This document shows, one piece after another, positions 1 to 64,000 of a stretch of 64,000 nucleotides of DNA; position 1 is the first letter of the stretch, and each line of letters begins with the position of its first letter. Position numbers and translations under genes: made by a program. The notes below the pieces were generated by a model that saw nothing but the letters and a program-made list of their open reading frames with translations, was not told the origin of the DNA and made no database searches. The DNA is from Pedococcus dokdonensis (lineage in GTDB: Bacteria; Actinomycetota; Actinomycetes; Actinomycetales; Dermatophilaceae). The stretch lies in the NCBI RefSeq assembly GCF_900104525.1, contig NZ_LT629711.1:1178001-1242000 (forward strand), given 5' to 3'.

Positions 1-1
1 C

Positions 2-589
2 AAGTGGTTCGGCGCCGACGACGACCTGGCCAACTACGTCGGCCGGCCCCGGGAGGCCTCGCCGCTGCCGTTGCAGATCGAGGTCAAGCGCCTCTTCTAC
101 ATCTTCGACTACCACGTCTCGAACATCGACCTGATCGTCCTCGGCTCCGCGATCGTCCTGATGATCGTGCTGGACCAGTTCGTCAGCCGGTCGCGGCTCG
201 GCCGAGGCATCCGGGCCGTCGCCCAGGACGCCGAGTCGGCTGCGCTCATGGGCGTCAACCGCGACCAGGTCATCCGCCTCACCTTCGTCCTCGGCGGTGC
301 CGCGGCTGGTGCGGCCGCGATGATGTACCTGCTCAAGTTCGGGGTGACGAGGTACAACAGCGGGTTCCTGCTCGGTGTGAAGGCCTTCACGGCCGCCGTG
401 CTCGGCGGCATCGGCAACCTGCGCGGTGCCCTGCTCGGTGGGTTCATCCTCGGGGTGGCCGAGAACTACGGCTCGGCGATCTTCGGGGGCGAGTGGAAGG
501 ACGTCGTCTCCTTCGTCCTGCTGGTCGTCATTCTCCTGTTCCGTCCCACCGGCCTGCTCGGTGAGTCCCTCGGAAAGGCACGCGCATGA
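2..589 (+). CDS. livH: Branched-chain amino-acid ABC transporter permease LivH (5' end outside window)
   Basis: Inner-membrane permease of the HAAT (leucine/isoleucine/valine) ABC family. It forms the translocation channel with LivM. The reading frame is open from base 2, so the N-terminal part lies left of the window. About 195 residues are visible and include several hydrophobic segments. A LivH-like cytoplasmic stretch (RSRLGRGIRAVAQDAESAALMGVN) is recognisable: the 'AVAQD..AA.LMGVN' pattern is the EAA-like loop that contacts the ATPase. The C-terminus contains the usual 'AVLGGIGNLRGALLGGFILG' glycine-rich segment. Its stop overlaps the livM start (ATGA), so translation is probably coupled. 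Substrate identity is inferred from the family only; urea or short-chain amide transporters share this architecture. Confidence 0.93.
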   Translation, partial: KWFGADDDLANYVGRPREASPLPLQIEVKRLFYIFDYHVSNIDLIVLGSAIVLMIVLDQFVSRSRLGRGIRAVAQDAESAALMGVNRDQVIRLTFVLGGAAAGAAAMMYLLKFGVTRYNSGFLLGVKAFTAAVLGGIGNLRGALLGGFILGVAENYGSAIFGGEWKDVVSFVLLVVILLFRPTGLLGESLGKARA

Positions 590-1722
590 ACGCCGTCCGC
601 AGCTTCTTCTCCGGTGTCGCCGCGCGGTTCCGCGCCCTGCCCCGCTGGGCGCGCTACCTGCTCATCGTGGCGGCGGTGGTGTTCATCTACTTCCTGCCGA
701 TCCTCAACCCGCCGCTCATCACGACGACCGACTCCGACTTCGGCGCCGTGCTCTTCCTCTGCGCGTTGTACGCCCTCGTGGCGATCGGGCTCAACATCGT
801 CATCGGGTATGCCGGGTTGCTCGACCTCGGCTACATCGGGTTCTTCGCGATCGGCGCGTTCACCGTGGGTGTCCTCGGCTCGGCGCACGGCAAGGTGCCG
901 CTGCTGCTGTGCATCCCGATCGCGATGGGCGTCACGCTGTTGTCGGGCATCATCCTCGGCGCACCGACCCTTCGGGTCCGCGGCGACTACCTCGCCATCG
1001 TGACCCTCGGGTTCGGTGAGATCGTCCGGCTGATCCTGGTCAACGCCGACAGCCTCACCGGTGGCTCGCGCGGCATCTCCAACATCCCCACTCCCCCGAG
1101 CTGGGCGTTGTTCGAGATCCCGAAGATCCGCTGGGAGGGACTCACGGCCTACGTCGACCTCGACAACACGACGACGTTCCTGCAGTTCGGGGTCACCGAC
1201 TCGGTGCCCTACTACTGGCTGGCGCTGACCCTGGTTTTCGTCGTGCTCTTCCTCGACTGGCGGATGCAGAACTCCCGCGTCGGCCGGGCCTGGGAGGCCA
1301 CCCGCGAGGACGAGGACGCCGCCGAGCTGATGGGTGTCCCGACCTTCCGGTTCAAGCTGCTGGCCTTCGCGACCGGCGCCGCCATCGGTGGCCTCTCGGG
1401 TGCGCTCTTCGCCACCAAGCAGCAGTTCATCAACCCGGACAACTTCACCATCCTCTACTCCGTGCTGTTCGTGGCCATGGTGGTCGTCGGTGGCCAGGGC
1501 AACCGGTGGGGCGTCATCCTCGCCGCGTTCCTGCTCACCTGGGCCCCCGAGAAGTTCCGCTTCCTCTCCGACGCGCGCTTCCTGCTCTTCGGGCTCGCCC
1601 TGATGGCGCTGGCGATCTTCCGGCCGCAGGGCCTGTTGCCGCCACGGCGGTCGGTCCGCGCCAAGCGGGCGGACGAGGAAGCCCCAGACAGCATCGACGC
1701 GGAAGGAGTGGCTCGTGCCTGA
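586..1722 (+). CDS. livM: Branched-chain amino-acid ABC transporter permease LivM
   Basis: Second membrane subunit of the HAAT transporter, 378 residues, close to the family norm. About nine to ten hydrophobic segments are visible, starting near residue 22. The ATPase-coupling loop 'AWEATREDEDAAELMGVPT' lies near residue 230 and is followed by the 'ATGAAIGGLSGALFA' helix. The middle 'GAPTLRVRGDYLAIVTLGFGE' segment is the conserved LivM motif. The ATG start overlaps the livH stop by 4 bp. The charged C-terminal tail (RRSVRAKRADEEAPDS) ends within the start region of livG. It is the third-to-last gene of a compact livHMGF operon; any binding protein must lie outside the window. Confidence 0.95.
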   Translation: MNAVRSFFSGVAARFRALPRWARYLLIVAAVVFIYFLPILNPPLITTTDSDFGAVLFLCALYALVAIGLNIVIGYAGLLDLGYIGFFAIGAFTVGVLGSAHGKVPLLLCIPIAMGVTLLSGIILGAPTLRVRGDYLAIVTLGFGEIVRLILVNADSLTGGSRGISNIPTPPSWALFEIPKIRWEGLTAYVDLDNTTTFLQFGVTDSVPYYWLALTLVFVVLFLDWRMQNSRVGRAWEATREDEDAAELMGVPTFRFKLLAFATGAAIGGLSGALFATKQQFINPDNFTILYSVLFVAMVVVGGQGNRWGVILAAFLLTWAPEKFRFLSDARFLLFGLALMALAIFRPQGLLPPRRSVRAKRADEEAPDSIDAEGVARA

Positions 1723-2629
1723 CACCACTGACACGACCGGCCCCGACGAGACGCGCGGGGCGCGCGTCGACGACGACAGGGTGCTGGCCCCCGACGAGGA
1801 GGCCGTGCCCGACACCTCGGTCGACATCTCGGTCGACGAGGTGAGCAACGCGCCCAAGGGCAAGATGCTCGAGGTCGACGACGTGACGCTCCGCTTCGGT
1901 GGCGTCACCGCGCTCGACGGGGTGTCGTTCCACATCAACACCGGCGAGATCCTCGGACTGATCGGACCCAACGGGGCCGGCAAGACGACCTGCTTCAACG
2001 TGATGACCGGTGTCTACCAGCCCACCTCGGGTGCGGTGCGGTTCATGGGCGAGCCCCTGGGCAAGCGCAAGAAGTTCCAGATCACCAAGCTGGGCATCGC
2101 GCGCACGTTCCAGAACATCCGGCTGTTCCACAACATGACCGCTCTCGAGAACGTCCTCGTCGGGGCCGACGCCCACCACTCCACCGGTATGGGGTCGGCG
2201 CTGCTGCGCCTCCCCCGGCACCACGCCGAGGAGTCCGAAGGCATGGACCGGGCCTACGAGCTGCTCAAGTTCATGGGTCTGGAGAAGCGGGCCGACGAGC
2301 TGGCCCGCAACCTTCCCTACGGCGACCAGCGACGACTCGAGATCGCCCGCGCGCTGGCCACGAACCCCAAGCTGCTCTGCCTCGACGAGCCGGCTGCCGG
2401 GTTCAACCCCGCGGAGAAGGCCCGGCTGATGGAGCTGATCCAGACGATCCGCGACCAGGGCTACACCGTGCTGCTCATCGAGCACGACATGAAGCTGGTC
2501 ATGGGTGTGACAGACCGGATCGTCGTCCTCGAGTTCGGCAAGAAGATCGCCGAGGGTGTGCCCTCCGAGATCCAGGACAACCCTGCGGTCATCGCCGCCT
2601 ACCTGGGAGTTGATGAAGATGCTTCTTGA
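1715..2629 (+). CDS. livG: Branched-chain amino-acid ABC transporter ATPase LivG, with acidic N-terminal extension
   Basis: ATPase subunit of the HAAT transporter. Walker A GPNGAGKTTCFN, Q-loop region 'ARTFQNIRLF', the signature-like 'LPYGDQRRLEIARALA' and Walker B 'LLCLDEPAAGFNP' are all present, followed by the H-loop 'LLIEHDMKLVM'. Family members usually begin at the equivalent of MLEVDDVTLRFGG. Here the GTG at 1715, with a strong GGAAGGAG ribosome site six bases upstream, adds about 50 residues rich in Asp, Glu and Thr. An internal ATG at 1865 with a weaker AAGGG would give the standard 254-residue protein. I chose 1715 because of the ribosome site and the 8-bp overlap with livM. Confidence 0.93.
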   Translation: MPDTTDTTGPDETRGARVDDDRVLAPDEEAVPDTSVDISVDEVSNAPKGKMLEVDDVTLRFGGVTALDGVSFHINTGEILGLIGPNGAGKTTCFNVMTGVYQPTSGAVRFMGEPLGKRKKFQITKLGIARTFQNIRLFHNMTALENVLVGADAHHSTGMGSALLRLPRHHAEESEGMDRAYELLKFMGLEKRADELARNLPYGDQRRLEIARALATNPKLLCLDEPAAGFNPAEKARLMELIQTIRDQGYTVLLIEHDMKLVMGVTDRIVVLEFGKKIAEGVPSEIQDNPAVIAAYLGVDEDAS

Positions 2630-3338
2630 GGTCGAGGACCTCTGCGTCAACTACGGCCGGATCGAGGCGATCCGCAACGTCTCGTTCACCGTCGAGGAGG
2701 GTGAGGTGGTCACCTTGATCGGCGCCAACGGCGCCGGCAAGACGACGACCATGAAGACCGTGTCCGGGCTGCGCCCGGTCCGGGCCGGCACCATCCGGTT
2801 CAAGGGCGAGGACATCACGGCGGTCCCGCCGCACGAGCGCCCGGTGCTGGGCATCGCCCAGTCCCCCGAGGGTCGCGGCTGCTTCGTCGGCATGACCGTC
2901 ACGGAGAACCTCGACATGGGGGCCTATGCGCGCACGGACCGCAAGACCCCGAAGGTCAAGGAGGACCGCGACCGGGTCTTCGGGCTGTTCCCGCGGCTCG
3001 CGGAGCGGCGCACCCAGATCGCCGGCACGATGTCCGGCGGTGAGCAGCAGATGCTGGCCATCGGGCGGGCCCTGATGGCCAGCCCGACCCTGCTGCTGCT
3101 CGACGAGCCGTCGATGGGGCTGGCGCCCAAGCTGATCCAGCAGATCTTCGACATCATCACCGAGATCAACAAGCAGGGCACCACCGTGCTGCTGGTCGAG
3201 CAGAACGCTGCCCAGGCGCTCAAGCGGGCCCACCGCGCGTACATCCTGGAGACCGGTGAGGTCGTCCGGGAGGGCACCGGCGAGGAGCTGGCCAACGACC
3301 CGGCGGTCAAGGCCGCCTACCTCGGCGGCGACGTCTAG
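2613..3338 (+). CDS. livF: Branched-chain amino-acid ABC transporter ATPase LivF
   Basis: Second ATPase of the HAAT transporter, 241 residues. Visible motifs are Walker A GANGAGKTTTMK (about residue 34), the LivF-type 'IAQSPEGRGCFVGMTVTENL' stretch, signature 'MSGGEQQMLAIGRALM', Walker B 'LLLLDEPSMGLAP' and the H-loop glutamine/asparagine pair in 'LLVEQNAAQAL'. That last feature is typical of LivF rather than LivG. The start overlaps the livG stop by 17 bp. A second in-frame ATG lies at 2619. An open frame continues upstream to 2556 but only reads livG out of frame. The gene ends 12 bp before a strong hairpin that closes the operon. Confidence 0.95.
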   Translation: MKMLLEVEDLCVNYGRIEAIRNVSFTVEEGEVVTLIGANGAGKTTTMKTVSGLRPVRAGTIRFKGEDITAVPPHERPVLGIAQSPEGRGCFVGMTVTENLDMGAYARTDRKTPKVKEDRDRVFGLFPRLAERRTQIAGTMSGGEQQMLAIGRALMASPTLLLLDEPSMGLAPKLIQQIFDIITEINKQGTTVLLVEQNAAQALKRAHRAYILETGEVVREGTGEELANDPAVKAAYLGGDV

Positions 3339-3350
3339 CCACCGCAGCGA

Positions 3351-3383
3351 CGAACGGCCCCCGGGACTCCCGGGGGCCGTTCG
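3351..3383. terminator. Bidirectional intrinsic terminator between livF and uvrA
   Basis: A perfect 15-bp stem (3351-3365 with 3369-3383) and a 3-base loop (act) sit 12 bp after the livF stop and 14 bp after the end of uvrA on the opposite strand. There is no clear T-run, as is common in high-GC actinobacteria. The symmetry and the convergent context make termination in both directions the most likely role. Confidence 0.85.
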
Positions 3384-3397
3384 CGTCCCGGCTACTG

Positions 3398-6300
3398 CTA
3401 GTTCACGGTCGCCTTCTTCACGGTCGCCTGCTTGGCGGTCGCCTGCTTGGCCGGCACCGTGGTCGCGGTGGCCTTTCTCGCGGTGCTCTTGGCGGCGGTG
3501 GTCTTGGTGGCCGTCGTCTTCTTGGCGGTCGCCTGCTTGGCGGTCGCCTGCTTGGCGGTCGCCTGCTTGGCGGTCGCCTTCTTCGCGGTCGCCTTCTTGG
3601 CCGGCACCGTGGTCGCGGTGGCCTTCTTCGTCGCCGTCTTCTTGGTGACGGCGACCGCGGCCGCAGTGCGCTTCGTGCCGGTCGCTCGCTGCGGGGTGCG
3701 GGCACTACGCGCGAGGATCGGCGCGAGGAACTGCCCGGTGTAGCTGTCCTCGACCGCCGCCACCTGCTCGGGGGTGCCCTCGGCGAGCACCCGGCCGCCG
3801 CCGTTGCCACCCTCGGGGCCCATGTCGATGATCCAGTCGGCGTTCTTGATCACGTCGAGGTTGTGCTCGATGACGATGACCGAGTTGCCCTTGTCGACCA
3901 GGCCCTGGAGCACCAGGAGCAGCTTGCGGATGTCCTCGAAGTGCAGCCCGGTGGTGGGCTCGTCGAGGACGTAGACGGTGCGACCGGTCGACCGCTTCTG
4001 GAGCTCGGAGGCGAGCTTGACGCGCTGCGCCTCACCACCGGACAGCGTGGGCGCCGGCTGGCCGAGCCGGACGTACCCGAGCCCGACCTCGTTGAGCGTC
4101 TTCATGTGCCGGGAGATGGCCGGCACCGCCGCGAAGAAGTCGGCCGCCTCCTCGATCGGCATGTCGAGCACATCGGCGATCGTCTTGCCCTTGAAGTGCA
4201 CCTCGAGGGTCTCGCGGTTGTACCTCGCCCCGTGGCAGACCTCGCAGGGCACGTAGACGTCGGGCAGGAAGTTCATCTCGATCTTGATCGTGCCGTCGCC
4301 GGAGCACGCGTCGCAGCGGCCGCCCTTGACGTTGAACGAGAACCGACCGGGCTGGTAGCCCCGGATCTTGGCCTCGGTGGTCGTCGCGAACAGCTTGCGG
4401 ATCGAGTCGAAGACCCCGGTGTAGGTCGCCGGGTTGGAGCGCGGTGTGCGCCCGATGGGGCTCTGGTCGACGTGCACCACCTTGTCGAGGTGGTCGAGCC
4501 CGGTCACGGTCTTGTGCCGGCCGGGGACGTGTCGCGCGCCGTTGAGCTTGTTGGCGAGCACGTTGTAGAGGATGTCGTTGACCAAGGTGGACTTGCCCGA
4601 CCCCGAGACGCCGGTGACGGCGACGAGGTTGCCCAGCGGGAACGACACGTCGACGCCGTGCAGGTTGTGCTCGCGGGCCCCCACCACGGTGACCTCGCGT
4701 CCCTTCTCCTGCGGTCGGCGGACCGAGGGCATCGGGATCTCGAGCCGCCCGGAGAGGTACTTGCCGGTGACCGAGTCCGGGTGCTCCAGCAGGCCCTGCA
4801 CGGGGCCGGAGTGCACGACCACACCGCCGTGCTCGCCCGCGCCCGGGCCGATGTCGACCACCCAGTCGGCGGTGGCGATGGTGTCCTCGTCGTGCTCGAC
4901 GACGATGAGGGTGTTGCCCAGGTCGCGCAGCCGGGTCAGCGTCTCGATCAGCCGGTGGTTGTCGCGCTGGTGGAGGCCGATGCTCGGTTCGTCGAGCACG
5001 TAGAGGACACCGACGAGACCCGACCCGATCTGGGTGGCCAGCCGGATCCGCTGCGCCTCACCACCGGAGAGGGTGCCGGCCGGCCGGTCGAGCGAGAGGT
5101 AGTCGAGCCCGACGTCGAGCAGGAACCCGAGCCGCGCGTCGATCTCCTTGATCACCCGCTCGGCGATCTGGCGCTCCCGCGCGGTGAAGTCGACCTCCTT
5201 GAGGAACTTCGCGCAGTCGGCGATCGCCAGCCCACAGATGGCCGAGATGCTGCGGCCACCGATGTGCACCGCCAGTGACTCGGGCTTGAGCCGCGCGCCG
5301 CCGCACTCGGGACACGGCACCTCGCGCATGAAGCCCTCGTAGCGCTCCCGGCTCCAGTCGGAGTCGGTCTCGGAGTGCCGGCGCTTGACGAAGGGGACGA
5401 CGCCCTCGAAGCCGGTCGTGTAGGAGCGCTCGCGCCCGTAGCGGTTCTTGTAGCGGACGTGCACCTTGTAGTTCTGACCGTGCAGCAGCGCCTCCCTGGC
5501 CCGGGCGGGCAGCGCCTTCCACGGGGTGTCCATGCCGAACTTGAGGTCCTCGCCGAGCGCCGTCATGACCCGCTGGAAGTACTCGGCCGAGCCGCTCGTC
5601 GAGGCCCAGGGTGCGATGGCGCCCTCGGCCAATGTGAGGTCCTCGTCGGGGACCAGCAGCTCGGGGTCGACCTCGAGCTCGGTGCCGAGACCGGTGCACT
5701 TGGGGCAGGCTCCGAACGGACTGTTGAACGAGAAGGACCGCGGCTCGACCTCGTCCATCGACAGGGCGTGGTCGTTGGGGCAGGCCATCCGCTCGGAGAA
5801 CCGGCGCTCGCGCTCGGGGTCCTTGGCGTCCTTGTCGACGAACTCGACGACCAGGACCCCGCCCGCCAGCCCCAGCGCGGTCTCGACCGAGTCGGTCAGC
5901 CGGCGCTTGGCACCCGCGTCGTCGCCCTTGGCGACCAGTCGGTCGACGACGACGTCGATGGTGTGCTTGATCTGCTTCTCGAGCTTGGGCGGCTCGGTCA
6001 GCGAGACGACCTCACCGTCGACCCGGGCCCGGGAGAATCCCTTGCTCTGGAGCTCGCCGAACAGGTCGACGTACTCCCCCTTGCGGGCGCGCACGACCGG
6101 GGCGAGCACCTGGAACCGGGTGCGCTCCGGCAGCTCGAGCAGGCGGTCGACGATCTGCTGCGGGCTCTGCCGGGTGATCGGCTCTCCGCAGACGGGGCAG
6201 TGCGGCCGGCCGGCCCGGGCGAAGAGCAGGCGCAGGTAGTCGTAGACCTCGGTGATGGTGCCGACGGTGGAGCGTGGGTTGCGGTTGGTCGACTTCTGGT

Positions 6301-6598
6301 CGATCGACACCGCCGGCGACAGGCCCTCGATGAAGTCGACGTCGGGCTTGTCCATCTGGCCGAGGAACTGCCTGGCGTAGGCGGACAGCGACTCGACGTA
6401 GCGACGCTGCCCCTCGGCGAAGATCGTGTCGAACGCCAACGACGACTTGCCCGAGCCCGACAGACCCGTGAAGACGATCATCGAGTCGCGGGGCAGCTCG
6501 ACCGAGACGTCCCGGAGGTTGTGCTCACGGGCGCCCCGGACGATCAGCTGGTCGTGCTGGTGGCGGCGGGTGGGTACGGCTGAAGTCACGGGCTCCAT
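3398..6598 (-). CDS. uvrA: UvrA, excinuclease ABC subunit A, with long Lys/Ala/Thr C-terminal tail
   Basis: DNA-damage recognition ATPase of nucleotide excision repair; acts with UvrB (13970-16078 here). Two ABC modules are complete: Walker [14 protein letters not shown] near the N-terminus and [13 protein letters not shown] in the second half, with signatures [12 protein letters not shown] and [12 protein letters not shown]. The zinc-binding Cys pairs [24 protein letters not shown] and [10 protein letters not shown] are all present. I placed the start at ATG 6598 (1,066 residues); the open frame runs further upstream into unrelated sequence, and a GTG at 6589 is also possible. The repair body ends at about residue 968. 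A further ~98 residues follow, composed almost only of K, A, T, Q and V in [10 protein letters not shown] repeats. This tail is not part of the usual UvrA and makes the protein about 100 residues longer than normal. Confidence 0.96.
3448..3626 (-). repeat. Repetitive DNA coding the UvrA basic tail
   Basis: Several copies of a 15-bp unit (GGCGGTCGCCTGCTT on the + strand) run head to tail at about 3534-3594 and encode AKQAT on the minus strand. A longer direct repeat of about 29 bp (3448-3476 and 3598-3626) encodes [10 protein letters not shown] twice. The repeats are in frame, so copy-number change would alter tail length without frameshift. Confidence 0.85.
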
Positions 6599-6704
6599 CG
6601 TAGGTGGCGCCACCGACAGCGCTCGCCGGGCCTTCACCGGGCACGCAGCGCCGGGCGGCCCGGACGTCGCGCGCTCGGCCGACCCCGCGGCATACAGTCG
6701 GCCC

Positions 6705-8531
6705 ATGGTCACCCACGCGCCCACCCCGATCGAGGAGTACGCCCTGCTGGGCGACACCGAGACGGCCGCCCTCGTGAGCCGCGCCGGGTCGATCGACTGG
6801 CTGTGCCTGCCGCGGTTCGACTCGACGGCGTGCTTCGCCGCTCTGCTCGGCACGCCGGAGCACGGCCGCTGGCTCCTGGGCCCGCTCGCGCCGGCGAAGA
6901 GCACGCGACGCTACGTGGAGAACTCGTTCGTCCTCGAGACCATCCACGAGACCGACACCGGAGCGGTGAAGGTGCTCGACCTCATGCCGCTGGGCGACGG
7001 GCGCGCCGACATCGTCCGCAGCGTCGAGGGCCTGCACGGCTCGGTGACGATGCGGCACGAGTGGGTGGTCCGGTTCGACTACGGCAAGGTGCGCCCGTGG
7101 GTGTCGCACGGCACCGGCCACCGGCTCGACGGCGACGTCATCACGGCGGTCGCCGGTCCCGACATGCTCGTGCTCCGCGGCAGCCGGCTCCCCCACCCCC
7201 GCGACGGCGTCCACGAGGACGAGTTCGAGGTCACCGCCGGCCAGACACACACCTTCTCGACGACGTGGTTCCCCTCCTACGAGCAGGTGCCGCCGCCGCT
7301 CGACATCGACTCGCGGGTCGCCGAGACGATCCGGGTCTCGAACGAGTGGGCGCAGCGCTGCACCTACGAGGGTCCCTACCGCGAGCTCGTGGTGCGGTCC
7401 CTGCTCACCCTGCGGGGCATGACGCACTCGCGGTTCGGCGGGATCGTGGCGGCGCCGACCACCAGCCTGCCCGAGGACTTCGGCGGCGAACGCAACTGGG
7501 ACTACCGCTACTGCTGGCTGCGCGACGCCTCCCTCACCCTGGAGGCGCTGGTGGCGTCGGGTTACGTCGACGAGGCGCGGCTGTGGCGCAACTGGCTGCT
7601 GCGGGCGGTGGCCGGTGACCCCGAGGACCTCCAGATCATGTACGCGATCAACGGGTCGCGCCGTCTCCCCGAGCGCACCCTCGACCACCTGCCCGGCTAC
7701 GCGGGGTCGACCCCCGTCCGGATCGGCAACGGCGCCGTCGACCAGCGCCAGTCGGACGTCCTGGGTGAGGTGATGATCGCGCTGGACGAGGCCCGCGCCA
7801 AGGGCCTCGAGGTCTCCACCCAGTCGTGGGCCATGCAGCGGGCGCTGGTCCAGAACCTGGCCCAGCACTGGCAGGAGCCCGACAACGGCCTCTGGGAGAT
7901 CCGCGGGGAGCCGCAGCACTTCACGCACTCCCGCGTGATGGTCTGGGCGGCCTTCGACCGGGCCGTGCGAGGGATCGAGAAGTGGGGCCTGGACGGCCCG
8001 CTGGAGCAGTGGCGCGAGCTGCGCGACCAGGTCCGCGACGAGGTCCTCGCCAAGGGGTTCGACGCCGACCGCAACACCTTCACCCAGCACTACGACACGA
8101 CCGAGGTCGACGCGTCCCTGCTGCTGATCCCGCTGGTCGGCTTCCTGCCGCCCGACGACCCACGGGTCCTCGGCACGCTCACCGCGGTCGAGCAGGACCT
8201 CATGCGCGAGGGCTTCCTGCTGCGCTACCGCACCGAGACCGGCGTGGACGGCCTCTCGGGTGACGAGCACCCCTTCCTGGCCTGCTCGTGGTGGCTGGTG
8301 AGCGCGTATGCGGTGTGCGGCCAGGTCGACAAGGCGCGTGAGCTGATGGACCGGCTGGTGGCGCTGTTCAACGACGTGGGCCTGATCTCGGAGGAGTACG
8401 ACCCGCACGAGCAGCGGATGGTCGGCAACTTCCCGCAGGCGTTCTCGCACCTGACCTTCATCGGTGCCGCGCACGCCCTGGCCGAGGCCGAGGCCAAGGG
8501 CGCGGCCCATGCCGGAGGGCAGCTCCCGTGA
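6705..8531 (+). CDS. Glycoside hydrolase family 15 protein (glucoamylase/trehalase-like)
   Basis: Predicted cytoplasmic alpha-glucosidase-type enzyme of family GH15, 608 residues, with no signal peptide. The N-terminal beta-sandwich domain begins '[33 protein letters not shown]', the standard opening of bacterial GH15 proteins. The (alpha/alpha)6 catalytic domain contains '[22 protein letters not shown]' around residue 262, '[10 protein letters not shown]', and '[21 protein letters not shown]' near the end. Actinobacterial members include an unusual trehalase, so trehalose or a maltooligosaccharide are both possible substrates. The ATG at 6705 matches the family start. The frame stays open further upstream across uvrA, where it is not coding. 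Its stop overlaps the next gene's GTG by 4 bp. Confidence 0.9.
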
Positions 8532-9301
8532 CGACCCCTCCCTCGCCGCAGCCCTCTCCCTCGCCGCAGCCCCCGGAATCGACCCTGGCGGCGGACCTCG
8601 ACGCCGTACGGCGGCACACCACCCTGCTCGTCGAGCACGCGGGGGCGCTCCGGGACGTCCGCGCCCCCTCCTTGTGCGACGGCTGGAGCCGGGCCCACGT
8701 GCTGGCCCACGTCGCCCGCAACGCCGAGGCGATCCAGCGACTCGCCCAGTGGGCGGTCGACGGCACCGCTCGACCGATGTACCCCGGCGGGACAGCGGGC
8801 CGCGACGCCGCCATCGAGGAGGGAGCCGCCCAGGCCGGACCCGCGTCCCCCGACGACCCCCGACCGGGCGGGCTGCTCGTGGACGACCTGGCGGCCACGG
8901 CGGACGCCCTCGACCCGCACCTCGCCGCGTTGGCGGGCCCCCTGGCCGTCGACCGGGTCGAGATGCGGGGCGGCCTGCTGGTGCCTCCGCTGGCCCTCCC
9001 CCGGCTGCGCCTGCGCGAAGTCGTCTTCCACCACGTCGACCTCGACGACGGCTTCACCTTCGCCCACGTCGAGCCGCAGATGCTGCGCGCCTTCGTGGAC
9101 GACGCGGCGACGCGGCTGGGCGCCTTCGACGACCAGCCGGGACTCCGACTGGTCAGCGACGAGGGCGACGAGTGGGTGGTCGGCGACGGCGCCCTGACCG
9201 TCCAGGGAGACCGGGCCGGGCTGCTGCTCTGGCTCGCCCGGCGCGACCCGCGCGGCGTCACCGCCGAGCGGGCCCTGCCGGACCTTCCCCGCGGTTCCTA
9301 G
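8528..9301 (+). CDS. Maleylpyruvate isomerase family (mycothiol-dependent-like) protein
   Basis: A 257-residue protein of the MDMPI/DinB-like fold. The helical N-terminal domain has the family motif 'SLCDGWSRAHVLAHVARNAEAIQRL' around residues 47-71; its His residues form the metal site in characterised members. It continues with 'PRLRLREVVFHHVDLDDGF', whose His pair completes the site. The family includes mycothiol-dependent maleylpyruvate isomerase and many uncharacterised thiol-dependent proteins, so the substrate is unknown. The first 20 residues are Pro/Ser-rich (PSPQPSPSPQP) and look unstructured. The GTG start overlaps the GH15 stop (GTGA), so the two are probably co-transcribed. Confidence 0.8.
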   Translation: MTTPPSPQPSPSPQPPESTLAADLDAVRRHTTLLVEHAGALRDVRAPSLCDGWSRAHVLAHVARNAEAIQRLAQWAVDGTARPMYPGGTAGRDAAIEEGAAQAGPASPDDPRPGGLLVDDLAATADALDPHLAALAGPLAVDRVEMRGGLLVPPLALPRLRLREVVFHHVDLDDGFTFAHVEPQMLRAFVDDAATRLGAFDDQPGLRLVSDEGDEWVVGDGALTVQGDRAGLLLWLARRDPRGVTAERALPDLPRGS

Positions 9302-9332
9302 CCGCCCGGGGCGACCTCGGGGCAGGCTTGCT

Positions 9333-10007
9333 TCAACCGGCGGGGACCGTGGCCCCCGTGACGCCGGCCCGCCGGGCGATGGCCACGGCGGCGAGGGCGG
9401 AGTGGACCTTGAGCTTGTGCAGGATGCTCTGCACGTGGGTGCGCACGGTGTTGGGCGACACGTGCAGGAGCAGGCCGATCTCGGTGCGGCTCATGCCTTC
9501 GACCAGGCAGGCCAGCACCTCCAGCTCGCGACCGGTCAGCTCCTGGATGCCCTGGACGTGCTCGACGGCGCTGTGCTGCCCCCGCGACAGGGAGACGAGC
9601 ACCTCGGCGAGCAGGTCGGCCGGGATGCGCGTCTCGCCACGGGCGACCCCGCGGATCGCGTCCACCAGGGAGTCGGCGGTCTCGGTCTTGGTCACCCATC
9701 CGCGCACCCCCAGCTGGACCGCCTCGACGATCTGGTCGCCGGCGTCGGCGCCGGTGGCGACCACGATGCCCAGCGTCGGGTCCTCGGAGAGCGCCTCGCG
9801 GGCGAGGGCGAGGCCGTCCTCGCCGGCCAGCGCGAGGTCGAGCACGACCACGTCGCAGCTGAGCTCACGGAGCATCCGGAGCCCTTGGGCGACCGTGGTG
9901 GCCGAGCCCTGCACCTCCAGGTCGGGGTAGTCCCCGAGGCAGAGGGCCAAGGCATCGACGAACACCTCATGGTCATCCACGAGCAGAACGCGCACAGGGG
10001 CTGGCAT
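9333..10007 (-). CDS. NarL/FixJ-type response regulator (RR1)
   Basis: Two-component response regulator, 224 residues. The receiver domain occupies roughly residues 5-120, with acidic residues D11/D12, phospho-acceptor D57 in 'VVVLDLAL' and K at 'WVTKTE'. A LuxR-type helix-turn-helix covers about residues 150-210 ('LTGRELEVLACLVEGMSRTEIGLLLHVSPNTVRTHV'). It has no kinase partner immediately beside it, but a kinase and a second NarL-type regulator lie just upstream (10184-11463), and the three may form one circuit. The 176-bp promoter region contains nested palindromes (see separate entry), consistent with autoregulation or cross-regulation. Confidence 0.9.
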   Translation of the reverse strand: MPAPVRVLLVDDHEVFVDALALCLGDYPDLEVQGSATTVAQGLRMLRELSCDVVVLDLALAGEDGLALAREALSEDPTLGIVVATGADAGDQIVEAVQLGVRGWVTKTETADSLVDAIRGVARGETRIPADLLAEVLVSLSRGQHSAVEHVQGIQELTGRELEVLACLVEGMSRTEIGLLLHVSPNTVRTHVQSILHKLKVHSALAAVAIARRAGVTGATVPAG

Positions 10008-10045
10008 GGCCCCAGCGTCCCGCAGGGCCGGTCGCCGAGAAACAC

Positions 10046-10123
10046 GCCACTGCGGGAGTGGCCCCTACGTCAAAAGGGTGATGGGACTAGTCCCGTCCCT
10101 CTGGACGCAATTGCCACTCCCGC
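10046..10123. promoter_or_regulatory. Nested palindromic operator region upstream of RR1
   Basis: The 12-bp perfect palindrome GGGACTAGTCCC (10083-10094) lies almost at the centre of a larger inverted repeat with 11-bp arms, GCGGGAGTGGC (10052-10062) and GCCACTCCCGC (10113-10123). The left arm also forms its own dyad GCCACT-N5-AGTGGC (10046-10062). A TTGACG -35-like element lies just downstream of the central palindrome on the minus strand. The half-site GGGACT is the one recognised by DosR/DevR-type NarL regulators, whose published consensus carries two extra bases between the halves. I infer binding by RR1 or RR2. Confidence 0.55.
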
Positions 10124-10136
10124 CCCTGGCATCGGA

Positions 10137-10158
10137 TCCCGCACCCGTGGGTGCGGGA
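10137..10158 (-). terminator. Terminator hairpin after RR2
   Basis: A perfect 10-bp stem (TCCCGCACCC / GGGTGCGGGA) with a 2-base loop lies 26 bp downstream of the RR2 stop on the minus strand. It separates the kinase-RR2 operon from the RR1 promoter region. Confidence 0.65.
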
Positions 10159-10183
10159 CGGGCCGGTGACCGGGCCGACGAGG

Positions 10184-10834
10184 TCAGCGCAGGTGGACCG
10201 GCCAGGACTCGTGCGAGCCGTGCGCCGACATCAACGCCGCCGCCTGGAGCCTGGAGTGCACCCCGAGCTTGGTCAGCAGGTTCTGCACGTGGGTCCGTGC
10301 CGTGCTCCGCTGGACGCCCAGCGAGGAAGCCATCTCCTCGGTGGTCTGGCCGTCCATGATGCAGCGCATGACCTGCCACTCGCGGTCGGTCAGGAACTGC
10401 AGGGCCCAGAGCGGGTCGTCGGTCGACTTCTGCGGGCGCAGGGCCCGCTGGAGCAGCGACGGCTCGACCGCGAGCTGTCCACGCACCGCACGGTCGAGCA
10501 TCTCGACGATCTCGACGATCGGCTTCTCCTTGCCGACGTAGCCCGACGCACCCTCCGCGATCGCCCGTCCGACGATGCCGTGGTCCGCCTCGGCGGACAG
10601 CATGACGACCTTGGTCTGTGGCGAGATCTCACGGATCTCGTGGATGGCGGAGACCGACGTGCCACCCGGGAAGTTCACGTCGAGGAGGCACACGTCGGGA
10701 CGGTGCATCGCGACCGCGCTGACGGCCTCCTCCGGCGTGCCCGCCAGGGCGACGACCTCGTGACCACGGGCGCCCAGCGCGAGACCGAGGGCCTCGAGCA
10801 GGAGCAGGTGGTCGTCGCAGACGACGATCCTCAT
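10184..10834 (-). CDS. NarL/FixJ-type response regulator (RR2), partner of the upstream kinase
   Basis: 216-residue response regulator. The receiver has D7/D8, phospho-acceptor D52 ('CLLDVNFPGG') and K in 'YVGKEKPI'. A C-terminal LuxR HTH reads 'LTDREWQVMRCIMDGQTTEEMASSLGVQRSTARTHV'. I chose ATG 10834, which overlaps the kinase stop by 4 bp (ATGA). The frame remains open for 31 codons upstream, but those codons read through the kinase gene. The 4-bp overlap with the histidine kinase makes it the likely cognate regulator. Unlike RR1, the recognition helix carries Q-R-S-T-A-R, so the two may bind related but distinct sites. Confidence 0.9.
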   Translation of the reverse strand: MRIVVCDDHLLLLEALGLALGARGHEVVALAGTPEEAVSAVAMHRPDVCLLDVNFPGGTSVSAIHEIREISPQTKVVMLSAEADHGIVGRAIAEGASGYVGKEKPIVEIVEMLDRAVRGQLAVEPSLLQRALRPQKSTDDPLWALQFLTDREWQVMRCIMDGQTTEEMASSLGVQRSTARTHVQNLLTKLGVHSRLQAAALMSAHGSHESWPVHLR

Positions 10835-11463
10835 GACGCCACCTGCCGCAGCTGGACCTGGGCGAGGCAGATGTCGGCCACGGCTCCACCGCCGGCGCCG
10901 GCGTGCAGCCGGAACGAGCCGTGGCACGCGGCCACCATCGCCCGCGTCGTGGTCAGCCCGAGCGACGTGCGCGAGCTGACCTTGCCCAGCCCGGGCCCGT
11001 CGTCGGTGACCGTGAGGTGCACACCCTCACGGTCGGTGTAGGTGCCGACCCGCACGTGACCACCCTCGCCTGCGGCGCGGACGGCGTTGTCGAGCACGCA
11101 GGCCAGGGCCCGGCTCAACGCCACGGGGCGGGCCCAGGCCTCCAGGCCCTCGACACCGTCGATGGTGATGACGCAGGGTGCCGTGGCCCGGGCCCGCACC
11201 ACCGCGCGCTGGGCGATGGCGCCCAGGTCGGTGGTCGTGACCTCGTCGGCGGCAGCCTCGCTGAGGCTCGTCTCCACGAGCTCGGCGAGCCAACGCGCCT
11301 GACCGGCGATACCGTCCATCTTGCGACCGACGTCACCGCCTTCGGTACCTGCAAGGAGCAGGATCGCCGCCAGCGGCTGCCGCAAGTCATGCAGCAACGC
11401 GCGAACGGTGTCGATCTCCCCTCCAGCGACTGGGCGCTGGTGATCTTCGAACAAAGCAGCCAT
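10831..11463 (-). CDS. Minimal soluble histidine kinase
   Basis: A 210-residue cytoplasmic histidine kinase without any sensor or membrane segment. The H-box is 'ALLHDLRQPLAAI' (H25), the N-box 'CVLDNAVRAA' (N126), the G1 box 'VTDDGPGLG' (D154) and a G2-like 'LGLTTTRAMVA'. The ATPase domain is compact. With so little N-terminal sequence, input must come from protein partners or from the first 18 residues, which look featureless. It precedes and overlaps RR2. The upstream region (11464-11807) is noticeably richer in A/T than its surroundings and carries a plausible promoter. Confidence 0.85.
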   Translation of the reverse strand: MAALFEDHQRPVAGGEIDTVRALLHDLRQPLAAILLLAGTEGGDVGRKMDGIAGQARWLAELVETSLSEAAADEVTTTDLGAIAQRAVVRARATAPCVITIDGVEGLEAWARPVALSRALACVLDNAVRAAGEGGHVRVGTYTDREGVHLTVTDDGPGLGKVSSRTSLGLTTTRAMVAACHGSFRLHAGAGGGAVADICLAQVQLRQVAS

Positions 11464-11807
11464 GTATGTCCCTCACAACCCCGCAGACCGAGGACCAGCA
11501 CCCCCTGTGTGGTCCCCTTGTGGTTCCGCGACTGCTCAAAGGTATGAGGTCAAAAAGACGGCCAGCAATAGTCATTAGGGACTAGGTGAACTCACCAATA
11601 CATGCCGGTTGCCTGCTCTCACCGCGCAGTGCCTTTCGTGGTGTGCGACCGCGCTGCGGATGTGAACGGTCTAAGTGAAAATCGGGGACCATTCGTTCTC
11701 ACCATTTGGATGACCTTTGTCCACGGATCGGTGAACAACGCAGATTTTTCGGCGTGGCGTGGTAGAGGCGAACACCCTCGGATCGGGCGTGACTAGAGTC
11801 GCCCTCC
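11464..11807. other. Divergent intergenic region, relatively A/T-rich
   Basis: This 344-bp gap separates the histidine kinase from the EamA gene. It is visibly lower in GC than both neighbours. It holds the kinase promoter and GGGACTAG site listed above. A 64-codon open frame at 11602-11796 has no recognisable product and atypical composition, and I do not call it a gene. Confidence 0.6.
11539..11596 (-). promoter_or_regulatory. Promoter and GGGACTAG site upstream of the histidine kinase
   Basis: On the minus strand, TTGCTG (11563-11568) and TACCTT (11539-11544) are separated by 18 bp and could be -35 and -10 elements. Just upstream of the -35 is GGGACTAG (11578-11585), the same octamer as the centre of the RR1 operator palindrome. 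It abuts a GGTGA-AC-TCACC dyad (11585-11596). The placement suits activation by a NarL-type regulator. Confidence 0.4.
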
Positions 11808-12689
11808 ATGACGACGAGGACACCGGCGCGCCCGCTGGTGCTCGTCCTCACCGCCATCGTGTCGGTGCAGTTCGGCGGGGCGCTGGCCGCCACCCTCGTC
11901 CCCGAGATCGGTGCCGGCGGGTCGGTCACCCTGCGGCTGCTCTTCGCCACCGCCATCCTCTGGGCGGTGGCCCGCCCGCGGGTGCGGGGGCACGGCCGGG
12001 CCGCCTGGCTCACGGTGCTCGGCTTCGGGGCCGCCCTCGGCCTGATGAACCTGGCCTTCTACGGGTCGCTGGGTCACCTGCCCATCGGGGTCGCCGTCAC
12101 CGTGGAGTTCCTCGGACCGCTGACCCTGGCGACGATCCTGTCGAGGCGACTTCGTGACCTCGCGGCGGTCGGTGCGGCCGCAGTCGGCGTCGTGCTCATC
12201 TCCGAGGCCCTCGAGACACCCTTCGACCAGGTGGAGTGGACCGGGCTGGGACTGGCCGCGCTCGCGGGCGCCTGCTGGGCGGCATACATCATCGCCAGCG
12301 GTCGGGCCGGCCGGGAGTTCCCGAAGCTCGAGGGGCTGGCGCTCGCGATGGCGGTGGCCCTGGCGCTGACCCTGCCCTTCGGGCTGGGCAGCGTGCCCGA
12401 CTGGACGGGCGAGCACCTGGCCAAGGGCCTCGGCATCGCCGTGCTGTCCTCGGTGCTCCCCTACTCGCTCGAGCTGGCCGCGCTGCGCACGCTGGACCCC
12501 CGGGTCTTCGGGATCCTGCTCAGCCTCGAGCCCGTCGCGGCAGCACTCGCCGGCCTGATCGTGCTGCACCAGCGGCTCGCGCCCCTGCAGCTGGTCGGCA
12601 TGGCCCTGGTGGTGCTGGCCAGCGCCCTGGTGATGGGCGCCGGCCAGCGCCGGACCGGCCGGGCCGACCCGGCCGTGTCAGGAGGCTGA
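11808..12689 (+). CDS. EamA/DMT-family exporter (RhtA-like)
   Basis: Polytopic inner-membrane transporter of 293 residues with about ten hydrophobic segments arranged as two EamA repeats. The pattern 'GVAVTVEFLGPLTLATILSRR' in the first half and 'VLSSVLPYSLELAALRTLDPRVFGILLSLEPVAAALAGLIVL' in the second is typical of the RhtA threonine/homoserine exporter subgroup. The exported compound is inferred only as an amino acid or related metabolite. The gene stands alone, and its last 12 bases overlap the 3' end of terC on the opposite strand. Confidence 0.85.
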   Translation: MTTRTPARPLVLVLTAIVSVQFGGALAATLVPEIGAGGSVTLRLLFATAILWAVARPRVRGHGRAAWLTVLGFGAALGLMNLAFYGSLGHLPIGVAVTVEFLGPLTLATILSRRLRDLAAVGAAAVGVVLISEALETPFDQVEWTGLGLAALAGACWAAYIIASGRAGREFPKLEGLALAMAVALALTLPFGLGSVPDWTGEHLAKGLGIAVLSSVLPYSLELAALRTLDPRVFGILLSLEPVAAALAGLIVLHQRLAPLQLVGMALVVLASALVMGAGQRRTGRADPAVSGG

Positions 12690-13715
12690 GAGCCGCTCGC
12701 GCTCGTCCTTGCGGGACTTCCACAGGCTGGCCACGGTGGTCACGCCGAGGATCACGACGATGGCACCCAGCGACACCGAGATCGGGATGTCGGGAGCGGC
12801 CTTGACGTGCTCGCCGCCGTTGATGAAGGGCAGCTCGTTCTCGTGCAGCGCGTGCAGGATCAGCTTGACCCCGATGAAGGCCAGCAGGACGGCCAGGCCG
12901 AGGCTGAGGTAGACCAGCTTCTTGAGCAGCCCACCGATCAGGAAGTAGAGCTGCCGCAGACCCATCAGCGCGAACAGGTTGGCCGTGAGCACCAGGTAGG
13001 GCTCCTTGGTCAGGCCGTAGATCGCCGGGATCGAGTCCAGCGCGAAGAGCAGGTCGGTGGTGCCGAGCGCCATGATCACGATGAACATGGGGGTGGCGAG
13101 CTTCTTGCCGTCGACGTGGGTGAACAACTTGGCGCCGTCGTACTTGTCCGTCGCCGGGAAGCGCCGCTCGACCCACTTCATGAAGCGGTTCTCCTCGTAC
13201 TCCTCGTCGTCGCTCTCGCCCTCCTTGCCGAGCTTGACCGCCGTGTAGATGAGGAAGGCACCGAAGATGTAGAAGACCCACGAGAACTGGTTGATCGCGG
13301 CCGCCCCGACCGCGATGAAGATGCCGCGCAGCACGATCGCGATGATGATGCCGATCAGCAGCGCGGACTGCTGGAGCTTCTCGGGCACCCCGAAGCGAGC
13401 CATGATCAGCAGGAAGATGAAGAGGTTGTCGATCGAGAGCGAGTACTCGGTCAGCCAGCCCGCGTAGTACTCGGTCGCGAACTTGCCGCCGGCCTGGTCG
13501 TGGGTGAAGTACCAGACCCCGAGCCCGAAGAGCAGGGCCGCCCCGATGTAGAAGGCCAGCGCGATGCTGACCTCCTTGGTCGTGGGCACGTGCGGGCGCC
13601 GCGCGATGATGAAGACGTCGAAGAGCAGGACCGCGGCCATCAGGCCGACGGTGAGGTACCAGACCCAGGTGGGGACTTCCATCTGGGTGGCGGTGGTGGC
13701 AACGAACGCGGTCAA
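12678..13715 (-). CDS. TerC-family membrane protein (probable Mn2+ exporter)
   Basis: 345-residue integral membrane protein of the TerC/Alx family. About eight to nine hydrophobic segments are visible. The family acidic motifs sit in membrane helices: 'EYSLSIDNLFIFLLIM' in the first half and 'TDLLFALDSIPAIYG' in the second; their Asp/Glu residues are the likely metal ligands. A central hydrophilic loop is acidic (GESDDEEYEEN). The start is TTG 13715, chosen because GGAAGG lies eight bases upstream; the next ATG (13682) has no ribosome site. The yybP-ykoY-like leader (13747-13867) supports a role in manganese efflux rather than tellurite resistance. Confidence 0.88.
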   Translation of the reverse strand: MTAFVATTATQMEVPTWVWYLTVGLMAAVLLFDVFIIARRPHVPTTKEVSIALAFYIGAALLFGLGVWYFTHDQAGGKFATEYYAGWLTEYSLSIDNLFIFLLIMARFGVPEKLQQSALLIGIIIAIVLRGIFIAVGAAAINQFSWVFYIFGAFLIYTAVKLGKEGESDDEEYEENRFMKWVERRFPATDKYDGAKLFTHVDGKKLATPMFIVIMALGTTDLLFALDSIPAIYGLTKEPYLVLTANLFALMGLRQLYFLIGGLLKKLVYLSLGLAVLLAFIGVKLILHALHENELPFINGGEHVKAAPDIPISVSLGAIVVILGVTTVASLWKSRKDERERLSAS

Positions 13716-13746
13716 CGGGAAACCTTCCGGTCACGACGAGGTGGCC

Positions 13747-13867
13747 GGAGGTCTCTCCCGCCCCGTGTGGTGCGGACCGGCTCCCCGGGCCCGGTATGCC
13801 GTGCGGCTGGCGACAGCTGCACGACGGGCCGTGATGACGAGGACACCGCGTGGGGATACTCCCCTCC
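13747..13867 (-). promoter_or_regulatory. yybP-ykoY-type (Mn2+-sensing) riboswitch upstream of terC
   Basis: Read on the minus strand, the leader opens with GGAGGGGAGTA and closes with GGAGAGACCTCC, so the outer GGAGG (13863-13867) pairs with CCTCC (13747-13751). The 5' GGGGAGTA and the 3' GAGACC just before the closing strand are hallmark conserved segments of the yybP-ykoY aptamer. Paired internal arms lie between them. The element ends about 30 bases before the terC start and its GGAAGG ribosome site, leaving room for translational control. The family is known to bind Mn2+ and to precede TerC-type genes. Confidence 0.8.
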
Positions 13868-13969
13868 GATGAACAAGTGCAAAGACTACATCGGGGGGAC
13901 CCGGCCCTCCGATGATCGCAGCCAGTCTCCCAGACTTTTGCCGCTCCCCCAACTCGGCTGGGCGCGGTC

Positions 13970-16078
13970 TCACTGGGTGGCAGCCGACATCTGCCGCAGC
14001 TCCTTCTTGAGGTCGCCGATCTCGTCGCGCAGCCGGGCCGCGAGCTCGAAGTGCAGGTCGGCCGCGGCCTGGTGCATCTGGGTCGACAGCTCCTGGATCA
14101 GGTTGGCCAGGTCGTTGGCCGGCAGGTTGCGCAGCCGGTCGGCGGCCACCCCGGCGTCGGCCGCCAGGGCGCCCCGGCCACCGCGGCTGGCGTTCTTGCC
14201 GCGGGACTGGCTGCGGCCCGAGCCCAACAGGGACTCGGTGTCGGCGTCCTCGCGCTGGAGCAGGTCGGTGATGTCGGCGATCTTCTTGCGCAATGGCTGC
14301 GGGTCGACGCCGGCCTCGCGGTTGTAGGCCACCTGGATCTCGCGCCGTCGCTGGGTCTCGTCGATCGCCTCCTGCATGGACGGCGTGATCTTGTCGGCGT
14401 ACATGTGCACCTGGCCCGACACGTTGCGGGCTGCGCGTCCGATGGTCTGGATGAGCGAGCGCGCCGACCGCAGGAAGCCCTCCTTGTCGGCGTCGAGGAT
14501 GCTGACCAACGACACCTCCGGCAGGTCGAGACCCTCGCGCAGCAGGTTGATGCCGACCAGGACGTCGAACTCGCCCAGCCGGAGCTCGCGGAGGAGCTCG
14601 ACCCGACGCAGCGTGTCGACCTCGCTGTGCAGGTAGCGGACCCGCACCCCCTTGTCGAGGAGGTAGTCGGTGAGGTCCTCGGCCATCTTCTTGGTCAGGG
14701 TCGTGACGAGCACCCGCTCGTCGACCTTGGTCCGCTCGCCGATCTCGTGGAGCAGGTCGTCGATCTGGCCCTTGGTCGGCTTGAGCACGACCTCCGGGTC
14801 GACCAGCCCGGTCGGGCGGATGATCTGCTCGACGACACCCTCGCTCTGGGCCAGCTCGTAGGGACCGGGCGTGGCCGACAGGTAGACGGTCTGCCCGATC
14901 CGGTCGAGGAACTCCTCCCACCGCAGCGGTCGGTTGTCCATCGCCGACGGGAGCCGGAACCCGTGGTCGACGAGCTGCCGCTTGCGGGACATGTCGCCCT
15001 CGTACATGGCGCCGATCTGCGGCACCGTCACGTGCGACTCGTCGATGACGAGGAGGAAGTCCTCGGGGAAGTAGTCGAGCAGCGTGTTGGGGGCCGAGCC
15101 GCGGCTGCGGCCGTCGATGTGCATCGAGTAGTTCTCGATCCCCGAGCAGGACCCCACCTGCCGCATCATCTCGATGTCATAGGTGGTGCGCATGCGCAGC
15201 CGCTGGGCCTCCAGCAGCTTGCCCTGCTTCTCGAAGCTCGCGAGCTGGTCGGCGAGCTCGAGCTCGATCCCCCGGATCGCCCGCTCCATCCGCTCCGGAC
15301 CGGCGACGTAGTGCGTCGCCGGGAAGACGTACATCTCCTGCTCCTCGTGGATGATCTCGCCGCTCACCGGGTGGAGCGTGTAGATCCGCTCGATCTCGTC
15401 GCCGAAGAACTCGATCCGCACGGCGAGCTCCTCGTAGACCGGGATGATCTCGACGGTGTCGCCGCGCACCCGGAAGGTGCCACGCGTGAAGGCGAGGTCG
15501 TTGCGGGTGTACTGCATCTGGACGAAACGGCGCAGCAGGTCGTCGCGGTTGACCTCGTCGCCGACCCGCAGCCGGGCCATCCGGTCGACGTACTCCTGCG
15601 GCGTGCCGAGGCCGTAGATGCACGAGACGGACGCCACGACGATGACGTCGCGCCGGGTCAGCAGCGAGTTGGTGGCGCTGTGCCGCAGTCGCTCGACCTC
15701 GTCGTTGATCGACGAGTCCTTCTCGATGTAGGTGTCGGTCTGCGGGATGTAGGCCTCGGGCTGGTAGTAGTCGTAGTAGGACACGAAGTACTCGACCGCG
15801 TTGTTGGGGAGCAACTCACGGAACTCGTTGGCCAGCTGCGCCGCGAGCGTCTTGTTGGGGGCCATCACCAGGGTCGGCCGCTGGACCTGCTCGACCAGCC
15901 ACGCCGTGGTGGCGGACTTGCCGGTGCCGGTGGCTCCCAGGAGCACGGTGTTCTTCTCACCGGCCCTGATCCGCGTCGCGAGGTCGGCGATCGCCGCCGG
16001 CTGGTCTCCGGCGGGCTGGAACTCGGAGACCACCTCGAACGGGGCGACCGTGCGCTGGAGGTCTGTCGTGGGACGCAT
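13970..16078 (-). CDS. uvrB: UvrB, excinuclease ABC subunit B
   Basis: Damage-verifying helicase-like subunit of nucleotide excision repair, 702 residues. Motif I is [13 protein letters not shown] near residue 40. The beta-hairpin region '[21 protein letters not shown]' is intact. Motif II reads 'LLVIDESHV', and motifs V/VI include '[18 protein letters not shown]' and '[10 protein letters not shown]'. The C-terminal UVR motif ([28 protein letters not shown]) that contacts UvrC is present. The start is ATG 16078 ([18 protein letters not shown]). The frame is open for another 484 codons upstream, but only as the antisense of the MFS gene. No uvrC lies in the window. Confidence 0.97.
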
Positions 16079-16171
16079 GCGTCCAGCGTAGGCCGACCCT
16101 CCGACAGTGCTCGTCTCAGGATGCGGTGAGACGACCCGCCGCGCCCCGCCACCGAGGCGTAGGACTGGGGT

Positions 16172-17404
16172 GTGGCGACCACGACGGACTCCGCGAGCAC
16201 GGAGCGCACCCCGCCCTCCGGAGGTGCGGGTGCCGGTCGTCGCTGGGCGATGCTGGCCGTCAGCACGCTGGCGCAGACCGCCAGCGCCGTGGCCCTGCAC
16301 GGTCCCGCCTTCCTCATCCCCGTGCTGCACGGACGAGAGGGCTTGTCCCTCGCCACGGCGGGCCTGGTCAGCGCGGCGCCGATGGCAGGGGTCCTGCTGT
16401 CCCTCGTGGCCTGGGGGCTCGTGGTGGACCGCAGGGGTGAGCGGCTCGTACTCGGCTGCGGGCTCGCGGCCACCGCGATCGCCGCGCTGCTCGCCGCGTC
16501 GGCGCGTGGTCCGGTCGGCTGGGGTCTCTGGCTGTTCGTCGCGGGAGCCGCGGCTGCGAGTGCCAACGCGGCCAGTGGCCGGGTCGTGGTCGGGTGGTTC
16601 CCCGCTCACCGCCGTGGACTCGCCATGGGCATCCGCCAGATGGCCCAGCCGCTCGGGGTCGCCGTGGCTGCGGTGACGATGGCCGTGCTCGCCGAGCAGC
16701 ACGGCGTCCGCGTCGCGCTCCTGGTGCCCGCCGTGGCCGCGGCTCTGGCCTGCGTCGCGGTGGTCACCGTCGTCAGGGACCCACCCCGCCCGGCCCGCAC
16801 GGTGGAGGCGACGCGCAGCCCCTACCGCTCGGATCGCACGCTGGCGCGCATCCACGGTGTGTCGATGCTCTTGGTGGTCCCCCAGTTCCTCGTGTGGACC
16901 TATTCCCTGGCCTGGCTCGTCACCGACCGAGCGTGGTCGGCGGCCTCGGCGGGCACGTTGGTGGCCGTGACGCAGGTGTGCGGAGCGGTGGGCCGGATCG
17001 CCGTGGGCCACCTGTCCGACCGGGTCGGCAGCCGGATGCGGCCGTTGCGCTGGGTGGCGGCCGCGGTCGTGGCCACGATGGTGCTGCTCGGCGTGGCCGC
17101 CCACGAGGAGTGGGCCGTCGCGGTGCTCCTGCTGGTCGTCGCGTCCACGGTCACGGTCGCCGACAACGGTCTCGCGTTCACCGCGGTCGCGGAGCGCGCC
17201 GGGCCGTTCTGGTCGGGACGCGCCCTGGGGGTGCAGAACACCGGGCAGTTCCTCGCCGCCGCCGCGGTCCCTCCGGTCGCGGGGGCCCTCGTGGCGTGGA
17301 CCGGGTATGCCGTGACGTTCGCCTCCGCGTCCGCCTTCGCCCTCGCGGCCCTTCCGCTGGTGCCGGTGCGCGCCGAATCGGCGCCGAGGCGCCGCTCCCC
17401 CTGA
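16172..17404 (+). CDS. MFS transporter
   Basis: Major facilitator superfamily protein, 410 residues, about twelve hydrophobic helices. The cytoplasmic loop between helices 2 and 3 reads '[16 protein letters not shown]', a version of the MFS G-x-x-x-D-R/K motif; its second-half equivalent is '[16 protein letters not shown]'. The GTG start at 16172 lies 93 bp from the divergent uvrB start. Nothing nearby identifies the substrate. Sequence flavour resembles the oxalate/formate or cyanate (CynX-like) MFS groups, but this is weak. Confidence 0.8.
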
Positions 17405-17568
17405 CCCGAGCGCCGGGACGTCGCCCGCGTCACGTCCGGCGGGTCCACGAGTCCTAGGAGGTGGTCGCGTGAGTTGGTCGTGGCCGGGGCCCCGGGTCGA
17501 CGGACCGCCTGCCGTCACCCGGGGCCTCACCTCCGGCGCTGGCCAGGGGTGAGCAACCGATCCACACG

Positions 17569-17672
17569 CGGGTAGGCGGGTCGCCGCTCCGTGCCGGGTA
17601 GGCGGGCCGCGGCTCCGTGCCGGGCAGTCGGGCCGCAGCTCCGTGCCGGGTAGGCGGGCCGCCGCTCGGTGC
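17569..17672. repeat. 26-bp tandem repeat, four copies
   Basis: Four head-to-tail 26-bp units (17569-17594, 17595-17620, 17621-17646, 17647-17672) each start CGGGTAGGCGGG or a close variant and end CTCCGTGC. Unit 3 differs at a few bases (CGGGCAGTCGGG). The array fills the gap between the MFS gene and the DUF202 pair and ends one base before the DUF202 stop codon. No coding frame is evident. Confidence 0.92.
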
Positions 17673-17673
17673 G

Positions 17674-17997
17674 TCAGCCCAGCCAGGCGGCCAGCCCCAG
17701 AGCAACCCCGCCGAGCGCCGCGAGCACGGTCAGCACGGCCACCTGCAACATCGGTGGGCTCGGCGAGTAGCCACGCTCGTCGTCACGCAGCTGCACCAGC
17801 CTCCGGCGCACCGTGCCCACGAGCACGACGCTGCCCGCCATCGCTAGCGCTCCACCGGCGGCGAGGACCGGGCGGTCGGTCCGGAGGGCGACGAGCGCGA
17901 GTGGCACCTGCGCCACCATCGCCGTGATCGCCGTCCGTTGCCACGCCAGCGCGGTCCGCTCCGGTTGCAGGGCGTCCCGCTCGGGGATCGGGCTCAT
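17674..17997 (-). CDS. DUF202 small membrane protein (second of pair)
   Basis: 107-residue membrane protein of the DUF202/YidH family. The conserved opening '[21 protein letters not shown]' precedes three hydrophobic helices. Function in the family is not established; members often occur as adjacent pairs, as here. The ATG at 17997 overlaps the upstream DUF202 gene by 4 bp (ATGA). A longer reading frame runs upstream but only reads antisense and out-of-frame sequence. The stop codon lies directly beside the 26-bp repeat array. Confidence 0.82.
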
Positions 17998-18371
17998 CGT
18001 CCGGCGAGCTCGACCAGGGCGAGGACGAGCGTCAACCCCCCGAGCACGACGACCCCGCCCGCGAGGGCCACGAGCGCTCCCGGCGACGGGAGCGGCTCGC
18101 GCAGGCGCAGGGCCCGCTCCACCCGGGCCCAGGCCCACACGGCCCGGACCGCCAGGGCCGCGCCCCCGATGCAGGCCGCGGCACCGAGCAGCGCCGTCCA
18201 CGACGGCAGGGTCGACAGGCTGGCCAACGACACGATCGCCACGCCACCACCGACCAGGGCGAGAGCGGTGCGCATCCAGGCCAGGGCGGTGCGCTCGTTG
18301 GCCAGTGAGAACCGCGGGTCCGGCTCCTCCCCCACGCCGTAGACACTGGTCGGGCGGCGGTCGTCAGACAC
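17994..18371 (-). CDS. DUF202/YidH-type membrane protein (first of pair)
   Basis: 125-residue membrane protein with the DUF202 signature 'FSLANERTALAWMRTALALVGGGVAIV' near the N-terminus and three hydrophobic segments. The first 20 residues are polar and cytoplasmic-looking. Its end overlaps the second DUF202 gene by 4 bp. Its start overlaps the end of coaE by 8 bp on the same strand, so all three may share a transcript. No biochemical role is known for the family. Confidence 0.83.
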   Translation of the reverse strand: MSDDRRPTSVYGVGEEPDPRFSLANERTALAWMRTALALVGGGVAIVSLASLSTLPSWTALLGAAACIGGAALAVRAVWAWARVERALRLREPLPSPGALVALAGGVVVLGGLTLVLALVELAGR

Positions 18372-19554
18372 GGTCCGGCTCCCAGCCGCTGGAGCGGGCC
18401 CAGGACTCGGCCCGTTCGTGCACCGCGTCGAACCACGGTTCCTTGGCCACCGCGTAGTCGCTCACGCTCACACCGGTGGACGCGAGCCGCCGCTTCTCCG
18501 CGGCATACTCGTGGCTCGCCGGCGGGTCGGCACGCATCCAGTCACGGAACATCAGCGCCCACCGCCAGCCGGGCGACCCGACCTCGCGGACGTGGACGTT
18601 CGCGGGCCGACCGGGGTCGGCGGAGGCATGGAACCGCTTGGGCCACACCGTCCCGTCCTTGGCGTTGTCGTGCGCGGCATCCCCGGTGCGCGGGAAGCCC
18701 GCCGCCGACAGGCGGTCGACCAGCCCGGTCTCGTCAGCGTCCTCGAGGCTGCGCACCCCGACCTGGAGGTCGATCACGTCCTTGGCGAGCAGCCCCGGGA
18801 CCGATGTGCTGCCGACGTGGTCCACGGTGACGGCGAGGTCTGCGAACACCAGCCGCAGCCGCTCGACGAGCCGGCCCGCCTGCGCCGGCCAGGTCGGGTC
18901 GGGCGCCGAGAGCGTCAGCTGCTCAGGACGGCCAGCGCGGACGCCGTGCCGCACGTTCTCCTCGAACGGGAGCAGTCGCGAGGTCCACAGGTCGTCGACT
19001 GCCGCGAGCAGCGCTTCCGGGGTGCCGTCGTTCGTGAGCCAGACGTCGGCCGCCGCGCGGCGTTCCGCGTCGGTCGCCTGGGCTGCGATTCGGCTGCGGG
19101 CGTCGGCTTCGGTCATCCCGCGGGTCTGCAGGAGGCGCTTGACGCGCGTCGCCTCGCTGGTGCCGACGACGACCACGAGGTGGTAGCCGGGGCCGTAGTG
19201 CTTCTCGACCAGGAGCGGCACGTCGTGCACCACGACCGCGTCCGCCGGGGCGGCATCGACGAGCTCGCGGGTCCGTCGGGCGATGCGTGGGTGGGTGATC
19301 CCCTCGAGGTCGTGACGCGCACGCTCGTCGCCGAACACGATGGCCCCCAGCGCGGGACGGTTGAGGGCACCGGTGTCGTCGAGCACGGTGTCGCCGAAGC
19401 GGTCCGCAATGGCCGCCAGCCCATCCGTCCCCGGGGCGACGACCTCACGCGCCAGGATGTCGGCGTCGATGACAATCGCGCCAAGGTCCGAAAGCCGTTG
19501 TGCCACAGTCGATTTCCCTGAACCGATTCCTCCAGTGAGACCGACGCGCAACAT
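18364..19554 (-). CDS. coaE: CoaE-GrpB fusion: dephospho-CoA kinase with C-terminal UPF0157 domain
   Basis: 396-residue two-domain protein. Residues 1 to about 200 are dephospho-CoA kinase, the last step of coenzyme A synthesis: P-loop GGIGSGKST (8-16), 'VIDADILAREV', 'HPRIARRTRELV' and 'VVVHDVPLLVEKHYG'. Residues from about 215 to the end are a GrpB/UPF0157 domain ('DHVGSTSVPGLLAKDVIDLQVGV', 'DWMRADPPASHEYAAEKRRLA'), related to nucleotidyltransferases. This fusion is known in actinobacteria including mycobacteria, where the extra domain is thought to help folding or regulation. ATG at 19554. Confidence 0.95.
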   Translation of the reverse strand: MLRVGLTGGIGSGKSTVAQRLSDLGAIVIDADILAREVVAPGTDGLAAIADRFGDTVLDDTGALNRPALGAIVFGDERARHDLEGITHPRIARRTRELVDAAPADAVVVHDVPLLVEKHYGPGYHLVVVVGTSEATRVKRLLQTRGMTEADARSRIAAQATDAERRAAADVWLTNDGTPEALLAAVDDLWTSRLLPFEENVRHGVRAGRPEQLTLSAPDPTWPAQAGRLVERLRLVFADLAVTVDHVGSTSVPGLLAKDVIDLQVGVRSLEDADETGLVDRLSAAGFPRTGDAAHDNAKDGTVWPKRFHASADPGRPANVHVREVGSPGWRWALMFRDWMRADPPASHEYAAEKRRLASTGVSVSDYAVAKEPWFDAVHERAESWARSSGWEPDRV

Positions 19555-19603
19555 GGGACCACCCTATCTGGGACCTGTCGGAGGGACCTGCCGGAGGGAC
19601 GGG

Positions 19604-20068
19604 TCAGTGGGCGAGCCGGGGCGGGAAGCCTCCGGTAGCCACCGGGCCCCAGCGGGTGGGCGAGATGCGCAGGACCGACTTGTCCTGGTCGAGCATCGCC
19701 TGCCGGTACTCGTCCCAGTCGGGGTGCTCACCCGAGATGTTGCGGAAGTACTCGACGAGCGGCTCCACGGACTCCGGCGCGTCGACCACCTCGCAGTCGC
19801 CGTCGACCTGCACCCAGGCACCCCCGAAGTCGTCGGAGAGGACGACGACCGACACCGCAGGACGCTGGCGGGCGTTCGTCGTCTTGGCGCGGTCGCGGTA
19901 GGTGGAGATGACGATCCGTCCGCTGTCGTCGACACCGCCGGTCACCGGCGACGCCTGGGGTCGCCCGTCGGCACGGCTGGTGATGAGCAGCATGTGGTGC
20001 CGTGGGCGGACGAAGTCGAGGAGTCCGTCGAGGTCGACGCGGGTGTTGGTCGCGATGGTTCGTGCCAT
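19604..20068 (-). CDS. PPOX-class F420-dependent enzyme (pyridoxamine 5'-phosphate oxidase-like fold)
   Basis: 154-residue split-beta-barrel protein resembling Rv1155-type F420- or flavin-binding oxidoreductases. The pattern 'HMLLITSRADGRPQASPV' near residue 25, 'GRIVISTYRDRAKTTNARQRPAVSV' and the C-terminal 'LRISPTRWGP' is typical. Members reduce varied substrates with F420H2 or FMN, and the specific reaction cannot be read here. It is 49 bp upstream of coaE on the same strand, with a short G/A-rich spacer between them. Confidence 0.8.
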   Translation of the reverse strand: MARTIATNTRVDLDGLLDFVRPRHHMLLITSRADGRPQASPVTGGVDDSGRIVISTYRDRAKTTNARQRPAVSVVVLSDDFGGAWVQVDGDCEVVDAPESVEPLVEYFRNISGEHPDWDEYRQAMLDQDKSVLRISPTRWGPVATGGFPPRLAH

Positions 20069-20144
20069 GGTGAGAGCCTAGACACCTCGCGGCGCGATCA
20101 CCTCTGCGGTGGCTGGGGCCGCGGGGCGGAGCCCCTCGGAGTCG

Positions 20145-20651
20145 TCAGGAGGCCGCGGGGGCGGTGACGGCGTCGGTGCGGGCGCCCTCCACGCCGTGCT
20201 CGCGGACGCTGCTCACCGCATACCGGAGGGTGCCTGGTCCCGGAGCCACGTCGGTGAAGGTGAGCGACGAGCTGGTGCCGACGAGGGCCTCACCACCTCC
20301 GTCGACGGTCCGGAACACGCGGTACTCGACCACCCGGTCGGAGTAGCTGTGCGGCCCTGCCACCGCTGGCGGAGGCGACCAGGTCAGGGTGACCGATGTG
20401 CCTTCGCGGACGGCGGTCAGGCGCTGCGGCGGCGGCGGGTTCACCCGCAGCTGTTCCTCGGCCGTCAGCTCCTCGGGCACGGTGGTCGGCTTGTCGCTCG
20501 ACGCCGTCGGGCTGGTGGACCTGGTCGTGCTCGGCGGCGCCGTGACCGCAGGGCTGCCCGCCTCGGAGCCCGAGGTGCCACAGGCCCCCAGAACGCCTGT
20601 CAGCAGGATGGTGGTGACGGCCCCCAGCCGTCGAACCAAGTTGGTGCTCAT
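20145..20651 (-). CDS. Fibronectin type III lipoprotein
   Basis: 168-residue predicted lipoprotein. The N-terminal signal ends in the lipobox 'GVLGAC' (Cys about residue 23). A Ser/Thr/Pro-rich linker follows to about residue 60. The rest is one FnIII-like domain ('PPPPQRLTAVREGTSVTLTWSPPP ... VEYRVFRTVDGG ... LTFTDVAPGPGTLRYAVSSV'). It should be anchored outside the membrane and may bind a surface polymer or a protein partner. It lies just downstream of the secreted protease gene, with a strong hairpin between them, so it may be expressed at a lower level from the same promoter. I chose ATG 20651 because it begins the signal peptide. Confidence 0.8.
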   Translation of the reverse strand: MSTNLVRRLGAVTTILLTGVLGACGTSGSEAGSPAVTAPPSTTRSTSPTASSDKPTTVPEELTAEEQLRVNPPPPQRLTAVREGTSVTLTWSPPPAVAGPHSYSDRVVEYRVFRTVDGGGEALVGTSSSLTFTDVAPGPGTLRYAVSSVREHGVEGARTDAVTAPAAS

Positions 20652-20697
20652 GACCTTTCGACGCCACCTCTCGGGTCGGGGTTCCTCGGGCACCCGA

Positions 20698-20725
20698 CTG
20701 GCGGGGAGCCGAAGCTCCCCGCCAG
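20698..20725 (-). terminator. Hairpin between metalloprotease and FnIII lipoprotein
   Basis: A perfect 12-bp stem (CTGGCGGGGAGC / GCTCCCCGCCAG) with a CGAA tetraloop lies 18 bp after the protease stop and 46 bp before the lipoprotein start, both on the minus strand. It is probably a terminator, possibly leaky. Confidence 0.75.
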
Positions 20726-20743
20726 CCGGTGTCGACCCTGGGG

Positions 20744-22870
20744 TCACTTGTGCAGGTTGTGCTCCTTGGCCTCCTGGTAGGTGAGCTCGTGCGACACCTT
20801 CGTCGTCGCGCTCAGCCCGGCCGAGACACCGCCACCGACCGTGCCGCCGCCGTAGGTCAGGTTCGCCCAGTTGTTCTGGGTGCCCAGCACCGTGAGGCTG
20901 CCGTCGTTGTTGATGTCGGAAGCCACGACGCCGCCGGTGACCGCGTTGCAGTTCCAGTTGATCGGCAGGTTGGCGCCACCGGCGGTGGTGCGCTGCGTGC
21001 CGTTCGGGCAGAACCAGCGGGTGCGGTAGGTCGCGGCGCTTGCGCTGCCGAGCCCGGCGTTCTCGTTCAGGGCCAGCTCGTTGAGGCTCGGCAGGGTGAA
21101 CGAGGAGTAGGTGAAGCTCGGCGGGGTGGTCCCCGTCCGCGGGATGCCGCTCACCTGGAACGCGTAGTTCATCACGCTCAGGTAGTTCGGCTCGTAGTTG
21201 CCGTGGTCGTCGCCGCCATGGCGCAACCCGAGGTCGTGACCGAACTCGTGGATGAACGTGCCCACCTTGGCGTCAGAGCTGCCACCGCCACCCCAGAGCC
21301 CGAGCGTCACGACGAAGCTGTCGTTCGGGATGTTGAAGGCGTTGCCGCTGCTGCTGCCACCGTCGTAGCCGTGGGCCCAGATCATGTAGTAGTAGACCTT
21401 GGCGCGAGCGGCGTTGAAGTTGGCGGCCTTGATGGCGTTGAACTGTGCGGCGACCGGGTTGAGGTCCGCGTCGAACGGCACGAGGTTTCCGCCACCGAGG
21501 TTGAACGCAGCACCACGGGCCGGTCCGGCGTCGAGGTGCAGCCGGATGCCGGTGAGCCCGTCGGGGTTCGCGGCATACGGTGCGGCTGCGTACGCAGCCA
21601 CGATGCGGTTCAGGTCCGCGGCGAGCGGCAGGTGGCACGGGCACACGGCCTCGGCACCCATGTAGTCCATCTCGACGTAGAGGTCCTTGTGGACGGGGCT
21701 CGCCCCCGGGAGCGCGACGTCGAACGTGCCGTTGCCGTCGGAGTCGAGGCCGTTGGCCTCCCAGCCGTCGAGCAGCTTGTCGCGGTCGGTGTCGATCTGG
21801 CCGTAGTAGCGGGCCGACATCACCTGGGCGACCCAGGAGATGCAGTCCGGTCCGCCGTCGACGGTGAACCGGGCGCTCGTGTCACCCGGGTGCACCAGGC
21901 GGCCGAACGACATGCTGTCGGTGTCCCACAGGTTGCCCTGGCTGTAGCGCGGGACCGGCCGGTCGGTGCCATCCCAGTCCGGGGTGGCGACGTCGACGCC
22001 GTTGATCTTGCTGAACGGCTCGCCGGCGTTCTTCTGGCCGTCCGCGCCGATGAAGGTGGTGCGGAACTCACCCACCGGGTTCGAGGCCGAGAAGCCGAAC
22101 GGCAGCGAGGTGGTCATCGCACCGCCGGACGTCATGCCGTAGCCGTTGGCCACGACGACCTGGGTCAGCGGGTAGCTGGGCTTGTCGTAGACCACGACCA
22201 GAGAGGCGCCCTCGGCGAGCGGTGCCTTGGCGGTCGTCGTGAACGGGTCTGCTCCGTCGTGCCGGCTCGAGGCGAACCCCTTGAGCGAGTACCAGCCGTT
22301 GCCGGTCACGTAGCTGCCCACGTTGGCGCGGTAGGCGTAACCGGTCGTGGTGCCGGCCCAGCACGGGCTACCGCCCTGGCCGACCTTGATGCCCCGGATC
22401 GGCTGGCCCTTGAAGGTACCGGCCGAGAACGACGACGACTCGCCGTTGCCGAGGATGCTCCAGAAGAGGTAGGCCTCGACGACCTTGGCCCCTGCAGGGA
22501 CCCCGGACACGTAGATCGAGCCGGCCCCGCGGTTGCGCAGGCCGACGCCCGAGGCCGTGTATCCGCCGTGCACGGTGAGCTGTGCGTAGGTGGAGGGCGC
22601 CGAGCCGGACACCCCGCCGACACCCGTCGTCTTCGAGCTGGTGGCGACGCCCTTGCCGGGAGGCGCCTTCGACGTCGTGACGGTCGCGATCGACGGCGTG
22701 GACGCGTCGACCACGGTCGCCGTCACCGGCGCCTTCAGGATGCTGGCTGCCGGGGCCGCCGAGACGGCTCCCTGAGCCGTCGCGGCGGCGGCAGCGAAGG
22801 CTGCCCCGGCCGTGACCAGCACCGTGGCGAACCGCGCCGAACGGCGCAGCCCGGTAGTGGTTGATTTCAT
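20744..22870 (-). CDS. Secreted metzincin-type zinc metalloprotease
   Basis: 708-residue exported protein with a Sec-type signal (MKSTTTGLRRSARFATVLVT, then an Ala-rich stretch cut near AAPAA). The zinc site is HEFGHDLGLRH: H541, E542, H545 and H551 fit the metzincin pattern HExxHxxGxxH, and a Met-turn-like 'LSVMNYAF' follows. Before it lies a domain of about 200 residues with surface-protein character ('LTVHGGYTASGVGLRNRG ... KVVEAYLFWSIL'), similar in style to DUF3344-type domains. A short Asp-rich stretch 'DTDRDKLLDGWEANGLDSDG' looks like a calcium-binding thrombospondin-3/EF-hand-like motif. The ATG at 22870 has a GGAGG ribosome site. Substrate unknown. Confidence 0.85.
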   Translation of the reverse strand: MKSTTTGLRRSARFATVLVTAGAAFAAAAATAQGAVSAAPAASILKAPVTATVVDASTPSIATVTTSKAPPGKGVATSSKTTGVGGVSGSAPSTYAQLTVHGGYTASGVGLRNRGAGSIYVSGVPAGAKVVEAYLFWSILGNGESSSFSAGTFKGQPIRGIKVGQGGSPCWAGTTTGYAYRANVGSYVTGNGWYSLKGFASSRHDGADPFTTTAKAPLAEGASLVVVYDKPSYPLTQVVVANGYGMTSGGAMTTSLPFGFSASNPVGEFRTTFIGADGQKNAGEPFSKINGVDVATPDWDGTDRPVPRYSQGNLWDTDSMSFGRLVHPGDTSARFTVDGGPDCISWVAQVMSARYYGQIDTDRDKLLDGWEANGLDSDGNGTFDVALPGASPVHKDLYVEMDYMGAEAVCPCHLPLAADLNRIVAAYAAAPYAANPDGLTGIRLHLDAGPARGAAFNLGGGNLVPFDADLNPVAAQFNAIKAANFNAARAKVYYYMIWAHGYDGGSSSGNAFNIPNDSFVVTLGLWGGGGSSDAKVGTFIHEFGHDLGLRHGGDDHGNYEPNYLSVMNYAFQVSGIPRTGTTPPSFTYSSFTLPSLNELALNENAGLGSASAATYRTRWFCPNGTQRTTAGGANLPINWNCNAVTGGVVASDINNDGSLTVLGTQNNWANLTYGGGTVGGGVSAGLSATTKVSHELTYQEAKEHNLHK

Positions 22871-23194
22871 TGCGAGTCCTCCCCAAGACTCTCGTGTGCC
22901 GTCGCCGTCGGTCCGCTCCGGCCCCCCGGTCGTCACCGCGCCCCCTGCGCTGGTGGACGGTCGCAGACCACGACGTCACGTGCACACATTCCCCTTGTGC
23001 TGCACCAGGACCCGACGGTGTCGGCTCCCCCCATGCCGCTGCAGCACCAACAGGTATACGGCCACTAGCGTCCGTTCGCCATCGGCAAGATGACGTAGAT
23101 CGTGGATAGATCCTTCAACCTCTGCTTTTCGTGATTCACGACGTGGAGAGATCGAGCCGGTCAGCCGGTGGCCGGCTCCGCCTTCCCAGGCCCG
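22871..23194. other. Intergenic region upstream of the metalloprotease
   Basis: This 324-bp non-coding gap lies between the GerMN lipoprotein gene and the metalloprotease, both on the minus strand. It contains a hairpin near the GerMN end (23154-23178) and a 13-bp dyad TCGTGATTCACGA (23129-23141). A -10-like TATACC (23053-23058, minus strand) has only a weak -35. I see no open frame with gene character. Confidence 0.6.
23154..23178 (-). terminator. Hairpin downstream of the GerMN lipoprotein
   Basis: A 7-bp perfect stem (GAGCCGG / CCGGCTC) with an 11-base loop lies 16 bp after the GerMN stop on the minus strand. It probably terminates the RR-kinase-GerMN transcript. There is no T-run. Confidence 0.5.
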
Positions 23195-23761
23195 TTAGGT
23201 GGGAGGGTTGTATGCCGCGTAGTCCACGCGCGTGACCGGCCGGTTCACGAGCTGGCCGCTGGGGCCGGGCACGGGGAGCTCCCGGGTGCCCTGCACGAGC
23301 TGCACGCTCTGGGCCAGGCTGTTCGCCGTCACCGTGAAGACCAGCTGGGCCATCGCCAGGGACTGCTCGTGCACCGAGATCCGCTCGAAGCCGGAGGGCA
23401 GCTCGATGCGGGCCACCCCGTCCTCGTCGACCACTCCCCGCAGCGGCGTGCTGGCGATGGGCAGCGCATTGCGGATCCCGTTGGCAGCCATGGTCGGCGT
23501 GACGGGCACGGCCAACCCGACGAAGGACGGCTCCAGACCGGCGCCGGGAGGCACCGTCCGGGTCACTCGTGCCAGACGGTCGCCCTGGACGAGGTAGACC
23601 TGGATGGTCAGCGGCACCCCTTGGCGACTCGGGCCGGTGGTGCTGCTGGTCGCCGTGGGCGCAGCCGCCGGGACAGGGCTCGACTGGGTGCCGATCGAGC
23701 AGGCCGACAGGAGCACGGCCACGACCGGGCCGGCCAGTGCGGCCGTCGCCCGCGCCCACAC
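23195..23761 (-). CDS. GerMN-domain lipoprotein
   Basis: About 188-residue predicted lipoprotein with one GerMN domain ('PLTIQVYLVQGDRLARVTRTVPPG ... IRNALPIASTPLRGVVDEDGVARIELPSGF ... AQLVFTVTAN'). The signal ends in lipobox 'LLSAC'. A Ser/Thr/Pro linker follows. GerMN domains occur in LpqB, the lipoprotein partner of MtrAB, and in spore germination proteins. Here the gene follows an OmpR-type regulator and kinase, so it looks like an LpqB- or CseA-like accessory that modulates the kinase; this is inference. The start is uncertain: GTG 23761 gives a proper signal peptide but has no ribosome site, and the frame is open upstream into the kinase gene. Confidence 0.75.
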   Translation of the reverse strand: MWARATAALAGPVVAVLLSACSIGTQSSPVPAAAPTATSSTTGPSRQGVPLTIQVYLVQGDRLARVTRTVPPGAGLEPSFVGLAVPVTPTMAANGIRNALPIASTPLRGVVDEDGVARIELPSGFERISVHEQSLAMAQLVFTVTANSLAQSVQLVQGTRELPVPGPSGQLVNRPVTRVDYAAYNPPT

Positions 23762-23804
23762 CGGACTGGGGCGGCGCGCGGTGCCGGCCCGGCGGCATAC
23801 CCGG

Positions 23805-25241
23805 TCAGGAGGCGCTGGTCGGCAGCTCGACGACAAAGCGCGCACCTCCCCCCGGGCGCTCCTCGACGAGGACCTGGCCTTCGTGGAGGGCGACGTGCCG
23901 TTGCACGATGGCGAGGCCGAGGCCGACCCCGGTCCGCTCGTTGGAGCCACCCCGCGCGAACCGTTCGAACACCCGGGACCGGCGCTCGACCGCGATCCCC
24001 GGTCCGTCGTCCTCGACGACGACGCGCAGGGCATGCGGGCCCGGCTCGACCCGGACGGCCGTGCACCCCCCGCCGTGCGTCTCGGCGTTGCCGACGAGGT
24101 TGGCGACCACGCGTTCGAGCCGCCGCTTGTCCACCTCCATCGTCAACGCGGACACGGACGGGTCCACCTCCGTGACGGCGCGACCGGCAGCGGTGTCCGC
24201 GGCGCGGCGCACGAGGTCGCCCACCCGGACGGTCTCGCGCACCACCTGGTCGCCGGCGTCGTGCCTCGAGATCTCGAGCAGGTCGACCACCAGGGCCCGG
24301 AACCGTTCGAGCTCGTCGGCGAGCAGGTCGACCGGCTCGCGCACCGACTCCGGCAGCTGGGCCCGACGGTTCTGGATGACCTGCATCGAGTTCAGCATCG
24401 TCGTCATCGGCGTCCGCAGCTCGTGGCTCACGTCGACCGCGAACCGCGCATCCGCGATCACGTGCCGTTGCAGGTCCTCCACGGTGCGGTTGAACGAACC
24501 GGCGAGCTCCTCGAGATCGGGGTCACCCTCGGCGTCGAGGCGCGCCGACAGCCGACCCGACGCCACGTCCGCGGCAACGCGGTTGAGCTCGGTGAGCGGA
24601 CGCAGCGCCAAGCGGCTCGCGAACCGCCCCACCCCGAGCCCGATCAGGACGGTGACGACGGCGGCGGCCACGAGCCCGAGCGACAGGGCCCGCGCAGTCC
24701 GCTGCATCTCGTCGAGCGAGTAGACCTCGAAGTAGCCCCCGCGCCCACCGGAGAGCGGCAGTCCCACCACGAGGTGGAGCGTGCCGTCGACGCGGATCCG
24801 TTGGGTCGCCTCCTGTCCGCCGGTCACGAGAGACACGAGGGCGGTTGGCAGGCTCGCCGGGCCGAGGCTGGGCGACGTGGCATACCAACGACCGTCGACC
24901 TGCGCGAGGACTGCCGCGGAGTCGGTCCCGGGCACCCCCTCGAGGACGGCCGGCAGGTCGGCCGACCCGGTCGACAGGGCAGTCTCCACCTCCCCGCGGT
25001 CGAGCGAGGTCTCCACGAGGGCGGTCTGCTCGGTCTGCGAGACCATCGTTCGGGTGACCAGGGTCCAGGCCAGCCCGGACAGCAGCGCCGACAGCCCGAG
25101 GGCCAGCAACCCGAATCCCAGCGTCACGCGCCCCCGGACCCCGAACCTGCGCGCGGGGAGCGCGCGGCGCAGGGCCTGCGCCCTCGCCCCCGGGGTGGCT
25201 CGACCTGACGTCCCACGACCGGACGGCGCCCCCGAGGTCAC
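23805..25241 (-). CDS. Membrane sensor histidine kinase (EnvZ/MtrB type)
   Basis: 478-residue sensor kinase. Transmembrane helix 1 spans about residues 38-62 and helix 2 about 184-206, enclosing an extracytoplasmic sensor of roughly 120 residues. A HAMP linker follows ('LALRPLTELNRVAADVASGRL'). The H-box is 'FAVDVSHELRTPMTTML' with H273, the N-box 'VANLVGNAETHGGG', and the G boxes 'VEDDGPGIAVERRSRVFERF' and 'GVGLGLAIV'. The GTG start lies 2 bp after the stop of the response regulator. Order regulator-kinase-lipoprotein matches MtrA-MtrB-LpqB and CseB-CseC arrangements. The signal sensed is unknown. Confidence 0.9.
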   Translation of the reverse strand: MTSGAPSGRGTSGRATPGARAQALRRALPARRFGVRGRVTLGFGLLALGLSALLSGLAWTLVTRTMVSQTEQTALVETSLDRGEVETALSTGSADLPAVLEGVPGTDSAAVLAQVDGRWYATSPSLGPASLPTALVSLVTGGQEATQRIRVDGTLHLVVGLPLSGGRGGYFEVYSLDEMQRTARALSLGLVAAAVVTVLIGLGVGRFASRLALRPLTELNRVAADVASGRLSARLDAEGDPDLEELAGSFNRTVEDLQRHVIADARFAVDVSHELRTPMTTMLNSMQVIQNRRAQLPESVREPVDLLADELERFRALVVDLLEISRHDAGDQVVRETVRVGDLVRRAADTAAGRAVTEVDPSVSALTMEVDKRRLERVVANLVGNAETHGGGCTAVRVEPGPHALRVVVEDDGPGIAVERRSRVFERFARGGSNERTGVGLGLAIVQRHVALHEGQVLVEERPGGGARFVVELPTSAS

Positions 25242-25243
25242 GA

Positions 25244-25927
25244 TCAGCCCGCCAGCCGGTAGCCGAGTCCCCGCGCGGTGACGACGTAGCGAGGGCTCGC
25301 GGGGTCACGCTCGACCTTGGTGCGCAACCGCCTGATGTGGACGTCGACGATGCGGGAGTCACCGAAGTAGCCATAGCCCCAGACCTTGTCGAGGAGGTCC
25401 TCACGACTCAGGATGCGTCCCTCGGCCACGGCCAGCTCGGCGAGGAGCCGGAACTCGGTGCGGGTCAACGCAACCGGTTCGCCGTCACGCAGCACCACGC
25501 CGTCGTCCAGCCCGATCGACAGGTCCCCCACCACGGGACGCCGCGGCCGGTGGTCGACCGCGGGCTCCACCCGCCGCAACAGTGCCCGGATCCGCGCCGA
25601 AAGCTCCTTGGCGACCAACGGCTTGGTCACGTAGTCGTCGGCCCCGGCTTCCAGGCCGGCGACGACGTCGTGGCTGTCCGAGCGTGCCGTGACCATGATG
25701 ACCGGCACGTTGCTGCGGTGCCTGATCTCCCGGCACACGGAGAAACCGTCCGTGTCGGGCAGCATCACGTCGAGCAGCACCACGTCGGGCTCCTCGCGGG
25801 GCAGGTCGGCCAGACCTTGCTCCCCCGTGCCGGCTTCGGACACGTGGTAGCCCTCGTCCTCGAGGGCCAGGCGGAGCACCCGCCTGACCCGTGGGTCGTC
25901 CTCAACCAGCAGCACCCGCCGCGTCAC
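25244..25927 (-). CDS. OmpR/PhoB-type response regulator
   Basis: 227-residue winged-helix response regulator. The receiver has E9/D10/D11, phospho-acceptor D53 in 'VVLLDVMLPDTDGF' and K in 'YVTKPLVAKELSARI'. The C-terminal effector ends 'DSRIVDVHIRRLRTKVERDP ... YVVTARGLGYRLAG'. I chose GTG 25927, which begins the receiver (MTRRVLLVEDD). It has no proper ribosome site, but TGTGATACT sits at the distance expected for leaderless transcription. An ATG at 25978 would add 17 residues. The divergent peptide transporter is a plausible target. Confidence 0.9.
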   Translation of the reverse strand: MTRRVLLVEDDPRVRRVLRLALEDEGYHVSEAGTGEQGLADLPREEPDVVLLDVMLPDTDGFSVCREIRHRSNVPVIMVTARSDSHDVVAGLEAGADDYVTKPLVAKELSARIRALLRRVEPAVDHRPRRPVVGDLSIGLDDGVVLRDGEPVALTRTEFRLLAELAVAEGRILSREDLLDKVWGYGYFGDSRIVDVHIRRLRTKVERDPASPRYVVTARGLGYRLAG

Positions 25928-25933
25928 CTCGTC

Positions 25934-25942
25934 AGTATCACA
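25934..25942 (-). promoter_or_regulatory. Extended -10 element for a leaderless regulator transcript
   Basis: On the minus strand, TGTGATACT (TGN plus GATACT, 25934-25942) ends six bases before the GTG start of the OmpR-type regulator. The spacing would put transcription start at or next to the start codon. The -35 region is weak. Confidence 0.35.
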
Positions 25943-25986
25943 CCGGCGTGCGGAGGCGTCCGGAAGTTCCTGCCGCATATGGTGTT

Positions 25987-26048
25987 CCGTCACGCAATCG
26001 TCATGAAGCCCCTTCGTCCGTGACGAACGCCTTGCACTCCCGTGACGG
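25987..26048 (+). promoter_or_regulatory. CCGTGACG repeats between regulator and peptide transporter
   Basis: The octamer CCGTGACG occurs at 26018 and 26040, exactly 22 bp apart (two helical turns), and its complement-oriented form CCGTCACG is at 25987. OmpR-type regulators commonly bind direct repeats with 11- or 22-bp spacing. The sites lie 120-180 bp upstream of the substrate-binding protein gene and beside the OmpR-type regulator gene. Confidence 0.4.
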
Positions 26049-26166
26049 TTCCCCGCGCGCCGCCCCACGGGCTGCGCCGGGTCCCTAGTTTCACACTCGA
26101 CCTGCCCTGCTCGAAGGGGTCGGCCCCTCTCGAAACCAGCACCTCCACCCACCCGAGGAGAACGCG

Positions 26167-27966
26167 ATGACCTCCAGGAAACGTCGGCTCGCAGCGGTGG
26201 CCACCGCCTGCACAGCGAGTCTCGGACTGGCTGCCTGCGCCAGCAGCACGGGCACCACGACAGGCACGTCCTCCAGCAGCGGGACCGCCGTCAAGGGCGG
26301 CACCCTGAACATGCTGGGCGTCGGCGACGTCGACTACATGGACCCCAACCTCAGCTACTACTCGGGTGGCTACCTCGCACTGCGGCTCTGGAGCCGACAG
26401 CTGTTCACCTACCCCGCGATCAAGGACCAGGTCACCAAGGCGGCACCCGACCTCGCGACCGCGATCCCCACCGAGGGCAACGGCATCAGCGCCGACGGCA
26501 AGACCTACACCTTCACCATCCGCGACGGTGCGAAGTGGGACACCAGCCCGGCGCGACAGGTCACCGCCCAGGACTTCGTCCGGGGCGTCAAGCGCACCTG
26601 CAACCCGGTGCAGCCGTTCGGCGGGCTCCCGGACTACCAGGACCTGATCGTGGGGTTCCAGCCGTTCTGCGACGGCTTCGCCAAGGTCGCCAAGACCCCC
26701 GCGGCCATCGCGGCATACGTGGAGAAGACCCCGGTCGCCGGGCTCACCGCCAAGGACGACACCACGGTCGTGTTCACCCTCACCCACCCCGCGAGCTACT
26801 TCGTCGACATGCTCACGCTGCCGTCCTTCTCTCCCGCGCCCAAGGAGTATGACGCGTACCTGCCGGCCAGCCCGGAGCTCGCTCAGCACACCATCTCCGA
26901 CGGCCCGTACAAGATCGACTCCTACACGCCGACCAAGAACATCACCTTCAGTCGCAATCCCGCCTGGGACCCGTCGACCGACCCGATCCGCAAGGCCTAC
27001 GTGGACAAGGTCGTCGTCAACGAGACGGTCAGCCAGGACTCCGTGCAGCAGCAGCTCCAGACCGGCACCCCGAGCGCGGACATGGCCTTCGACACCTTCC
27101 CGCCGCCGTCGCAGCTGGCTGCCCTGATCGCCAAGAAGGACCCGCTGCTCAACCTCGGTGAGGGCTCGTCGAACAACCCCTACCTCGTCTACAACACCGT
27201 GTCGCCCAGCAACAACAAGGCACTCCAGAAGAAGGAGGTGCGGCAGGCACTGTCGTTCGCCCTCAACCGCACCAACATCATCCAGGTGCTCGGTGGGCCC
27301 AAGGTCAACCCGCCACTGACCCACGTCCTCCCGAGCAACGTCGTCGGCGGTGAGCAGGACTTCGACCTGTACCCGAACGACCCGGCCAAGGCGAAGTCGC
27401 TGCTGGCAGCGGCGGGCTACCCGAACGGGCTCACGCTGAAGATGTTGTACCGCAACGCATCCGAAGGTCAGAGCAAGGCGTTCCAGACCGTGCAGCAAGA
27501 CCTCTCCAAGGTCGGCATCAAGGTCGTCGGGGTCCCGTCACCCAACGCCGACTTCTACACCAAGTACCTCCAGGTGCCGACCGTCGCCCAGCGCGGCGTC
27601 TGGGACATCGCGATCGCCGGTTGGGGCGCCGACTGGTACGGCAACGCTGCCCTGTCGTTCTTCAAGCCGCTGTACTTCGGCAAGGCGGCCTATCCACCGA
27701 TCGGCAGCAACTTCGGCTTCTACGACAGCCCGACCACCAACGCGCTCATCGAGGAGGCGTCGACGGCCAAGACCGAGGAGCAGGCCAGGGTCCTGTGGGC
27801 CAAGGCCGACCACCAGGTGATGGACGACGCGATCTTCTTCCCGATCACCAACCCGATCACCGCGAACTACCGAGCCGCCCAGCTGATGAATGCGGTCTAC
27901 ATCCCCGCCTTCCAGCAGTTCGACCCCGCGAACGTCTGGCTGGCCTCGGGCAAGCAGGGCGGCTGA
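26167..27966 (+). CDS. Peptide ABC transporter substrate-binding lipoprotein (SBP family 5)
   Basis: 599-residue family 5 solute-binding protein. A lipoprotein signal ends at 'LGLAAC' (C24) followed by a Ser/Thr/Gly linker. Family hallmarks include 'GGTLNMLGVGDVDYMDPNLSYY' at the mature N-terminus, 'DGKTYTFTIRDGAKWDTSPARQVTAQDFV', 'VRQALSFALNRTNII' and the near-C-terminal 'ALIEEASTAKTEEQARVLWAKADHQVMDDAIFFPI'. It captures oligopeptides or similar ligands outside the membrane. The start has a GAGGAGAA ribosome site. It is the first gene of a five-gene operon in the unusual order binding protein, D, F, C, B. Confidence 0.93.
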   Translation: MTSRKRRLAAVATACTASLGLAACASSTGTTTGTSSSSGTAVKGGTLNMLGVGDVDYMDPNLSYYSGGYLALRLWSRQLFTYPAIKDQVTKAAPDLATAIPTEGNGISADGKTYTFTIRDGAKWDTSPARQVTAQDFVRGVKRTCNPVQPFGGLPDYQDLIVGFQPFCDGFAKVAKTPAAIAAYVEKTPVAGLTAKDDTTVVFTLTHPASYFVDMLTLPSFSPAPKEYDAYLPASPELAQHTISDGPYKIDSYTPTKNITFSRNPAWDPSTDPIRKAYVDKVVVNETVSQDSVQQQLQTGTPSADMAFDTFPPPSQLAALIAKKDPLLNLGEGSSNNPYLVYNTVSPSNNKALQKKEVRQALSFALNRTNIIQVLGGPKVNPPLTHVLPSNVVGGEQDFDLYPNDPAKAKSLLAAAGYPNGLTLKMLYRNASEGQSKAFQTVQQDLSKVGIKVVGVPSPNADFYTKYLQVPTVAQRGVWDIAIAGWGADWYGNAALSFFKPLYFGKAAYPPIGSNFGFYDSPTTNALIEEASTAKTEEQARVLWAKADHQVMDDAIFFPITNPITANYRAAQLMNAVYIPAFQQFDPANVWLASGKQGG

Positions 27967-27976
27967 GGTCCCGGCC

Positions 27977-29040
<1,064 letters not shown>

Positions 29041-29044
<4 letters not shown>

Positions 29045-30120
29045 GGTCCGAGGTCCTGCTCCGCGCCGAGGACGTCACCAAGTCGTTCCCGGTCAGGTCG
29101 TCGGGACTGCGTCGCCAGCACGACGTCGTCCAGGCCGTCGCCGGCGTGAGCCTCGAGGTGCGGCGCGGCGAGACCCTCGGCCTGGTCGGCGAGACCGGCT
29201 GCGGCAAGTCCACCCTCGCCCGCTGCCTCGCCCGGCTGTACGACCTGACGTCCGGGACGGTCAGCTTCGAGGGCCGCGACATCAGCACCCTGTCGGGCCG
29301 GGAGATGCGCCCGCTACGTCAGGACATCCAGGTCATCTTCCAGGACCCCTACGGCTCGCTGAACCCCCGTCGCCGGGTGGGCTCGATCATCGGCGACCCG
29401 TTCGTGATCCACGGCATCGGGTCTGCCGACGACCGCAAGCGGACCGTCCAGGAGCTGATGGAGCGGGTCGGCCTCAACCCCGAGCACTACAACCGGTTCC
29501 CCGCCGAGTTCTCCGGTGGACAGCGCCAACGGATCGGCGTGGCACGGGCGCTCGCCCTGCGGCCCAAGCTGGTGATCTGCGACGAGCCGGTGTCGGCGCT
29601 CGACGTGTCGATCCAGGCCCAGATCATCAACCTGCTGGTCGACCTGCAGGACGACTTCGGGCTGACCTACGTCTTCATCTCGCACGACCTCTCGGTGATC
29701 CGGCACGTGAGCGACCGGATCGCCGTGATGCACCTGGGCAAGATCGCCGAGCTCGCACCAGCGGACCAGCTGTTCGACCACACCCGGCACCCGTACACCC
29801 GGTCGCTGTTGTCCGCGCTCCCGCACGCCGATCCGGACGTCGCGGACAGCCGGGAGCGGATCGTGCTCGTGGGCGACCTCCCCACCCCGACCAGCCCGCC
29901 CTCCGGCTGCCGGTTCCACACCCGCTGCCCCAAGGCGCGTGAGGACTGTGCGGCCACGGACCCGCCGCTCGTCCCGGTCCTCGGCGACGGCCCCGTGCAC
30001 CGCACGGCCTGCCTGCACCCGCTGGCGGTCGGCGAGGACCTCTCGTTGGCCAGCCCGCGGGTCAGCGACAGCGAGATCCACTCCAGTCCGCACCGCGTCG
30101 AGGAGGCTGAGTCCGCATGA
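29041..30120 (+). CDS. Peptide ABC transporter ATPase (OppF/DppF type)
   Basis: 359-residue partner ATPase. Walker A GETGCGKSTLAR, Q-loop 'IQVIFQDPYGSLNPRRRV', signature 'FSGGQRQRIGVARALAL', Walker B 'LVICDEPVSALDVS' and H-loop 'VFISHDLSVIRHV' are present, with the C-terminal cysteine cluster 'PPSGCRFHTRCPKAREDC'. The GETGCGKST P-loop is typical of the F subunit. I chose ATG 29041 because it overlaps the OppD stop (ATGA); the open frame upstream is only antiphase OppD sequence. The end overlaps the permease start by 4 bp. Confidence 0.94.
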
Positions 30121-31091
30121 GTGACACCGCAGACGTCGTGGCCGTGATGAACCATCCGGAGCCGGGGCCCACGACGGCCGGCTCGCCACCAGCTGTCAAG
30201 GGCATCGAGGGCCGGACACCGTGGCAGCTGGCGTGGCAGCGCCTGCGTCGCGACCGCGTGGCGATGGTCTCGCTGGTGGTGATCGGCCTCATCGTGCTGA
30301 TGGCTCTGGTGGCTCCCTTGTTCGCCGTCGTGACCGGGCACCCGGTGAACGAGCAGTACCGGCAGACCGGCCTCACCCCGGACGGCCTCCCACGCGGGCC
30401 GTCCAGCGAGTTCTGGCTGGGCACCGACGACCTGGGCCGCGACATCCTGGTCCGCATCGCGTACGGCGCCCGCATCTCGCTCCTCGTGGGGGTCGCGGCC
30501 ACGCTGTTGACCGTGGCGATCGGGGTCGTCATCGGGCTCGCAGCGGGATTCCTCGGCGGCCTGGTCGACACCGTGCTGGCCCGCCTGATCGACGTCGTCC
30601 TCTCGGTGCCCTTCCTGCTCGTCGCGATCGCCCTCGTGTCGATCACCGGGCCGAGCCTGCTCGTCACCGTCCTGGTGATCGGCTTCTTCAGCTGGGCTTC
30701 GGTCGCCCGCATCGTCCGTGGCCAGGTGCTGTCGATGCGGGAGCGCGAGTTCGTCGAGGCGGCTCGCTCCCTCGGGGCCTCCAACGGGCGGATCATGTTC
30801 GTGGACATCCTGCCCAACGTGCTCGCGCCGGTCATCGTCTACGCGTCCCTGTTGATCCCGGTCGTCATCGTCGTCGAGGCGACGCTGTCGTTCCTGGGGC
30901 TGGGGCTCGCTCCTCCGACGGCCGACTGGGGCGGGATGATCAGCGAGGCCCAGACCTACTACACGACCGCCTGGTGGTTCGTGGTCTTCCCCGGCGCCGC
31001 GCTGCTCGTGACGACGTTGGCCTTCAACCTGCTCGGCGACGGGATCCGCGACGCCTTCGACCCGCGCTCCGAGCGCCTGATGGCGAAGTGA
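30117..31091 (+). CDS. Peptide ABC transporter permease (OppC/DppC type)
   Basis: 324-residue permease with an N-terminal cytoplasmic stretch of about 45 residues and roughly six membrane helices. The first periplasmic segment reads 'GLPRGPSSEFWLGTDDLGRDILVRIAYGARISLLVG', the standard DppC signature. The EAA coupling loop is 'EAARSLGASNGRIMFVDILPNVLAPVI'. The ATG start overlaps the OppF stop (ATGA), so translation is coupled. It comes before the B-type permease here, the reverse of the usual gene order. Confidence 0.94.
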   Translation: MSDTADVVAVMNHPEPGPTTAGSPPAVKGIEGRTPWQLAWQRLRRDRVAMVSLVVIGLIVLMALVAPLFAVVTGHPVNEQYRQTGLTPDGLPRGPSSEFWLGTDDLGRDILVRIAYGARISLLVGVAATLLTVAIGVVIGLAAGFLGGLVDTVLARLIDVVLSVPFLLVAIALVSITGPSLLVTVLVIGFFSWASVARIVRGQVLSMREREFVEAARSLGASNGRIMFVDILPNVLAPVIVYASLLIPVVIVVEATLSFLGLGLAPPTADWGGMISEAQTYYTTAWWFVVFPGAALLVTTLAFNLLGDGIRDAFDPRSERLMAK

Positions 31092-31098
31092 GGGCGTC

Positions 31099-32058
31099 AT
31101 GGTCCGCTTCCTGATCCGGCGCCTCGCCCTCGGCGTCCTCGTCCTGTGGCTGATCACCCTGGCCGTCTTCGCGCTCTTCTTCGTGGCCCCCAACAACGTC
31201 GCCCGCACGCTGGCCGGTCGCCAGGCCACTCCGGAGACGGTCGCGGCGATCTCCCACCGGCTCGGCCTCGACCAACCGCTGTGGAAGCAGTACCTCGACT
31301 TCGTCGGCAAGGCGCTGCGCGGCGACCTCGGCTACGACTACTACCACCAGGTGCCGGTCACCACGATCATCGGCTCGGCGCTGCCGATCACCCTCTCCCT
31401 GGTGTTCGGCGCGGCCTTCCTGTGGCTGGGGCTGGGGGTCTTCAACGGCGTCGTCTCGGCAACCCACCCGCGCTCGTTCACCGACCGCTCGCTCACCGCG
31501 CTCAGCCTGTTCTTCTACTCGACCCCGACGTTCCTGCTCGGGATCCTCCTGCTCTACGTGCTGTACTTCCGGCTCACCCTGGCCGGCTACAGCGCCTTCC
31601 CCGCCGGTGGGTACGCGCCCTTCGGGGGCGGGCTGGGCGGCTGGGCCCAGCACCTGGTGCTCCCCTGGTTCACCCTCGCCCTGGTCTCGGCCGCGACCTA
31701 CACCCGGCTCACCCGCGCGTCCATGCTCGACGTGCTCGGCGAGGACTACGTGCGGACCGCCCGGTCCAAGGGCATCGGCGAGCGACGGGTGGTGCTGCGA
31801 CACGGCCTGCGCGCGGCGCTGACCCCGATCGTCACCCAGTTCGGGATCGACGTGGGGTCCCTGCTGGGTGGGGTGGTGGTCACCGAGACGGTGTTCAGCC
31901 TGCCCGGCCTGGGCAAGACCGCGATCGACGCGATCAACCAGCAGGACCTGCCCGTGATCATCGGCGTGGTGCTCTTCGCCGCGGCCGCCGTGGTGGTCGC
32001 GAACATCCTGGTCGACCTGGCCTACGCCGTGCTCGACCCCCGGGTCCGCCTGCACTGA
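31099..32058 (+). CDS. Peptide ABC transporter permease (OppB/DppB type)
   Basis: 319-residue permease with six membrane helices. The N-terminus 'MVRFLIRRLALGVLVLWLITLAVFALFF' is the classic DppB signal-like helix. The coupling loop reads 'YVRTARSKGIGERRVVLRHGLRAALTPIV'. It is the last gene of the operon, 7 bp after the C-type permease. A 34-bp-arm palindrome begins 4 bp after the stop. Confidence 0.94.
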   Translation: MVRFLIRRLALGVLVLWLITLAVFALFFVAPNNVARTLAGRQATPETVAAISHRLGLDQPLWKQYLDFVGKALRGDLGYDYYHQVPVTTIIGSALPITLSLVFGAAFLWLGLGVFNGVVSATHPRSFTDRSLTALSLFFYSTPTFLLGILLLYVLYFRLTLAGYSAFPAGGYAPFGGGLGGWAQHLVLPWFTLALVSAATYTRLTRASMLDVLGEDYVRTARSKGIGERRVVLRHGLRAALTPIVTQFGIDVGSLLGGVVVTETVFSLPGLGKTAIDAINQQDLPVIIGVVLFAAAAVVVANILVDLAYAVLDPRVRLH

Positions 32059-32061
32059 GGC

Positions 32062-32137
32062 GTCGCAAAACGGCGGTTGCGTCCACTTCCGCCCAGCAAT
32101 AGTTGGGCGGAAGTGGACGCAACCGCCGTTTTGCGAC
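32062..32137. repeat. Perfect inverted repeat, 34-bp arms, 8-bp loop
   Basis: Arms 32062-32095 and 32104-32137 are exact reverse complements, starting GTCGCAAAACGGCGG and ending with CCGCCGTTTTGCGAC. The loop is gcaatagt. The structure begins right after the last peptide-transporter gene. It is far longer than the other hairpins here and lacks a T-run. It may be a terminator, but its length and perfection also fit a small dispersed palindromic element. No second copy is visible in the window. Confidence 0.9.
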
Positions 32138-32150
32138 CCACCGCAGACGC

Positions 32151-32188
32151 CGAGAGGCCCGGCCCCCTGACGGGAACCGGGCCTCTCG
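32151..32188. terminator. Terminator downstream of rpsA
   Basis: A 12-bp perfect stem (CGAGAGGCCCGG / CCGGGCCTCTCG) with a 14-base loop lies about 44 bp beyond the rpsA stop. It sits between rpsA and the peptide transporter and could act on both strands. Confidence 0.7.
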
Positions 32189-32200
32189 CACCCAGCCAGG

Positions 32201-32220
32201 CGGCATACCGAGGTATGCCG
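32201..32220. terminator. Short perfect hairpin next to the rpsA stop
   Basis: CGGCATACC and GGTATGCCG form a 9-bp stem with a 2-base loop, ending 12 bp from the rpsA stop codon. It is also a back-to-back pair of the over-represented octamer CGGCATAC/GTATGCCG. Confidence 0.5.
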
Positions 32221-32231
32221 CGTGGACCGGA

Positions 32232-33737
32232 TCAGTTGCCGGTGAGCTTCTCGCGCAGTGCGGCGAGAGCCTCGTCGGAGGCCAGCGTGCCCTCGGACGC
32301 CGGGGCGGCCGGGCGGCTGCTGCCCGTGTCGCTGTCGGAGTCCGTGGAGGACGAGCCCGAGTCGGACGAGTAGGACGTCGCGGCACCGGCGTTGGCGGCA
32401 GCCTCGGCGTCGGCCTTGGTGGCCTCCTCGACCTGGGTCTTGTGAGCCTCCCAGCGCTGGTGGGCCTCGGCGTACTGCTTCTCCCACTTCTCACGCTGGG
32501 TGTCGAAGCCCTCGAGCCACTCGTTGGTCTCCGGGTCGAAGCCCTCCGGGTACTTGTAGTTGCCGGCCTCGTCGTACTCCGCGGCCATGCCGTAGAGGGT
32601 CGGGTCGAACTCGGCGACGGGCGCGCTGTCGTCGTTGGCCTGCTTGAGGCTCAGCGAGATCCGGCGACGCTCGAGGTCGATGTCGATGACCTTGACGAAG
32701 ATGTCGGAACCGACCGTGACGACCTGCTCCGGCAGCTCCACGTGGCGCTCGGCCAGCTCGGAGATGTGGACCAGGCCCTCGATGCCGTCGTCCACGCGGA
32801 CGAACGCACCGAACGGGACCAGCTTGGTGACCTTGCCCGGCACGACCTGACCGATCGCGTGGGTGCGGGCGAAGTGCTGCCACGGGTCTTCCTGCGTCGC
32901 CTTGAGCGACAGGGAGACACGCTCGCGGTCCATGTCGACGTCGAGGACCTCGACGGTGACCTCCTGGCCGACCTCGACCACCTCGGACGGGTGGTCGATG
33001 TGCTTCCAGGACAGCTCGGACACGTGGACGAGACCGTCGACGCCGCCGAGGTCCACGAACGCACCGAAGTTGACGATGGAGGACACGACGCCGGAGCGGA
33101 CCTGCCCCTTCTGGAGCTCCTTGAGGAACGTGGTGCGCACCTCGGACTGGGTCTGCTCGAGCCACGCACGGCGCGACAGGACCACGTTGTTGCGGTTCTT
33201 GTCGAGCTCGATGATCTTGGCCTCGATCTCCTTGCCCACGTAGGGCTGGAGGTCGCGGACGCGACGCATCTCCACGAGCGAGGCGGGGAGGAAGCCGCGC
33301 AGGCCGATGTCGAGGATGAGTCCACCCTTGACGACCTCGATGACGGTGCCGGTGACGACGCCATCCTCTTCCTTGATCTTCTCGATCGTGCCCCAGGCGC
33401 GCTCGTACTGCGCACGCTTCTTGGAGAGGATCAGGCGGCCTTCCTTGTCCTCCTTCTGGAGGACCAGGGCCTCGACCTCGTCGCCGACCTGGACGACCTC
33501 AGAGGGGTCGACGTCGTGCTTGATCGAGAGCTCACGCGAGGGGATGACACCCTCGGTCTTGTAGCCGATGTCGAGCAGGACCTCGTCCCGGTCGACCTTG
33601 ACGATGACACCCTCGACGATGTCGCCGTCATTGAAATCCTTGATCGTCGCGTCGATCGCGGCGAGCAGTTCTTCCTCGGTGCCGATGTCGTTGATGGCAA
33701 CCTGAGGGGCGGTCTTTTCGACCGTGCTGGCAGTCAT
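32232..33737 (-). CDS. rpsA: 30S ribosomal protein S1
   Basis: 501-residue S1 with four S1/OB-fold RNA-binding repeats, the usual actinobacterial number. Repeat openings are visible as 'GDIVEGVIVKVDRDEVLLDIGYKTEG', 'GVVTGTVIEVVKGGLILDIGLRGFLP', 'GQVRSGVVSSIVNFGAFVDLGGVDGL' and 'GQVVPGKVTKLVPFGAFVRVDDGIEGL'. The acidic tail after about residue 365 ends in a Ser/Asp-rich low-complexity stretch (SYSSDSGSSSTDSDSDTG). It recruits mRNA to the ribosome. ATG 33737 begins 'MTASTVEKTAPQ', the normal start. The leader contains a hairpin. Confidence 0.97.
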   Translation of the reverse strand: MTASTVEKTAPQVAINDIGTEEELLAAIDATIKDFNDGDIVEGVIVKVDRDEVLLDIGYKTEGVIPSRELSIKHDVDPSEVVQVGDEVEALVLQKEDKEGRLILSKKRAQYERAWGTIEKIKEEDGVVTGTVIEVVKGGLILDIGLRGFLPASLVEMRRVRDLQPYVGKEIEAKIIELDKNRNNVVLSRRAWLEQTQSEVRTTFLKELQKGQVRSGVVSSIVNFGAFVDLGGVDGLVHVSELSWKHIDHPSEVVEVGQEVTVEVLDVDMDRERVSLSLKATQEDPWQHFARTHAIGQVVPGKVTKLVPFGAFVRVDDGIEGLVHISELAERHVELPEQVVTVGSDIFVKVIDIDLERRRISLSLKQANDDSAPVAEFDPTLYGMAAEYDEAGNYKYPEGFDPETNEWLEGFDTQREKWEKQYAEAHQRWEAHKTQVEEATKADAEAAANAGAATSYSSDSGSSSTDSDSDTGSSRPAAPASEGTLASDEALAALREKLTGN

Positions 33738-33799
33738 GTAGTAGGAACTCCGATGGTGGACAGTGAATAGAAGGTGATGGTTGTGCTCACGCTCTTGGG

Positions 33800-33815
33800 G
33801 CCACCGAACGGTGGC
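33800..33815 (-). promoter_or_regulatory. Hairpin in the rpsA 5' leader
   Basis: GCCACCG and CGGTGGC form a 7-bp stem with a 2-base loop about 63 nt upstream of the rpsA start. Leader structures are known to mediate S1 autoregulation in other bacteria, but whether this one does is not known. Confidence 0.35.
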
Positions 33816-33889
33816 ACGGCGAAGCGCGCACACGAAAGTGCCTCCCCACCTTACCGAGGCCGTCCCTGCACGGTCAAAACGCGAGGGGT

Positions 33890-34705
33890 ATGCCGGTGAG
33901 TGAGTTTGCGCAGGTCAGCCGTCGAGAGGCGGGCGCCGAGGAGACCGCCGCCGCCAACCGGTCCTGGTGGGACGCCGAGGCCGGCGACTACTACGCGGAG
34001 CACGGCACCTTCCTGGGTGACGCCGACTTCGTCTGGGGGCCGGAGGGCTGGCGCGAGGAGGAGCTCGGTCTGCTCGGGGACCTCACCGGTCGGCGGGTGC
34101 TGGAGATCGGCGGCGGGGCCGGCCAGTGCTCCCGCTGGGTCGCCGCTGCGGGTGGCCAGGTCGTGGCCACCGACCTGTCGTCGGGCATGGTGAAGCAGGG
34201 GCTCGACCTCAACCGCCGTGCCGATGCGCCCGGGCCGCCGGTGCCGTTCGCCCAGTGCGATGCCGTGCAGCTGCCGTTCGCCGAGGGCTGCTTCGACACC
34301 GTGTTCACTGCGTACGGCGCCGTTCCTTTCGTCGCCGACAGCGCCCGGCTGCTGCGCGAGGTGGCGCGCGTGCTGCGTCCGGGCGGGCGGTTCGTGTTCT
34401 CGACGACCCACCCCTTCCGCTGGGCCTTCCCGGACGACCCGGGGCAGGGCGGGCTGACCGTCACCCAGTCCTACTTCGACCGGACTCCCTACGTCGAGGC
34501 CGACTCCGACGGCGAGGCGACCTACGTCGAGCACCACCGCACGCTGGGCGACCGGGTCCGCGAGGTGGTCGCGGCCGGGCTCGTGCTGGTCGACGTCGTG
34601 GAACCGGAGTGGCCCAGCCGCAACCAGCAGGCCTGGGGCGGCTGGTCACCGCTGCGTGGTGGTCTCTTCCCCGGCACCGCGATCTTCGTCTGCACGCGCG
34701 CCTGA
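33890..34705 (+). CDS. Class I SAM-dependent methyltransferase
   Basis: 271-residue methyltransferase. The SAM-binding motif I is 'VLEIGGGAGQCSRW' (about residues 69-82), followed by 'VVATDLSSGMV', 'DAVQLPFAEGCFDTVFTAYG' and 'REVARVLRPGGRFVFSTTHPFRW'. The N-terminal 'NRSWWDAEAGDYYAEHG' segment is typical of a common actinobacterial family of unknown substrate. ATG 33890 lies within a copy of the octamer GTATGCCG. It is divergent from rpsA. No partner gene fixes its substrate. Confidence 0.85.
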   Translation: MPVSEFAQVSRREAGAEETAAANRSWWDAEAGDYYAEHGTFLGDADFVWGPEGWREEELGLLGDLTGRRVLEIGGGAGQCSRWVAAAGGQVVATDLSSGMVKQGLDLNRRADAPGPPVPFAQCDAVQLPFAEGCFDTVFTAYGAVPFVADSARLLREVARVLRPGGRFVFSTTHPFRWAFPDDPGQGGLTVTQSYFDRTPYVEADSDGEATYVEHHRTLGDRVREVVAAGLVLVDVVEPEWPSRNQQAWGGWSPLRGGLFPGTAIFVCTRA

Positions 34706-34739
34706 GCGCCCACCCTGCGTCCCTGGACCCGATCAAGGT

Positions 34740-34796
34740 GGGTCAGGCGAGGTGCCGGGTCAGGCGAGGTGCCGGGTCAGACGAGGTGCCGGTCAG
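34740..34796. repeat. 17-bp tandem repeat, three copies plus a partial
   Basis: Units GGGTCAGGCGAGGTGCC at 34740-34756 and 34757-34773 are identical; 34774-34790 differs at one base (AGACG). A partial unit (GGTCAGGC) runs into the stop codon of the DUF3068 gene (34793-34795). The array lies between the 3' ends of two convergent genes. Confidence 0.9.
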
Positions 34797-35758
34797 GCAG
34801 TCGCCTCACGACGACCGCGGGGGGCGTCGCCACCACGCAGCGCGAGGAACCCACCGAGCAGCAGCAGCACACCCACGATGACGAAGGTCAGCGGCAGGGT
34901 GGAACGCACCAGGTGGAGCTTCGAACCCTTGTCGCCCGCGTCCTCGGCGTTGGCCTTCACGGTGGCGTCGTCGTAGCCGATGGTGCCCTTCTGGAGGGTG
35001 ACGATGTCCTCGCCGTCCTTCTGGAAGCGGGTGTTGAGCAGCTCCTCACCCTTGATGACGATGCCGGTGTTGGGCTCGACCCAGAGGGTGCGGGTGTTCT
35101 CGTAGACGCGGTCCACGGTGACGTTGCCGGTGGCCGCGGGGTCACCCGCGAGCGAGGCCGGCACCTCCTGCTGGGTGTAGGCGGTGGCCGGGATGACCAT
35201 GCGGTAGACGTAGACGTCGGTGCCGAACAGGTTCTCGGTGCGGACGAACTTGGCGTCGACCGGCTTCAGCAGCGTGTTGTCCCACCACTGGTAGGACTTC
35301 TTCTGCGCGTTGAACGGCATCTTGAAGATCAGGCCCTTGTAGGCGGTGGCGGTCCGGTCGGCCGGGTCCTCGGACGCGGCGTTGTAGGTGTCGCAGCACT
35401 GGACGGCCTCACCGGTGGTGCGGTCCATGGCGACGCGCTGGAGGCCGGCGGAGAGCACGGTGCCGTTCTGGTCGGTGGAGCGCACGAAGCTGTCCCAGAC
35501 CGCCACGTTGTCACCCTGCTTCGTCTGGGCGGCCTGGTCGGCCTTGACGAACCGGGTCGAGGTCAGCGTCAGACCGGACTTGGTCTCGAGGTCGGCGACG
35601 TAGAACGCCTCCATGTTCTGACCCTGCGACACCGACTTGGAGTACTGGTCGAGCGGCACCTTGGCCAACGACGGGTAGGCGTAGACCTTGAGCATCAACG
35701 CCGAGACGAGGAGAAAGGCTCCGAGCCCCAACCCGATGAGACCAGCGACCTTGCGCAT
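34793..35758 (-). CDS. DUF3068 (PorA-family-like) envelope protein
   Basis: 321-residue protein with one N-terminal membrane helix ('GLIGLGLGAFLLVSALMLKVYAYPSLAKVP') and one C-terminal helix ('LPLTFVIVGVLLLLGGFLALRGG'), leaving about 250 residues outside the membrane. 'PLDQYSKSVSQG', 'GLIFKMPFNAQKKSYQWWD' and 'YENTRTLWVEPNTGIVIKGEE' match the DUF3068 family, found in mycolic-acid and related actinobacteria and often beside envelope glycan genes. Function is not established. I chose ATG 35758 with an AAAGG ribosome site over a TTG six codons upstream. It opens the envelope polysaccharide region. Confidence 0.8.
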   Translation of the reverse strand: MRKVAGLIGLGLGAFLLVSALMLKVYAYPSLAKVPLDQYSKSVSQGQNMEAFYVADLETKSGLTLTSTRFVKADQAAQTKQGDNVAVWDSFVRSTDQNGTVLSAGLQRVAMDRTTGEAVQCCDTYNAASEDPADRTATAYKGLIFKMPFNAQKKSYQWWDNTLLKPVDAKFVRTENLFGTDVYVYRMVIPATAYTQQEVPASLAGDPAATGNVTVDRVYENTRTLWVEPNTGIVIKGEELLNTRFQKDGEDIVTLQKGTIGYDDATVKANAEDAGDKGSKLHLVRSTLPLTFVIVGVLLLLGGFLALRGGDAPRGRREATA

Positions 35759-35857
35759 CCAGAGAACCTTTCGCAATGCGGTCCGACGGCGACCGCGCAG
35801 CAGGTGCTGGCGCGGCTGGACCCCGGCGGCCAGCTGACTGATGACTATCCTTCGGGC

Positions 35858-37051
35858 ATGGCCGAAGCCGACCCGACTGGCGGGACTCTACCAGCGAGTA
35901 GGGCTCGGGTGAGTGCACCTTCGGACAACCCGCCGAGCGTGTCCTCGCAGCTCCCCCGGATGGCGGGACTCGACGGCCTGCGGGCCGTTGCTGCGGGCCT
36001 CGTGGTGCTCACCCACGTCGGATTCCTCACCGGCGCGGTGTCCTTCGGGGTGATCGGTCGACTCCTCGGCCGCGGTGACCTGGGCGTCTCCATCTTCTTC
36101 GCCCTCTCGGGCTTCCTCCTGTATGCCGCGATGGGCCGCGAGTGGGACAGGACCGGGCACGTGGACGTGCCGGCCTACTACCTGCGCCGTGCCGTCCGGG
36201 TCCTGCCCGCCTTCTGGGTCGGCCTCCTGGTGGTCGGCCTCGCGGTGCGGCCCGACGCACGGGTCTGGGTCACCAACGCGACCTTGACCCAGATCTACGT
36301 CCCCGACGCCCTGCTCGACGGCTACACGCAGACCTGGAGCCTGGCGACCGAGGTGTCGTTCTACCTCGTCCTGCCGTTCGTCTTCCTCGTGCTCCGCCGC
36401 CGGACCTCCGACGCCACGGTCGCGCTGCAGCTGCTGGGGGCCACGTGGCTGCTCGGACTGGTCGCCGCGGTCGCGTCGGGGGTGGTGGAGATCGGCGGTG
36501 ACACGCTGGCCGGACGCTGGCTGCCGGCGCACTGGCCGGAGTTCGCCCTGGGCATGGCCCTGGCGGTCGTGCGCGACGCCCCGACGCTCCGGTCCCACCG
36601 GGTGCTGCGCGACCTCGCCGCCTACCCGGGCACCTGCCTCGCCGGGGCCGGTGGCGCCTACCTCCTCGCCACGACGACGGTCGCCGGACCTCTCACGCTG
36701 GGGCCGGTGGCCGGCGTCCAGCTCGCGGGCAAGGGGATCCTGGGTTCGGTCGTGACGGCCGGGTTGATGGTGCCGCTGCTGTTCGGGCCCGGCCGGGACG
36801 TCTACAGCCGCGCCCTCTCCTGCGCCCCGGCGCGCTACCTGGGTCGGATCTCGTACGGCGTCTTCCTCTGGCACCTGCCCGTCTTCGAGGCGGTCTATGC
36901 GCTCACCGGCATCGACTACTTCACCGGCGGGGCCGTCGCACTGCTCGCCGTCGGCGTGCCGGTGACGCTTGGCCTCGCGGCCCTCAGCGAGCGCCTGGTC
37001 GAGCGTCCGTTGATGGACCGGGTGCACGCCCGGACCGGCCCGACGCGCTGA
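35858..37051 (+). CDS. Acyltransferase family 3 (OafA-like) membrane protein
   Basis: 397-residue integral membrane O-acyltransferase. The opening 'MAGLDGLRAVAAGLVVLTHVGF' with catalytic-type His, 'GRGDLGVSIFFALSGFLLY', 'YYLRRAVRVLPAFWVGLLVV', 'TWSLATEVSFYLVLP' and 'ISYGVFLWHLPVFE' are all family hallmarks. It probably acylates a surface sugar. The start is not certain: ATG 35858 has no clear ribosome site, and GTG 35909 is an alternative. It overlaps the convergent AftD-like gene by 68 bp at the 3' end. Confidence 0.87.
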   Translation: MAEADPTGGTLPASRARVSAPSDNPPSVSSQLPRMAGLDGLRAVAAGLVVLTHVGFLTGAVSFGVIGRLLGRGDLGVSIFFALSGFLLYAAMGREWDRTGHVDVPAYYLRRAVRVLPAFWVGLLVVGLAVRPDARVWVTNATLTQIYVPDALLDGYTQTWSLATEVSFYLVLPFVFLVLRRRTSDATVALQLLGATWLLGLVAAVASGVVEIGGDTLAGRWLPAHWPEFALGMALAVVRDAPTLRSHRVLRDLAAYPGTCLAGAGGAYLLATTTVAGPLTLGPVAGVQLAGKGILGSVVTAGLMVPLLFGPGRDVYSRALSCAPARYLGRISYGVFLWHLPVFEAVYALTGIDYFTGGAVALLAVGVPVTLGLAALSERLVERPLMDRVHARTGPTR

Positions 37052-40000
37052 CCACGACGGTCAGGGCCGCCACGCAGAGCAGTCGCAGGGCGGCCTCGGT
37101 GGCCGGACCGCCGAGCCGGCCGGGCACCCACCACGCCTGCACGAGGCCCGCGGTCGTGACGAGCGCGGTCACCAGGACGGGCACGACCAGTCGGTGTCCC
37201 GGGCGGAGTGGCCACCGCCGACCCGAGCCGACCGCCACGCAGGGCACTGCGACGAGCAGTCCCCACCAGCCGGCGAGCAGCCAGCCGACGAGCAGACCCG
37301 TGATCGCCGTGACCGCCCCGACCGGCACCCTGCCTGCCGGGCCGGGCCGAGCCTCGCGTCCGGCGCCGTCAGCGAGCCCCACCCGTGCCGCCGACGTGGC
37401 GTTGGCGGTGCGGCGCGACGGCACGAGGGCGCTCCCCACGACGACCAGCACGAGGAGGAGTCCGGCCAGCAACCCCCAGCGATAGGGGCGGTCCGGGCCG
37501 AAGGCGAGCGTGACGCGGCCACCGTCGCCGGCGGGCACGACGAAACCCTGCCGCCAGCCGTCGACGGTCACCGGGTCGAGATCGCGTCCGTCGAGGGACG
37601 CCCGCCACCCGGGGTTGGCGTTCTGGGGGATCGTGAGGAGCGCGGCGGCTCCCGACCCGACCTGCGCCGTGAGGTCGCCGGTCGCCGTGGCGGTGACCTC
37701 CACCGACCGGGCGGGGACCGCGCTCGCAGCAGGTCGGTCCGTGCGAGCCAGCACGAGCCGCTCGGGCACGAACCCACCCCACGGCTCGACCGCGACCCGC
37801 CCCTCGGGCGGACTCATCCGCACCGGATCGCAGGCCTCGTAGCTCAGCGCGCCCACGCCATACGCGGCCGAGCGCGGGCCGGTCACCCGTGTGGGCACCG
37901 CCACGCCCTCGACCAGCAGGCGCGGACCGCTGCCGCAGCCAGCCGTGACGCGGTCGGGAGCCGCTGCCGGCTCGACGCCTTCGACGGCCAGGGCGGTGAC
38001 CTCCATGCCGGCAGCCGGTCGGGCGTCGCGCTCGGCATCCTGCCGGGTGGCCGCGAGCAGCAGCCGCACCCGCAGGGAGCGACCGGTCGTGGGACGGATG
38101 TCGAAGCTGCCGTCCTGGGCCACCTCGGCCAGCTGCACCCGACCGTCCACGGTGACCTGCGCCGTCACGTCTCGTCCGGTCAGCCACTCGCCGCGGGTCT
38201 GCAGCTGGAGGTGCGCGATCCTGGCCGGGCGGGTCAGCTCGACCCCGAGAGTGGGGGTGGCGTCCGCCGGGTCGGGGGCCCACGCAGTCGCCGGGTCACC
38301 GTCGAGCACGGCACCCGGGCGGGCCTGCGGGGCCCGCGACAGCCGGCTGCTGGCCGTGACCGTGCCCGGGGCGCCGAGGTCGAGCAGTGCGTCGAGACCC
38401 GGACCGGGCACGGCACCCAGCGTGCCGCTCACGGCGTAGGCGATCCCCGCACTGACGGGGATGGTGCGGTCCAGACCGGCGGCGTCCTCGGGTGCCCGCG
38501 GCTCACCCCGGCACACGAACTGGTCGCGGACCTCGGTGCAGCCGTCCGAGCCGCGGTACTGCTCGGACAGCACGAAGTCGTCGGCCGCCGCGGCGGTCGC
38601 GCTCGGCACGATCGCGGTCTCCCGCACCACCAGGCCGGGCACGCGCACCTCGCTCAGGCCGGTCACGAGCGCGTCCGCTCCACGGTCGGTCTCCAGCACC
38701 TGCAGTGTGAGCCGGGTGGTGTCCGCCGACGGCAGGCCGGTCACCGGCTGCGGGCGCCCGGTGGGTGCGAGGTCGAGGTCGGTCCCCCCGGCGTCGGTGG
38801 TCACCCTCAACCGCGTCGGTATGCCGAGGAAGTCACCGAAGCGGGACCTGTCGGCGAGGCTCGAGACCTCCAGGCCGGCGACCGACCGTGGTCGGTCGAA
38901 GGTCATCGTGAGGGACGGCCGCCCGTCGGCGGAGACGACCCAGGCGGTCGTGGCGAGCCCGTCGAGGGCCGAGAACGGACGGTCCGCGGGGTCGAGGCCA
39001 CCCGGCCCGGCGTCGGTGGCCAGCGAGCCGGAGGCCCGCAGGTCGCGCAGTCCGGTCCAGGCGATGGTGGTCCGCAACCGGGGGTCCTCCCACGGGAGGT
39101 AGTCGTGCAGGCCGTCCTGGTCGCCCGCCGCCAGGGTCTGGCTCACGTCGCGCCCGCGCACGGCTCCGAAGGCCCGGTCGCGGGCCCGCATCGAGTCGGT
39201 GACGACCCGGCGCCCCGCCGAGGCGGCGTCGGCTGCGATCCGACGCGCGACGGGGTCGGCCGCGACGTCGCCGTCGAAGACCACCGGACCCTCGACACCT
39301 GCCTCCCGCAGATCGGGCAGGCTCTCGCTGGCCCCCGAGGCCGACACGACGTCGGTGAGGGGGGTCAGCTCCGCGGGAGCCGTTGCGGTTCCGGGGATCG
39401 CGTAGACCTCGACGGGCCTGATCCGGTTGCCGGAGCCGTCGACGAAGGTGTCGCCGAAGGCAGCCACCCGCGTCAGCCCGGTGGTGCGGGCGATCGACGA
39501 ACGGGCCACCGAGACCGGCACCCCACCCGTCGAGCGCGTGTCGAGGTCGTTGCGAAGCACCACGTGACGCACCCCAGCGGAACGCAGCACGTCGACGACG
39601 CCGCCGAGGGCACGCCCGGTCTGCAGCCGGGTCTCGACGGCGTCGAGCAGGCGCACCGTGTTGGCCGGGGTGAGCGGCACCGCGTCACGGACCGCGCTGC
39701 TGGCGGAGGTCTGGGTCCGCAGGACGAGGTCGAGCGGACGCCCCCAGGTGTACTCGTCGAAGTTCGAGGCGGGGACGACGAGGGCGGTCCCGCCACCGGG
39801 CTGCCGGTCGAGCCAGCGCCCCGCCTGCTCCCACTCCTTCGGCACGGCGGTGAACGAGCCGCGGGAGGCGAGCTGCCCCGCGATCCCCGGCAGCACCGGG
39901 CTCAGCGCAGCCGCGCAGGCGACCAGGGCGGCGACCACCGCGACCGGCCGGGTCGCGCGACGCGGCACGACGGGCAGGCGCAGACCCCGTCGGGCGAGGA

Positions 40001-41195
40001 GCCCCACCCCGTGGGCGAACGCGACCATCAGCGGGACCCGGAGCAAGGGGTCTGCCTTGTGGACGTTGCGCAGCGGCGCGAGCGGGCCGTCGAGAAGGTG
40101 CTGGGCGACCGGCCGCAGCGGGCTGTCCTGGGGGCCGTGGTGCGGCACCGCGAGCACGAGCACACCCAGCACCGCCAGCATCACGAGGTAGCCCCGGTGC
40201 GGCAGTCCCCGCAAGGTCAGGCCGGCCAGGCCCACCGCCGCCGCGACCGTCGTGCCGATCACGAGGGAGGGCGCCGCGACCAGGTCGAACCCGGCGTTCC
40301 ACCAGGGCCCGGCCTGGGTGACCAGGTGTCCCAGCCAGTGTGAGGTGCCCCGGAGGTCGTCGAGCAGGCTGATCGTGCGGGTCACCGTGTCGGACGACTC
40401 GATCCAGTCCAGGAAGGGCGGCGAGTAGCGGCCCAGCACCACCAGGGGAACCGCCCACCAGGCCGACGCGGCCGCCACCGAGGCAGCCCACCACCAGGTG
40501 AGGGAAGCCCTCCACCAGCGCGAGCGGGTGACCAGCCACAGGCCGGTCGGGACGACGGCGAAGGCGGTCGCGGTGGCGTTGACGCCGCCACAGCACAGCA
40601 CGGCCAGGGCAGACAGGGCCGCCGCACGGCGCGCACCCAGACGACCCTGGTCCGCCAGCACGACGGGCAGCAGGATGGCGGGGGCCAGCAGCGCGGGGGC
40701 CGCCTCGGAGGAGATCGGGCCCAGCGTGCTCACCACCCGCGGGGACAGGGCGAACGCCACGGCAGTGACCTGTCGGGTCACCGGGTCGGCCACCTGCCAG
40801 GCGCTGAGCAGGGCCCGGGCGGCGAGGAACCCGGCGGTCAGCAGGACGGCCCACCAGAGCCGCTGCACCACCCACGGCGGCGCGAGGAGCTGGCCGAGCG
40901 CGGCGAACGGCCCCATCGGGAAGAGGTAGCCGTAGCCCTGGTTCTGCAGGACGCCGAACGCGGTGGTGGGGTCCCAGAGGTGCAGGGCGCGCGACATCAG
41001 CCCCCAGGGGTCGAGCGCGAGGTCGATCTTGGTGTCGGCCACCACCTTGCCCGGCTGCTGCGCGAAGGCCACGGCCCACAGGACGAGGAGGCAGGTGAAG
41101 GTCCGCACCCGGTCGACGAGGAGGGGGACGGGGCGGACGGGCGGCGTGGCGGTGCCGCCGGGTCGGCGACCGGCGGCCGGCGCAGGACTGGTCAC
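36984..41195 (-). CDS. AftD-like alpha-(1->3)-arabinofuranosyltransferase (large GT-C)
   Basis: 1,403-residue membrane glycosyltransferase. The N-terminal third is a GT-C domain with roughly 11-13 helices and the early loop 'VVADTKIDLALDPWGLMSRALHLWDP' (acidic pair near residues 54-58, typical catalytic site of decaprenyl-phosphoryl arabinose enzymes). A large extracytoplasmic part follows with two discoidin/CBM-like beta domains ('DRPFSALDGLATTAWVVSADGRPSLTMTF' and 'AVLDGDPATAWAPDPADATPTLGVELTRP'). Four or five helices end the protein. AftD in mycobacteria adds branching arabinose to arabinogalactan and lipoarabinomannan. The GTG start overlaps the methyltransferase stop (GTGA). Substrate here is inferred. 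Confidence 0.85.
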   Translation of the reverse strand: MTSPAPAAGRRPGGTATPPVRPVPLLVDRVRTFTCLLVLWAVAFAQQPGKVVADTKIDLALDPWGLMSRALHLWDPTTAFGVLQNQGYGYLFPMGPFAALGQLLAPPWVVQRLWWAVLLTAGFLAARALLSAWQVADPVTRQVTAVAFALSPRVVSTLGPISSEAAPALLAPAILLPVVLADQGRLGARRAAALSALAVLCCGGVNATATAFAVVPTGLWLVTRSRWWRASLTWWWAASVAAASAWWAVPLVVLGRYSPPFLDWIESSDTVTRTISLLDDLRGTSHWLGHLVTQAGPWWNAGFDLVAAPSLVIGTTVAAAVGLAGLTLRGLPHRGYLVMLAVLGVLVLAVPHHGPQDSPLRPVAQHLLDGPLAPLRNVHKADPLLRVPLMVAFAHGVGLLARRGLRLPVVPRRATRPVAVVAALVACAAALSPVLPGIAGQLASRGSFTAVPKEWEQAGRWLDRQPGGGTALVVPASNFDEYTWGRPLDLVLRTQTSASSAVRDAVPLTPANTVRLLDAVETRLQTGRALGGVVDVLRSAGVRHVVLRNDLDTRSTGGVPVSVARSSIARTTGLTRVAAFGDTFVDGSGNRIRPVEVYAIPGTATAPAELTPLTDVVSASGASESLPDLREAGVEGPVVFDGDVAADPVARRIAADAASAGRRVVTDSMRARDRAFGAVRGRDVSQTLAAGDQDGLHDYLPWEDPRLRTTIAWTGLRDLRASGSLATDAGPGGLDPADRPFSALDGLATTAWVVSADGRPSLTMTFDRPRSVAGLEVSSLADRSRFGDFLGIPTRLRVTTDAGGTDLDLAPTGRPQPVTGLPSADTTRLTLQVLETDRGADALVTGLSEVRVPGLVVRETAIVPSATAAAADDFVLSEQYRGSDGCTEVRDQFVCRGEPRAPEDAAGLDRTIPVSAGIAYAVSGTLGAVPGPGLDALLDLGAPGTVTASSRLSRAPQARPGAVLDGDPATAWAPDPADATPTLGVELTRPARIAHLQLQTRGEWLTGRDVTAQVTVDGRVQLAEVAQDGSFDIRPTTGRSLRVRLLLAATRQDAERDARPAAGMEVTALAVEGVEPAAAPDRVTAGCGSGPRLLVEGVAVPTRVTGPRSAAYGVGALSYEACDPVRMSPPEGRVAVEPWGGFVPERLVLARTDRPAASAVPARSVEVTATATGDLTAQVGSGAAALLTIPQNANPGWRASLDGRDLDPVTVDGWRQGFVVPAGDGGRVTLAFGPDRPYRWGLLAGLLLVLVVVGSALVPSRRTANATSAARVGLADGAGREARPGPAGRVPVGAVTAITGLLVGWLLAGWWGLLVAVPCVAVGSGRRWPLRPGHRLVVPVLVTALVTTAGLVQAWWVPGRLGGPATEAALRLLCVAALTVVVSASGRSGRAPGPSTDARPGAR

Positions 41196-41923
41196 CGTCG
41201 CCGGAGCACCATCATGAGGTTCCAGGTGGCGACCTCCCGCAGCCCCGGCACCTCGACGACGGCCCGGGCCCAGTCGGGGTGGTAGCGCGGCGACAGCTCC
41301 TCGACGACCAGGTCGGGCTGGGCCCTGGCCCACCGCATGCCGTCGCCCACCCGGGCCGCGAACATCGACGTCCCGAACCGGTTCTTCGGGGGGCGTCCCT
41401 GCACGCGCTCGTAGCGCCGCGCGGCATACTCCCCGCCCAGGAAGTGCCACGGCGACGTCTCGTGCCCTCCCCACGGTGAGGCCCACGCCGTGTAGGAGAT
41501 GAAGACCAGTCCCCCGGGCCGGACCACGCGCACCATCTCGCGGGCCACGACGCCGGGGTACGGCACGTGCTCCATCACGTTGCTCGACATGACGACGTCG
41601 AGGCTGGCGTCGGCGAACGGCAGCCGCTCCCCCACGCCCACGACGTCGGGAGCCGCGGCATCGACGAGGTCACCGACGGCGACGTCGAGGCCGACGTAGA
41701 GCGCCCCCGCGCCGGCGAAGGCGGCAGCGAACTGGCGTGGCCCCGCCCCGACGTCCAGCACCGACGAGCCGGCCAGGTCGGTGTGCCCGGACAGCAGCGC
41801 GACCGTGTCGTCGGCCAGGTCGCCGTAGAACCGGTCAGGGTCGGTCTGCTCCACCAGGAACGACCGGAACAGGCGGAGCGACCGACCAGCGGTGCGATAC
41901 CGTCGCGTCGGTCGCTGATTCAC
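41192..41923 (-). CDS. Class I SAM-dependent methyltransferase linked to the AftD-like gene
   Basis: 243-residue methyltransferase of the Methyltransf_11 type. Motif I is 'VLDVGAGPRQFAAAFAGAG', followed by 'VGLDVAVGDLVDA', 'LPFADASLDVVMSSNVMEHVPYP' and 'REMVRVVRPGGLVFISYTAW'. It lies directly upstream of the AftD-like gene and overlaps it by 4 bp. The pairing suggests a sugar or lipid-linked-sugar substrate. It is divergent from the GT4 gene; the two starts are 68 bp apart. Confidence 0.85.
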   Translation of the reverse strand: MNQRPTRRYRTAGRSLRLFRSFLVEQTDPDRFYGDLADDTVALLSGHTDLAGSSVLDVGAGPRQFAAAFAGAGALYVGLDVAVGDLVDAAAPDVVGVGERLPFADASLDVVMSSNVMEHVPYPGVVAREMVRVVRPGGLVFISYTAWASPWGGHETSPWHFLGGEYAARRYERVQGRPPKNRFGTSMFAARVGDGMRWARAQPDLVVEELSPRYHPDWARAVVEVPGLREVATWNLMMVLRRR

Positions 41924-41991
41924 CCGAGCATGCTAGCCAGCCGGGCGCACCCGAACGCCCCGGCATGCCCACACCAGCAAGGATTTCCGCC

Positions 41992-43164
41992 GTGCGCAAC
42001 CCGTTGTCCGTCGTGCTGCTCAACTGGCGGGACATGAACCACCCGGAAGCCGGCGGCTCCGAGAAGTACCTCAGCGAGGTCGCCACCGGTCTGGCCGCCC
42101 GAGGTCACCGGGTCACCATCCGGACCGCCGCCTACCCCGGGGCGCTGCACCGCGAGACGGTCGACGGTGTGCGCTACGTCCGCCGTGGTGGACGGTATGG
42201 CGTGTACCTGCGCTCGCTCGCGGCGCTCGGTCTGGGGCGCCACCGGGCCGACGTGGTCGTGGACGTGCAGAACGGTGTGCCCTTCCTGAGTCCGTTGGTG
42301 CGCGGCGGCAACCCGGTCGTCAACCTCGTCCACCACGTGCACCGCGAGCAGTGGGGGGTGGTCTTCGGTCCGGCCGTCGCTCGGGCCGGCTGGTTCCTCG
42401 AGTCCCGCATCGCGCCGCGCGTCTACGGTCGCAGCCGGTACGTGGCGGTGTCGGAGTCGACCCGCGACGAGCTGGGCGGCATCGGGGTGGACGTCGACCG
42501 GATCACGGTGATCCACAACGGCACCGACGCCGTGGCCGACGAGCACGTGAGCCGAGCCGACCACCCGGTGGTCATCGTGCTGGGCCGGCTGGTGCCACAG
42601 AAGCGGGTCGAGATCGCCATGCAGGCGGTGCGGGACCTGGCCGTCGACCACCCGGACCTCGAGCTGTGGGTCGTCGGGTCCGGCTACTGGGACACCGAGC
42701 TGCACCGGGTCGCCGACGAGCTCGGCATCCGCGACCGCACGACCTTCACCGGTCACGTGTCCGAGGCGGAGAAGCACCGCCTCCTCGCCGAGGCGTGGGT
42801 GCTCGCGCTGCCCAGCCTCAAGGAGGGGTGGGGGCTCGTGGTGGTGGAAGCCGGCGTGCACGGCACGCCCACGCTGGCCTTCGCCGACGTCGGCGGTCTG
42901 AACGACTCGGTGCGCGACGGCGAGACCGGCGTGCTGGTGCACGGCGGGCAGGCCGAGTTCACCGCCGCCCTCGGGGCGCTGCTCGACGACGATGCCGGGC
43001 GCACCGCCCTGAGCGAGCGGGTGGTCGAGTGGGTGACCCGGTTCCGGTGGTCGGAGACGGTCACCCGGTGGGAGTCACTGCTGCACGCGGCAGCAGAGCG
43101 TCGTGAGGATCAGCCCCGGCCCGGTGACAACCGCGTGGGTGGGCACAGAGAAGCGGACCACTGA
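41992..43164 (+). CDS. Glycosyltransferase family 4
   Basis: 390-residue GT-B fold glycosyltransferase. The N-terminal acceptor domain opens 'LSVVLLNWRDMNHPEAGGSEKYLSEVA'. The C-terminal nucleotide-sugar domain contains 'VIVLGRLVPQKRVEIAMQAV' and the E-x7-E region 'LPSLKEGWGLVVVEAGVHGTPTLAF'. It likely uses a GDP- or UDP-sugar in the cytoplasm to build an envelope precursor. I prefer GTG 41992 because AAGGA lies eight bases upstream; ATG 41965 would add nine residues but has no ribosome site. Confidence 0.9.
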   Translation: MRNPLSVVLLNWRDMNHPEAGGSEKYLSEVATGLAARGHRVTIRTAAYPGALHRETVDGVRYVRRGGRYGVYLRSLAALGLGRHRADVVVDVQNGVPFLSPLVRGGNPVVNLVHHVHREQWGVVFGPAVARAGWFLESRIAPRVYGRSRYVAVSESTRDELGGIGVDVDRITVIHNGTDAVADEHVSRADHPVVIVLGRLVPQKRVEIAMQAVRDLAVDHPDLELWVVGSGYWDTELHRVADELGIRDRTTFTGHVSEAEKHRLLAEAWVLALPSLKEGWGLVVVEAGVHGTPTLAFADVGGLNDSVRDGETGVLVHGGQAEFTAALGALLDDDAGRTALSERVVEWVTRFRWSETVTRWESLLHAAAERREDQPRPGDNRVGGHREADH

Positions 43165-43200
43165 CCGAGGTCAGCAGTCCGCTTCGATGGTGCGGTGCGG

Positions 43201-43341
43201 TCAGTTGCCGTCGTAGTTGACCACCGGCGAGTTGTTCGCGGTGGCGGACGGGGTCAGCGCCGCGGTGCCGCCGAAGATGGCCAGGAGGGCCAGGACGGCA
43301 CCGGTGATGAGGGCGGCGAGGCCGCTCACAGCAGAAGTCAT
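43201..43341 (-). CDS. DUF2613-like small secreted/membrane protein (46 aa)
   Basis: A 46-codon frame from ATG 43341 to TGA 43201, too short for most gene finders. It has one hydrophobic helix ('GLAALITGAVLALLAIFGGTAAL') followed by a short polar end 'ATANNSPVVNYDGN'. In mycobacteria a microprotein of similar size and layout (DUF2613, Rv0236A) sits beside aftD. The helix-then-Val/Asn-Tyr-(Asp)-Gly C-terminus is similar. It lies between the GT4 and a large membrane protein, near the AftD-like gene. I infer homology from layout and motif and could not run a profile search. Confidence 0.65.
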   Translation of the reverse strand: MTSAVSGLAALITGAVLALLAIFGGTAALTPSATANNSPVVNYDGN

Positions 43342-43351
43342 GGGCGGAACC

Positions 43352-45148
43352 CTACCAGCGAGTTCGGTTGCGGCTGCCATTTCGGCGCAAGCCGCGCCGG
43401 ACCGCCAGGACCAGCCACGCAGCGAGTGTCGCGCAGGTCACACCCCAGCCCACGACCGTGCCCACGCCGGCATCGGGGTCAGCGACGGGGTCCGGGTCGG
43501 GGTCGGCGTCGGGGTCAGCGTCCCCGGCCGGTGGTGCGGACGGTGCGTCGGAGGGCTGGACGACCTCGACGAGGAGGACGTGCGAGGAGTCGGCGATGGT
43601 GCGAGCCGCACCGGGGGGCGGCACCGGCGCGTCCAGCCCGGTGTCCTTCTCGATGATCACGTAGCGCACCCCCCGGGCCACCACCGCGTCCCACGGGGAG
43701 GTGCCCGAGTCGATCGCCGCAGTGACCGCGGCGGCGCGGCGGCTCTCGCCCGCGATCCTCCCGCTGCTCAGCGGTAGCGAGTCGTCGTAGAGCACCCTCT
43801 GGTCGACCATCCGCGGGACCAGGCTCAGGCTCACCCGGGAGTCGTTCCAGCCGTACCTGCGGTACTGCCGCCACGGCAGCAGCCCGACTTCTCCGGACGG
43901 GGCCTGTGACAGCTCCGTCGCCGCCCGCCGCAGGTCCGCCGGGACCGTCACGGCCTCCAGCCGTCCCCGTGCGCCCCACGCCAGGTTCGGCAGGAGCAGG
44001 GGCGCGACCACGGCCAGCGCCATCGCGGGTGCCCAGAGCGCACCACCCCGACGAGCCAGCGCATCGACCAGCAGGCCCACCCCCACGGCACCGACGACGA
44101 CCCAGAGCGCGACGAGCTTCTGGCTGTCGCGCAGCAACGGACCGCCCGGCAGGTGGGCCAGCCGCTGCCAGCCGTCGGCCAGCACCGGAGTCCCACTCGC
44201 CAGGACCAGCAGGAGCCCGGCGAACGCGAGCGCGGCGGTCGCCCGGCCCACGGCGCTGCGCGCCGTTGCGACGACCCCGGCCGTCGTGAGCAGGGCCGCG
44301 GCCGCCGCCAGCGCGCCCACCCCCCGCTCCGACGGGTATGCCGCCGGGTTCCAGAAGCCACCACCGCCCGCCAGCGACACGGCCAGGCCGAGCGGGCCGT
44401 CCGAGCGGGCGGCGAAGACCCCGAACCCGGCCGGGTCGGAAGGCGCCGAGCTCACGAGCGCCGGCACCGCCCAGGCCGCCGCTCCTCCTGCGACGACCCC
44501 GAGCCAGGCCACCACGGCCCGCCACACCGGGCGTGGCAGCAGCAGCAGGACCACCACGGGCGGGCCGACCAGGACGAGCGAGTTGGCCCCGCCGGCCGCC
44601 GCGAGCACCGCCCACCCGCAGAGGGCGGTGACCGAACCCTGCCCACGCCGCACGCGGATGGCGGCGCGCACGGCCCAGGGCAGCACGGCATACCCGATCA
44701 GCACGGTCCACTGGCCGATGACGAGGCGCTCGGCGACGAACGGGTTCCACTCCGCGGCCAGCACTGCCGCGCAGGCGGCGAGCCGTCCGGCACCAGGCCG
44801 CACCATCCGCACCAGAGCGGCCGCGCCGAGGCCGGCCAGCACGAGGACACCCGCCAGGACGAGCTTCTGGGCCACGGCGGGGGTCACCAGCAAGCCCAGC
44901 AGCCAGGCCACCGCGTCGCTCGGAACGGCGCGGGGAGCCGGGGTGTCGACGCCGGTGGCGAACGGCGTCAGCCGGGCGTCCGGCGACCACGCCAGGTCGT
45001 AGGCCAGGACGACACCCGGACGCAGGGCCGGGCCCAGTACCACGACGGCCGCCACGAGGGCGAGCACGACCCCCACCGGTTCGACCGGCCGCGGCGAACC
45101 GAGGTCAGGACGCTCGTCCGGTCCGTCGGGAGCCTGGCCCGTCGTCAT
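43352..45148 (-). CDS. Large polytopic membrane protein, putative envelope glycosyltransferase-related
   Basis: 598-residue protein with about 11-12 hydrophobic helices, two short soluble loops and one helix at the C-terminus. The first extracytoplasmic loop 'VLAYDLAWSPDARLTPFATGVD' is D-rich like GT-C enzymes. A region of about 130 residues after 'LPNLAWGARGRLEAVTVPADLRRAA' appears extracytoplasmic. Just before the final helix is an Asp/Pro/Ala repeat (DADPDADPDPDPVADPDAG). I do not recognise a characterised family. Position, between the microprotein and an acyltransferase in this region, suggests polymer assembly or export. Confidence 0.7.
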   Translation of the reverse strand: MTTGQAPDGPDERPDLGSPRPVEPVGVVLALVAAVVVLGPALRPGVVLAYDLAWSPDARLTPFATGVDTPAPRAVPSDAVAWLLGLLVTPAVAQKLVLAGVLVLAGLGAAALVRMVRPGAGRLAACAAVLAAEWNPFVAERLVIGQWTVLIGYAVLPWAVRAAIRVRRGQGSVTALCGWAVLAAAGGANSLVLVGPPVVVLLLLPRPVWRAVVAWLGVVAGGAAAWAVPALVSSAPSDPAGFGVFAARSDGPLGLAVSLAGGGGFWNPAAYPSERGVGALAAAAALLTTAGVVATARSAVGRATAALAFAGLLLVLASGTPVLADGWQRLAHLPGGPLLRDSQKLVALWVVVGAVGVGLLVDALARRGGALWAPAMALAVVAPLLLPNLAWGARGRLEAVTVPADLRRAATELSQAPSGEVGLLPWRQYRRYGWNDSRVSLSLVPRMVDQRVLYDDSLPLSSGRIAGESRRAAAVTAAIDSGTSPWDAVVARGVRYVIIEKDTGLDAPVPPPGAARTIADSSHVLLVEVVQPSDAPSAPPAGDADPDADPDPDPVADPDAGVGTVVGWGVTCATLAAWLVLAVRRGLRRNGSRNRTRW

Positions 45149-45248
45149 CCGCTCCCCTGTCCTCCGGTCGCGCAGAACCTACCAGCGGGCGCCGCTGGTC
45201 GCCGTGGCGATTCGGGACATCTCTGCCCCGGCAGATACCGTGCGTGCC

Positions 45249-46400
45249 ATGGACGGCAGGCGGCCCCGCGCGACCTCACGCGTCGCCGCGCTCGACGGCC
45301 TGCGCGGGATCACGATCATCCTCGTGGTCATCAACCACGCCTGGATCCTGTGGCCCCGCGACCAGATCGACAAGGTCCCGATCGTCCGAGGCATCTTCCA
45401 GGGTGGCTCGGTCGTGGTGTTCTTCGTCATCGGCGGGTTCATCGTCACCCTGACCCTCCTGCGTGAGCAGGCTCGCGGGATCCTGGACCCCTTGCGGTTC
45501 TACCTGCGCCGCATCGTGCGCATCGGGGTGCAGCTCCTGCCCGCGTGCCTCGCGATCCTGGTGATCCACCGCGTCGACCCGACCGATCCGTTCAGCGACT
45601 CCACGACGACCCGGTCGATCATCAACGTCCTGACCTACACCTGGAACCAGTACGCCATCAACCACGTGTTCGAGGCTCGCAGCGACCTCGGTCACCTCTG
45701 GTACCTCAGCGTGCAACAGCAGTGCTACCTCGTGCTGCCGCTGCTCCTGATCGTCTTCGCCCGCCGACGCAGGGTGCTGGCTCTGCTCCTGGTGGCCGCA
45801 GCCGCGGCGGTGGTGGCCCACCGGCTCGAGGTCGTCGCCACCGACGGCTGGTACCGGGCGTCGCTGGCCACCACGACGCGCTCGGACGGACTGATCCTCG
45901 GTGTGGTCGCCGCGCTGGGGCTCGGGTACGCCTCCCGATGGAGCAGACGGGCCGACCTGACAGCCTTGCTCGCCAGCATCGCCCTGCTCGGTCTGCTGGT
46001 CCTGTCAGGGGAGATCGACCCGTTGCAGTACCTCCGCGCGTGGGGCGTGGCCTTCACCCTGGTCAGCGTCGCGCTGGTCGTCGCCCTCTACTACTGCACC
46101 GAGGGATCGTGGGCTTCGCGGCTCTACTCGGTGCCTGCGCTGCAGTACCTGGGACGAGCGTCGCTGGCCATCTACGTCTGGCACCTCATCATCTTCGAGA
46201 CCGTCGCACGCCACACCACGACGTGGGAGTGGGAGGCGCGCAGCGTGCTGTCGTTCGCGCTCCTCGCCGTGGTGACGGTCGCGGCCCAGCGGTTCATCGA
46301 GGACCCGACCCGGAACTGGCTGCGGCGCTCCAGTGCATTCCGGGCTCCCGCGGCGCAGGTCGAAGCGGGCGTCAAGGGTGCGGACGGTGGGATACGGTGA
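45249..46400 (+). CDS. Acyltransferase family 3 membrane protein (first of tandem pair)
   Basis: 383-residue O-acyltransferase. 'AALDGLRGITIILVVINHAWILWP', 'GGSVVVFFVIGGFIVTLTLL', 'FYLRRIVRIGVQLLPACLAI', 'LGHLWYLSVQQQCYLVLPLLL' and 'YLGRASLAIYVWHLIIFE' mark the family. About ten helices. Alternatives to ATG 45249 are GTG 45240 and GTG 45204; none has a good ribosome site. Its stop overlaps the next acyltransferase start by 4 bp. Two consecutive homologous acyltransferases suggest two different positions or acyl groups on one glycan. Confidence 0.85.
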   Translation: MDGRRPRATSRVAALDGLRGITIILVVINHAWILWPRDQIDKVPIVRGIFQGGSVVVFFVIGGFIVTLTLLREQARGILDPLRFYLRRIVRIGVQLLPACLAILVIHRVDPTDPFSDSTTTRSIINVLTYTWNQYAINHVFEARSDLGHLWYLSVQQQCYLVLPLLLIVFARRRRVLALLLVAAAAAVVAHRLEVVATDGWYRASLATTTRSDGLILGVVAALGLGYASRWSRRADLTALLASIALLGLLVLSGEIDPLQYLRAWGVAFTLVSVALVVALYYCTEGSWASRLYSVPALQYLGRASLAIYVWHLIIFETVARHTTTWEWEARSVLSFALLAVVTVAAQRFIEDPTRNWLRRSSAFRAPAAQVEAGVKGADGGIR

Positions 46401-47545
46401 CGCCCGTGTCACCGCAGCATCGCCCCAGCTCGCCGAAGATCCCCGCCCTGGAGGGGCTGCGCGGTCTCGCCATCCTGCTGGTCGTGCTGTCGCACATCTG
46501 GGTGGTCTACCCGTTCGACCGGCTCGGGGAGATCGCCCCCCTCGACGGCTGGTTCAAGGGCGGCTCCATCGCCGTCTCGATCTTCCTCGTCCTGAGCGGC
46601 TTCCTGGTGACCAGGAGCCTGCTGGACGCGTTCGACGACCGCGGCGCATCAGGAGTGGGCTATCCGTTGCTGCGCAGGTTCCTGCGGATCAGCGCGCAGG
46701 TCTACCTGCTCCTGGTGGCGGTGCTGGTCGCAGCCCAGGTCGACGCCAAGGACACCGCGACCGAGGCTGCCACCTCCAAGTCGACCGTCGCCGTCGCCAC
46801 CTACACCTGGAACTGGTACGTGCGGGAGCACGCGCTCGAGGCCCGTGGAGACCTGGGCCACCTGTGGTACCTCAGCGTGGAGCTGCAGGTCTTCATCGCG
46901 CTGGCCGTCGCGATCGCCCTGTGGGGGTCACGGCGCCGGGCCCTCGTGGTCGGGGTCGTGGTGCTGATCGTGGCGGTGACCTGGTGGCGTTGGCGCGTGT
47001 ACGACGTCGAGGGCTGGTACAGCGCCTCCCTGCGCACCACCACCCGGGCCGACGCGGCACTCTGGGGCATCCTGGCAGCCCTGCTCTGGGATCGAGCCCA
47101 GCGCTGGCGTCGCGAGGCCCCGGCCGTCCTCGGAGCCGCCACGCTGGTGATCGTCGCCGTGGTGTTCAGCGGCACGAGGCTCGGCATCGACGCCTACTTC
47201 AAGGGCCAGGGCATCGCGGTCGCCATCGCCACCGCGCTGTTCGTGCTGGCTGCCTCGATGCCGGAGTCGCGCACCAGCCCGGCAGCTCGGCTCCTGGGGG
47301 CCGCGCCGCTGCGCACCCTCGGCGCCGTCTCCCTGACTCTCTACGTGTGGCACCTGCCGGTCTACTGGTTCGTGTCACGGCACACGACGTCGTGGAGCAA
47401 CTTGTCGCGCACCATCATCACGGTGGCCGTCCTGGTCGCCCTCGTCACGGTGCTGCACAGCTTCGTGGACGAGCCGCTGCGGCGGTGGACCGGCCGGATC
47501 GGCCGGATCGGCGGTCCCAGACCGGCAGTGCGGACCGAGGCCTGA
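46397..47545 (+). CDS. Acyltransferase family 3 membrane protein (second of tandem pair)
   Basis: 382-residue paralogue of the preceding protein. 'PALEGLRGLAILLVVLSHIWVVYP', 'GGSIAVSIFLVLSGFLVTRSLL', 'RRFLRISAQVYLLLVAVL', 'LGHLWYLSVELQVFIALAVAI' and 'LGAVSLTLYVWHLPVYWF' align with its neighbour. GTG 46397 overlaps the upstream stop (GTGA); GTG 46406 is an alternative. The pair probably arose by duplication. Its end is only 10 bp from the convergent oxygenase gene. Confidence 0.87.
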   Translation: MTPVSPQHRPSSPKIPALEGLRGLAILLVVLSHIWVVYPFDRLGEIAPLDGWFKGGSIAVSIFLVLSGFLVTRSLLDAFDDRGASGVGYPLLRRFLRISAQVYLLLVAVLVAAQVDAKDTATEAATSKSTVAVATYTWNWYVREHALEARGDLGHLWYLSVELQVFIALAVAIALWGSRRRALVVGVVVLIVAVTWWRWRVYDVEGWYSASLRTTTRADAALWGILAALLWDRAQRWRREAPAVLGAATLVIVAVVFSGTRLGIDAYFKGQGIAVAIATALFVLAASMPESRTSPAARLLGAAPLRTLGAVSLTLYVWHLPVYWFVSRHTTSWSNLSRTIITVAVLVALVTVLHSFVDEPLRRWTGRIGRIGGPRPAVRTEA

Positions 47546-47555
47546 GGTCCGGCGG

Positions 47556-48401
47556 CTACTTCTTGCGGCGGAGCTTGTTGACCTTCTCCAGGACCCCACT
47601 GACCTGCTCGTCCGAGAGGCCAAGCTTGCGCTTGGCCCGGTCGTAGAGGTCGACCGCACCGCGGTCCACCGCGATGGCAGCCCGCTTGATGCCGGCCTCG
47701 TCGGGGCGCGCGCGGTAGTTGGTCGCCTTGCGGACCGCGTGCTCCTCCTCGGTGAAGTAGTAGAGGGCCATCGAGCGGCGGGCCACGTCCTCGGGACAGG
47801 TGAGCGCGTCGGGGTGGCCGTGGAAGCTGTCGTCACTCGTGGTGAAGACGAGCATCCGGTTGCCGGCCGGCTGCACGCGGGCCTGCGCGGCGGTCATGTC
47901 CTTGTCCCAGAGCTCGAGCTTGCCGCCCCACTCGTCGCGCCACTCCTCGTTGAGGTAGAGCAGGATGTTGACGCGGCGGCTCCAGTTCTCCTTCACGTGG
48001 TGGGTGGTGAAGTCGGCGTGGATGTTGAGGTGGCCGCCCCGCAGGGTCTGGTGCAGGCCGCCCCCGTCCATGCTCCAGTCGGGCAGCAGGTCCTCGATGC
48101 CGGTCAGCTGCTCCAGGAAGCTGACGAACTCGGGCGACACGAACTCCTTGGCCACGGCGGTCAGGGTGGGACCCCAGGTGTCGGGCTGGGTGTTGCCGTA
48201 CTTGGTCTCGTTGACGTGCAGGTAGCCCTTCCAGAAGGGGTCCCGCATGGCCGGGAACTCCTGCGCCGCCCGCGTGAACGCGTCCCCGAAGAGCACGTCG
48301 TCGAGGACGACGTGGGGGAACGGCTGGGCGGAGCGGTACTGCTCCGCCAGCTCGGGCAGCCGGGCCTGCAGGGTGCCCAGGTCGACGAGGGTGGCGGTCA
48401 T
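47556..48401 (-). CDS. 2-oxoglutarate/Fe(II)-dependent oxygenase
   Basis: 281-residue double-stranded beta-helix oxygenase of the prolyl-hydroxylase-like class. Iron ligands are likely H128 and D130 ('LNIHADFTTHH') and H194 ('DDSFHGHPDAL'), with R208 or R209 ('ARRSMALYYFT') positioned to bind 2-oxoglutarate. 'VNILLYLNEEWRDEWGGKLELWD' is the family core strand set. Related enzymes beside glycan genes act on sugars or sugar-linked groups. The C-terminal 60 residues (DRAKRKLGLSDEQVSGVLEKVNKLRRKK) form a basic helical tail. Convergent to the acyltransferase, divergent from the GT2 fusion. Confidence 0.85.
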   Translation of the reverse strand: MTATLVDLGTLQARLPELAEQYRSAQPFPHVVLDDVLFGDAFTRAAQEFPAMRDPFWKGYLHVNETKYGNTQPDTWGPTLTAVAKEFVSPEFVSFLEQLTGIEDLLPDWSMDGGGLHQTLRGGHLNIHADFTTHHVKENWSRRVNILLYLNEEWRDEWGGKLELWDKDMTAAQARVQPAGNRMLVFTTSDDSFHGHPDALTCPEDVARRSMALYYFTEEEHAVRKATNYRARPDEAGIKRAAIAVDRGAVDLYDRAKRKLGLSDEQVSGVLEKVNKLRRKK

Positions 48402-48510
48402 GGCGCGGAGTATGCCAGAACGACCTGCCGCCTCGTTACCAACGGGTAAGATTCCCCGAGCCCATCACAGTGCGAGGCGAGTCGGGACCGCGCGGGGCAG
48501 CAAGAGAGGG

Positions 48511-49980
48511 ATGACAGTGACGTCAGCAGACGCAGGCTCCACGGAGCTGGGCGCGGTGCGGATCGGTGTCCTCGTGGTCGCGTACAACGCGGCGACGACG
48601 CTCCGCCAGACGCTCGACCGCATCCCCTCCGGGTTCCGCGACCAGCTCGACCACGTGCTGGTGTGCGACGACGCGAGCGTCGACGAGACCTACGAGATCG
48701 GCCTCGAGTACAAGTCGGGCTCCACCCTCCCCCTCACCGTCATCAAGCACGTCGAGAACCTGCGCTACGGCGGCAACCAGAAGTTCGGCTACCGCTGGGC
48801 GATCGAGGAGGGCCTCGACATCGTCGTGCTCCTGCACGGCGACGGCCAGTACGCCCCCGAGGTGATGGAGCAGATCGTCACGCCGCTCGTCACCGGCGAG
48901 GCCGACGTCGTCATGGGCTCGCGGATGATGAAGCGCGGTTCGGCGCTCAAGGGCGGTATGCCGCTCTACAAGTACGTGGGCAACCGCATCCTCACGCGGT
49001 TCCAGAACGCCATGACCGGCGCCTCCCTCACCGAGTGGCACAGCGGCTACCGCGCCTACCGCACCGACGCGCTGCGCGACGTGCCCTTCGCCGACTACTC
49101 CAACGACTTCGACTTCGACACCGAGATCATCCTCGGCATGCTCGGCGCCCGGAAGCGGATCATCGAGGTCCCGATCCCCACCTACTACGGCGACGAGATC
49201 TGCTACGTCAACGGCATGGCGTATGCCCGTGACGTCGCCATCGACGTGCTGCGTCACCGCGCGCACCAGATGGGCTTCGGCGGCGGCTCGACCGGTGGCG
49301 TGGACACCGCGGCGTACGAGGTGAAGCACAGCCCGCACTCCTCGCACGGGCAGCTCCTCACCTGGCTCACCGGAGTCCCCTCCGCCTCGGTCCTCGACGT
49401 CGGCTGCTCCGACGGCCACTTCGCCGGCCTGGTGCGGGCGATGGGGCACCGCGTGGTCGGTGTCGACCTGGTCAAGCACGAGGGCATCGGCCAGCGCATC
49501 GACGAGTTCGTCGAGGCCGACCTCAACCGGGGCCTGCCACCGGAGGCCGGCACCGGCTACGACGTCATCGTCGCGGGCGATGTCCTGGAGCACGTGATCG
49601 ACCCCGACTCGTTGATGGCCGACATGGTGTCCCGCCTCGGCGACGGCGGCGAGATCCTCGTGAGCGTGCCCAACTTCGGGCACTGGTACCCGCGACTGCG
49701 GACCGCCTCGGGCAACTTCGACTACGACCAGCGCGGTCCCCTCGACCGTGGGCACGTCAGGTTCTTCACCCGGCGCAGCTTCGAGCGCCTGATCTCCGGG
49801 GCCGGCCTGCGGATCGTCGAACGCCGCACCGTGGGGTCGCCACTCGACGTGCTCGAGCGCGGGGGCAACCCGGTGGTGGGCCGCGTGGCGCGGTTCGCGT
49901 CTGCCGTCGACCGAGCCGCGGTGCGGGTCTGGCCCACCCTGTTCGGCTATCAGTTCCTCTACAAGCTGGAGCGCGTTTGA
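48511..49980 (+). CDS. Fusion of GT2 glycosyltransferase and SAM methyltransferase
   Basis: 489-residue two-domain protein. The first ~240 residues are a GT2 domain of the dolichyl/polyprenyl-phosphate sugar type: 'IGVLVVAYNAATTLRQTL', 'DHVLVCDDASVDETYE', D-x-D-like 'LLHGDGQYAPEVM' and 'EWHSGYRAYRTDALRDVPF'. From about residue 290 a methyltransferase follows: 'VLDVGCSDGHFAGLVRAMGHRVVGVDLV', 'VIVAGDVLEHVIDPDSL' and 'ILVSVPNFGHWYPRLR'. No membrane anchor is evident. ATG 48511 directly follows AGAGAGGG; GTG 48517 would have better spacing. The stop overlaps the next gene's TTG. The fusion may make and methylate the same lipid-linked sugar. Confidence 0.85.
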   Translation: MTVTSADAGSTELGAVRIGVLVVAYNAATTLRQTLDRIPSGFRDQLDHVLVCDDASVDETYEIGLEYKSGSTLPLTVIKHVENLRYGGNQKFGYRWAIEEGLDIVVLLHGDGQYAPEVMEQIVTPLVTGEADVVMGSRMMKRGSALKGGMPLYKYVGNRILTRFQNAMTGASLTEWHSGYRAYRTDALRDVPFADYSNDFDFDTEIILGMLGARKRIIEVPIPTYYGDEICYVNGMAYARDVAIDVLRHRAHQMGFGGGSTGGVDTAAYEVKHSPHSSHGQLLTWLTGVPSASVLDVGCSDGHFAGLVRAMGHRVVGVDLVKHEGIGQRIDEFVEADLNRGLPPEAGTGYDVIVAGDVLEHVIDPDSLMADMVSRLGDGGEILVSVPNFGHWYPRLRTASGNFDYDQRGPLDRGHVRFFTRRSFERLISGAGLRIVERRTVGSPLDVLERGGNPVVGRVARFASAVDRAAVRVWPTLFGYQFLYKLERV

Positions 49981-52046
49981 GCTCCGCGCCTCGGTCGCGC
50001 CGGGTCGCGGCCGCCTCCACCGCGGGCCTCGTCCTCGGTGGCGTCCCCTACTTCCTGGTGCTGTTGAACTTCCGTGCCGACGTGTTGCGGACCGCGGTCA
50101 CCCAGCAGTTCGCCTCGAACTTCTTCGACCTGCAGGCCACGGCGTTCCTCGACCGGCGCCTGACCGTCCCGGCCGGGTCGCTCGGCATCGAGGGCTTCGT
50201 CATCGACGGCCAGACCTACATGTACTTCCCGCCCTTCCCCGCGCTGCTGCGGATCCCGGTGCAGCTGCTGACCCACGAGCTCGACGGCCGGCTCACCCTG
50301 CCGTCGATGGCCCTGTCCTGGGTCGTCCTGGCCGTCATGACGACCAAGCTGGTCTGGCGGGTCCGCTCCTGCCTGCGACCCGACGAAGACGTCACCCGCA
50401 CGCAGGCCGTGGCCGCGGCGGTCCTGCTCGCGATGGCCACCGGCGGGACGGTCCTCACCTTCGACGCCGCCCTCCCGTGGGTCTACCACGAGGTCTACCT
50501 CTGGGCGACGGCCCTGGCGATGGGGTGCGCGTACTGGCTGCTCCGGGTCGCGCTCGACCCGACTCGCCAGGCCATCCTCTGGCTCGGAGGCTTCACCCTG
50601 GCCACCGCGTTGACGCGCACTCCTGGTGGGTGGGCCATGAGCGGAGCCGCGATCGGGCTCGGCGCCTGGATTCTGTGGCGCGAGCGACGCAGGCACGATC
50701 GAGCCGACGGGCGGCGCTGGCTGGCGCGACCAGCGGCCGTCATGGCCGCGGGCCTGGTGCCGTTGGGCGCCTCGATCGCCTACAACTGGGTCAAGTTCGG
50801 ACACCCCTACCTCTTCCCGCTCGAGTCGCAGGTCTGGACCCAGGTCAACGCGCACCGTCGTGAGGCCCTGGAGGTCAACGGCGGCACCATCACCGGCCCC
50901 CAGTTCTTCGAGACGTCACTGGTGAACTACTTCCGACCCGACGGCATCCGGTTCGTCGACTACTTCCCGTGGATCACGCTGCCGGCCGAGCCGGCCCGTG
51001 CCTATGGCGGCGCCTTCCTCGACCAGACCTACCGCACCGGGAGCGTGCCGGCCTTCATGCCGCTGCTGGTCTTGCTGGCCCTGGCCGCGGTCCCGACGCT
51101 GGTCCGACTGCGAGCCACCGGAGCGGTGGCAGCCCTGCGCTGGCCGGCCCTCGGCTCCGTCCTCGTCGGCGGCGGGGTGATGGGCTACGGCTACCTGGCC
51201 AACCGCTACACGAGCGACTTCGTCCCTGCCCTCATCGTCCTCGGCACGATCGGACTCTGGTCCGTCACCCGCTGGCGCCTGCCCGGAGCGCGGGTCCTGC
51301 GACCGGTCCTCGTCGTGGCGATGGCCGGACTCTGCGCGTTCAGCGTCGCCGCACAGGTCGCGACCGGCAGCCTCATCGCCGCCCAGACCCACCGCGGCGC
51401 AGAGCTGACCTCCTACCTCGCACTGCAGGAACGGCTCAGCGGCGGCCCCGGGTCTGCCGTCTCACGGCTGGTGTCTCGCTCCGACGAGCTCCCAGCCCGC
51501 GGCACGGCGGACGACCTGCACGTCACCGGTGACTGCGAGTCGCTCTACGTCAACACCGGTGACCAGTACGAACCGTGGAACCTGGTGGAGCAGCGCGACA
51601 TGCTCGTCGACGTCACGCCGATCTTCGTCGACTACCACCCGGGGACGCTTCGCCTGTTCGAGCAGAACGGGGTCGAGACGCGGTACGTGTCCCTGGAGTT
51701 CGACAAGGACGCACCCCAGGCCCGGTTGGTCGTCGAGGACAAGGACGGCAACTTCTACTCGCCGTGGTTCGAGGTGGCCCGGGGCAAGCGCATCCACGTC
51801 GTCGCGCAGGCCGTGCCCGACATCTTCCAGACCCGTGTCCGCGTCGACGGGAACCCCGACTACGACCTCTACGTGCCGGTCGGGGAGTGGAACAAGGACT
51901 GGTACAACGACCTCACCCGCCTCACCTTCATGACCGGCCACGACGGTGGCAGCACCGACCACGTGCGGGTCAGCAACAGCTGGGGGCGCGCTCCCGCCCT
52001 GTGCGAGCGGCTGCTGCGCGACGCCGGGACCGCGGCGACCGGCTGA
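49977..52046 (+). CDS. Large membrane protein, putative GT-C-type, with C-terminal extracytoplasmic domain
   Basis: 689-residue protein with about ten hydrophobic helices up to residue ~475 and a C-terminal soluble domain of about 210 residues. 'AFLDRRLTVPAGSLGIEGFVIDGQTYMYFPPFPALLRIPV' resembles the first loop of GT-C enzymes. The C-terminal domain ('LRLFEQNGVETRYVSLEF ... GNFYSPWFEVARGKRIHVVAQ') looks beta-rich. I do not recognise a named family. The TTG start overlaps the GT2-methyltransferase stop (TTGA), implying coupled translation and joint action, perhaps transfer of the GT2 product across the membrane. Confidence 0.7.
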   Translation: MSSAPRSRRVAAASTAGLVLGGVPYFLVLLNFRADVLRTAVTQQFASNFFDLQATAFLDRRLTVPAGSLGIEGFVIDGQTYMYFPPFPALLRIPVQLLTHELDGRLTLPSMALSWVVLAVMTTKLVWRVRSCLRPDEDVTRTQAVAAAVLLAMATGGTVLTFDAALPWVYHEVYLWATALAMGCAYWLLRVALDPTRQAILWLGGFTLATALTRTPGGWAMSGAAIGLGAWILWRERRRHDRADGRRWLARPAAVMAAGLVPLGASIAYNWVKFGHPYLFPLESQVWTQVNAHRREALEVNGGTITGPQFFETSLVNYFRPDGIRFVDYFPWITLPAEPARAYGGAFLDQTYRTGSVPAFMPLLVLLALAAVPTLVRLRATGAVAALRWPALGSVLVGGGVMGYGYLANRYTSDFVPALIVLGTIGLWSVTRWRLPGARVLRPVLVVAMAGLCAFSVAAQVATGSLIAAQTHRGAELTSYLALQERLSGGPGSAVSRLVSRSDELPARGTADDLHVTGDCESLYVNTGDQYEPWNLVEQRDMLVDVTPIFVDYHPGTLRLFEQNGVETRYVSLEFDKDAPQARLVVEDKDGNFYSPWFEVARGKRIHVVAQAVPDIFQTRVRVDGNPDYDLYVPVGEWNKDWYNDLTRLTFMTGHDGGSTDHVRVSNSWGRAPALCERLLRDAGTAATG

Positions 52047-52074
52047 CCCGAGTGACAGGAGGCCGCCCAAGCGG

Positions 52075-54747
52075 TCAGTGCGCGGCGTCGAACCAGGACC
52101 GACCGACCCCCACGCTGACGTCGAGCGGGACATCCATGGCGATGGCACCACCCATCTCCTTGCGCACCAGCGCCTCGACGTCCGCCGCTTCACCGGGCGC
52201 GATCTCCAGCACCAGCTCGTCGTGCACCTGGAGCAGCTGCCGCGAGCGAGCACTGGAGTCCGCCAACGCCTGCTCGACCCGAAGCATCGCCAGCTTGATG
52301 ATGTCGGCGGCCGAGCCCTGGATCGGTGCGTTGAGCGCCATCCGCTCGGCCATCTCGCGACGTTGGCGGTTGTCGGAGGTGAGGTCGGGCAGGTAGCGGC
52401 GCCGACCGAGCATCGTCTCGGTGTAGCCGGTGCCGCGCGCCTCGGCCACGACCGAGTCGAGGTAGTCCTTCACCCCGCCGAACCGGGCGAAGTACTCGTC
52501 CATCAGGCCCTGGGCCTCGCCCGTGGAGATGGTCAGCTGCTTCGACAGCCCGAACGCCGACAGGCCGTAGGCGAGGCCGTAGGACATCGCCTTGACCTTC
52601 GACCGCATCGCCGACGTGACGTCCTCCGGCTCGACGGAGAAGACCCGCGACCCGACGAACCGGTGCAGGTCCTCGCCGGACCGGAATGCCTCGATCAGGC
52701 CCTCGTCACCCGACAGGTGCGCCATGATCCGCATCTCGATCTGGCTGTAGTCGGCCGACATCAGCGACTCGTAGCCGTCGCCGACGATGAAGACCTCGCG
52801 GATCCGGCGGCCCTCGTCGGTGCGGATGGGGATGTTCTGGAGGTTCGGGTCGGTCGACGACAGCCGGCCCGTCGCAGCGATGGTCTGCTGGTAGGTGGTG
52901 TGGATCCGGCCGTCGTCGGCCACCGACTTGAGCAGCCCCTCGACGGTGACCCGCAGCCGTGAGGAGTCGCGGTGCCGCAGCAGCGCCTCGAGGAACGGGT
53001 GCTCGGTCTTGGTGAACAGGTCGTTGAGCGCGTCGGCGTCGGTGGTGTAGCCGGTCTTGGTGCGGCGGGTCTTGGGCAGTCCGAGCGTCTCGAAGAGCAC
53101 GACCTGGAGCTGCTTGGGCGACCCGAGGTTGATCTGGTCGCCGCCGATCGCGTCGTAGGCGTCCTGCTGGGCCTCGCGGACCTTGGCGGCGAAGTCGGCC
53201 TCGAGCTCGGTCATCACGGCGACGTCGGCGGCGATGCCCGTGCGCTCCATGCCGGCCAGCACCTGCTCGAGCGGCAGCTCGACGTCCTGCTGGAGCGAGG
53301 TGCCGCCGGTGGCCTCGAGCTGCTCGGCCAGCGAGCCGGCCAGGTCGAGCACGGCCCGCGCCCGCACCATCGCGTCCTGGGCACCGGCGTCGCCCTCGTC
53401 GCCGAAGTCGAGCAGCCCCTGCCCGGAGGTGTCGGCCTCGGCGCGCAGCTCGCGACCCAGGTGACGCAGCACCAGGTCGGCGAGGTCGTAGGAACGCTGG
53501 TCGGGTCGGACGAGGTAGGCGGCCAGCGCCGTGTCGGTGGCGATGCCGTGCACGTGCCACCCCCGCGCGGCCAGCGCCAGCAACGGCCCCTTGGCGTCGT
53601 GCAGCACCTTCGGCCGATCGGGGTCGGCCAGCCAGGCCGCCACGGCGCTCTCGCCGGCCGGGTCGAGGGCGGTCAGGTCGACGTAGGCGCCCGCGTCGCC
53701 GTCGGTGGCCAGGGCCAGCGCGGTCGGGTCACCGGTGCCGCGGCCCCACGTGCCCACGACGTGCACGCCCACGGTGGTGCCGGCCGCGGCATACTCCTCC
53801 AGCCAGCCGGCCACCTCGTCGGGGGCGAGGACGGTGCCGTCGAGGTCGAAGCCGTGGTCGGCCTCCTCCTGCGGCGCCTCGAGGTACTCGAAGAGACGGT
53901 CGCGCAGCACCCGGAACTCGAGGCTGTCGAAGACGGTGTGGACCTGCTCGCGGTCCCAGTTCTGGCGCTCGAGGTCGGCGATCGCGACGGGCAGGTCGAG
54001 GTCGCGCACCAGCTGGTTGAGCCGGCGGTTGCGCAGCACGCCGTCGAGGTGCTCGCGCAGCGACTCCCCCGCCTTGCCCTTGATCTCGTCGACGTGGGCC
54101 ACGACGCCGGTCAGGTCGCCGTACTGGGTGATCCACTTGGCCGCGGTCTTCGGCCCCACTCCGGGCACCCCGGGCAGGTTGTCGCTGGACTCGCCGACCA
54201 GGGCCGCGAGGTCGCTGTAGCGGTTCGGGGGCACGAGGTACTTGGCCTCGACCGCCTCGGGGGTCATCCGCCAGACCTCGGAGACGCCGCGGACGGGGTA
54301 GAGCAGGGTGACGGAGTCGGTGACCAGCTGGAACGCGTCGCGGTCGCCACTGCAGATGACGACCTCCATGTCCTCGGCGCCGGCCAGCGTGGTGAGGGTG
54401 GCGATCACGTCGTCGGCCTCGTAGCCGTCGACCTCGACCCACCGGATCTTGAGCGCGTCGAGCACCTCGCGCACCAGCGGGATCTGCCCGGAGAACTCGC
54501 TCGGCGTCGCGGACCGGGTCGCCTTGTAGTCGGCGTACTGCTCGCTGCGGAAGGTCTGCCGGGAGACGTCGAAGGCGACGGCCACGTGGGTCGGCTGCTC
54601 GTCGCGCAGCACGTTGATCAACATGGAGGTGAAGCCGTAGACCGCGTTGGTGTGCTGCCCGGTGCTGGTCGAGAAGTTCTCGGCAGGCAGCGCGAAGAAG
54701 GCGCGGTAGGCGAGGGAATGACCGTCGAGGAGCAGGAGGCGACTCAC
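52075..54747 (-). CDS. polA: DNA polymerase I
   Basis: 890-residue family A polymerase. The N-terminal 5'-3' exonuclease opens 'VSRLLLLDGHSLAYRAFFAL' and includes 'VDGYEADDVIATLTTLA' and 'IPGVPGVGPKTAAKWI'-type helix-hairpin-helix (here LPGVPGVGPKTAAKW). The central 3'-5' exonuclease domain is degenerate, as in other actinobacteria. Polymerase motifs A ('SADYSQIEMRIMAHLSGD'), B ('RSKVKAMSYGLAYGLSAFGL') and C ('LQVHDELVLEI') are intact. The GTG start at 54747 is only 19 bp from the divergent thioesterase start. Confidence 0.97.
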   Translation of the reverse strand: MSRLLLLDGHSLAYRAFFALPAENFSTSTGQHTNAVYGFTSMLINVLRDEQPTHVAVAFDVSRQTFRSEQYADYKATRSATPSEFSGQIPLVREVLDALKIRWVEVDGYEADDVIATLTTLAGAEDMEVVICSGDRDAFQLVTDSVTLLYPVRGVSEVWRMTPEAVEAKYLVPPNRYSDLAALVGESSDNLPGVPGVGPKTAAKWITQYGDLTGVVAHVDEIKGKAGESLREHLDGVLRNRRLNQLVRDLDLPVAIADLERQNWDREQVHTVFDSLEFRVLRDRLFEYLEAPQEEADHGFDLDGTVLAPDEVAGWLEEYAAAGTTVGVHVVGTWGRGTGDPTALALATDGDAGAYVDLTALDPAGESAVAAWLADPDRPKVLHDAKGPLLALAARGWHVHGIATDTALAAYLVRPDQRSYDLADLVLRHLGRELRAEADTSGQGLLDFGDEGDAGAQDAMVRARAVLDLAGSLAEQLEATGGTSLQQDVELPLEQVLAGMERTGIAADVAVMTELEADFAAKVREAQQDAYDAIGGDQINLGSPKQLQVVLFETLGLPKTRRTKTGYTTDADALNDLFTKTEHPFLEALLRHRDSSRLRVTVEGLLKSVADDGRIHTTYQQTIAATGRLSSTDPNLQNIPIRTDEGRRIREVFIVGDGYESLMSADYSQIEMRIMAHLSGDEGLIEAFRSGEDLHRFVGSRVFSVEPEDVTSAMRSKVKAMSYGLAYGLSAFGLSKQLTISTGEAQGLMDEYFARFGGVKDYLDSVVAEARGTGYTETMLGRRRYLPDLTSDNRQRREMAERMALNAPIQGSAADIIKLAMLRVEQALADSSARSRQLLQVHDELVLEIAPGEAADVEALVRKEMGGAIAMDVPLDVSVGVGRSWFDAAH

Positions 54748-54766
54748 GCATGGCAGCCTATTGCGT

Positions 54767-55246
54767 ATGAGTGACAGCCCCGCGACCGCCGGTCCCGACA
54801 GCACCGGACCCACCGCCGACCAGACGCCCGAGTTCGCCGCCGCCCTCGAGGCGATGATGGCGATGAACCCGACCTCGCTGCTGCACCGGATGCAGATCGA
54901 GGTGCTCGAGGCGACCCCCGAGCGGCTGGTGGCCCGGATGCCCGTCGAGGGCAACACCCAGCCCTACGGCCTCCTGCACGGAGGCGCGTCGGTCGTGCTG
55001 GCCGAGACGCTGGGTTCGATCGGCTCCGCCCTGCACGCCGGCCCCGACCGGATCGCCGTCGGCCTCGACATCAACGCGACGCACCACCGAGCTGCGCGGT
55101 CGGGTTTCGTGACCGGCACTGCGACGGCGCTGTCGCTCGGGAACACCCTCGCGTCCTACGAGATCGTCATCACCGACGACCAGGACCGGCGGACCTGCAC
55201 CTGCCGGATCACCTGCTTGCTGCGCGACGCCGCCCCCGGCGCCTGA
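54767..55246 (+). CDS. PaaI-type hotdog-fold thioesterase
   Basis: 159-residue hotdog thioesterase. The catalytic pattern 'NTQPYGLLHGGASVVLAETLGSIGS' contains the Asn/His/Gly and Glu of the PaaI/YbgC-like group. 'AVGLDINATHHRAARSGFVTGTA' follows. It probably hydrolyses an acyl-CoA, perhaps 1,4-dihydroxy-2-naphthoyl-CoA or a phenylacetate intermediate; the substrate cannot be fixed. ATG 54767 is the natural start. The first 25 residues are Thr/Pro-rich. It is divergent from polA and convergent to a GNAT gene 3 bp away. Confidence 0.87.
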   Translation: MSDSPATAGPDSTGPTADQTPEFAAALEAMMAMNPTSLLHRMQIEVLEATPERLVARMPVEGNTQPYGLLHGGASVVLAETLGSIGSALHAGPDRIAVGLDINATHHRAARSGFVTGTATALSLGNTLASYEIVITDDQDRRTCTCRITCLLRDAAPGA

Positions 55247-55249
55247 CGC

Positions 55250-55840
55250 TCAGCCGGCGAGGCGGCTGTCGGACGCCGCGGTCGCGGTCGCGCGGGCTCG
55301 CAGCGAGCGACGGCGGTGCAGCAAAGCCTCGATCGAGTGGTGGCGCGGCTCGTCCTGGCCGAGCCGGCGACGCAGCGCGGCGACGCTGGTCACCCGACGC
55401 ACGATCTGGGACGAGAAGCCGAGCCGGGCGAAGAACCGGTTGGCGTCTCGGTGCTGGGCCGGCACGTTGCAGCCGATCTGCTCGCAGCCGCGCGAGTCGG
55501 CATACAGGGTGACGGCACTCATCAGCTGGCGGGCCACTCCGTGCTTGCGCGAGTCGGGCACCACGTAGAGCTGGTCGATGGTCACGCACGGGGCGTCGGT
55601 GAGCGAGGAGAACGGGCTGGTCGCCGCCACCGCGAAGCCGACCGGCTGACCGTCGGCGGAGGCGACGTAGGCGCGCACGTCGTCGCGGTGCAGCGCCGTC
55701 GCGATCCGGCCCTCGGAGGCGGCGCGGGCGGCCACCTCCGGGCTGACGCCGGCCTCGACCCGGGAGGTCATCCAGAGTTCGGTGAAGGCCCGCTCGTCGT
55801 CCTCCGAGACGCGCCTGACGCTGATCACGGGACGGCTCAC
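55250..55840 (-). CDS. GNAT-family N-acetyltransferase
   Basis: 196-residue acetyltransferase. The GNAT core 'QLYVVPDSRKHGVARQLMSAVTLYAD' contains the acetyl-CoA pyrophosphate-binding R/K-x-x-G-x-A pattern. 'CNVPAQHRDANRFFARLGF' forms motif B. GTG 55840 has a GGAGG ribosome site eight bases upstream. The last 40 residues are Arg/Ala-rich (HRRRSLRARATATAA) and probably form a basic tail. Substrate unknown. It resembles a frequently seen actinobacterial group with an N-terminal 'VISVRRVSEDDERAFTELW'. Confidence 0.82.
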   Translation of the reverse strand: MSRPVISVRRVSEDDERAFTELWMTSRVEAGVSPEVAARAASEGRIATALHRDDVRAYVASADGQPVGFAVAATSPFSSLTDAPCVTIDQLYVVPDSRKHGVARQLMSAVTLYADSRGCEQIGCNVPAQHRDANRFFARLGFSSQIVRRVTSVAALRRRLGQDEPRHHSIEALLHRRRSLRARATATAASDSRLAG

Positions 55841-56088
55841 CGGGGTTCCTCCATCGTCGCTCTGGGTCTGCTCACCACTGCAACGGCGTCCCCCGGCTGC
55901 CGCAGCGCCTCGAAAGGCGACCGAGTCAGGACTCTAGGCCCATTCCAGAGCCCTCGTGAAGGGTTCAACGACATTCCCGTGTTAACTCTTGTCGCTCTCG
56001 TCGTTCCATGGCTGTTACACCGCGGGTCGGCGCCGATCCGCCGCTTTGAGATGGTTTCACGACGTCCGCGCGGACTCGCCTGCGGGGG

Positions 56089-56736
56089 TCAGGCCGGGCG
56101 CTCGAAGACGAAGTCGTCCTCGTAGCGCTCCCCCACGAGGAACCGCTTGGTGCCGACCATGACGAAACCGCTCTTGGCGTAGAACCGCTGGGCCCGCTCG
56201 TTGAGCTGGTTGACCCCCAGCCAGACCCCGGCGGCCCCGCGGGCCCGGGCGACCTCGACGGACGCCGCCATCAGCAACCGGCTGGTGCCGGCCCCGTGCT
56301 GGTCGGGCAGGACGTAGATCTTGCTCAGCTCGGCCGTGGGCCGCAGCGTCAGCGCCGCACGCACGTCGGCGTCGGCGGGCTCGCCGTGCACCACCATCGC
56401 GTACCCGGTCACCCGGCCATCAGCCTCGGAGAGGAACAGGTCGCGCTGGGGGTCGGCCAGGTAGCGCTCGAAGCAGGTGCGGGACAGCACGTCCGCGATG
56501 AAGGTGTCGATCGACTGCTGGGTCACGTGCGGCGGGCAGGCCAGCGCGAACGTCGCCGCCGCGACCTCGGCCAGCACCGCGGCGTCGGCCGGCTCGGCCG
56601 CGCGCACCACGACGTCGCTGGCGTCTCCCCCGCCACCCGCGGCCCCGGCGCCCCCACCGGCCGCAGCCCCGGCACCTCCGCCGGCCGCAGCCCCGGCACC
56701 TCCGCCGGCCGCAGCCCCGGCACCTCCGCCGGCCAC
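56089..56736 (-). CDS. GNAT acetyltransferase with N-terminal Gly/Ala repeat
   Basis: 215-residue protein. Residues 1 to about 38 are a low-complexity repeat of GGGAGAAA units; the rest is a GNAT domain ('ELSKIYVLPDQHGAGTSRLLMAASVEVARARG', 'GVNQLNERAQRFYAKSGFVMVGTKRF'). The GTG at 56736 is only 2 bp after the stop of the ANTAR regulator, so the two are co-transcribed. A start after the repeat (no in-frame ATG) is not available, but the GTG or GTC codons of 'DASDVVVRA' mean a shorter product cannot be excluded. Substrate unknown. Confidence 0.75.
   Translation of the reverse strand: MAGGGAGAAAGGGAGAAAGGGAGAAAGGGAGAAGGGGDASDVVVRAAEPADAAVLAEVAAATFALACPPHVTQQSIDTFIADVLSRTCFERYLADPQRDLFLSEADGRVTGYAMVVHGEPADADVRAALTLRPTAELSKIYVLPDQHGAGTSRLLMAASVEVARARGAAGVWLGVNQLNERAQRFYAKSGFVMVGTKRFLVGERYEDDFVFERPA
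56637..56732 (-). repeat. 24-bp in-frame tandem repeat, three perfect copies plus one degenerate
   Basis: Units at 56661-56684, 56685-56708 and 56709-56732 are identical 24-mers beginning CCGCAGCCCCGGCACC; a degenerate unit occupies 56637-56660. Each encodes eight residues (GGGAGAAA) on the minus strand. The array spans almost the whole N-terminus of the GNAT gene. Confidence 0.92.
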
Positions 56737-56738
56737 GC

Positions 56739-57389
56739 TCAGGCCTTGTCCATCCCGGCCACCACGGCGTCGGCGACCTCACGCATGCCGAGCCGGCGGT
56801 CCATGGCCGTCTTCTGGATCCAGCGGAACGCCTCGGCCTCGCTGATCTTGAGCTTCTTCATCAGCACGCCCTTGGCCCGGTCGACCGCCTTGCGAGTCTC
56901 GAGCCGCTCCCCCAGGTCGCTGATCTCTTGCTCGAGCGCCTTGACCTCGGTCCAGCGGTGCCGGGCGATGTCGATCGCGGGCGCGAGGTCGGACGCGGTG
57001 AAGGGCTTGACGATGTAGGCCATCACCCCGGCGTCGCGAGCCCGCTCGACCAGCTCGGTCTGGCTGAACGCGGTGAGCATCACCACGGGGCAGATGCGGG
57101 CCGCACCGATCTGCTCGGCGGCGGTGATGCCGTCCATGACGGGCATCTTGACGTCCATGATCACCAGGTCGGGCGTCAGCTCGGTGGCCATCTCGACGGC
57201 CTGCTCACCGTTGCTGGCCTGTCCGACCACGTCGTAGCCCGCCTCGACGAGCATCTCGGCCAGGTCGAGCCGGATCAGGGCCTCGTCCTCGGCCACGAGG
57301 ATGCGGGTGGCTCCGGTGGAAGGGGACGACCCAGCAGCCTGGGCCTTCGCGGTCGTCGGTGTCGCCGTCGTGTCAGAGGTGTCGCTCAC
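56739..57389 (-). CDS. pdtaR: ANTAR-domain response regulator (PdtaR-like)
   Basis: 216-residue antiterminator response regulator. The receiver (residues ~28-145) has acidic E34/D35, phospho-acceptor D79 ('LVIMDVKMPVMDG') and K in 'YIVKPFTASDL'. The C-terminal ANTAR RNA-binding domain reads 'RKAVDRAKGVLMKKLKISEAEAFRWIQKTAMDRR'. Its Mycobacterium homologue Rv1626 (PdtaR) binds hairpins in nascent RNA to prevent termination after phosphorylation by PdtaS. No PdtaS-type kinase is in the window. The first 27 residues are a Thr/Ser/Ala-rich extension. Start GTG 57389. Confidence 0.92.
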   Translation of the reverse strand: MSDTSDTTATPTTAKAQAAGSSPSTGATRILVAEDEALIRLDLAEMLVEAGYDVVGQASNGEQAVEMATELTPDLVIMDVKMPVMDGITAAEQIGAARICPVVMLTAFSQTELVERARDAGVMAYIVKPFTASDLAPAIDIARHRWTEVKALEQEISDLGERLETRKAVDRAKGVLMKKLKISEAEAFRWIQKTAMDRRLGMREVADAVVAGMDKA

Positions 57390-57460
57390 CCGACGAGCCT
57401 AGGGGACGTGCGTTAACGGCAGGTTGCGGAGTGGTCCGGGTGGACGGGCCCGGCCCTGCG

Positions 57461-58669
57461 TCACGGACGCGAGAGCAGCATCGCCGCCCCCTGCCCCACC
57501 CCGACGCACATCGTGGCGATCGCGTGGTCCAGCCCCTCGTCGGCCAGGGTCATCGCCGCGGTCAGGGCGAGGCGAGTGCCGCTCATCCCGAGCGGGTGGC
57601 CGAGCGCGATGGCACCACCGTGCGGGTTGACGTGCTCGGCGTCGTCGGCGATGCCGAGTCCGCGCAGCACGGCCAGCGCCTGCGACGCGAACGCCTCGTT
57701 GAGCTCGATGGAGCCCACGTCGGCCAGGGACACACCGGTGTGGTCGAGCAGCTTGCGGACCGCCGGCACCGGACCGATGCCCATCACCCGCGGCGGCACG
57801 CCGGCAGCCGCCGTGCCCGCGACGCGGGCGAGGGGGGTCAGGCCGTAGCGCTCGACCGCCTCACCCGACGCGACGAGGACGGCGGCGGCACCGTCGTTGA
57901 CGCCCGAGGAGTTGCCCGCCGTCACCGAACCGCCCTCGAACAGCGGCCGGAGGCCGGCCAGCGCCTGGGCCGAGGTCTCGCGCGGGTGCTCGTCCCGGGC
58001 CACGACGACGTCGTCGCCCTTGCGCTGCGGAATGCTCACCGGCACGATCTCGCGGGCCAGCCGCCCGTTCGCCACAGCCTTGGCGGCCCGCTCCTGCGAG
58101 CGCAGCGCGAAGGCGTCCTGGTCCTCCCTGCTGATGCCGTGCTCGTCGGCGACGTTCTGACCCGTCTGGGGCATCGAGTCCACGCCGTAGGCCGCCTTCA
58201 TCGCCGGGTTGACGAAGCGCCAGCCGATCGTGGTGTCGTAGATCTCGGCGGTCCGCGCGAACGGCGTGGCCGCCTTGGGCTGCACGAACGGCGCCCGGCT
58301 CATCGACTCGACACCCCCGGCCACGACGAGGTCGGCGTCACCGGCCACGATCGCCCGCGCCGCCGCCCCGACGGCGTCGAGGCCGGAGGCGCACAGCCGG
58401 TTGACCGTGGTGCCGGGCACCTCCACGGGCAGGCCGGCCAACAACACCGCCATCCGGGCCACGTTGCGGTTGTCCTCGCCAGCCTGGTTGGCGCACCCGA
58501 GGACCACGTCGTCGACCCGGGCCCAGTCGACGGCCGGGTGGCGGGCGACCAGCTCGCGGACCACGTGCGCCGCGAGGTCGTCGGGGCGCACCGGCGCCAG
58601 CCCGCCGGCATACCGGCCGATGGGGGTGCGCACCCCCGAGACGAGGTATGCCGCGCGCGGCTGGTTCAT
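57461..58669 (-). CDS. Thiolase (acetyl-CoA acetyltransferase / 3-oxoadipyl-CoA thiolase type)
   Basis: 402-residue thiolase. The nucleophilic Cys is in '[21 protein letters not shown]' (about C92), the catalytic His in '[20 protein letters not shown]' and the second Cys in '[14 protein letters not shown]'. '[14 protein letters not shown]' is also intact. It condenses or cleaves acyl-CoA, in fatty acid or aromatic degradation. Start ATG 58669 ([22 protein letters not shown]). The frame is open upstream through the antisense of the next gene, which I exclude. Exact chain length is not readable from sequence. Confidence 0.92.
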
Positions 58670-58748
58670 GGTCGGCTCTCCTGGGTGGTGGGTCGGGTCG
58701 TCCGCGACCAGTCTGCACCGTTGCTGCGCCGGAGGTTCCGCAGGGAGG

Positions 58749-59120
58749 TCAGTCGTCGGGCTGGTCCTTGAGCAGGTGCAGCAAGGCACCCTGGTCGGTG
58801 GTGACCAGGGCGTAGCGTCGCGCCGGTCCGCGACCGTGGAGGACGAAGATGCTGCGCCGCTCGGTGCGGTCCTCGAGCTCCCACCACCCGGTGTCGGCGA
58901 TCGACTTCGTCTCGTCCTCGTAGGTCGCGTGCTCGAGGTCGTGGTCGTCCACGGGGACCGCCAACCGGTCCTTCGACGCGCTGGTCGGGAGGCCTCGCGG
59001 CACGGCCCACGACCGCAACACGCCGTCCTCCTCGAGCCGCAGGTCGAAGTGGTGCTGCGGCTTCTGGTGCTCGTGCAGCACGAACACCGGCCGTCGACGG
59101 CTGCCTCGTGATCCCGGCAC
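58749..59120 (-). CDS. Stand-alone short LigD-type 3'-phosphoesterase domain protein
   Basis: 123-residue protein similar to the N-terminal phosphoesterase (PE) domain of LigD, which trims 3' ends in bacterial end joining. 'VFVLHEHQKPQHHFDLRLEEDGVLRSWAVPRGLP' contains the family His and the HFDLRLE core, followed by 'LAVPVDDHDLEHATYED'. The usual next segment (PEGxYGxGxVxxWD) is absent, and instead 'ETKSIADTGWWELEDRTERRSIFVLHG' follows, giving a short version. GTG 59120 has GGAGG seven bases upstream. No Ku or LigD gene is in the window. Activity is uncertain because part of the domain is missing. Confidence 0.75.
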   Translation of the reverse strand: MPGSRGSRRRPVFVLHEHQKPQHHFDLRLEEDGVLRSWAVPRGLPTSASKDRLAVPVDDHDLEHATYEDETKSIADTGWWELEDRTERRSIFVLHGRGPARRYALVTTDQGALLHLLKDQPDD

Positions 59121-59499
59121 GGGCCACCTCCGCTGCGGTCTGGCAATGGGTCACGGGCGACGCTAGCCCGGACGCGCAGCCGTCGTCACTCCCGCACCTT
59201 GCCGGGCTCGGCTGGCGGTTCGGCTGGCGACTCGCCCGTCCACACCGTCGCTGCCGGTGCCAGCATCGCCGTGAGGACGCACGCCACGGCGCCCCTCAGT
59301 CGCTTCGACACTCCGTCGCTCCCCATCTCTCGCGGTCCGGACGCGGACCGGTTCGAGGAAGGTAGGCAACAGAAGGCCAGTCACCTAGTGACTGCCGGTG
59401 ACTGGGAAAAGCGGGCGAAACATTGACCATCGCTTGACCGCAGATCACCGCGGTCTCCGGAGGAGAGCTCACCGCAGATGCGTCCGCAGCGGATCACCC
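59121..59499. other. Intergenic region between the PE-domain gene and tRNA-Leu
   Basis: This 379-bp stretch has no convincing gene. The open frame at 59199-59426 has an odd composition and no ribosome site. It lies downstream of the 3' end of tRNA-Leu. I looked for an integrase, direct repeats of the tRNA end and phage genes and saw none. Bases 59380-59440 are locally A-rich. Confidence 0.6.
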
Positions 59500-59585
59500 T
59501 GGTGCCGAAGGCGGGACTTGAACCCGCACGCCCTTTCGAGCAGAGCATTTTGAGTGCTCCGTGTCTGCCATTCCACCACTTCGGC
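59500..59585 (-). tRNA. tRNA-Leu (anticodon CAA)
   Basis: Read on the minus strand from 59585, the acceptor arms GCCGAAG (59579-59585) and CTTCGGC (59504-59510) pair perfectly. The anticodon stem GAGCA/TGCTC encloses loop CTCAAAA with anticodon CAA, reading the UUG codon. A long variable arm (TGCTCGAAAGGGCGTG region) and the T-arm CGGGTTCAAGTCCCG are present. The discriminator A is followed by an encoded CCA (59500-59502). Confidence 0.97.
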
Positions 59586-59654
59586 TGAACTGAACCTCGG
59601 CTCAGCGGCGCCCAGCATATCGAGGCGGCGGGTGACGCCCGACCAGAGCCCGGG

Positions 59655-59696
59655 TCGATGTCAACACGCCGGGGATTCCGGGCGCGTTCACATCGA
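59655..59696 (-). terminator. Imperfect hairpin downstream of pyk
   Basis: TCGATGT and ACATCGA close a long stem whose inner part pairs imperfectly (CAACACGCC with GGCGCGTTC). It lies 16 bp beyond the pyk stop and upstream of the tRNA gene. It probably ends pyk transcription. Confidence 0.55.
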
Positions 59697-59711
59697 ACCG
59701 GCGGACGACAG

Positions 59712-61163
59712 TCAGTCGGCGAGGTCCTCGTAGGCGGGTGCGACCTTGTTGATGGCGTCGCCCATCTTGTGCACCCGCAACGCGTTGGTGGAGCCGGGGA
59801 TGCCGGGCGGCGAGCCGGCGACGATGACGACGAGGTCGCCCTCCTGCGCCCGCCCGCTGGCGAGCAGCGACTTGTCGACCTGCTGGGCCATCTGGTCGGT
59901 GTGCCGGGCCATCGGGACGAGGTAGGTCTCGATGCCCCAGGCCAGCGCGAGCCGCGACCGGGTGTGCGGCTCCGGGGTGAACGCGAGCATGGGGATGCGC
60001 GGACGGATGCGAGACATGCGCTTGGCGGTGTCACCGGACTGGCTGAAGGTGATGAGGAACTTCGCGCCGAGCAGCTCGCCGATCTCGACGGCAGCGGCCG
60101 ACACGGCACCACCCATGGTGTGCGGCCGGGTGCCCAGCGGACGGATCCGCTCGAGGCCGTGCTCCTCGGTGCTCTCGATGATGCGTGCCATCGTCTGCAC
60201 CGCGACGATCGGGTAGGCGCCGACGCTGGTCTCGCCGGACAGCATCAGTGCGTCGGCGCCGTCGAGCACGGCGTTGGCGGCATCGGAGGCCTCGGCACGG
60301 GTCGGACGAGGGTTCTCGATCATCGACTCGAGCACCTGGGTGGCGACGATGACGGGCTTGGCGTTGCGGCGCGCGATCTCGATGGCTTCCTTCTGGACGA
60401 TCGGCACCTCCTCGAGCGGCAGCTCCACGCCGAGGTCGCCCCGGGCCACCATCACCCCGTCGAACGCCTCGATGATCTCCACGAGGTTGTCGACCGCCTG
60501 GGGCTTCTCGATCTTGGCGATCACCGGCAGGCGCACCCCGACCTCGTCCATCACCGCGTGCACGTCGTCGAGGTCGGCCGCGGAACGCACGAAGGACAGC
60601 GCGATCATGTCGGCCCGCAGCCCCAGGGCCCAGCGCAGGTCCTCCTTGTCCTTCTCGGACAGGGCCGGCACCGACACGGCGACGCCGGGGAGGTTGATGC
60701 CCTTGTTGTTGGAGACCGTGCCCCCCACGGTCACGACGCACTTCACGTCGGTGTCGCTGACCTCGGTCGCCTGGAGGCAGACCTTGCCGTCGTCGATGAG
60801 GAGGAGGTCACCGGGGCTGACGTCACCGGGCAGGCCCTTGTAGGTCGTGCCGACCTGGGTGGCCGAGCCGTCGACCTCACGAGTCGTGATGGTGAACTCG
60901 GCGCCGTTGGCCAGGTCGACGGGACCGCCGCTGAACCGGGTCGTGCGGATCTTGGGACCCTGCAGGTCGACCAGCACGCCGACCGCGTGACCCGTCTCGT
61001 CACTCGCCTTGCGGATCTCCTGGTAGATCTTCTCGTGGTCGGAGTACTCGCCGTGCGAGAGGTTGAGGCGGGCCACATCCATCCCCGCGTCGACGAGCTG
61101 GCGGATCCTCTCGGGGGTGGATACAGCCGGGCCCAGTGTGCAGACGATCTTGGCGCGACGCAT
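59712..61163 (-). CDS. pyk: Pyruvate kinase
   Basis: 483-residue glycolytic enzyme converting phosphoenolpyruvate and ADP to pyruvate and ATP. 'MRRAKIVCTLGPAVSTPERIRQLVDAGMDVARLNLSHG' is the canonical N-terminus. The B domain, metal/phosphate site 'VIAKIEKPQAVDNL' and 'GVMVARGDLGVELPLEEVP', and the active-site 'VIVATQVLESMIENPRPTRAEASDAANAVLDG' are intact. The C-domain ends 'LVVIVAGSPPGIPGSTNALRVHKMGD', the effector site region. ATG 61163. It is followed by a hairpin and tRNA-Leu. Confidence 0.97.
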   Translation of the reverse strand: MRRAKIVCTLGPAVSTPERIRQLVDAGMDVARLNLSHGEYSDHEKIYQEIRKASDETGHAVGVLVDLQGPKIRTTRFSGGPVDLANGAEFTITTREVDGSATQVGTTYKGLPGDVSPGDLLLIDDGKVCLQATEVSDTDVKCVVTVGGTVSNNKGINLPGVAVSVPALSEKDKEDLRWALGLRADMIALSFVRSAADLDDVHAVMDEVGVRLPVIAKIEKPQAVDNLVEIIEAFDGVMVARGDLGVELPLEEVPIVQKEAIEIARRNAKPVIVATQVLESMIENPRPTRAEASDAANAVLDGADALMLSGETSVGAYPIVAVQTMARIIESTEEHGLERIRPLGTRPHTMGGAVSAAAVEIGELLGAKFLITFSQSGDTAKRMSRIRPRIPMLAFTPEPHTRSRLALAWGIETYLVPMARHTDQMAQQVDKSLLASGRAQEGDLVVIVAGSPPGIPGSTNALRVHKMGDAINKVAPAYEDLAD

Positions 61164-61277
61164 GTGATCGACCTTATCGGTCGACCTCGGCGGAACGTGA
61201 CCGCGGTCACCCTGCGGACAACCACGTCCTCCCCACTTCCGGCCACGTATGCCGCGTGCTCACCACCCGGAGGGCGG

Positions 61278-61292
61278 CCCACCGCGCGTGGG
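61278..61292 (-). terminator. Possible terminator downstream of gltD
   Basis: CCCAC and GTGGG form a short stem about 20 bp after the gltD stop on the minus strand, with extra partial pairing outside. It is weak and may simply be G/C-rich spacer. Confidence 0.3.
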
Positions 61293-61313
61293 TGGCCAGA
61301 AGTGCGAGAGGGG

Positions 61314-62768
61314 TCAGACGATGAGCGGTCGGTCGGTCGGGTTGATCGGCCGCGGCAGGGCCGTGGCGCCGGTCAGGAAGCGGTCCACACCGGCGGCCGC
61401 GGACCGGCCCTCGGCGATCGCCCAGACGATGAGCGACTGGCCACGACCCGCGTCACCGGCGACGAAGACGCCGGGCACCGACGACATGTAGTCCTTGTCC
61501 CGCTTGACGTTCGAGCGCTCGTCGAGCTCGACCTCGAGCTGCTCGACCACGCCCGGCCCCTGCGGACCGAGGAAACCCATCGCCAGCAGGATCAGCTGGG
61601 CGGGCAGCACCCGCTCCGTGCCCTCGACCTCGACGAACCGGCCGTCCTCCATGCGCACGTCGACCACGCGGATGCCGGCGACCTTGCCGTCCTCACCCAG
61701 GATCTCCTTGGTGGACGCGGCGTACACGCGGTCGCCGCCCTCCTCGTGCGCGGAGGCGACCCGGAAGATCATCGGGTAGGTCGGCCAGGGCTGACCGGTG
61801 ACCCGCTCCTCGCCCGGCCGCGGCATGATCTCGAGGCTCGTCACCGACCGGGCGCCCTGACGGTGCGAGGTGCCGATGCAGTCGGCGCCGGTGTCGCCAC
61901 CACCGATGACGATGACGTCCTTGCCCTCGGCGGTGACCTGACCCTCGACGGTCTCGCCGAGCGCGACGCGGTTGGCCGGCGGCAGGAAGTCCATCGCCTG
62001 CATGACGCCGTCGAGCTCGCGCCCGGGCACCGGCAGGTCACGCGGCACGGTCGCCCCGATGGCCAGCACGACGGCGTCGTAGCGGTCGCGCAGCTGCTTG
62101 CCGGTGACGTCGCCACCGACATCGACCCCGCTGCGGAAGCGGGTGCCCTCGGCCTCCATCTGGGCGATCCGGCGGTCGAGGACGGACTTCTCCATCTTGA
62201 ACTCGGGGATGCCGTAACGCAGCAGCCCGCCCGGCTTGTCGGCGCGCTCGTAGACGGCCACGGTGTGGCCGGCGCGGGTGAGCTGCTGGGCGGCAGCCAG
62301 CCCCGCGGGGCCGGAGCCGACGACGGCGACGGTCTTGCCCGACAGCCGCTCGGGCGCCTGGGGCTGCACGTAGCCCGCGTCGAAGGCCCGGTCGATGGTG
62401 GTGACCTCGATCTGCTTGATCGTCACCGCGGGCTGGTTGATCCCCAGCACGCAGGCCGTCTCGCAGGGCGCGGGACAGAGCCGCCCAGTGAACTCCGGGA
62501 AGTTGTTGGTCGCGTGGAGCCGCTCGATGGCCTCGCGCCAGTCACCCTTCCAGGCAAGGTCGTTCCACTCCGGGATCAGGTTGCCGAGCGGACAACCGCT
62601 GTGGCAGAACGGGATCCCGCAGTCCATGCAGCGACCCGCCTGACGCTGCAGCTGGCCGAGCTCCTGCTCCTCGTAGACCTCTTTCCAGTCCTTGATGCGG
62701 ACCGGCACGGGGCGCCGGACCGGCAGCTCGCGCTCACGCGTCTTGAGAAAGCCCTGGGGGTCAGCCAC
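61314..62768 (-). CDS. gltD: Glutamate synthase [NADPH] small subunit
   Basis: 484-residue flavoprotein that passes electrons from NADPH to GltB. The N-terminal 4Fe-4S cysteines appear in '[17 protein letters not shown]' and '[12 protein letters not shown]'. FAD-binding '[17 protein letters not shown]' and NADPH-binding '[13 protein letters not shown]' are intact, with '[21 protein letters not shown]' near the C-terminus. GTG 62768 ([16 protein letters not shown]) overlaps the gltB stop by 8 bp. The frame is open further upstream into gltB only in the wrong phase. Confidence 0.96.
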
Positions 62769-64000
62769 GGGAGGCCTCCATGATCCGCTCCCACACCTCG
62801 GAGCCGTTGATGTCGAGTCCTTCCGCCTCAGCGGCGGCGCGCACGTCGAGGACGCGCTGGTAGTCACGCGGCAGGACCAGGGTGAACCGCGACTTCTCGG
62901 TCTCCCACTCCGCGAGCAGCCTTGCGGCGACTGGCGACTCGGTTTCCTCCACGTGCTGGGCGAGCAGCTGCTGCACCACGGTCTCGTCGTCGGGACGGAG
63001 CGCGGAGACGTCGACCAGCTCGGGGTTGACCCGGTCGATGTCGAGGTCGAGCACGTAGGCCACTCCCCCGGACATGCCGGCCGCGAAGTTGCGGCCGGTC
63101 GGACCGAGGACCAGCACCGTCCCGCCGGTCATGTACTCACAGCCGTGGTCGCCGACACCCTCGACGACGGCGGTCGCGCCCGAGTTGCGGACGCAGAACC
63201 GCTCACCCACCAGGCCGCGCAGGAAGAGCTGCCCGGTCGTCGCGCCATACCCGATCACGTTGCCGGCGATGACGTTCGTCTCGGCCTGCAGCGGGGCGGC
63301 ACGGTCGGGCCGCACGACGACCCGGCCACCGGAGAGGCCCTTGCCGACGTAGTCGTTCGCGTCGCCGAGCAGCCGCAGCGTCACGCCGCGCGGGAGGAAC
63401 GCACCGAGCGACTGGCCAGCCGAGCCGGTGAGGGTCAGGTCGATCGTGTTGTCGGGCAGGCCGTCGGGGTGGGCCTTGGTGACCTCGTGGCCGAGCAGGG
63501 TGCCGATCGTGCGGTTGACGTTGCGCACCGCCACCTCGCCGGTCACCGGGGTGCCGTCGTTGATCGCCTCGCGGGCGATGGTGATGAGGTGGTGGTCGAG
63601 CGCCTTCTCGAGCCCGTGGTCCTGGGTGGTCGTGTTGCGCCGTCCCGAGCCGTCGGGGCTCTCGACCTCGGTGAAGATCGGCGCGAGGTCGAGACCGGCC
63701 GCCTTCCAGTGGTCGACGGCCTTGGTGGCGTCGATCGCCGACACCTGGCCGATGGCCTCCTCGACGCTGCGGAAGCCGAGCGCCGCGAGGTGCTCTCGCA
63801 CCTCCTCTGCGACGTACTCGAAGAAGGTCTCGACGAACTCGGGCTTGCCGGAGAAGCGGGACCGCAGCTCGGGGTTCTGGGTGGCGATGCCGACCGGGCA
63901 GGTGTCGAGGTGGCAGACCCGCATCATGATGCAGCCCGACACGACGAGCGGCGCGGTCGCGAAGCCGAACTCCTCCGCGCCGAGCAGTGCCGCGATGACG
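62761..64000 (-). CDS. gltB: Glutamate synthase large subunit, C-terminal part (runs off window)
   Basis: Only the last ~413 residues are visible; the open frame continues past the right edge, so the start and amidotransferase domain are outside. Visible parts are the end of the FMN-binding synthase domain with the 3Fe-4S cysteines ('[26 protein letters not shown]') and the C-terminal beta-helix domain ('[40 protein letters not shown]', '[44 protein letters not shown]'). It transfers amide nitrogen from glutamine to 2-oxoglutarate with GltD. Confidence 0.97.

Follow-up and report, generated by a model that had tools for sequence, protein, structure and literature searches.

A family-restricted octamer of Pedococcus dokdonensis as a putative DNA-uptake sequence in a monoderm actinobacterium

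Introduction

Uptake tags are described, in the literature excerpts compared here, for two Gram-negative families. According to parts of one study, the tags of Neisseriaceae are family-restricted and come in dialects (PMC3630211), and excerpts of another match their spacing in Neisseria, 1.1-1.5 kb, to conversion tracts (PMC2397512). Close inverted pairs of tags are known from the compared sections on Haemophilus and Neisseria (PMC7811141, PMC2397512). For H. influenzae, part of one report states that tag orientation is without effect on uptake (PMC1939737).

Here we describe the octamer CGGCATAC in a window of 64,000 nt from Pedococcus dokdonensis (Actinomycetota; Actinomycetes; Actinomycetales; Dermatophilaceae in GTDB), taken from the forward strand of GCF_900104525.1, contig NZ_LT629711.1, positions 1,178,001 to 1,242,000. 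Like the DUS of Neisseriaceae, this is a short non-palindromic word present in thousands of copies and in both orientations, with close inverted pairs in hairpins, a spacing of one to two kb and dialects that follow lineages. Unlike the DUS, it is an octamer in a high-GC actinobacterium in whose genome PilM was not found. With the USS of Pasteurellaceae it shares the high copy number, the absence of polarity, the close inverted pairs and the many copies inside genes, but not a clear extended motif. An exact over-represented octamer for which directional reading is plausible also recalls Chi (RecBCD, AddAB); CGGCATAC, however, is not polarised, its neighbouring copies alternate, and RecC was not found in its genome. 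Cyanobacterial HIP1 offers a further parallel, an extreme octamer over-representation in one lineage with local replacements, yet HIP1 is a palindrome linked to methyltransferases. Our literature searches returned no report of such a word pattern for the host's actinobacterial group. In the best reading, which we hold with moderate confidence, the word belongs to a putative DNA-uptake sequence system of this monoderm actinobacterium and is read directionally.

Results

Abundance and sharpness of the word

The window holds 25 copies of CGGCATAC, 12 forward and 13 reverse, compared with a mean of 0.68 and a maximum of 4 in 100 dinucleotide-preserving shuffles. An earlier note on this DNA had pointed to the strong over-representation and all 25 copies exist; 24 of its coordinates are exact, and the copy it placed at 58616 lies at 58606. 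In view of the shuffle mean, its expectation of two or three copies was too generous. Under a first-order Markov model (25 vs 0.9), no octamer in the window has a higher z than CGGCATAC. It is absent from the 16 octamers listed under a maximal-order model, which conditions on an octamer's own heptamers, because these heptamers are mostly CGGCATAC itself. The copies are distributed as follows, one per line:

807..814, - strand, in ORF 586-1722 (+), BPD_transp_2 permease
6688..6695, + strand, in the called overlap of a uvrA-like ORF (3398-6904 -) and a GH15 ORF (6426-8531 +)
12280..12287, + strand, in EamA transporter ORF 11808-12689 (+)
13794..13801, - strand, outside called ORFs
17305..17312, - strand, in ORF 13970-17530 (-) with UvrB domains
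18501..18508, + strand, in CoaE/GrpB-domain ORF 18364-19554 (-)
21571..21578, + strand, in ORF 20744-22936 (-)
23210..23217, - strand, outside called ORFs
23793..23800, + strand, barely outside histidine-kinase ORF 23805-25241 (-)
26711..26718, + strand, in SBP_bac_5 ORF 26167-27966 (+)
28651..28658, - strand, in oligopeptide-type ABC ATPase ORF 27890-29044 (+)
32201..32208, + strand, left arm of a two-copy intergenic hairpin (partner arm 32213..32220)
32213..32220, - strand, right hairpin arm, between ORF 31099-32058 (+) and S1-domain (rpsA-like) ORF 32232-33833 (-)
33888..33895, - strand, holds the called ATG start (33890) of methyltransferase ORF 33890-34705 (+)
36121..36128, - strand, outside called ORFs
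38819..38826, - strand, in AftD-like ORF 36984-41486 (-)
41422..41429, + strand, in the same AftD-like ORF
44336..44343, - strand, in MmpA-like ORF 43352-45148 (-)
44686..44693, + strand, in the same MmpA-like ORF
48956..48963, - strand, in glycosyltransferase/methyltransferase ORF 48247-49980 (+)
53787..53794, + strand, in polA-like ORF 52075-54957 (-)
55498..55505, + strand, in ORF 55250-55840 (-)
58606..58613, + strand, in pcaF-like thiolase ORF 57461-59146 (-)
58646..58653, - strand, close to the probable N-terminus of the pcaF-like gene
61247..61254, - strand, between pyruvate-kinase ORF 59712-61163 and gltD-like ORF 61314-62867

In the longest ORF of the pcaF-like gene, the family match sets in at residue 165.

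The enrichment also stands genome-wide. The 3.94 Mb contain 1,927 copies (954 forward, 973 reverse), against 57 (29 + 28) for the pattern read backwards. An 844-kb sample of the same genome has 405 copies where 22 are expected, and one-letter variants with at least 10 copies in this sample are enriched about twofold at most, none of them beyond ~2.3 times expectation. The word is sharp, and the enrichment belongs to the exact octamer. Apart from codon periodicity in the flanks and modest preferences at the adjoining bases, there is no clear longer motif.

Coding and intergenic copies

The octamer is found in both coding and non-coding DNA, as the earlier note had observed, and is denser in the latter, with 0.71 copies per kb in intergenic DNA and 0.43 per kb within genes of the host genome. 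The codons that the word brings into genes are indeed rare: GCA makes up 6.0% of Ala codons, and TAT accounts for 7.9% of Tyr codons. A codon or codon-pair bias had been named as a possible cause and is rejected: the 311 coding copies compare with 26.1 after within-gene synonymous shuffling (maximum 32 in 20 shuffles), an excess of about 12-fold. All six coding registers are enriched, by about 4 to 16-fold, with one preferred register per strand (GCA-TAC, Ala-Tyr). Of the two outcomes that the earlier note had named as refuting its observation, a genome-wide frequency close to the Markov-model expectation and a full explanation by Ala-Tyr/Tyr-Ala codon-pair bias, neither is borne out.

Orientation, spacing and hairpins

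The equal use of both orientations, also claimed from the window, is borne out by the strand counts of window and genome. There is no polarity: both orientations are present at 39 of 40 sampled places of the host genome, and the strand z of the word has an rms of 0.77 across 85 genomes. Segregation words of the AIMS/KOPS type show strand skew about origin and terminus, and a skewed segregation or replication word is rejected by the strand balance. The earlier note had left the cause open among a methylation site, a nucleoid or recombination motif, and a mutational or codon-pair bias; the best fit is a signal for uptake or recombination.

In the host genome, copies are on average 1.9 kb apart and more evenly spaced than random, and neighbours alternate in orientation in 261 of 365 cases. 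Two copies of the same orientation lie less than about 1.5 kb apart more rarely than expected (41 pairs vs 78); copies of opposite orientation show no mutual avoidance over this range. Two related genomes share this same-orientation exclusion with the host, so that three of the five tested have it. The other two, the second-dialect genomes G033 (48 vs 46.7) and G034 (55 vs 39.1), did not show it, which counts against its generality.

At distances below 60 bp, GTATGCCG..CGGCATAC pairs are in excess in the host genome (15 vs 3) and in its congener G004 (13 vs 3.4). In G013, hairpin pairs of CGNCATAC are not in excess (14 vs 15.3). Five octamer hairpins, picked by hand, were folded and all proved strong.

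Family limits and dialects

Comparison with related genera, as the earlier note had proposed, places the limits of the word at the family. Of 149 sampled members of the host family, 85 are rich in the word, with 322-4,724 copies each, and none of 386 genomes from other families of the class, judged by eye, comes near such counts. The word is confined to one family, within which the dialects CGNCATAC and CGNCGTAC exist. A dialect switch is seen inside a single genus (g26), where one genome (G495) carries CGGCGTAC and two others (G035, G520) carry CGGCATAC. We searched ten word-poor genomes, 80 kb each, for further dialects. G033 and G034 yielded a related word and G246 an unrelated one; in six of the ten, no clear dialect was apparent. 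The palindrome GGACGTCC is over-represented in 80 kb of G020 (26 vs 4.6). Between two genera, copies are kept in place at 8 shared places, which corresponds to 16 of 35 copies counted on both sides, compared with 13.5% for the control. At one aligned Knoellia locus (8.5 kb), none of six copies is kept.

Competence genes

The host genome has TadE genes and an adjacent pair of comEA and comEC, both with open reading frames. ComEC was found in 57 of 58 genomes searched and TadE in 60 of 61, with or without the word, and such near-universal genes do not predict it. When ComEA was compared by eye in 27 of 28 loci, many of whose ORFs are cut at locus ends, nothing obvious set word-rich genomes apart from word-poor ones; in L039 no ComEA was found by pattern, and the match in L173 aligns poorly. 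Hence, none of these genes has so far been seen to track the word, and no receptor was found. A type IVa pilus was rejected as reader of the word: its gene PilM was detected in two of 36 family genomes (a partial match in G030, and G035) and in one of 23 word-rich family genomes searched, and it was not found in the host.

Discussion

We propose that CGGCATAC may be a DUS-like tag of P. dokdonensis and its family. A receptor on the cell surface or within the wall would prefer DNA that carries the word, probably by a route comprising ComEA/ComEC and a Tad/Flp pilus. In the actinobacterium Micrococcus luteus, transformation requires Flp pili, according to parts of a published study (PMC6370729); for the host's own group of bacteria, our literature searches turned up no uptake experiment. 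If DNA of kin is preferentially taken up and recombined, the word would be multiplied and would persist. Since the word is non-palindromic and would be read with direction, each orientation may act for a strand or side of its own, across about 1-1.5 kb. Observed are the abundance and sharpness of the word, its family limits and dialects, the hairpin pairs in two genomes, the lack of polarity, the same-orientation exclusion and the open comEA-comEC pair; we infer that the organism is competent, that uptake drives the process, that there is a receptor, and what direction means.

More tentatively, these actinobacteria may possess a directional code for uptake, or for uptake-coupled recombination, that is independent of Neisseria and Haemophilus. 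The two orientations would be separate signals, for one strand or side each over ~1-1.5 kb, dialects would switch within a genus, and the reader would lie outside the type IVa minor-pilin class. Exclusion between copies of the same orientation, without exclusion between opposite ones, is a feature of CGGCATAC that goes unmentioned for DUS in the portions of the literature compared. As uptake in H. influenzae is blind to orientation, the classic model does not predict such directional exclusion.

The main rival is a Chi-like recombination signal for a helicase-nuclease other than RecBCD, such as AdnAB, which we regard as unlikely. The octamer length, the over-representation and the strand-specific exclusion would all fit, since an enzyme of this kind, reading a single strand as it travels one way, would render the two orientations independent. 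According to excerpts of one study (PMC8022716), however, Chi in E. coli has a polarity and successive sites should share a strand, whereas neighbouring copies of CGGCATAC mostly alternate and the word lacks strand bias. A search for RecC (PF04257) gave no match in 10 of the genus's 11 genomes, including that of the host, for which a RecBCD Chi is thus rejected; this rules out RecBCD only. Across the family, RecC occurs in 7 of 32 word-rich genomes vs 11 of 20 others.

Maintenance of the word by DNA methylation or restriction would find a precedent in cyanobacterial HIP with its orphan methyltransferases, likewise an abundant octamer that, in the sections compared, runs through a family and is replaced in some lineages (PMC4390886). 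HIP words are palindromes, though, and CGGCATAC is not; methylation would also leave the same-orientation exclusion unexplained, and we consider this account quite improbable. A nucleoid-binding, segregation or replication signal would agree with the even spacing, but the word shows no sustained polarity, and a binder of duplex DNA should not give an exclusion restricted to copies of the same orientation, which makes such a signal highly improbable. Mutational or codon-pair bias without function can point to the preferred Ala-Tyr register; the excess over synonymous shuffles, the enrichment of all six registers, the higher intergenic density, the sharpness of the octamer and its dialects render it barely conceivable.

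If the uptake reading is true, actinobacteria would provide a third, independent case of uptake tags, and the origin of tags, by drive or by selection, could be tested with different machinery. It would also point to a receptor with a sequence preference on the Tad/ComEA route, and adding the word to DNA would be a practical handle for transforming members of the family. From the same-orientation exclusion, the length scale of a directional process can be read, and orientation-dependent models can be told apart from orientation-independent ones. For two control octamers in the host genome, same-orientation pairs at 60-1,500 bp number 493 vs 483.7 and 26 vs 27.2 expected. Within this range, the first of them is high at 60-500 bp (191 vs 163.6) and low at 500-1,000 bp (156 vs 175.4, P 0.02).

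A specified octamer in the P. dokdonensis genome

The 25 copies of the octamer CGGCATAC (both strands counted) that an earlier note had listed in the window are all present, with one position ten too high (58606, not 58616). Shuffling that preserves dinucleotides would leave 0.68 copies in the window. The P. dokdonensis genome, a single contig of 3,942,064 bases in which the window spans 1,178,001-1,242,000, carries the octamer 954 times forward and 973 times in reverse; a control, the same pattern read backwards, has 29 and 28 copies. For most counts we used a sample of this genome, the window plus 39 spaced 20-kb stretches (844 kb); a fortieth stretch, at comEC, was excluded from octamer counts and used in cross-species alignments. 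The sample contains 405 copies where a third-order Markov model predicts 22, and no octamer in it has a higher z. Under the same model, those of the 24 one-letter variants with at least 10 copies all stay at or below about 2.3 times expectation (the commonest have 144 vs 78, 76 vs 45 and 75 vs 56), and several are under-represented, for example 1 copy versus 15 expected. The flanks show codon periodicity and modest base preferences adjoining the octamer. Because the variants are little enriched or depleted and the flank preferences modest, the site in this genome is a specified octamer.

Codon-pair bias, previously raised as a possible cause, does not produce the excess. A simple GC3 rule called 729 ORFs, which cover 85% of the sample; 311 copies are coding, versus a mean of 26.1 and a maximum of 32 in 20 within-gene shuffles of synonymous codons. 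The octamer is enriched in all six reading registers, about 4- to 16-fold, and is denser in intergenic than in genic DNA (0.71 vs 0.43 per kb). Together, these results rule out codon usage as the cause. One copy, at 33888-33895, provides the called ATG start of a methyltransferase ORF, a start taken from the longest-ORF rule. One copy apiece lies in the window's uvrA-like (3398-6904), uvrB-like (13970-17530) and polA-like (52075-54957) ORFs. A bias of uptake sequences to genome-maintenance genes has been reported, in work cited by PMC2346458; three genes prove nothing in this respect.

Distribution, dialects and conservation

All 11 genomes searched in the genus are octamer-rich, with 625-3,986 copies. 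The family survey (Dermatophilaceae of GTDB; 149 genomes, 53 genera) gave 85 high genomes, a class that requires 300 copies or more and no less than double the control; 9 genomes are intermediate and 55 low (7-196 copies). By genus, all members surveyed are high in 27, low in 19 and intermediate in 3, and 4 genera are mixed. Five named genomes match counts of surveyed family members exactly: Knoellia flava (2,541 copies; polA product 81% identical), Ornithinimicrobium sediminis (1,102), Leekyejoonella antrihumi (1,581), Arsenicicoccus cauae (1,455) and Allobranchiibius sp. (202). Copies number 1,604 in an uncultured Serinicoccus and 29 in a Mobilicoccus MAG. A class-wide draw of 394 genomes included 8 from the family; in the remaining 386, judged by eye, density stays at or below about 0.06 copies per kb, versus 0.49 in P. 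dokdonensis. A mild excess (170 vs 27 in 3.8 Mb) was seen in G367, a genome outside the family.

Some family members use variant words. In G013, from another genus, the third letter is free (CGNCATAC); the four forms, with counts of 247, 167, 134 and 102, are each enriched about 4- to 8-fold. Forms with a third letter other than G are also common in G014, all five genomes of genus g175 and four of five of genus g48, and fall below the control in some genomes (G017, 111 vs 242). The genus of P. dokdonensis is intermediate, with 291 vs 157 in its own genome and 521-746 in three congeners. A second dialect, CGGCGTAC, was counted in 38 genomes, mostly picked for being without CGGCATAC. It is abundant relative to the control in G033 (2,216 vs 143), G034 (1,359 vs 167), G466 (3,903 vs 310), G501 (2,111 vs 148), G495 (1,463 vs 114) and G480 (1,125 vs 171), and about one- to six-fold above control in many of the remainder. 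Its third letter is likewise partly free in G033. G495 has 19 copies of CGGCATAC, versus 1,062 and 3,681 in its congeners G035 and G520; the dialect has thus switched inside one genus. An unrelated octamer, CCCCTTCG, is over-represented with sharp edges (63 vs 10 in 80 kb, L202-L205) in G246, a family member without CGGCATAC.

Conservation was scored as exact retention at aligned places, counted from both sides, with control octamers of like composition. Relative to the congener G004 (82% identity), 32 of 67 copies are retained (16 shared places) versus 35% of control octamers, and relative to G013 (71% identity), 16 of 35 (8 shared places) versus 13.5%. At the single aligned Knoellia locus, none of six copies is retained.

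In three of five genomes, copies exclude neighbours of the same orientation

In the P. dokdonensis sample, octamer spacing is more regular than random (mean 1,899, sd 1,494), and 261 of 365 adjacent copies are opposite in orientation. Same-orientation pairs closer than 1.5 kb number 41, versus about 130 with random positions. Opposite-orientation pairs are near random expectation, except for an excess of GTATGCCG..CGGCATAC pairs within 60 bp (15 vs 3). With positions fixed and orientations shuffled within stretches (2,000 shuffles; pairs 60-1,500 bp apart), same-orientation pairs number 41 vs 77.9 in P. dokdonensis, 74 vs 109.7 in G004 and, for CGNCATAC, 637 vs 705 in G013, each lower than all 2,000 shuffles; CGGCATAC alone gives 74 vs 91.6 in G013. 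Control octamers show no exclusion across the whole 60-1,500 bp range. Neither of the two second-dialect genomes tested shows it: G033 has 48 vs 46.7 for CGGCGTAC and 339 vs 346 for CGNCGTAC, and G034 has 55 vs 39.1 relative to random positions in 80 kb. Given the deficit in P. dokdonensis, G004 and G013, each orientation behaves like a site population of its own in three of the five genomes tested.

The sample contains 18 neighbour pairs no more than 60 bp apart. Fifteen of them are GTATGCCG..CGGCATAC, and of all 18, 14 fall between called genes. G004 has a similar excess (13 vs 3.4); G013 has none (3 vs 2.2, and 14 vs 15.3 for CGNCATAC). Five selected hairpins, including the window pair 32201/32213, fold with z of -5.2 to -8.2; in four of them, long stems carry the octamers at their outer ends.

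An uptake tag or a Chi-like signal

High density, missing polarity, intergenic excess, hairpin pairs, family dialects, even spacing and conservation together make up the feature set of DNA uptake sequences, as known from the Neisseria and Haemophilus literature. We therefore favour an uptake tag as the best explanation, with a Chi-like recombination signal as its main rival. Both orientations occur in 39 of 40 sampled places, the exception being L160 (0 forward, 2 reverse), and the rms z of the strand difference across the 85 octamer-rich genomes of the family is 0.77, below chance level. Such a lack of polarity rules out a segregation word and speaks against Chi, whose sites are polarised in E. 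coli (PMC8022716). RecC was not found in the P. dokdonensis genome and, among the family genomes searched, is rarer in octamer-rich ones (7 of 32) than in the others (11 of 20), a difference that may stem from shared ancestry.

What is new is that exclusion acts solely between same-orientation copies. For the H. influenzae tag, orientation was inferred not to matter (PMC1939737), and all close copies should then be equally redundant; here, only same-orientation copies exclude one another. From this restriction, we infer that the process behind the octamer reads one strand or acts to one side. For an uptake tag, single-strand passage through ComEC would be a candidate step for such reading; a helicase-nuclease, as in a Chi-like system, would likewise provide one. 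In open-licence literature, without preprints, the octamer string is present in one paper, in an unrelated setting, and we found no report of an uptake tag in Actinobacteria or the family's genera, an absence that is not proof.

As to candidate uptake genes, comEA and comEC are adjacent and both open in P. dokdonensis. ComEA has SLBB and helix-hairpin-helix domains, ComEC Competence and metallo-beta-lactamase domains; their NCBIfam matches fall in the right families, with full-length models just or well below curated cut-offs. TadE has ten matches in this genome and PilM none. Since ComEC occurs in 57 of 58 genomes searched and TadE in 60 of 61, the presence of either was rejected as a predictor of the octamer. 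In octamer-rich G004, the ComEC match is split over two open frames (G004:C1:1517076-1517881), which reflects either gene disruption or misassembly.

Other small repeats

An inverted repeat with arms of ~34 bp (32062-32137) lies between the ORF at 31099-32058 and an rpsA-like ORF; three of its sub-words had no other match in 860 kb of the genome examined. A dispersed hairpin repeat with core CATGCAAAAGGCGAGTTAGCG occurs, for example, at L127:5815 and L127:17327, and its first ten bases have 27 matches in 9 of 41 P. dokdonensis loci. The 51 copies of ACTTCTGGCC are spread over 13 of the 41 loci and clustered, with 18, 12 and 7 copies at L131, L146 and L153. CTAGCAAA belongs to another small palindromic repeat and has 18 copies in 5 of the 41 loci, among them L140, L148 and L157.
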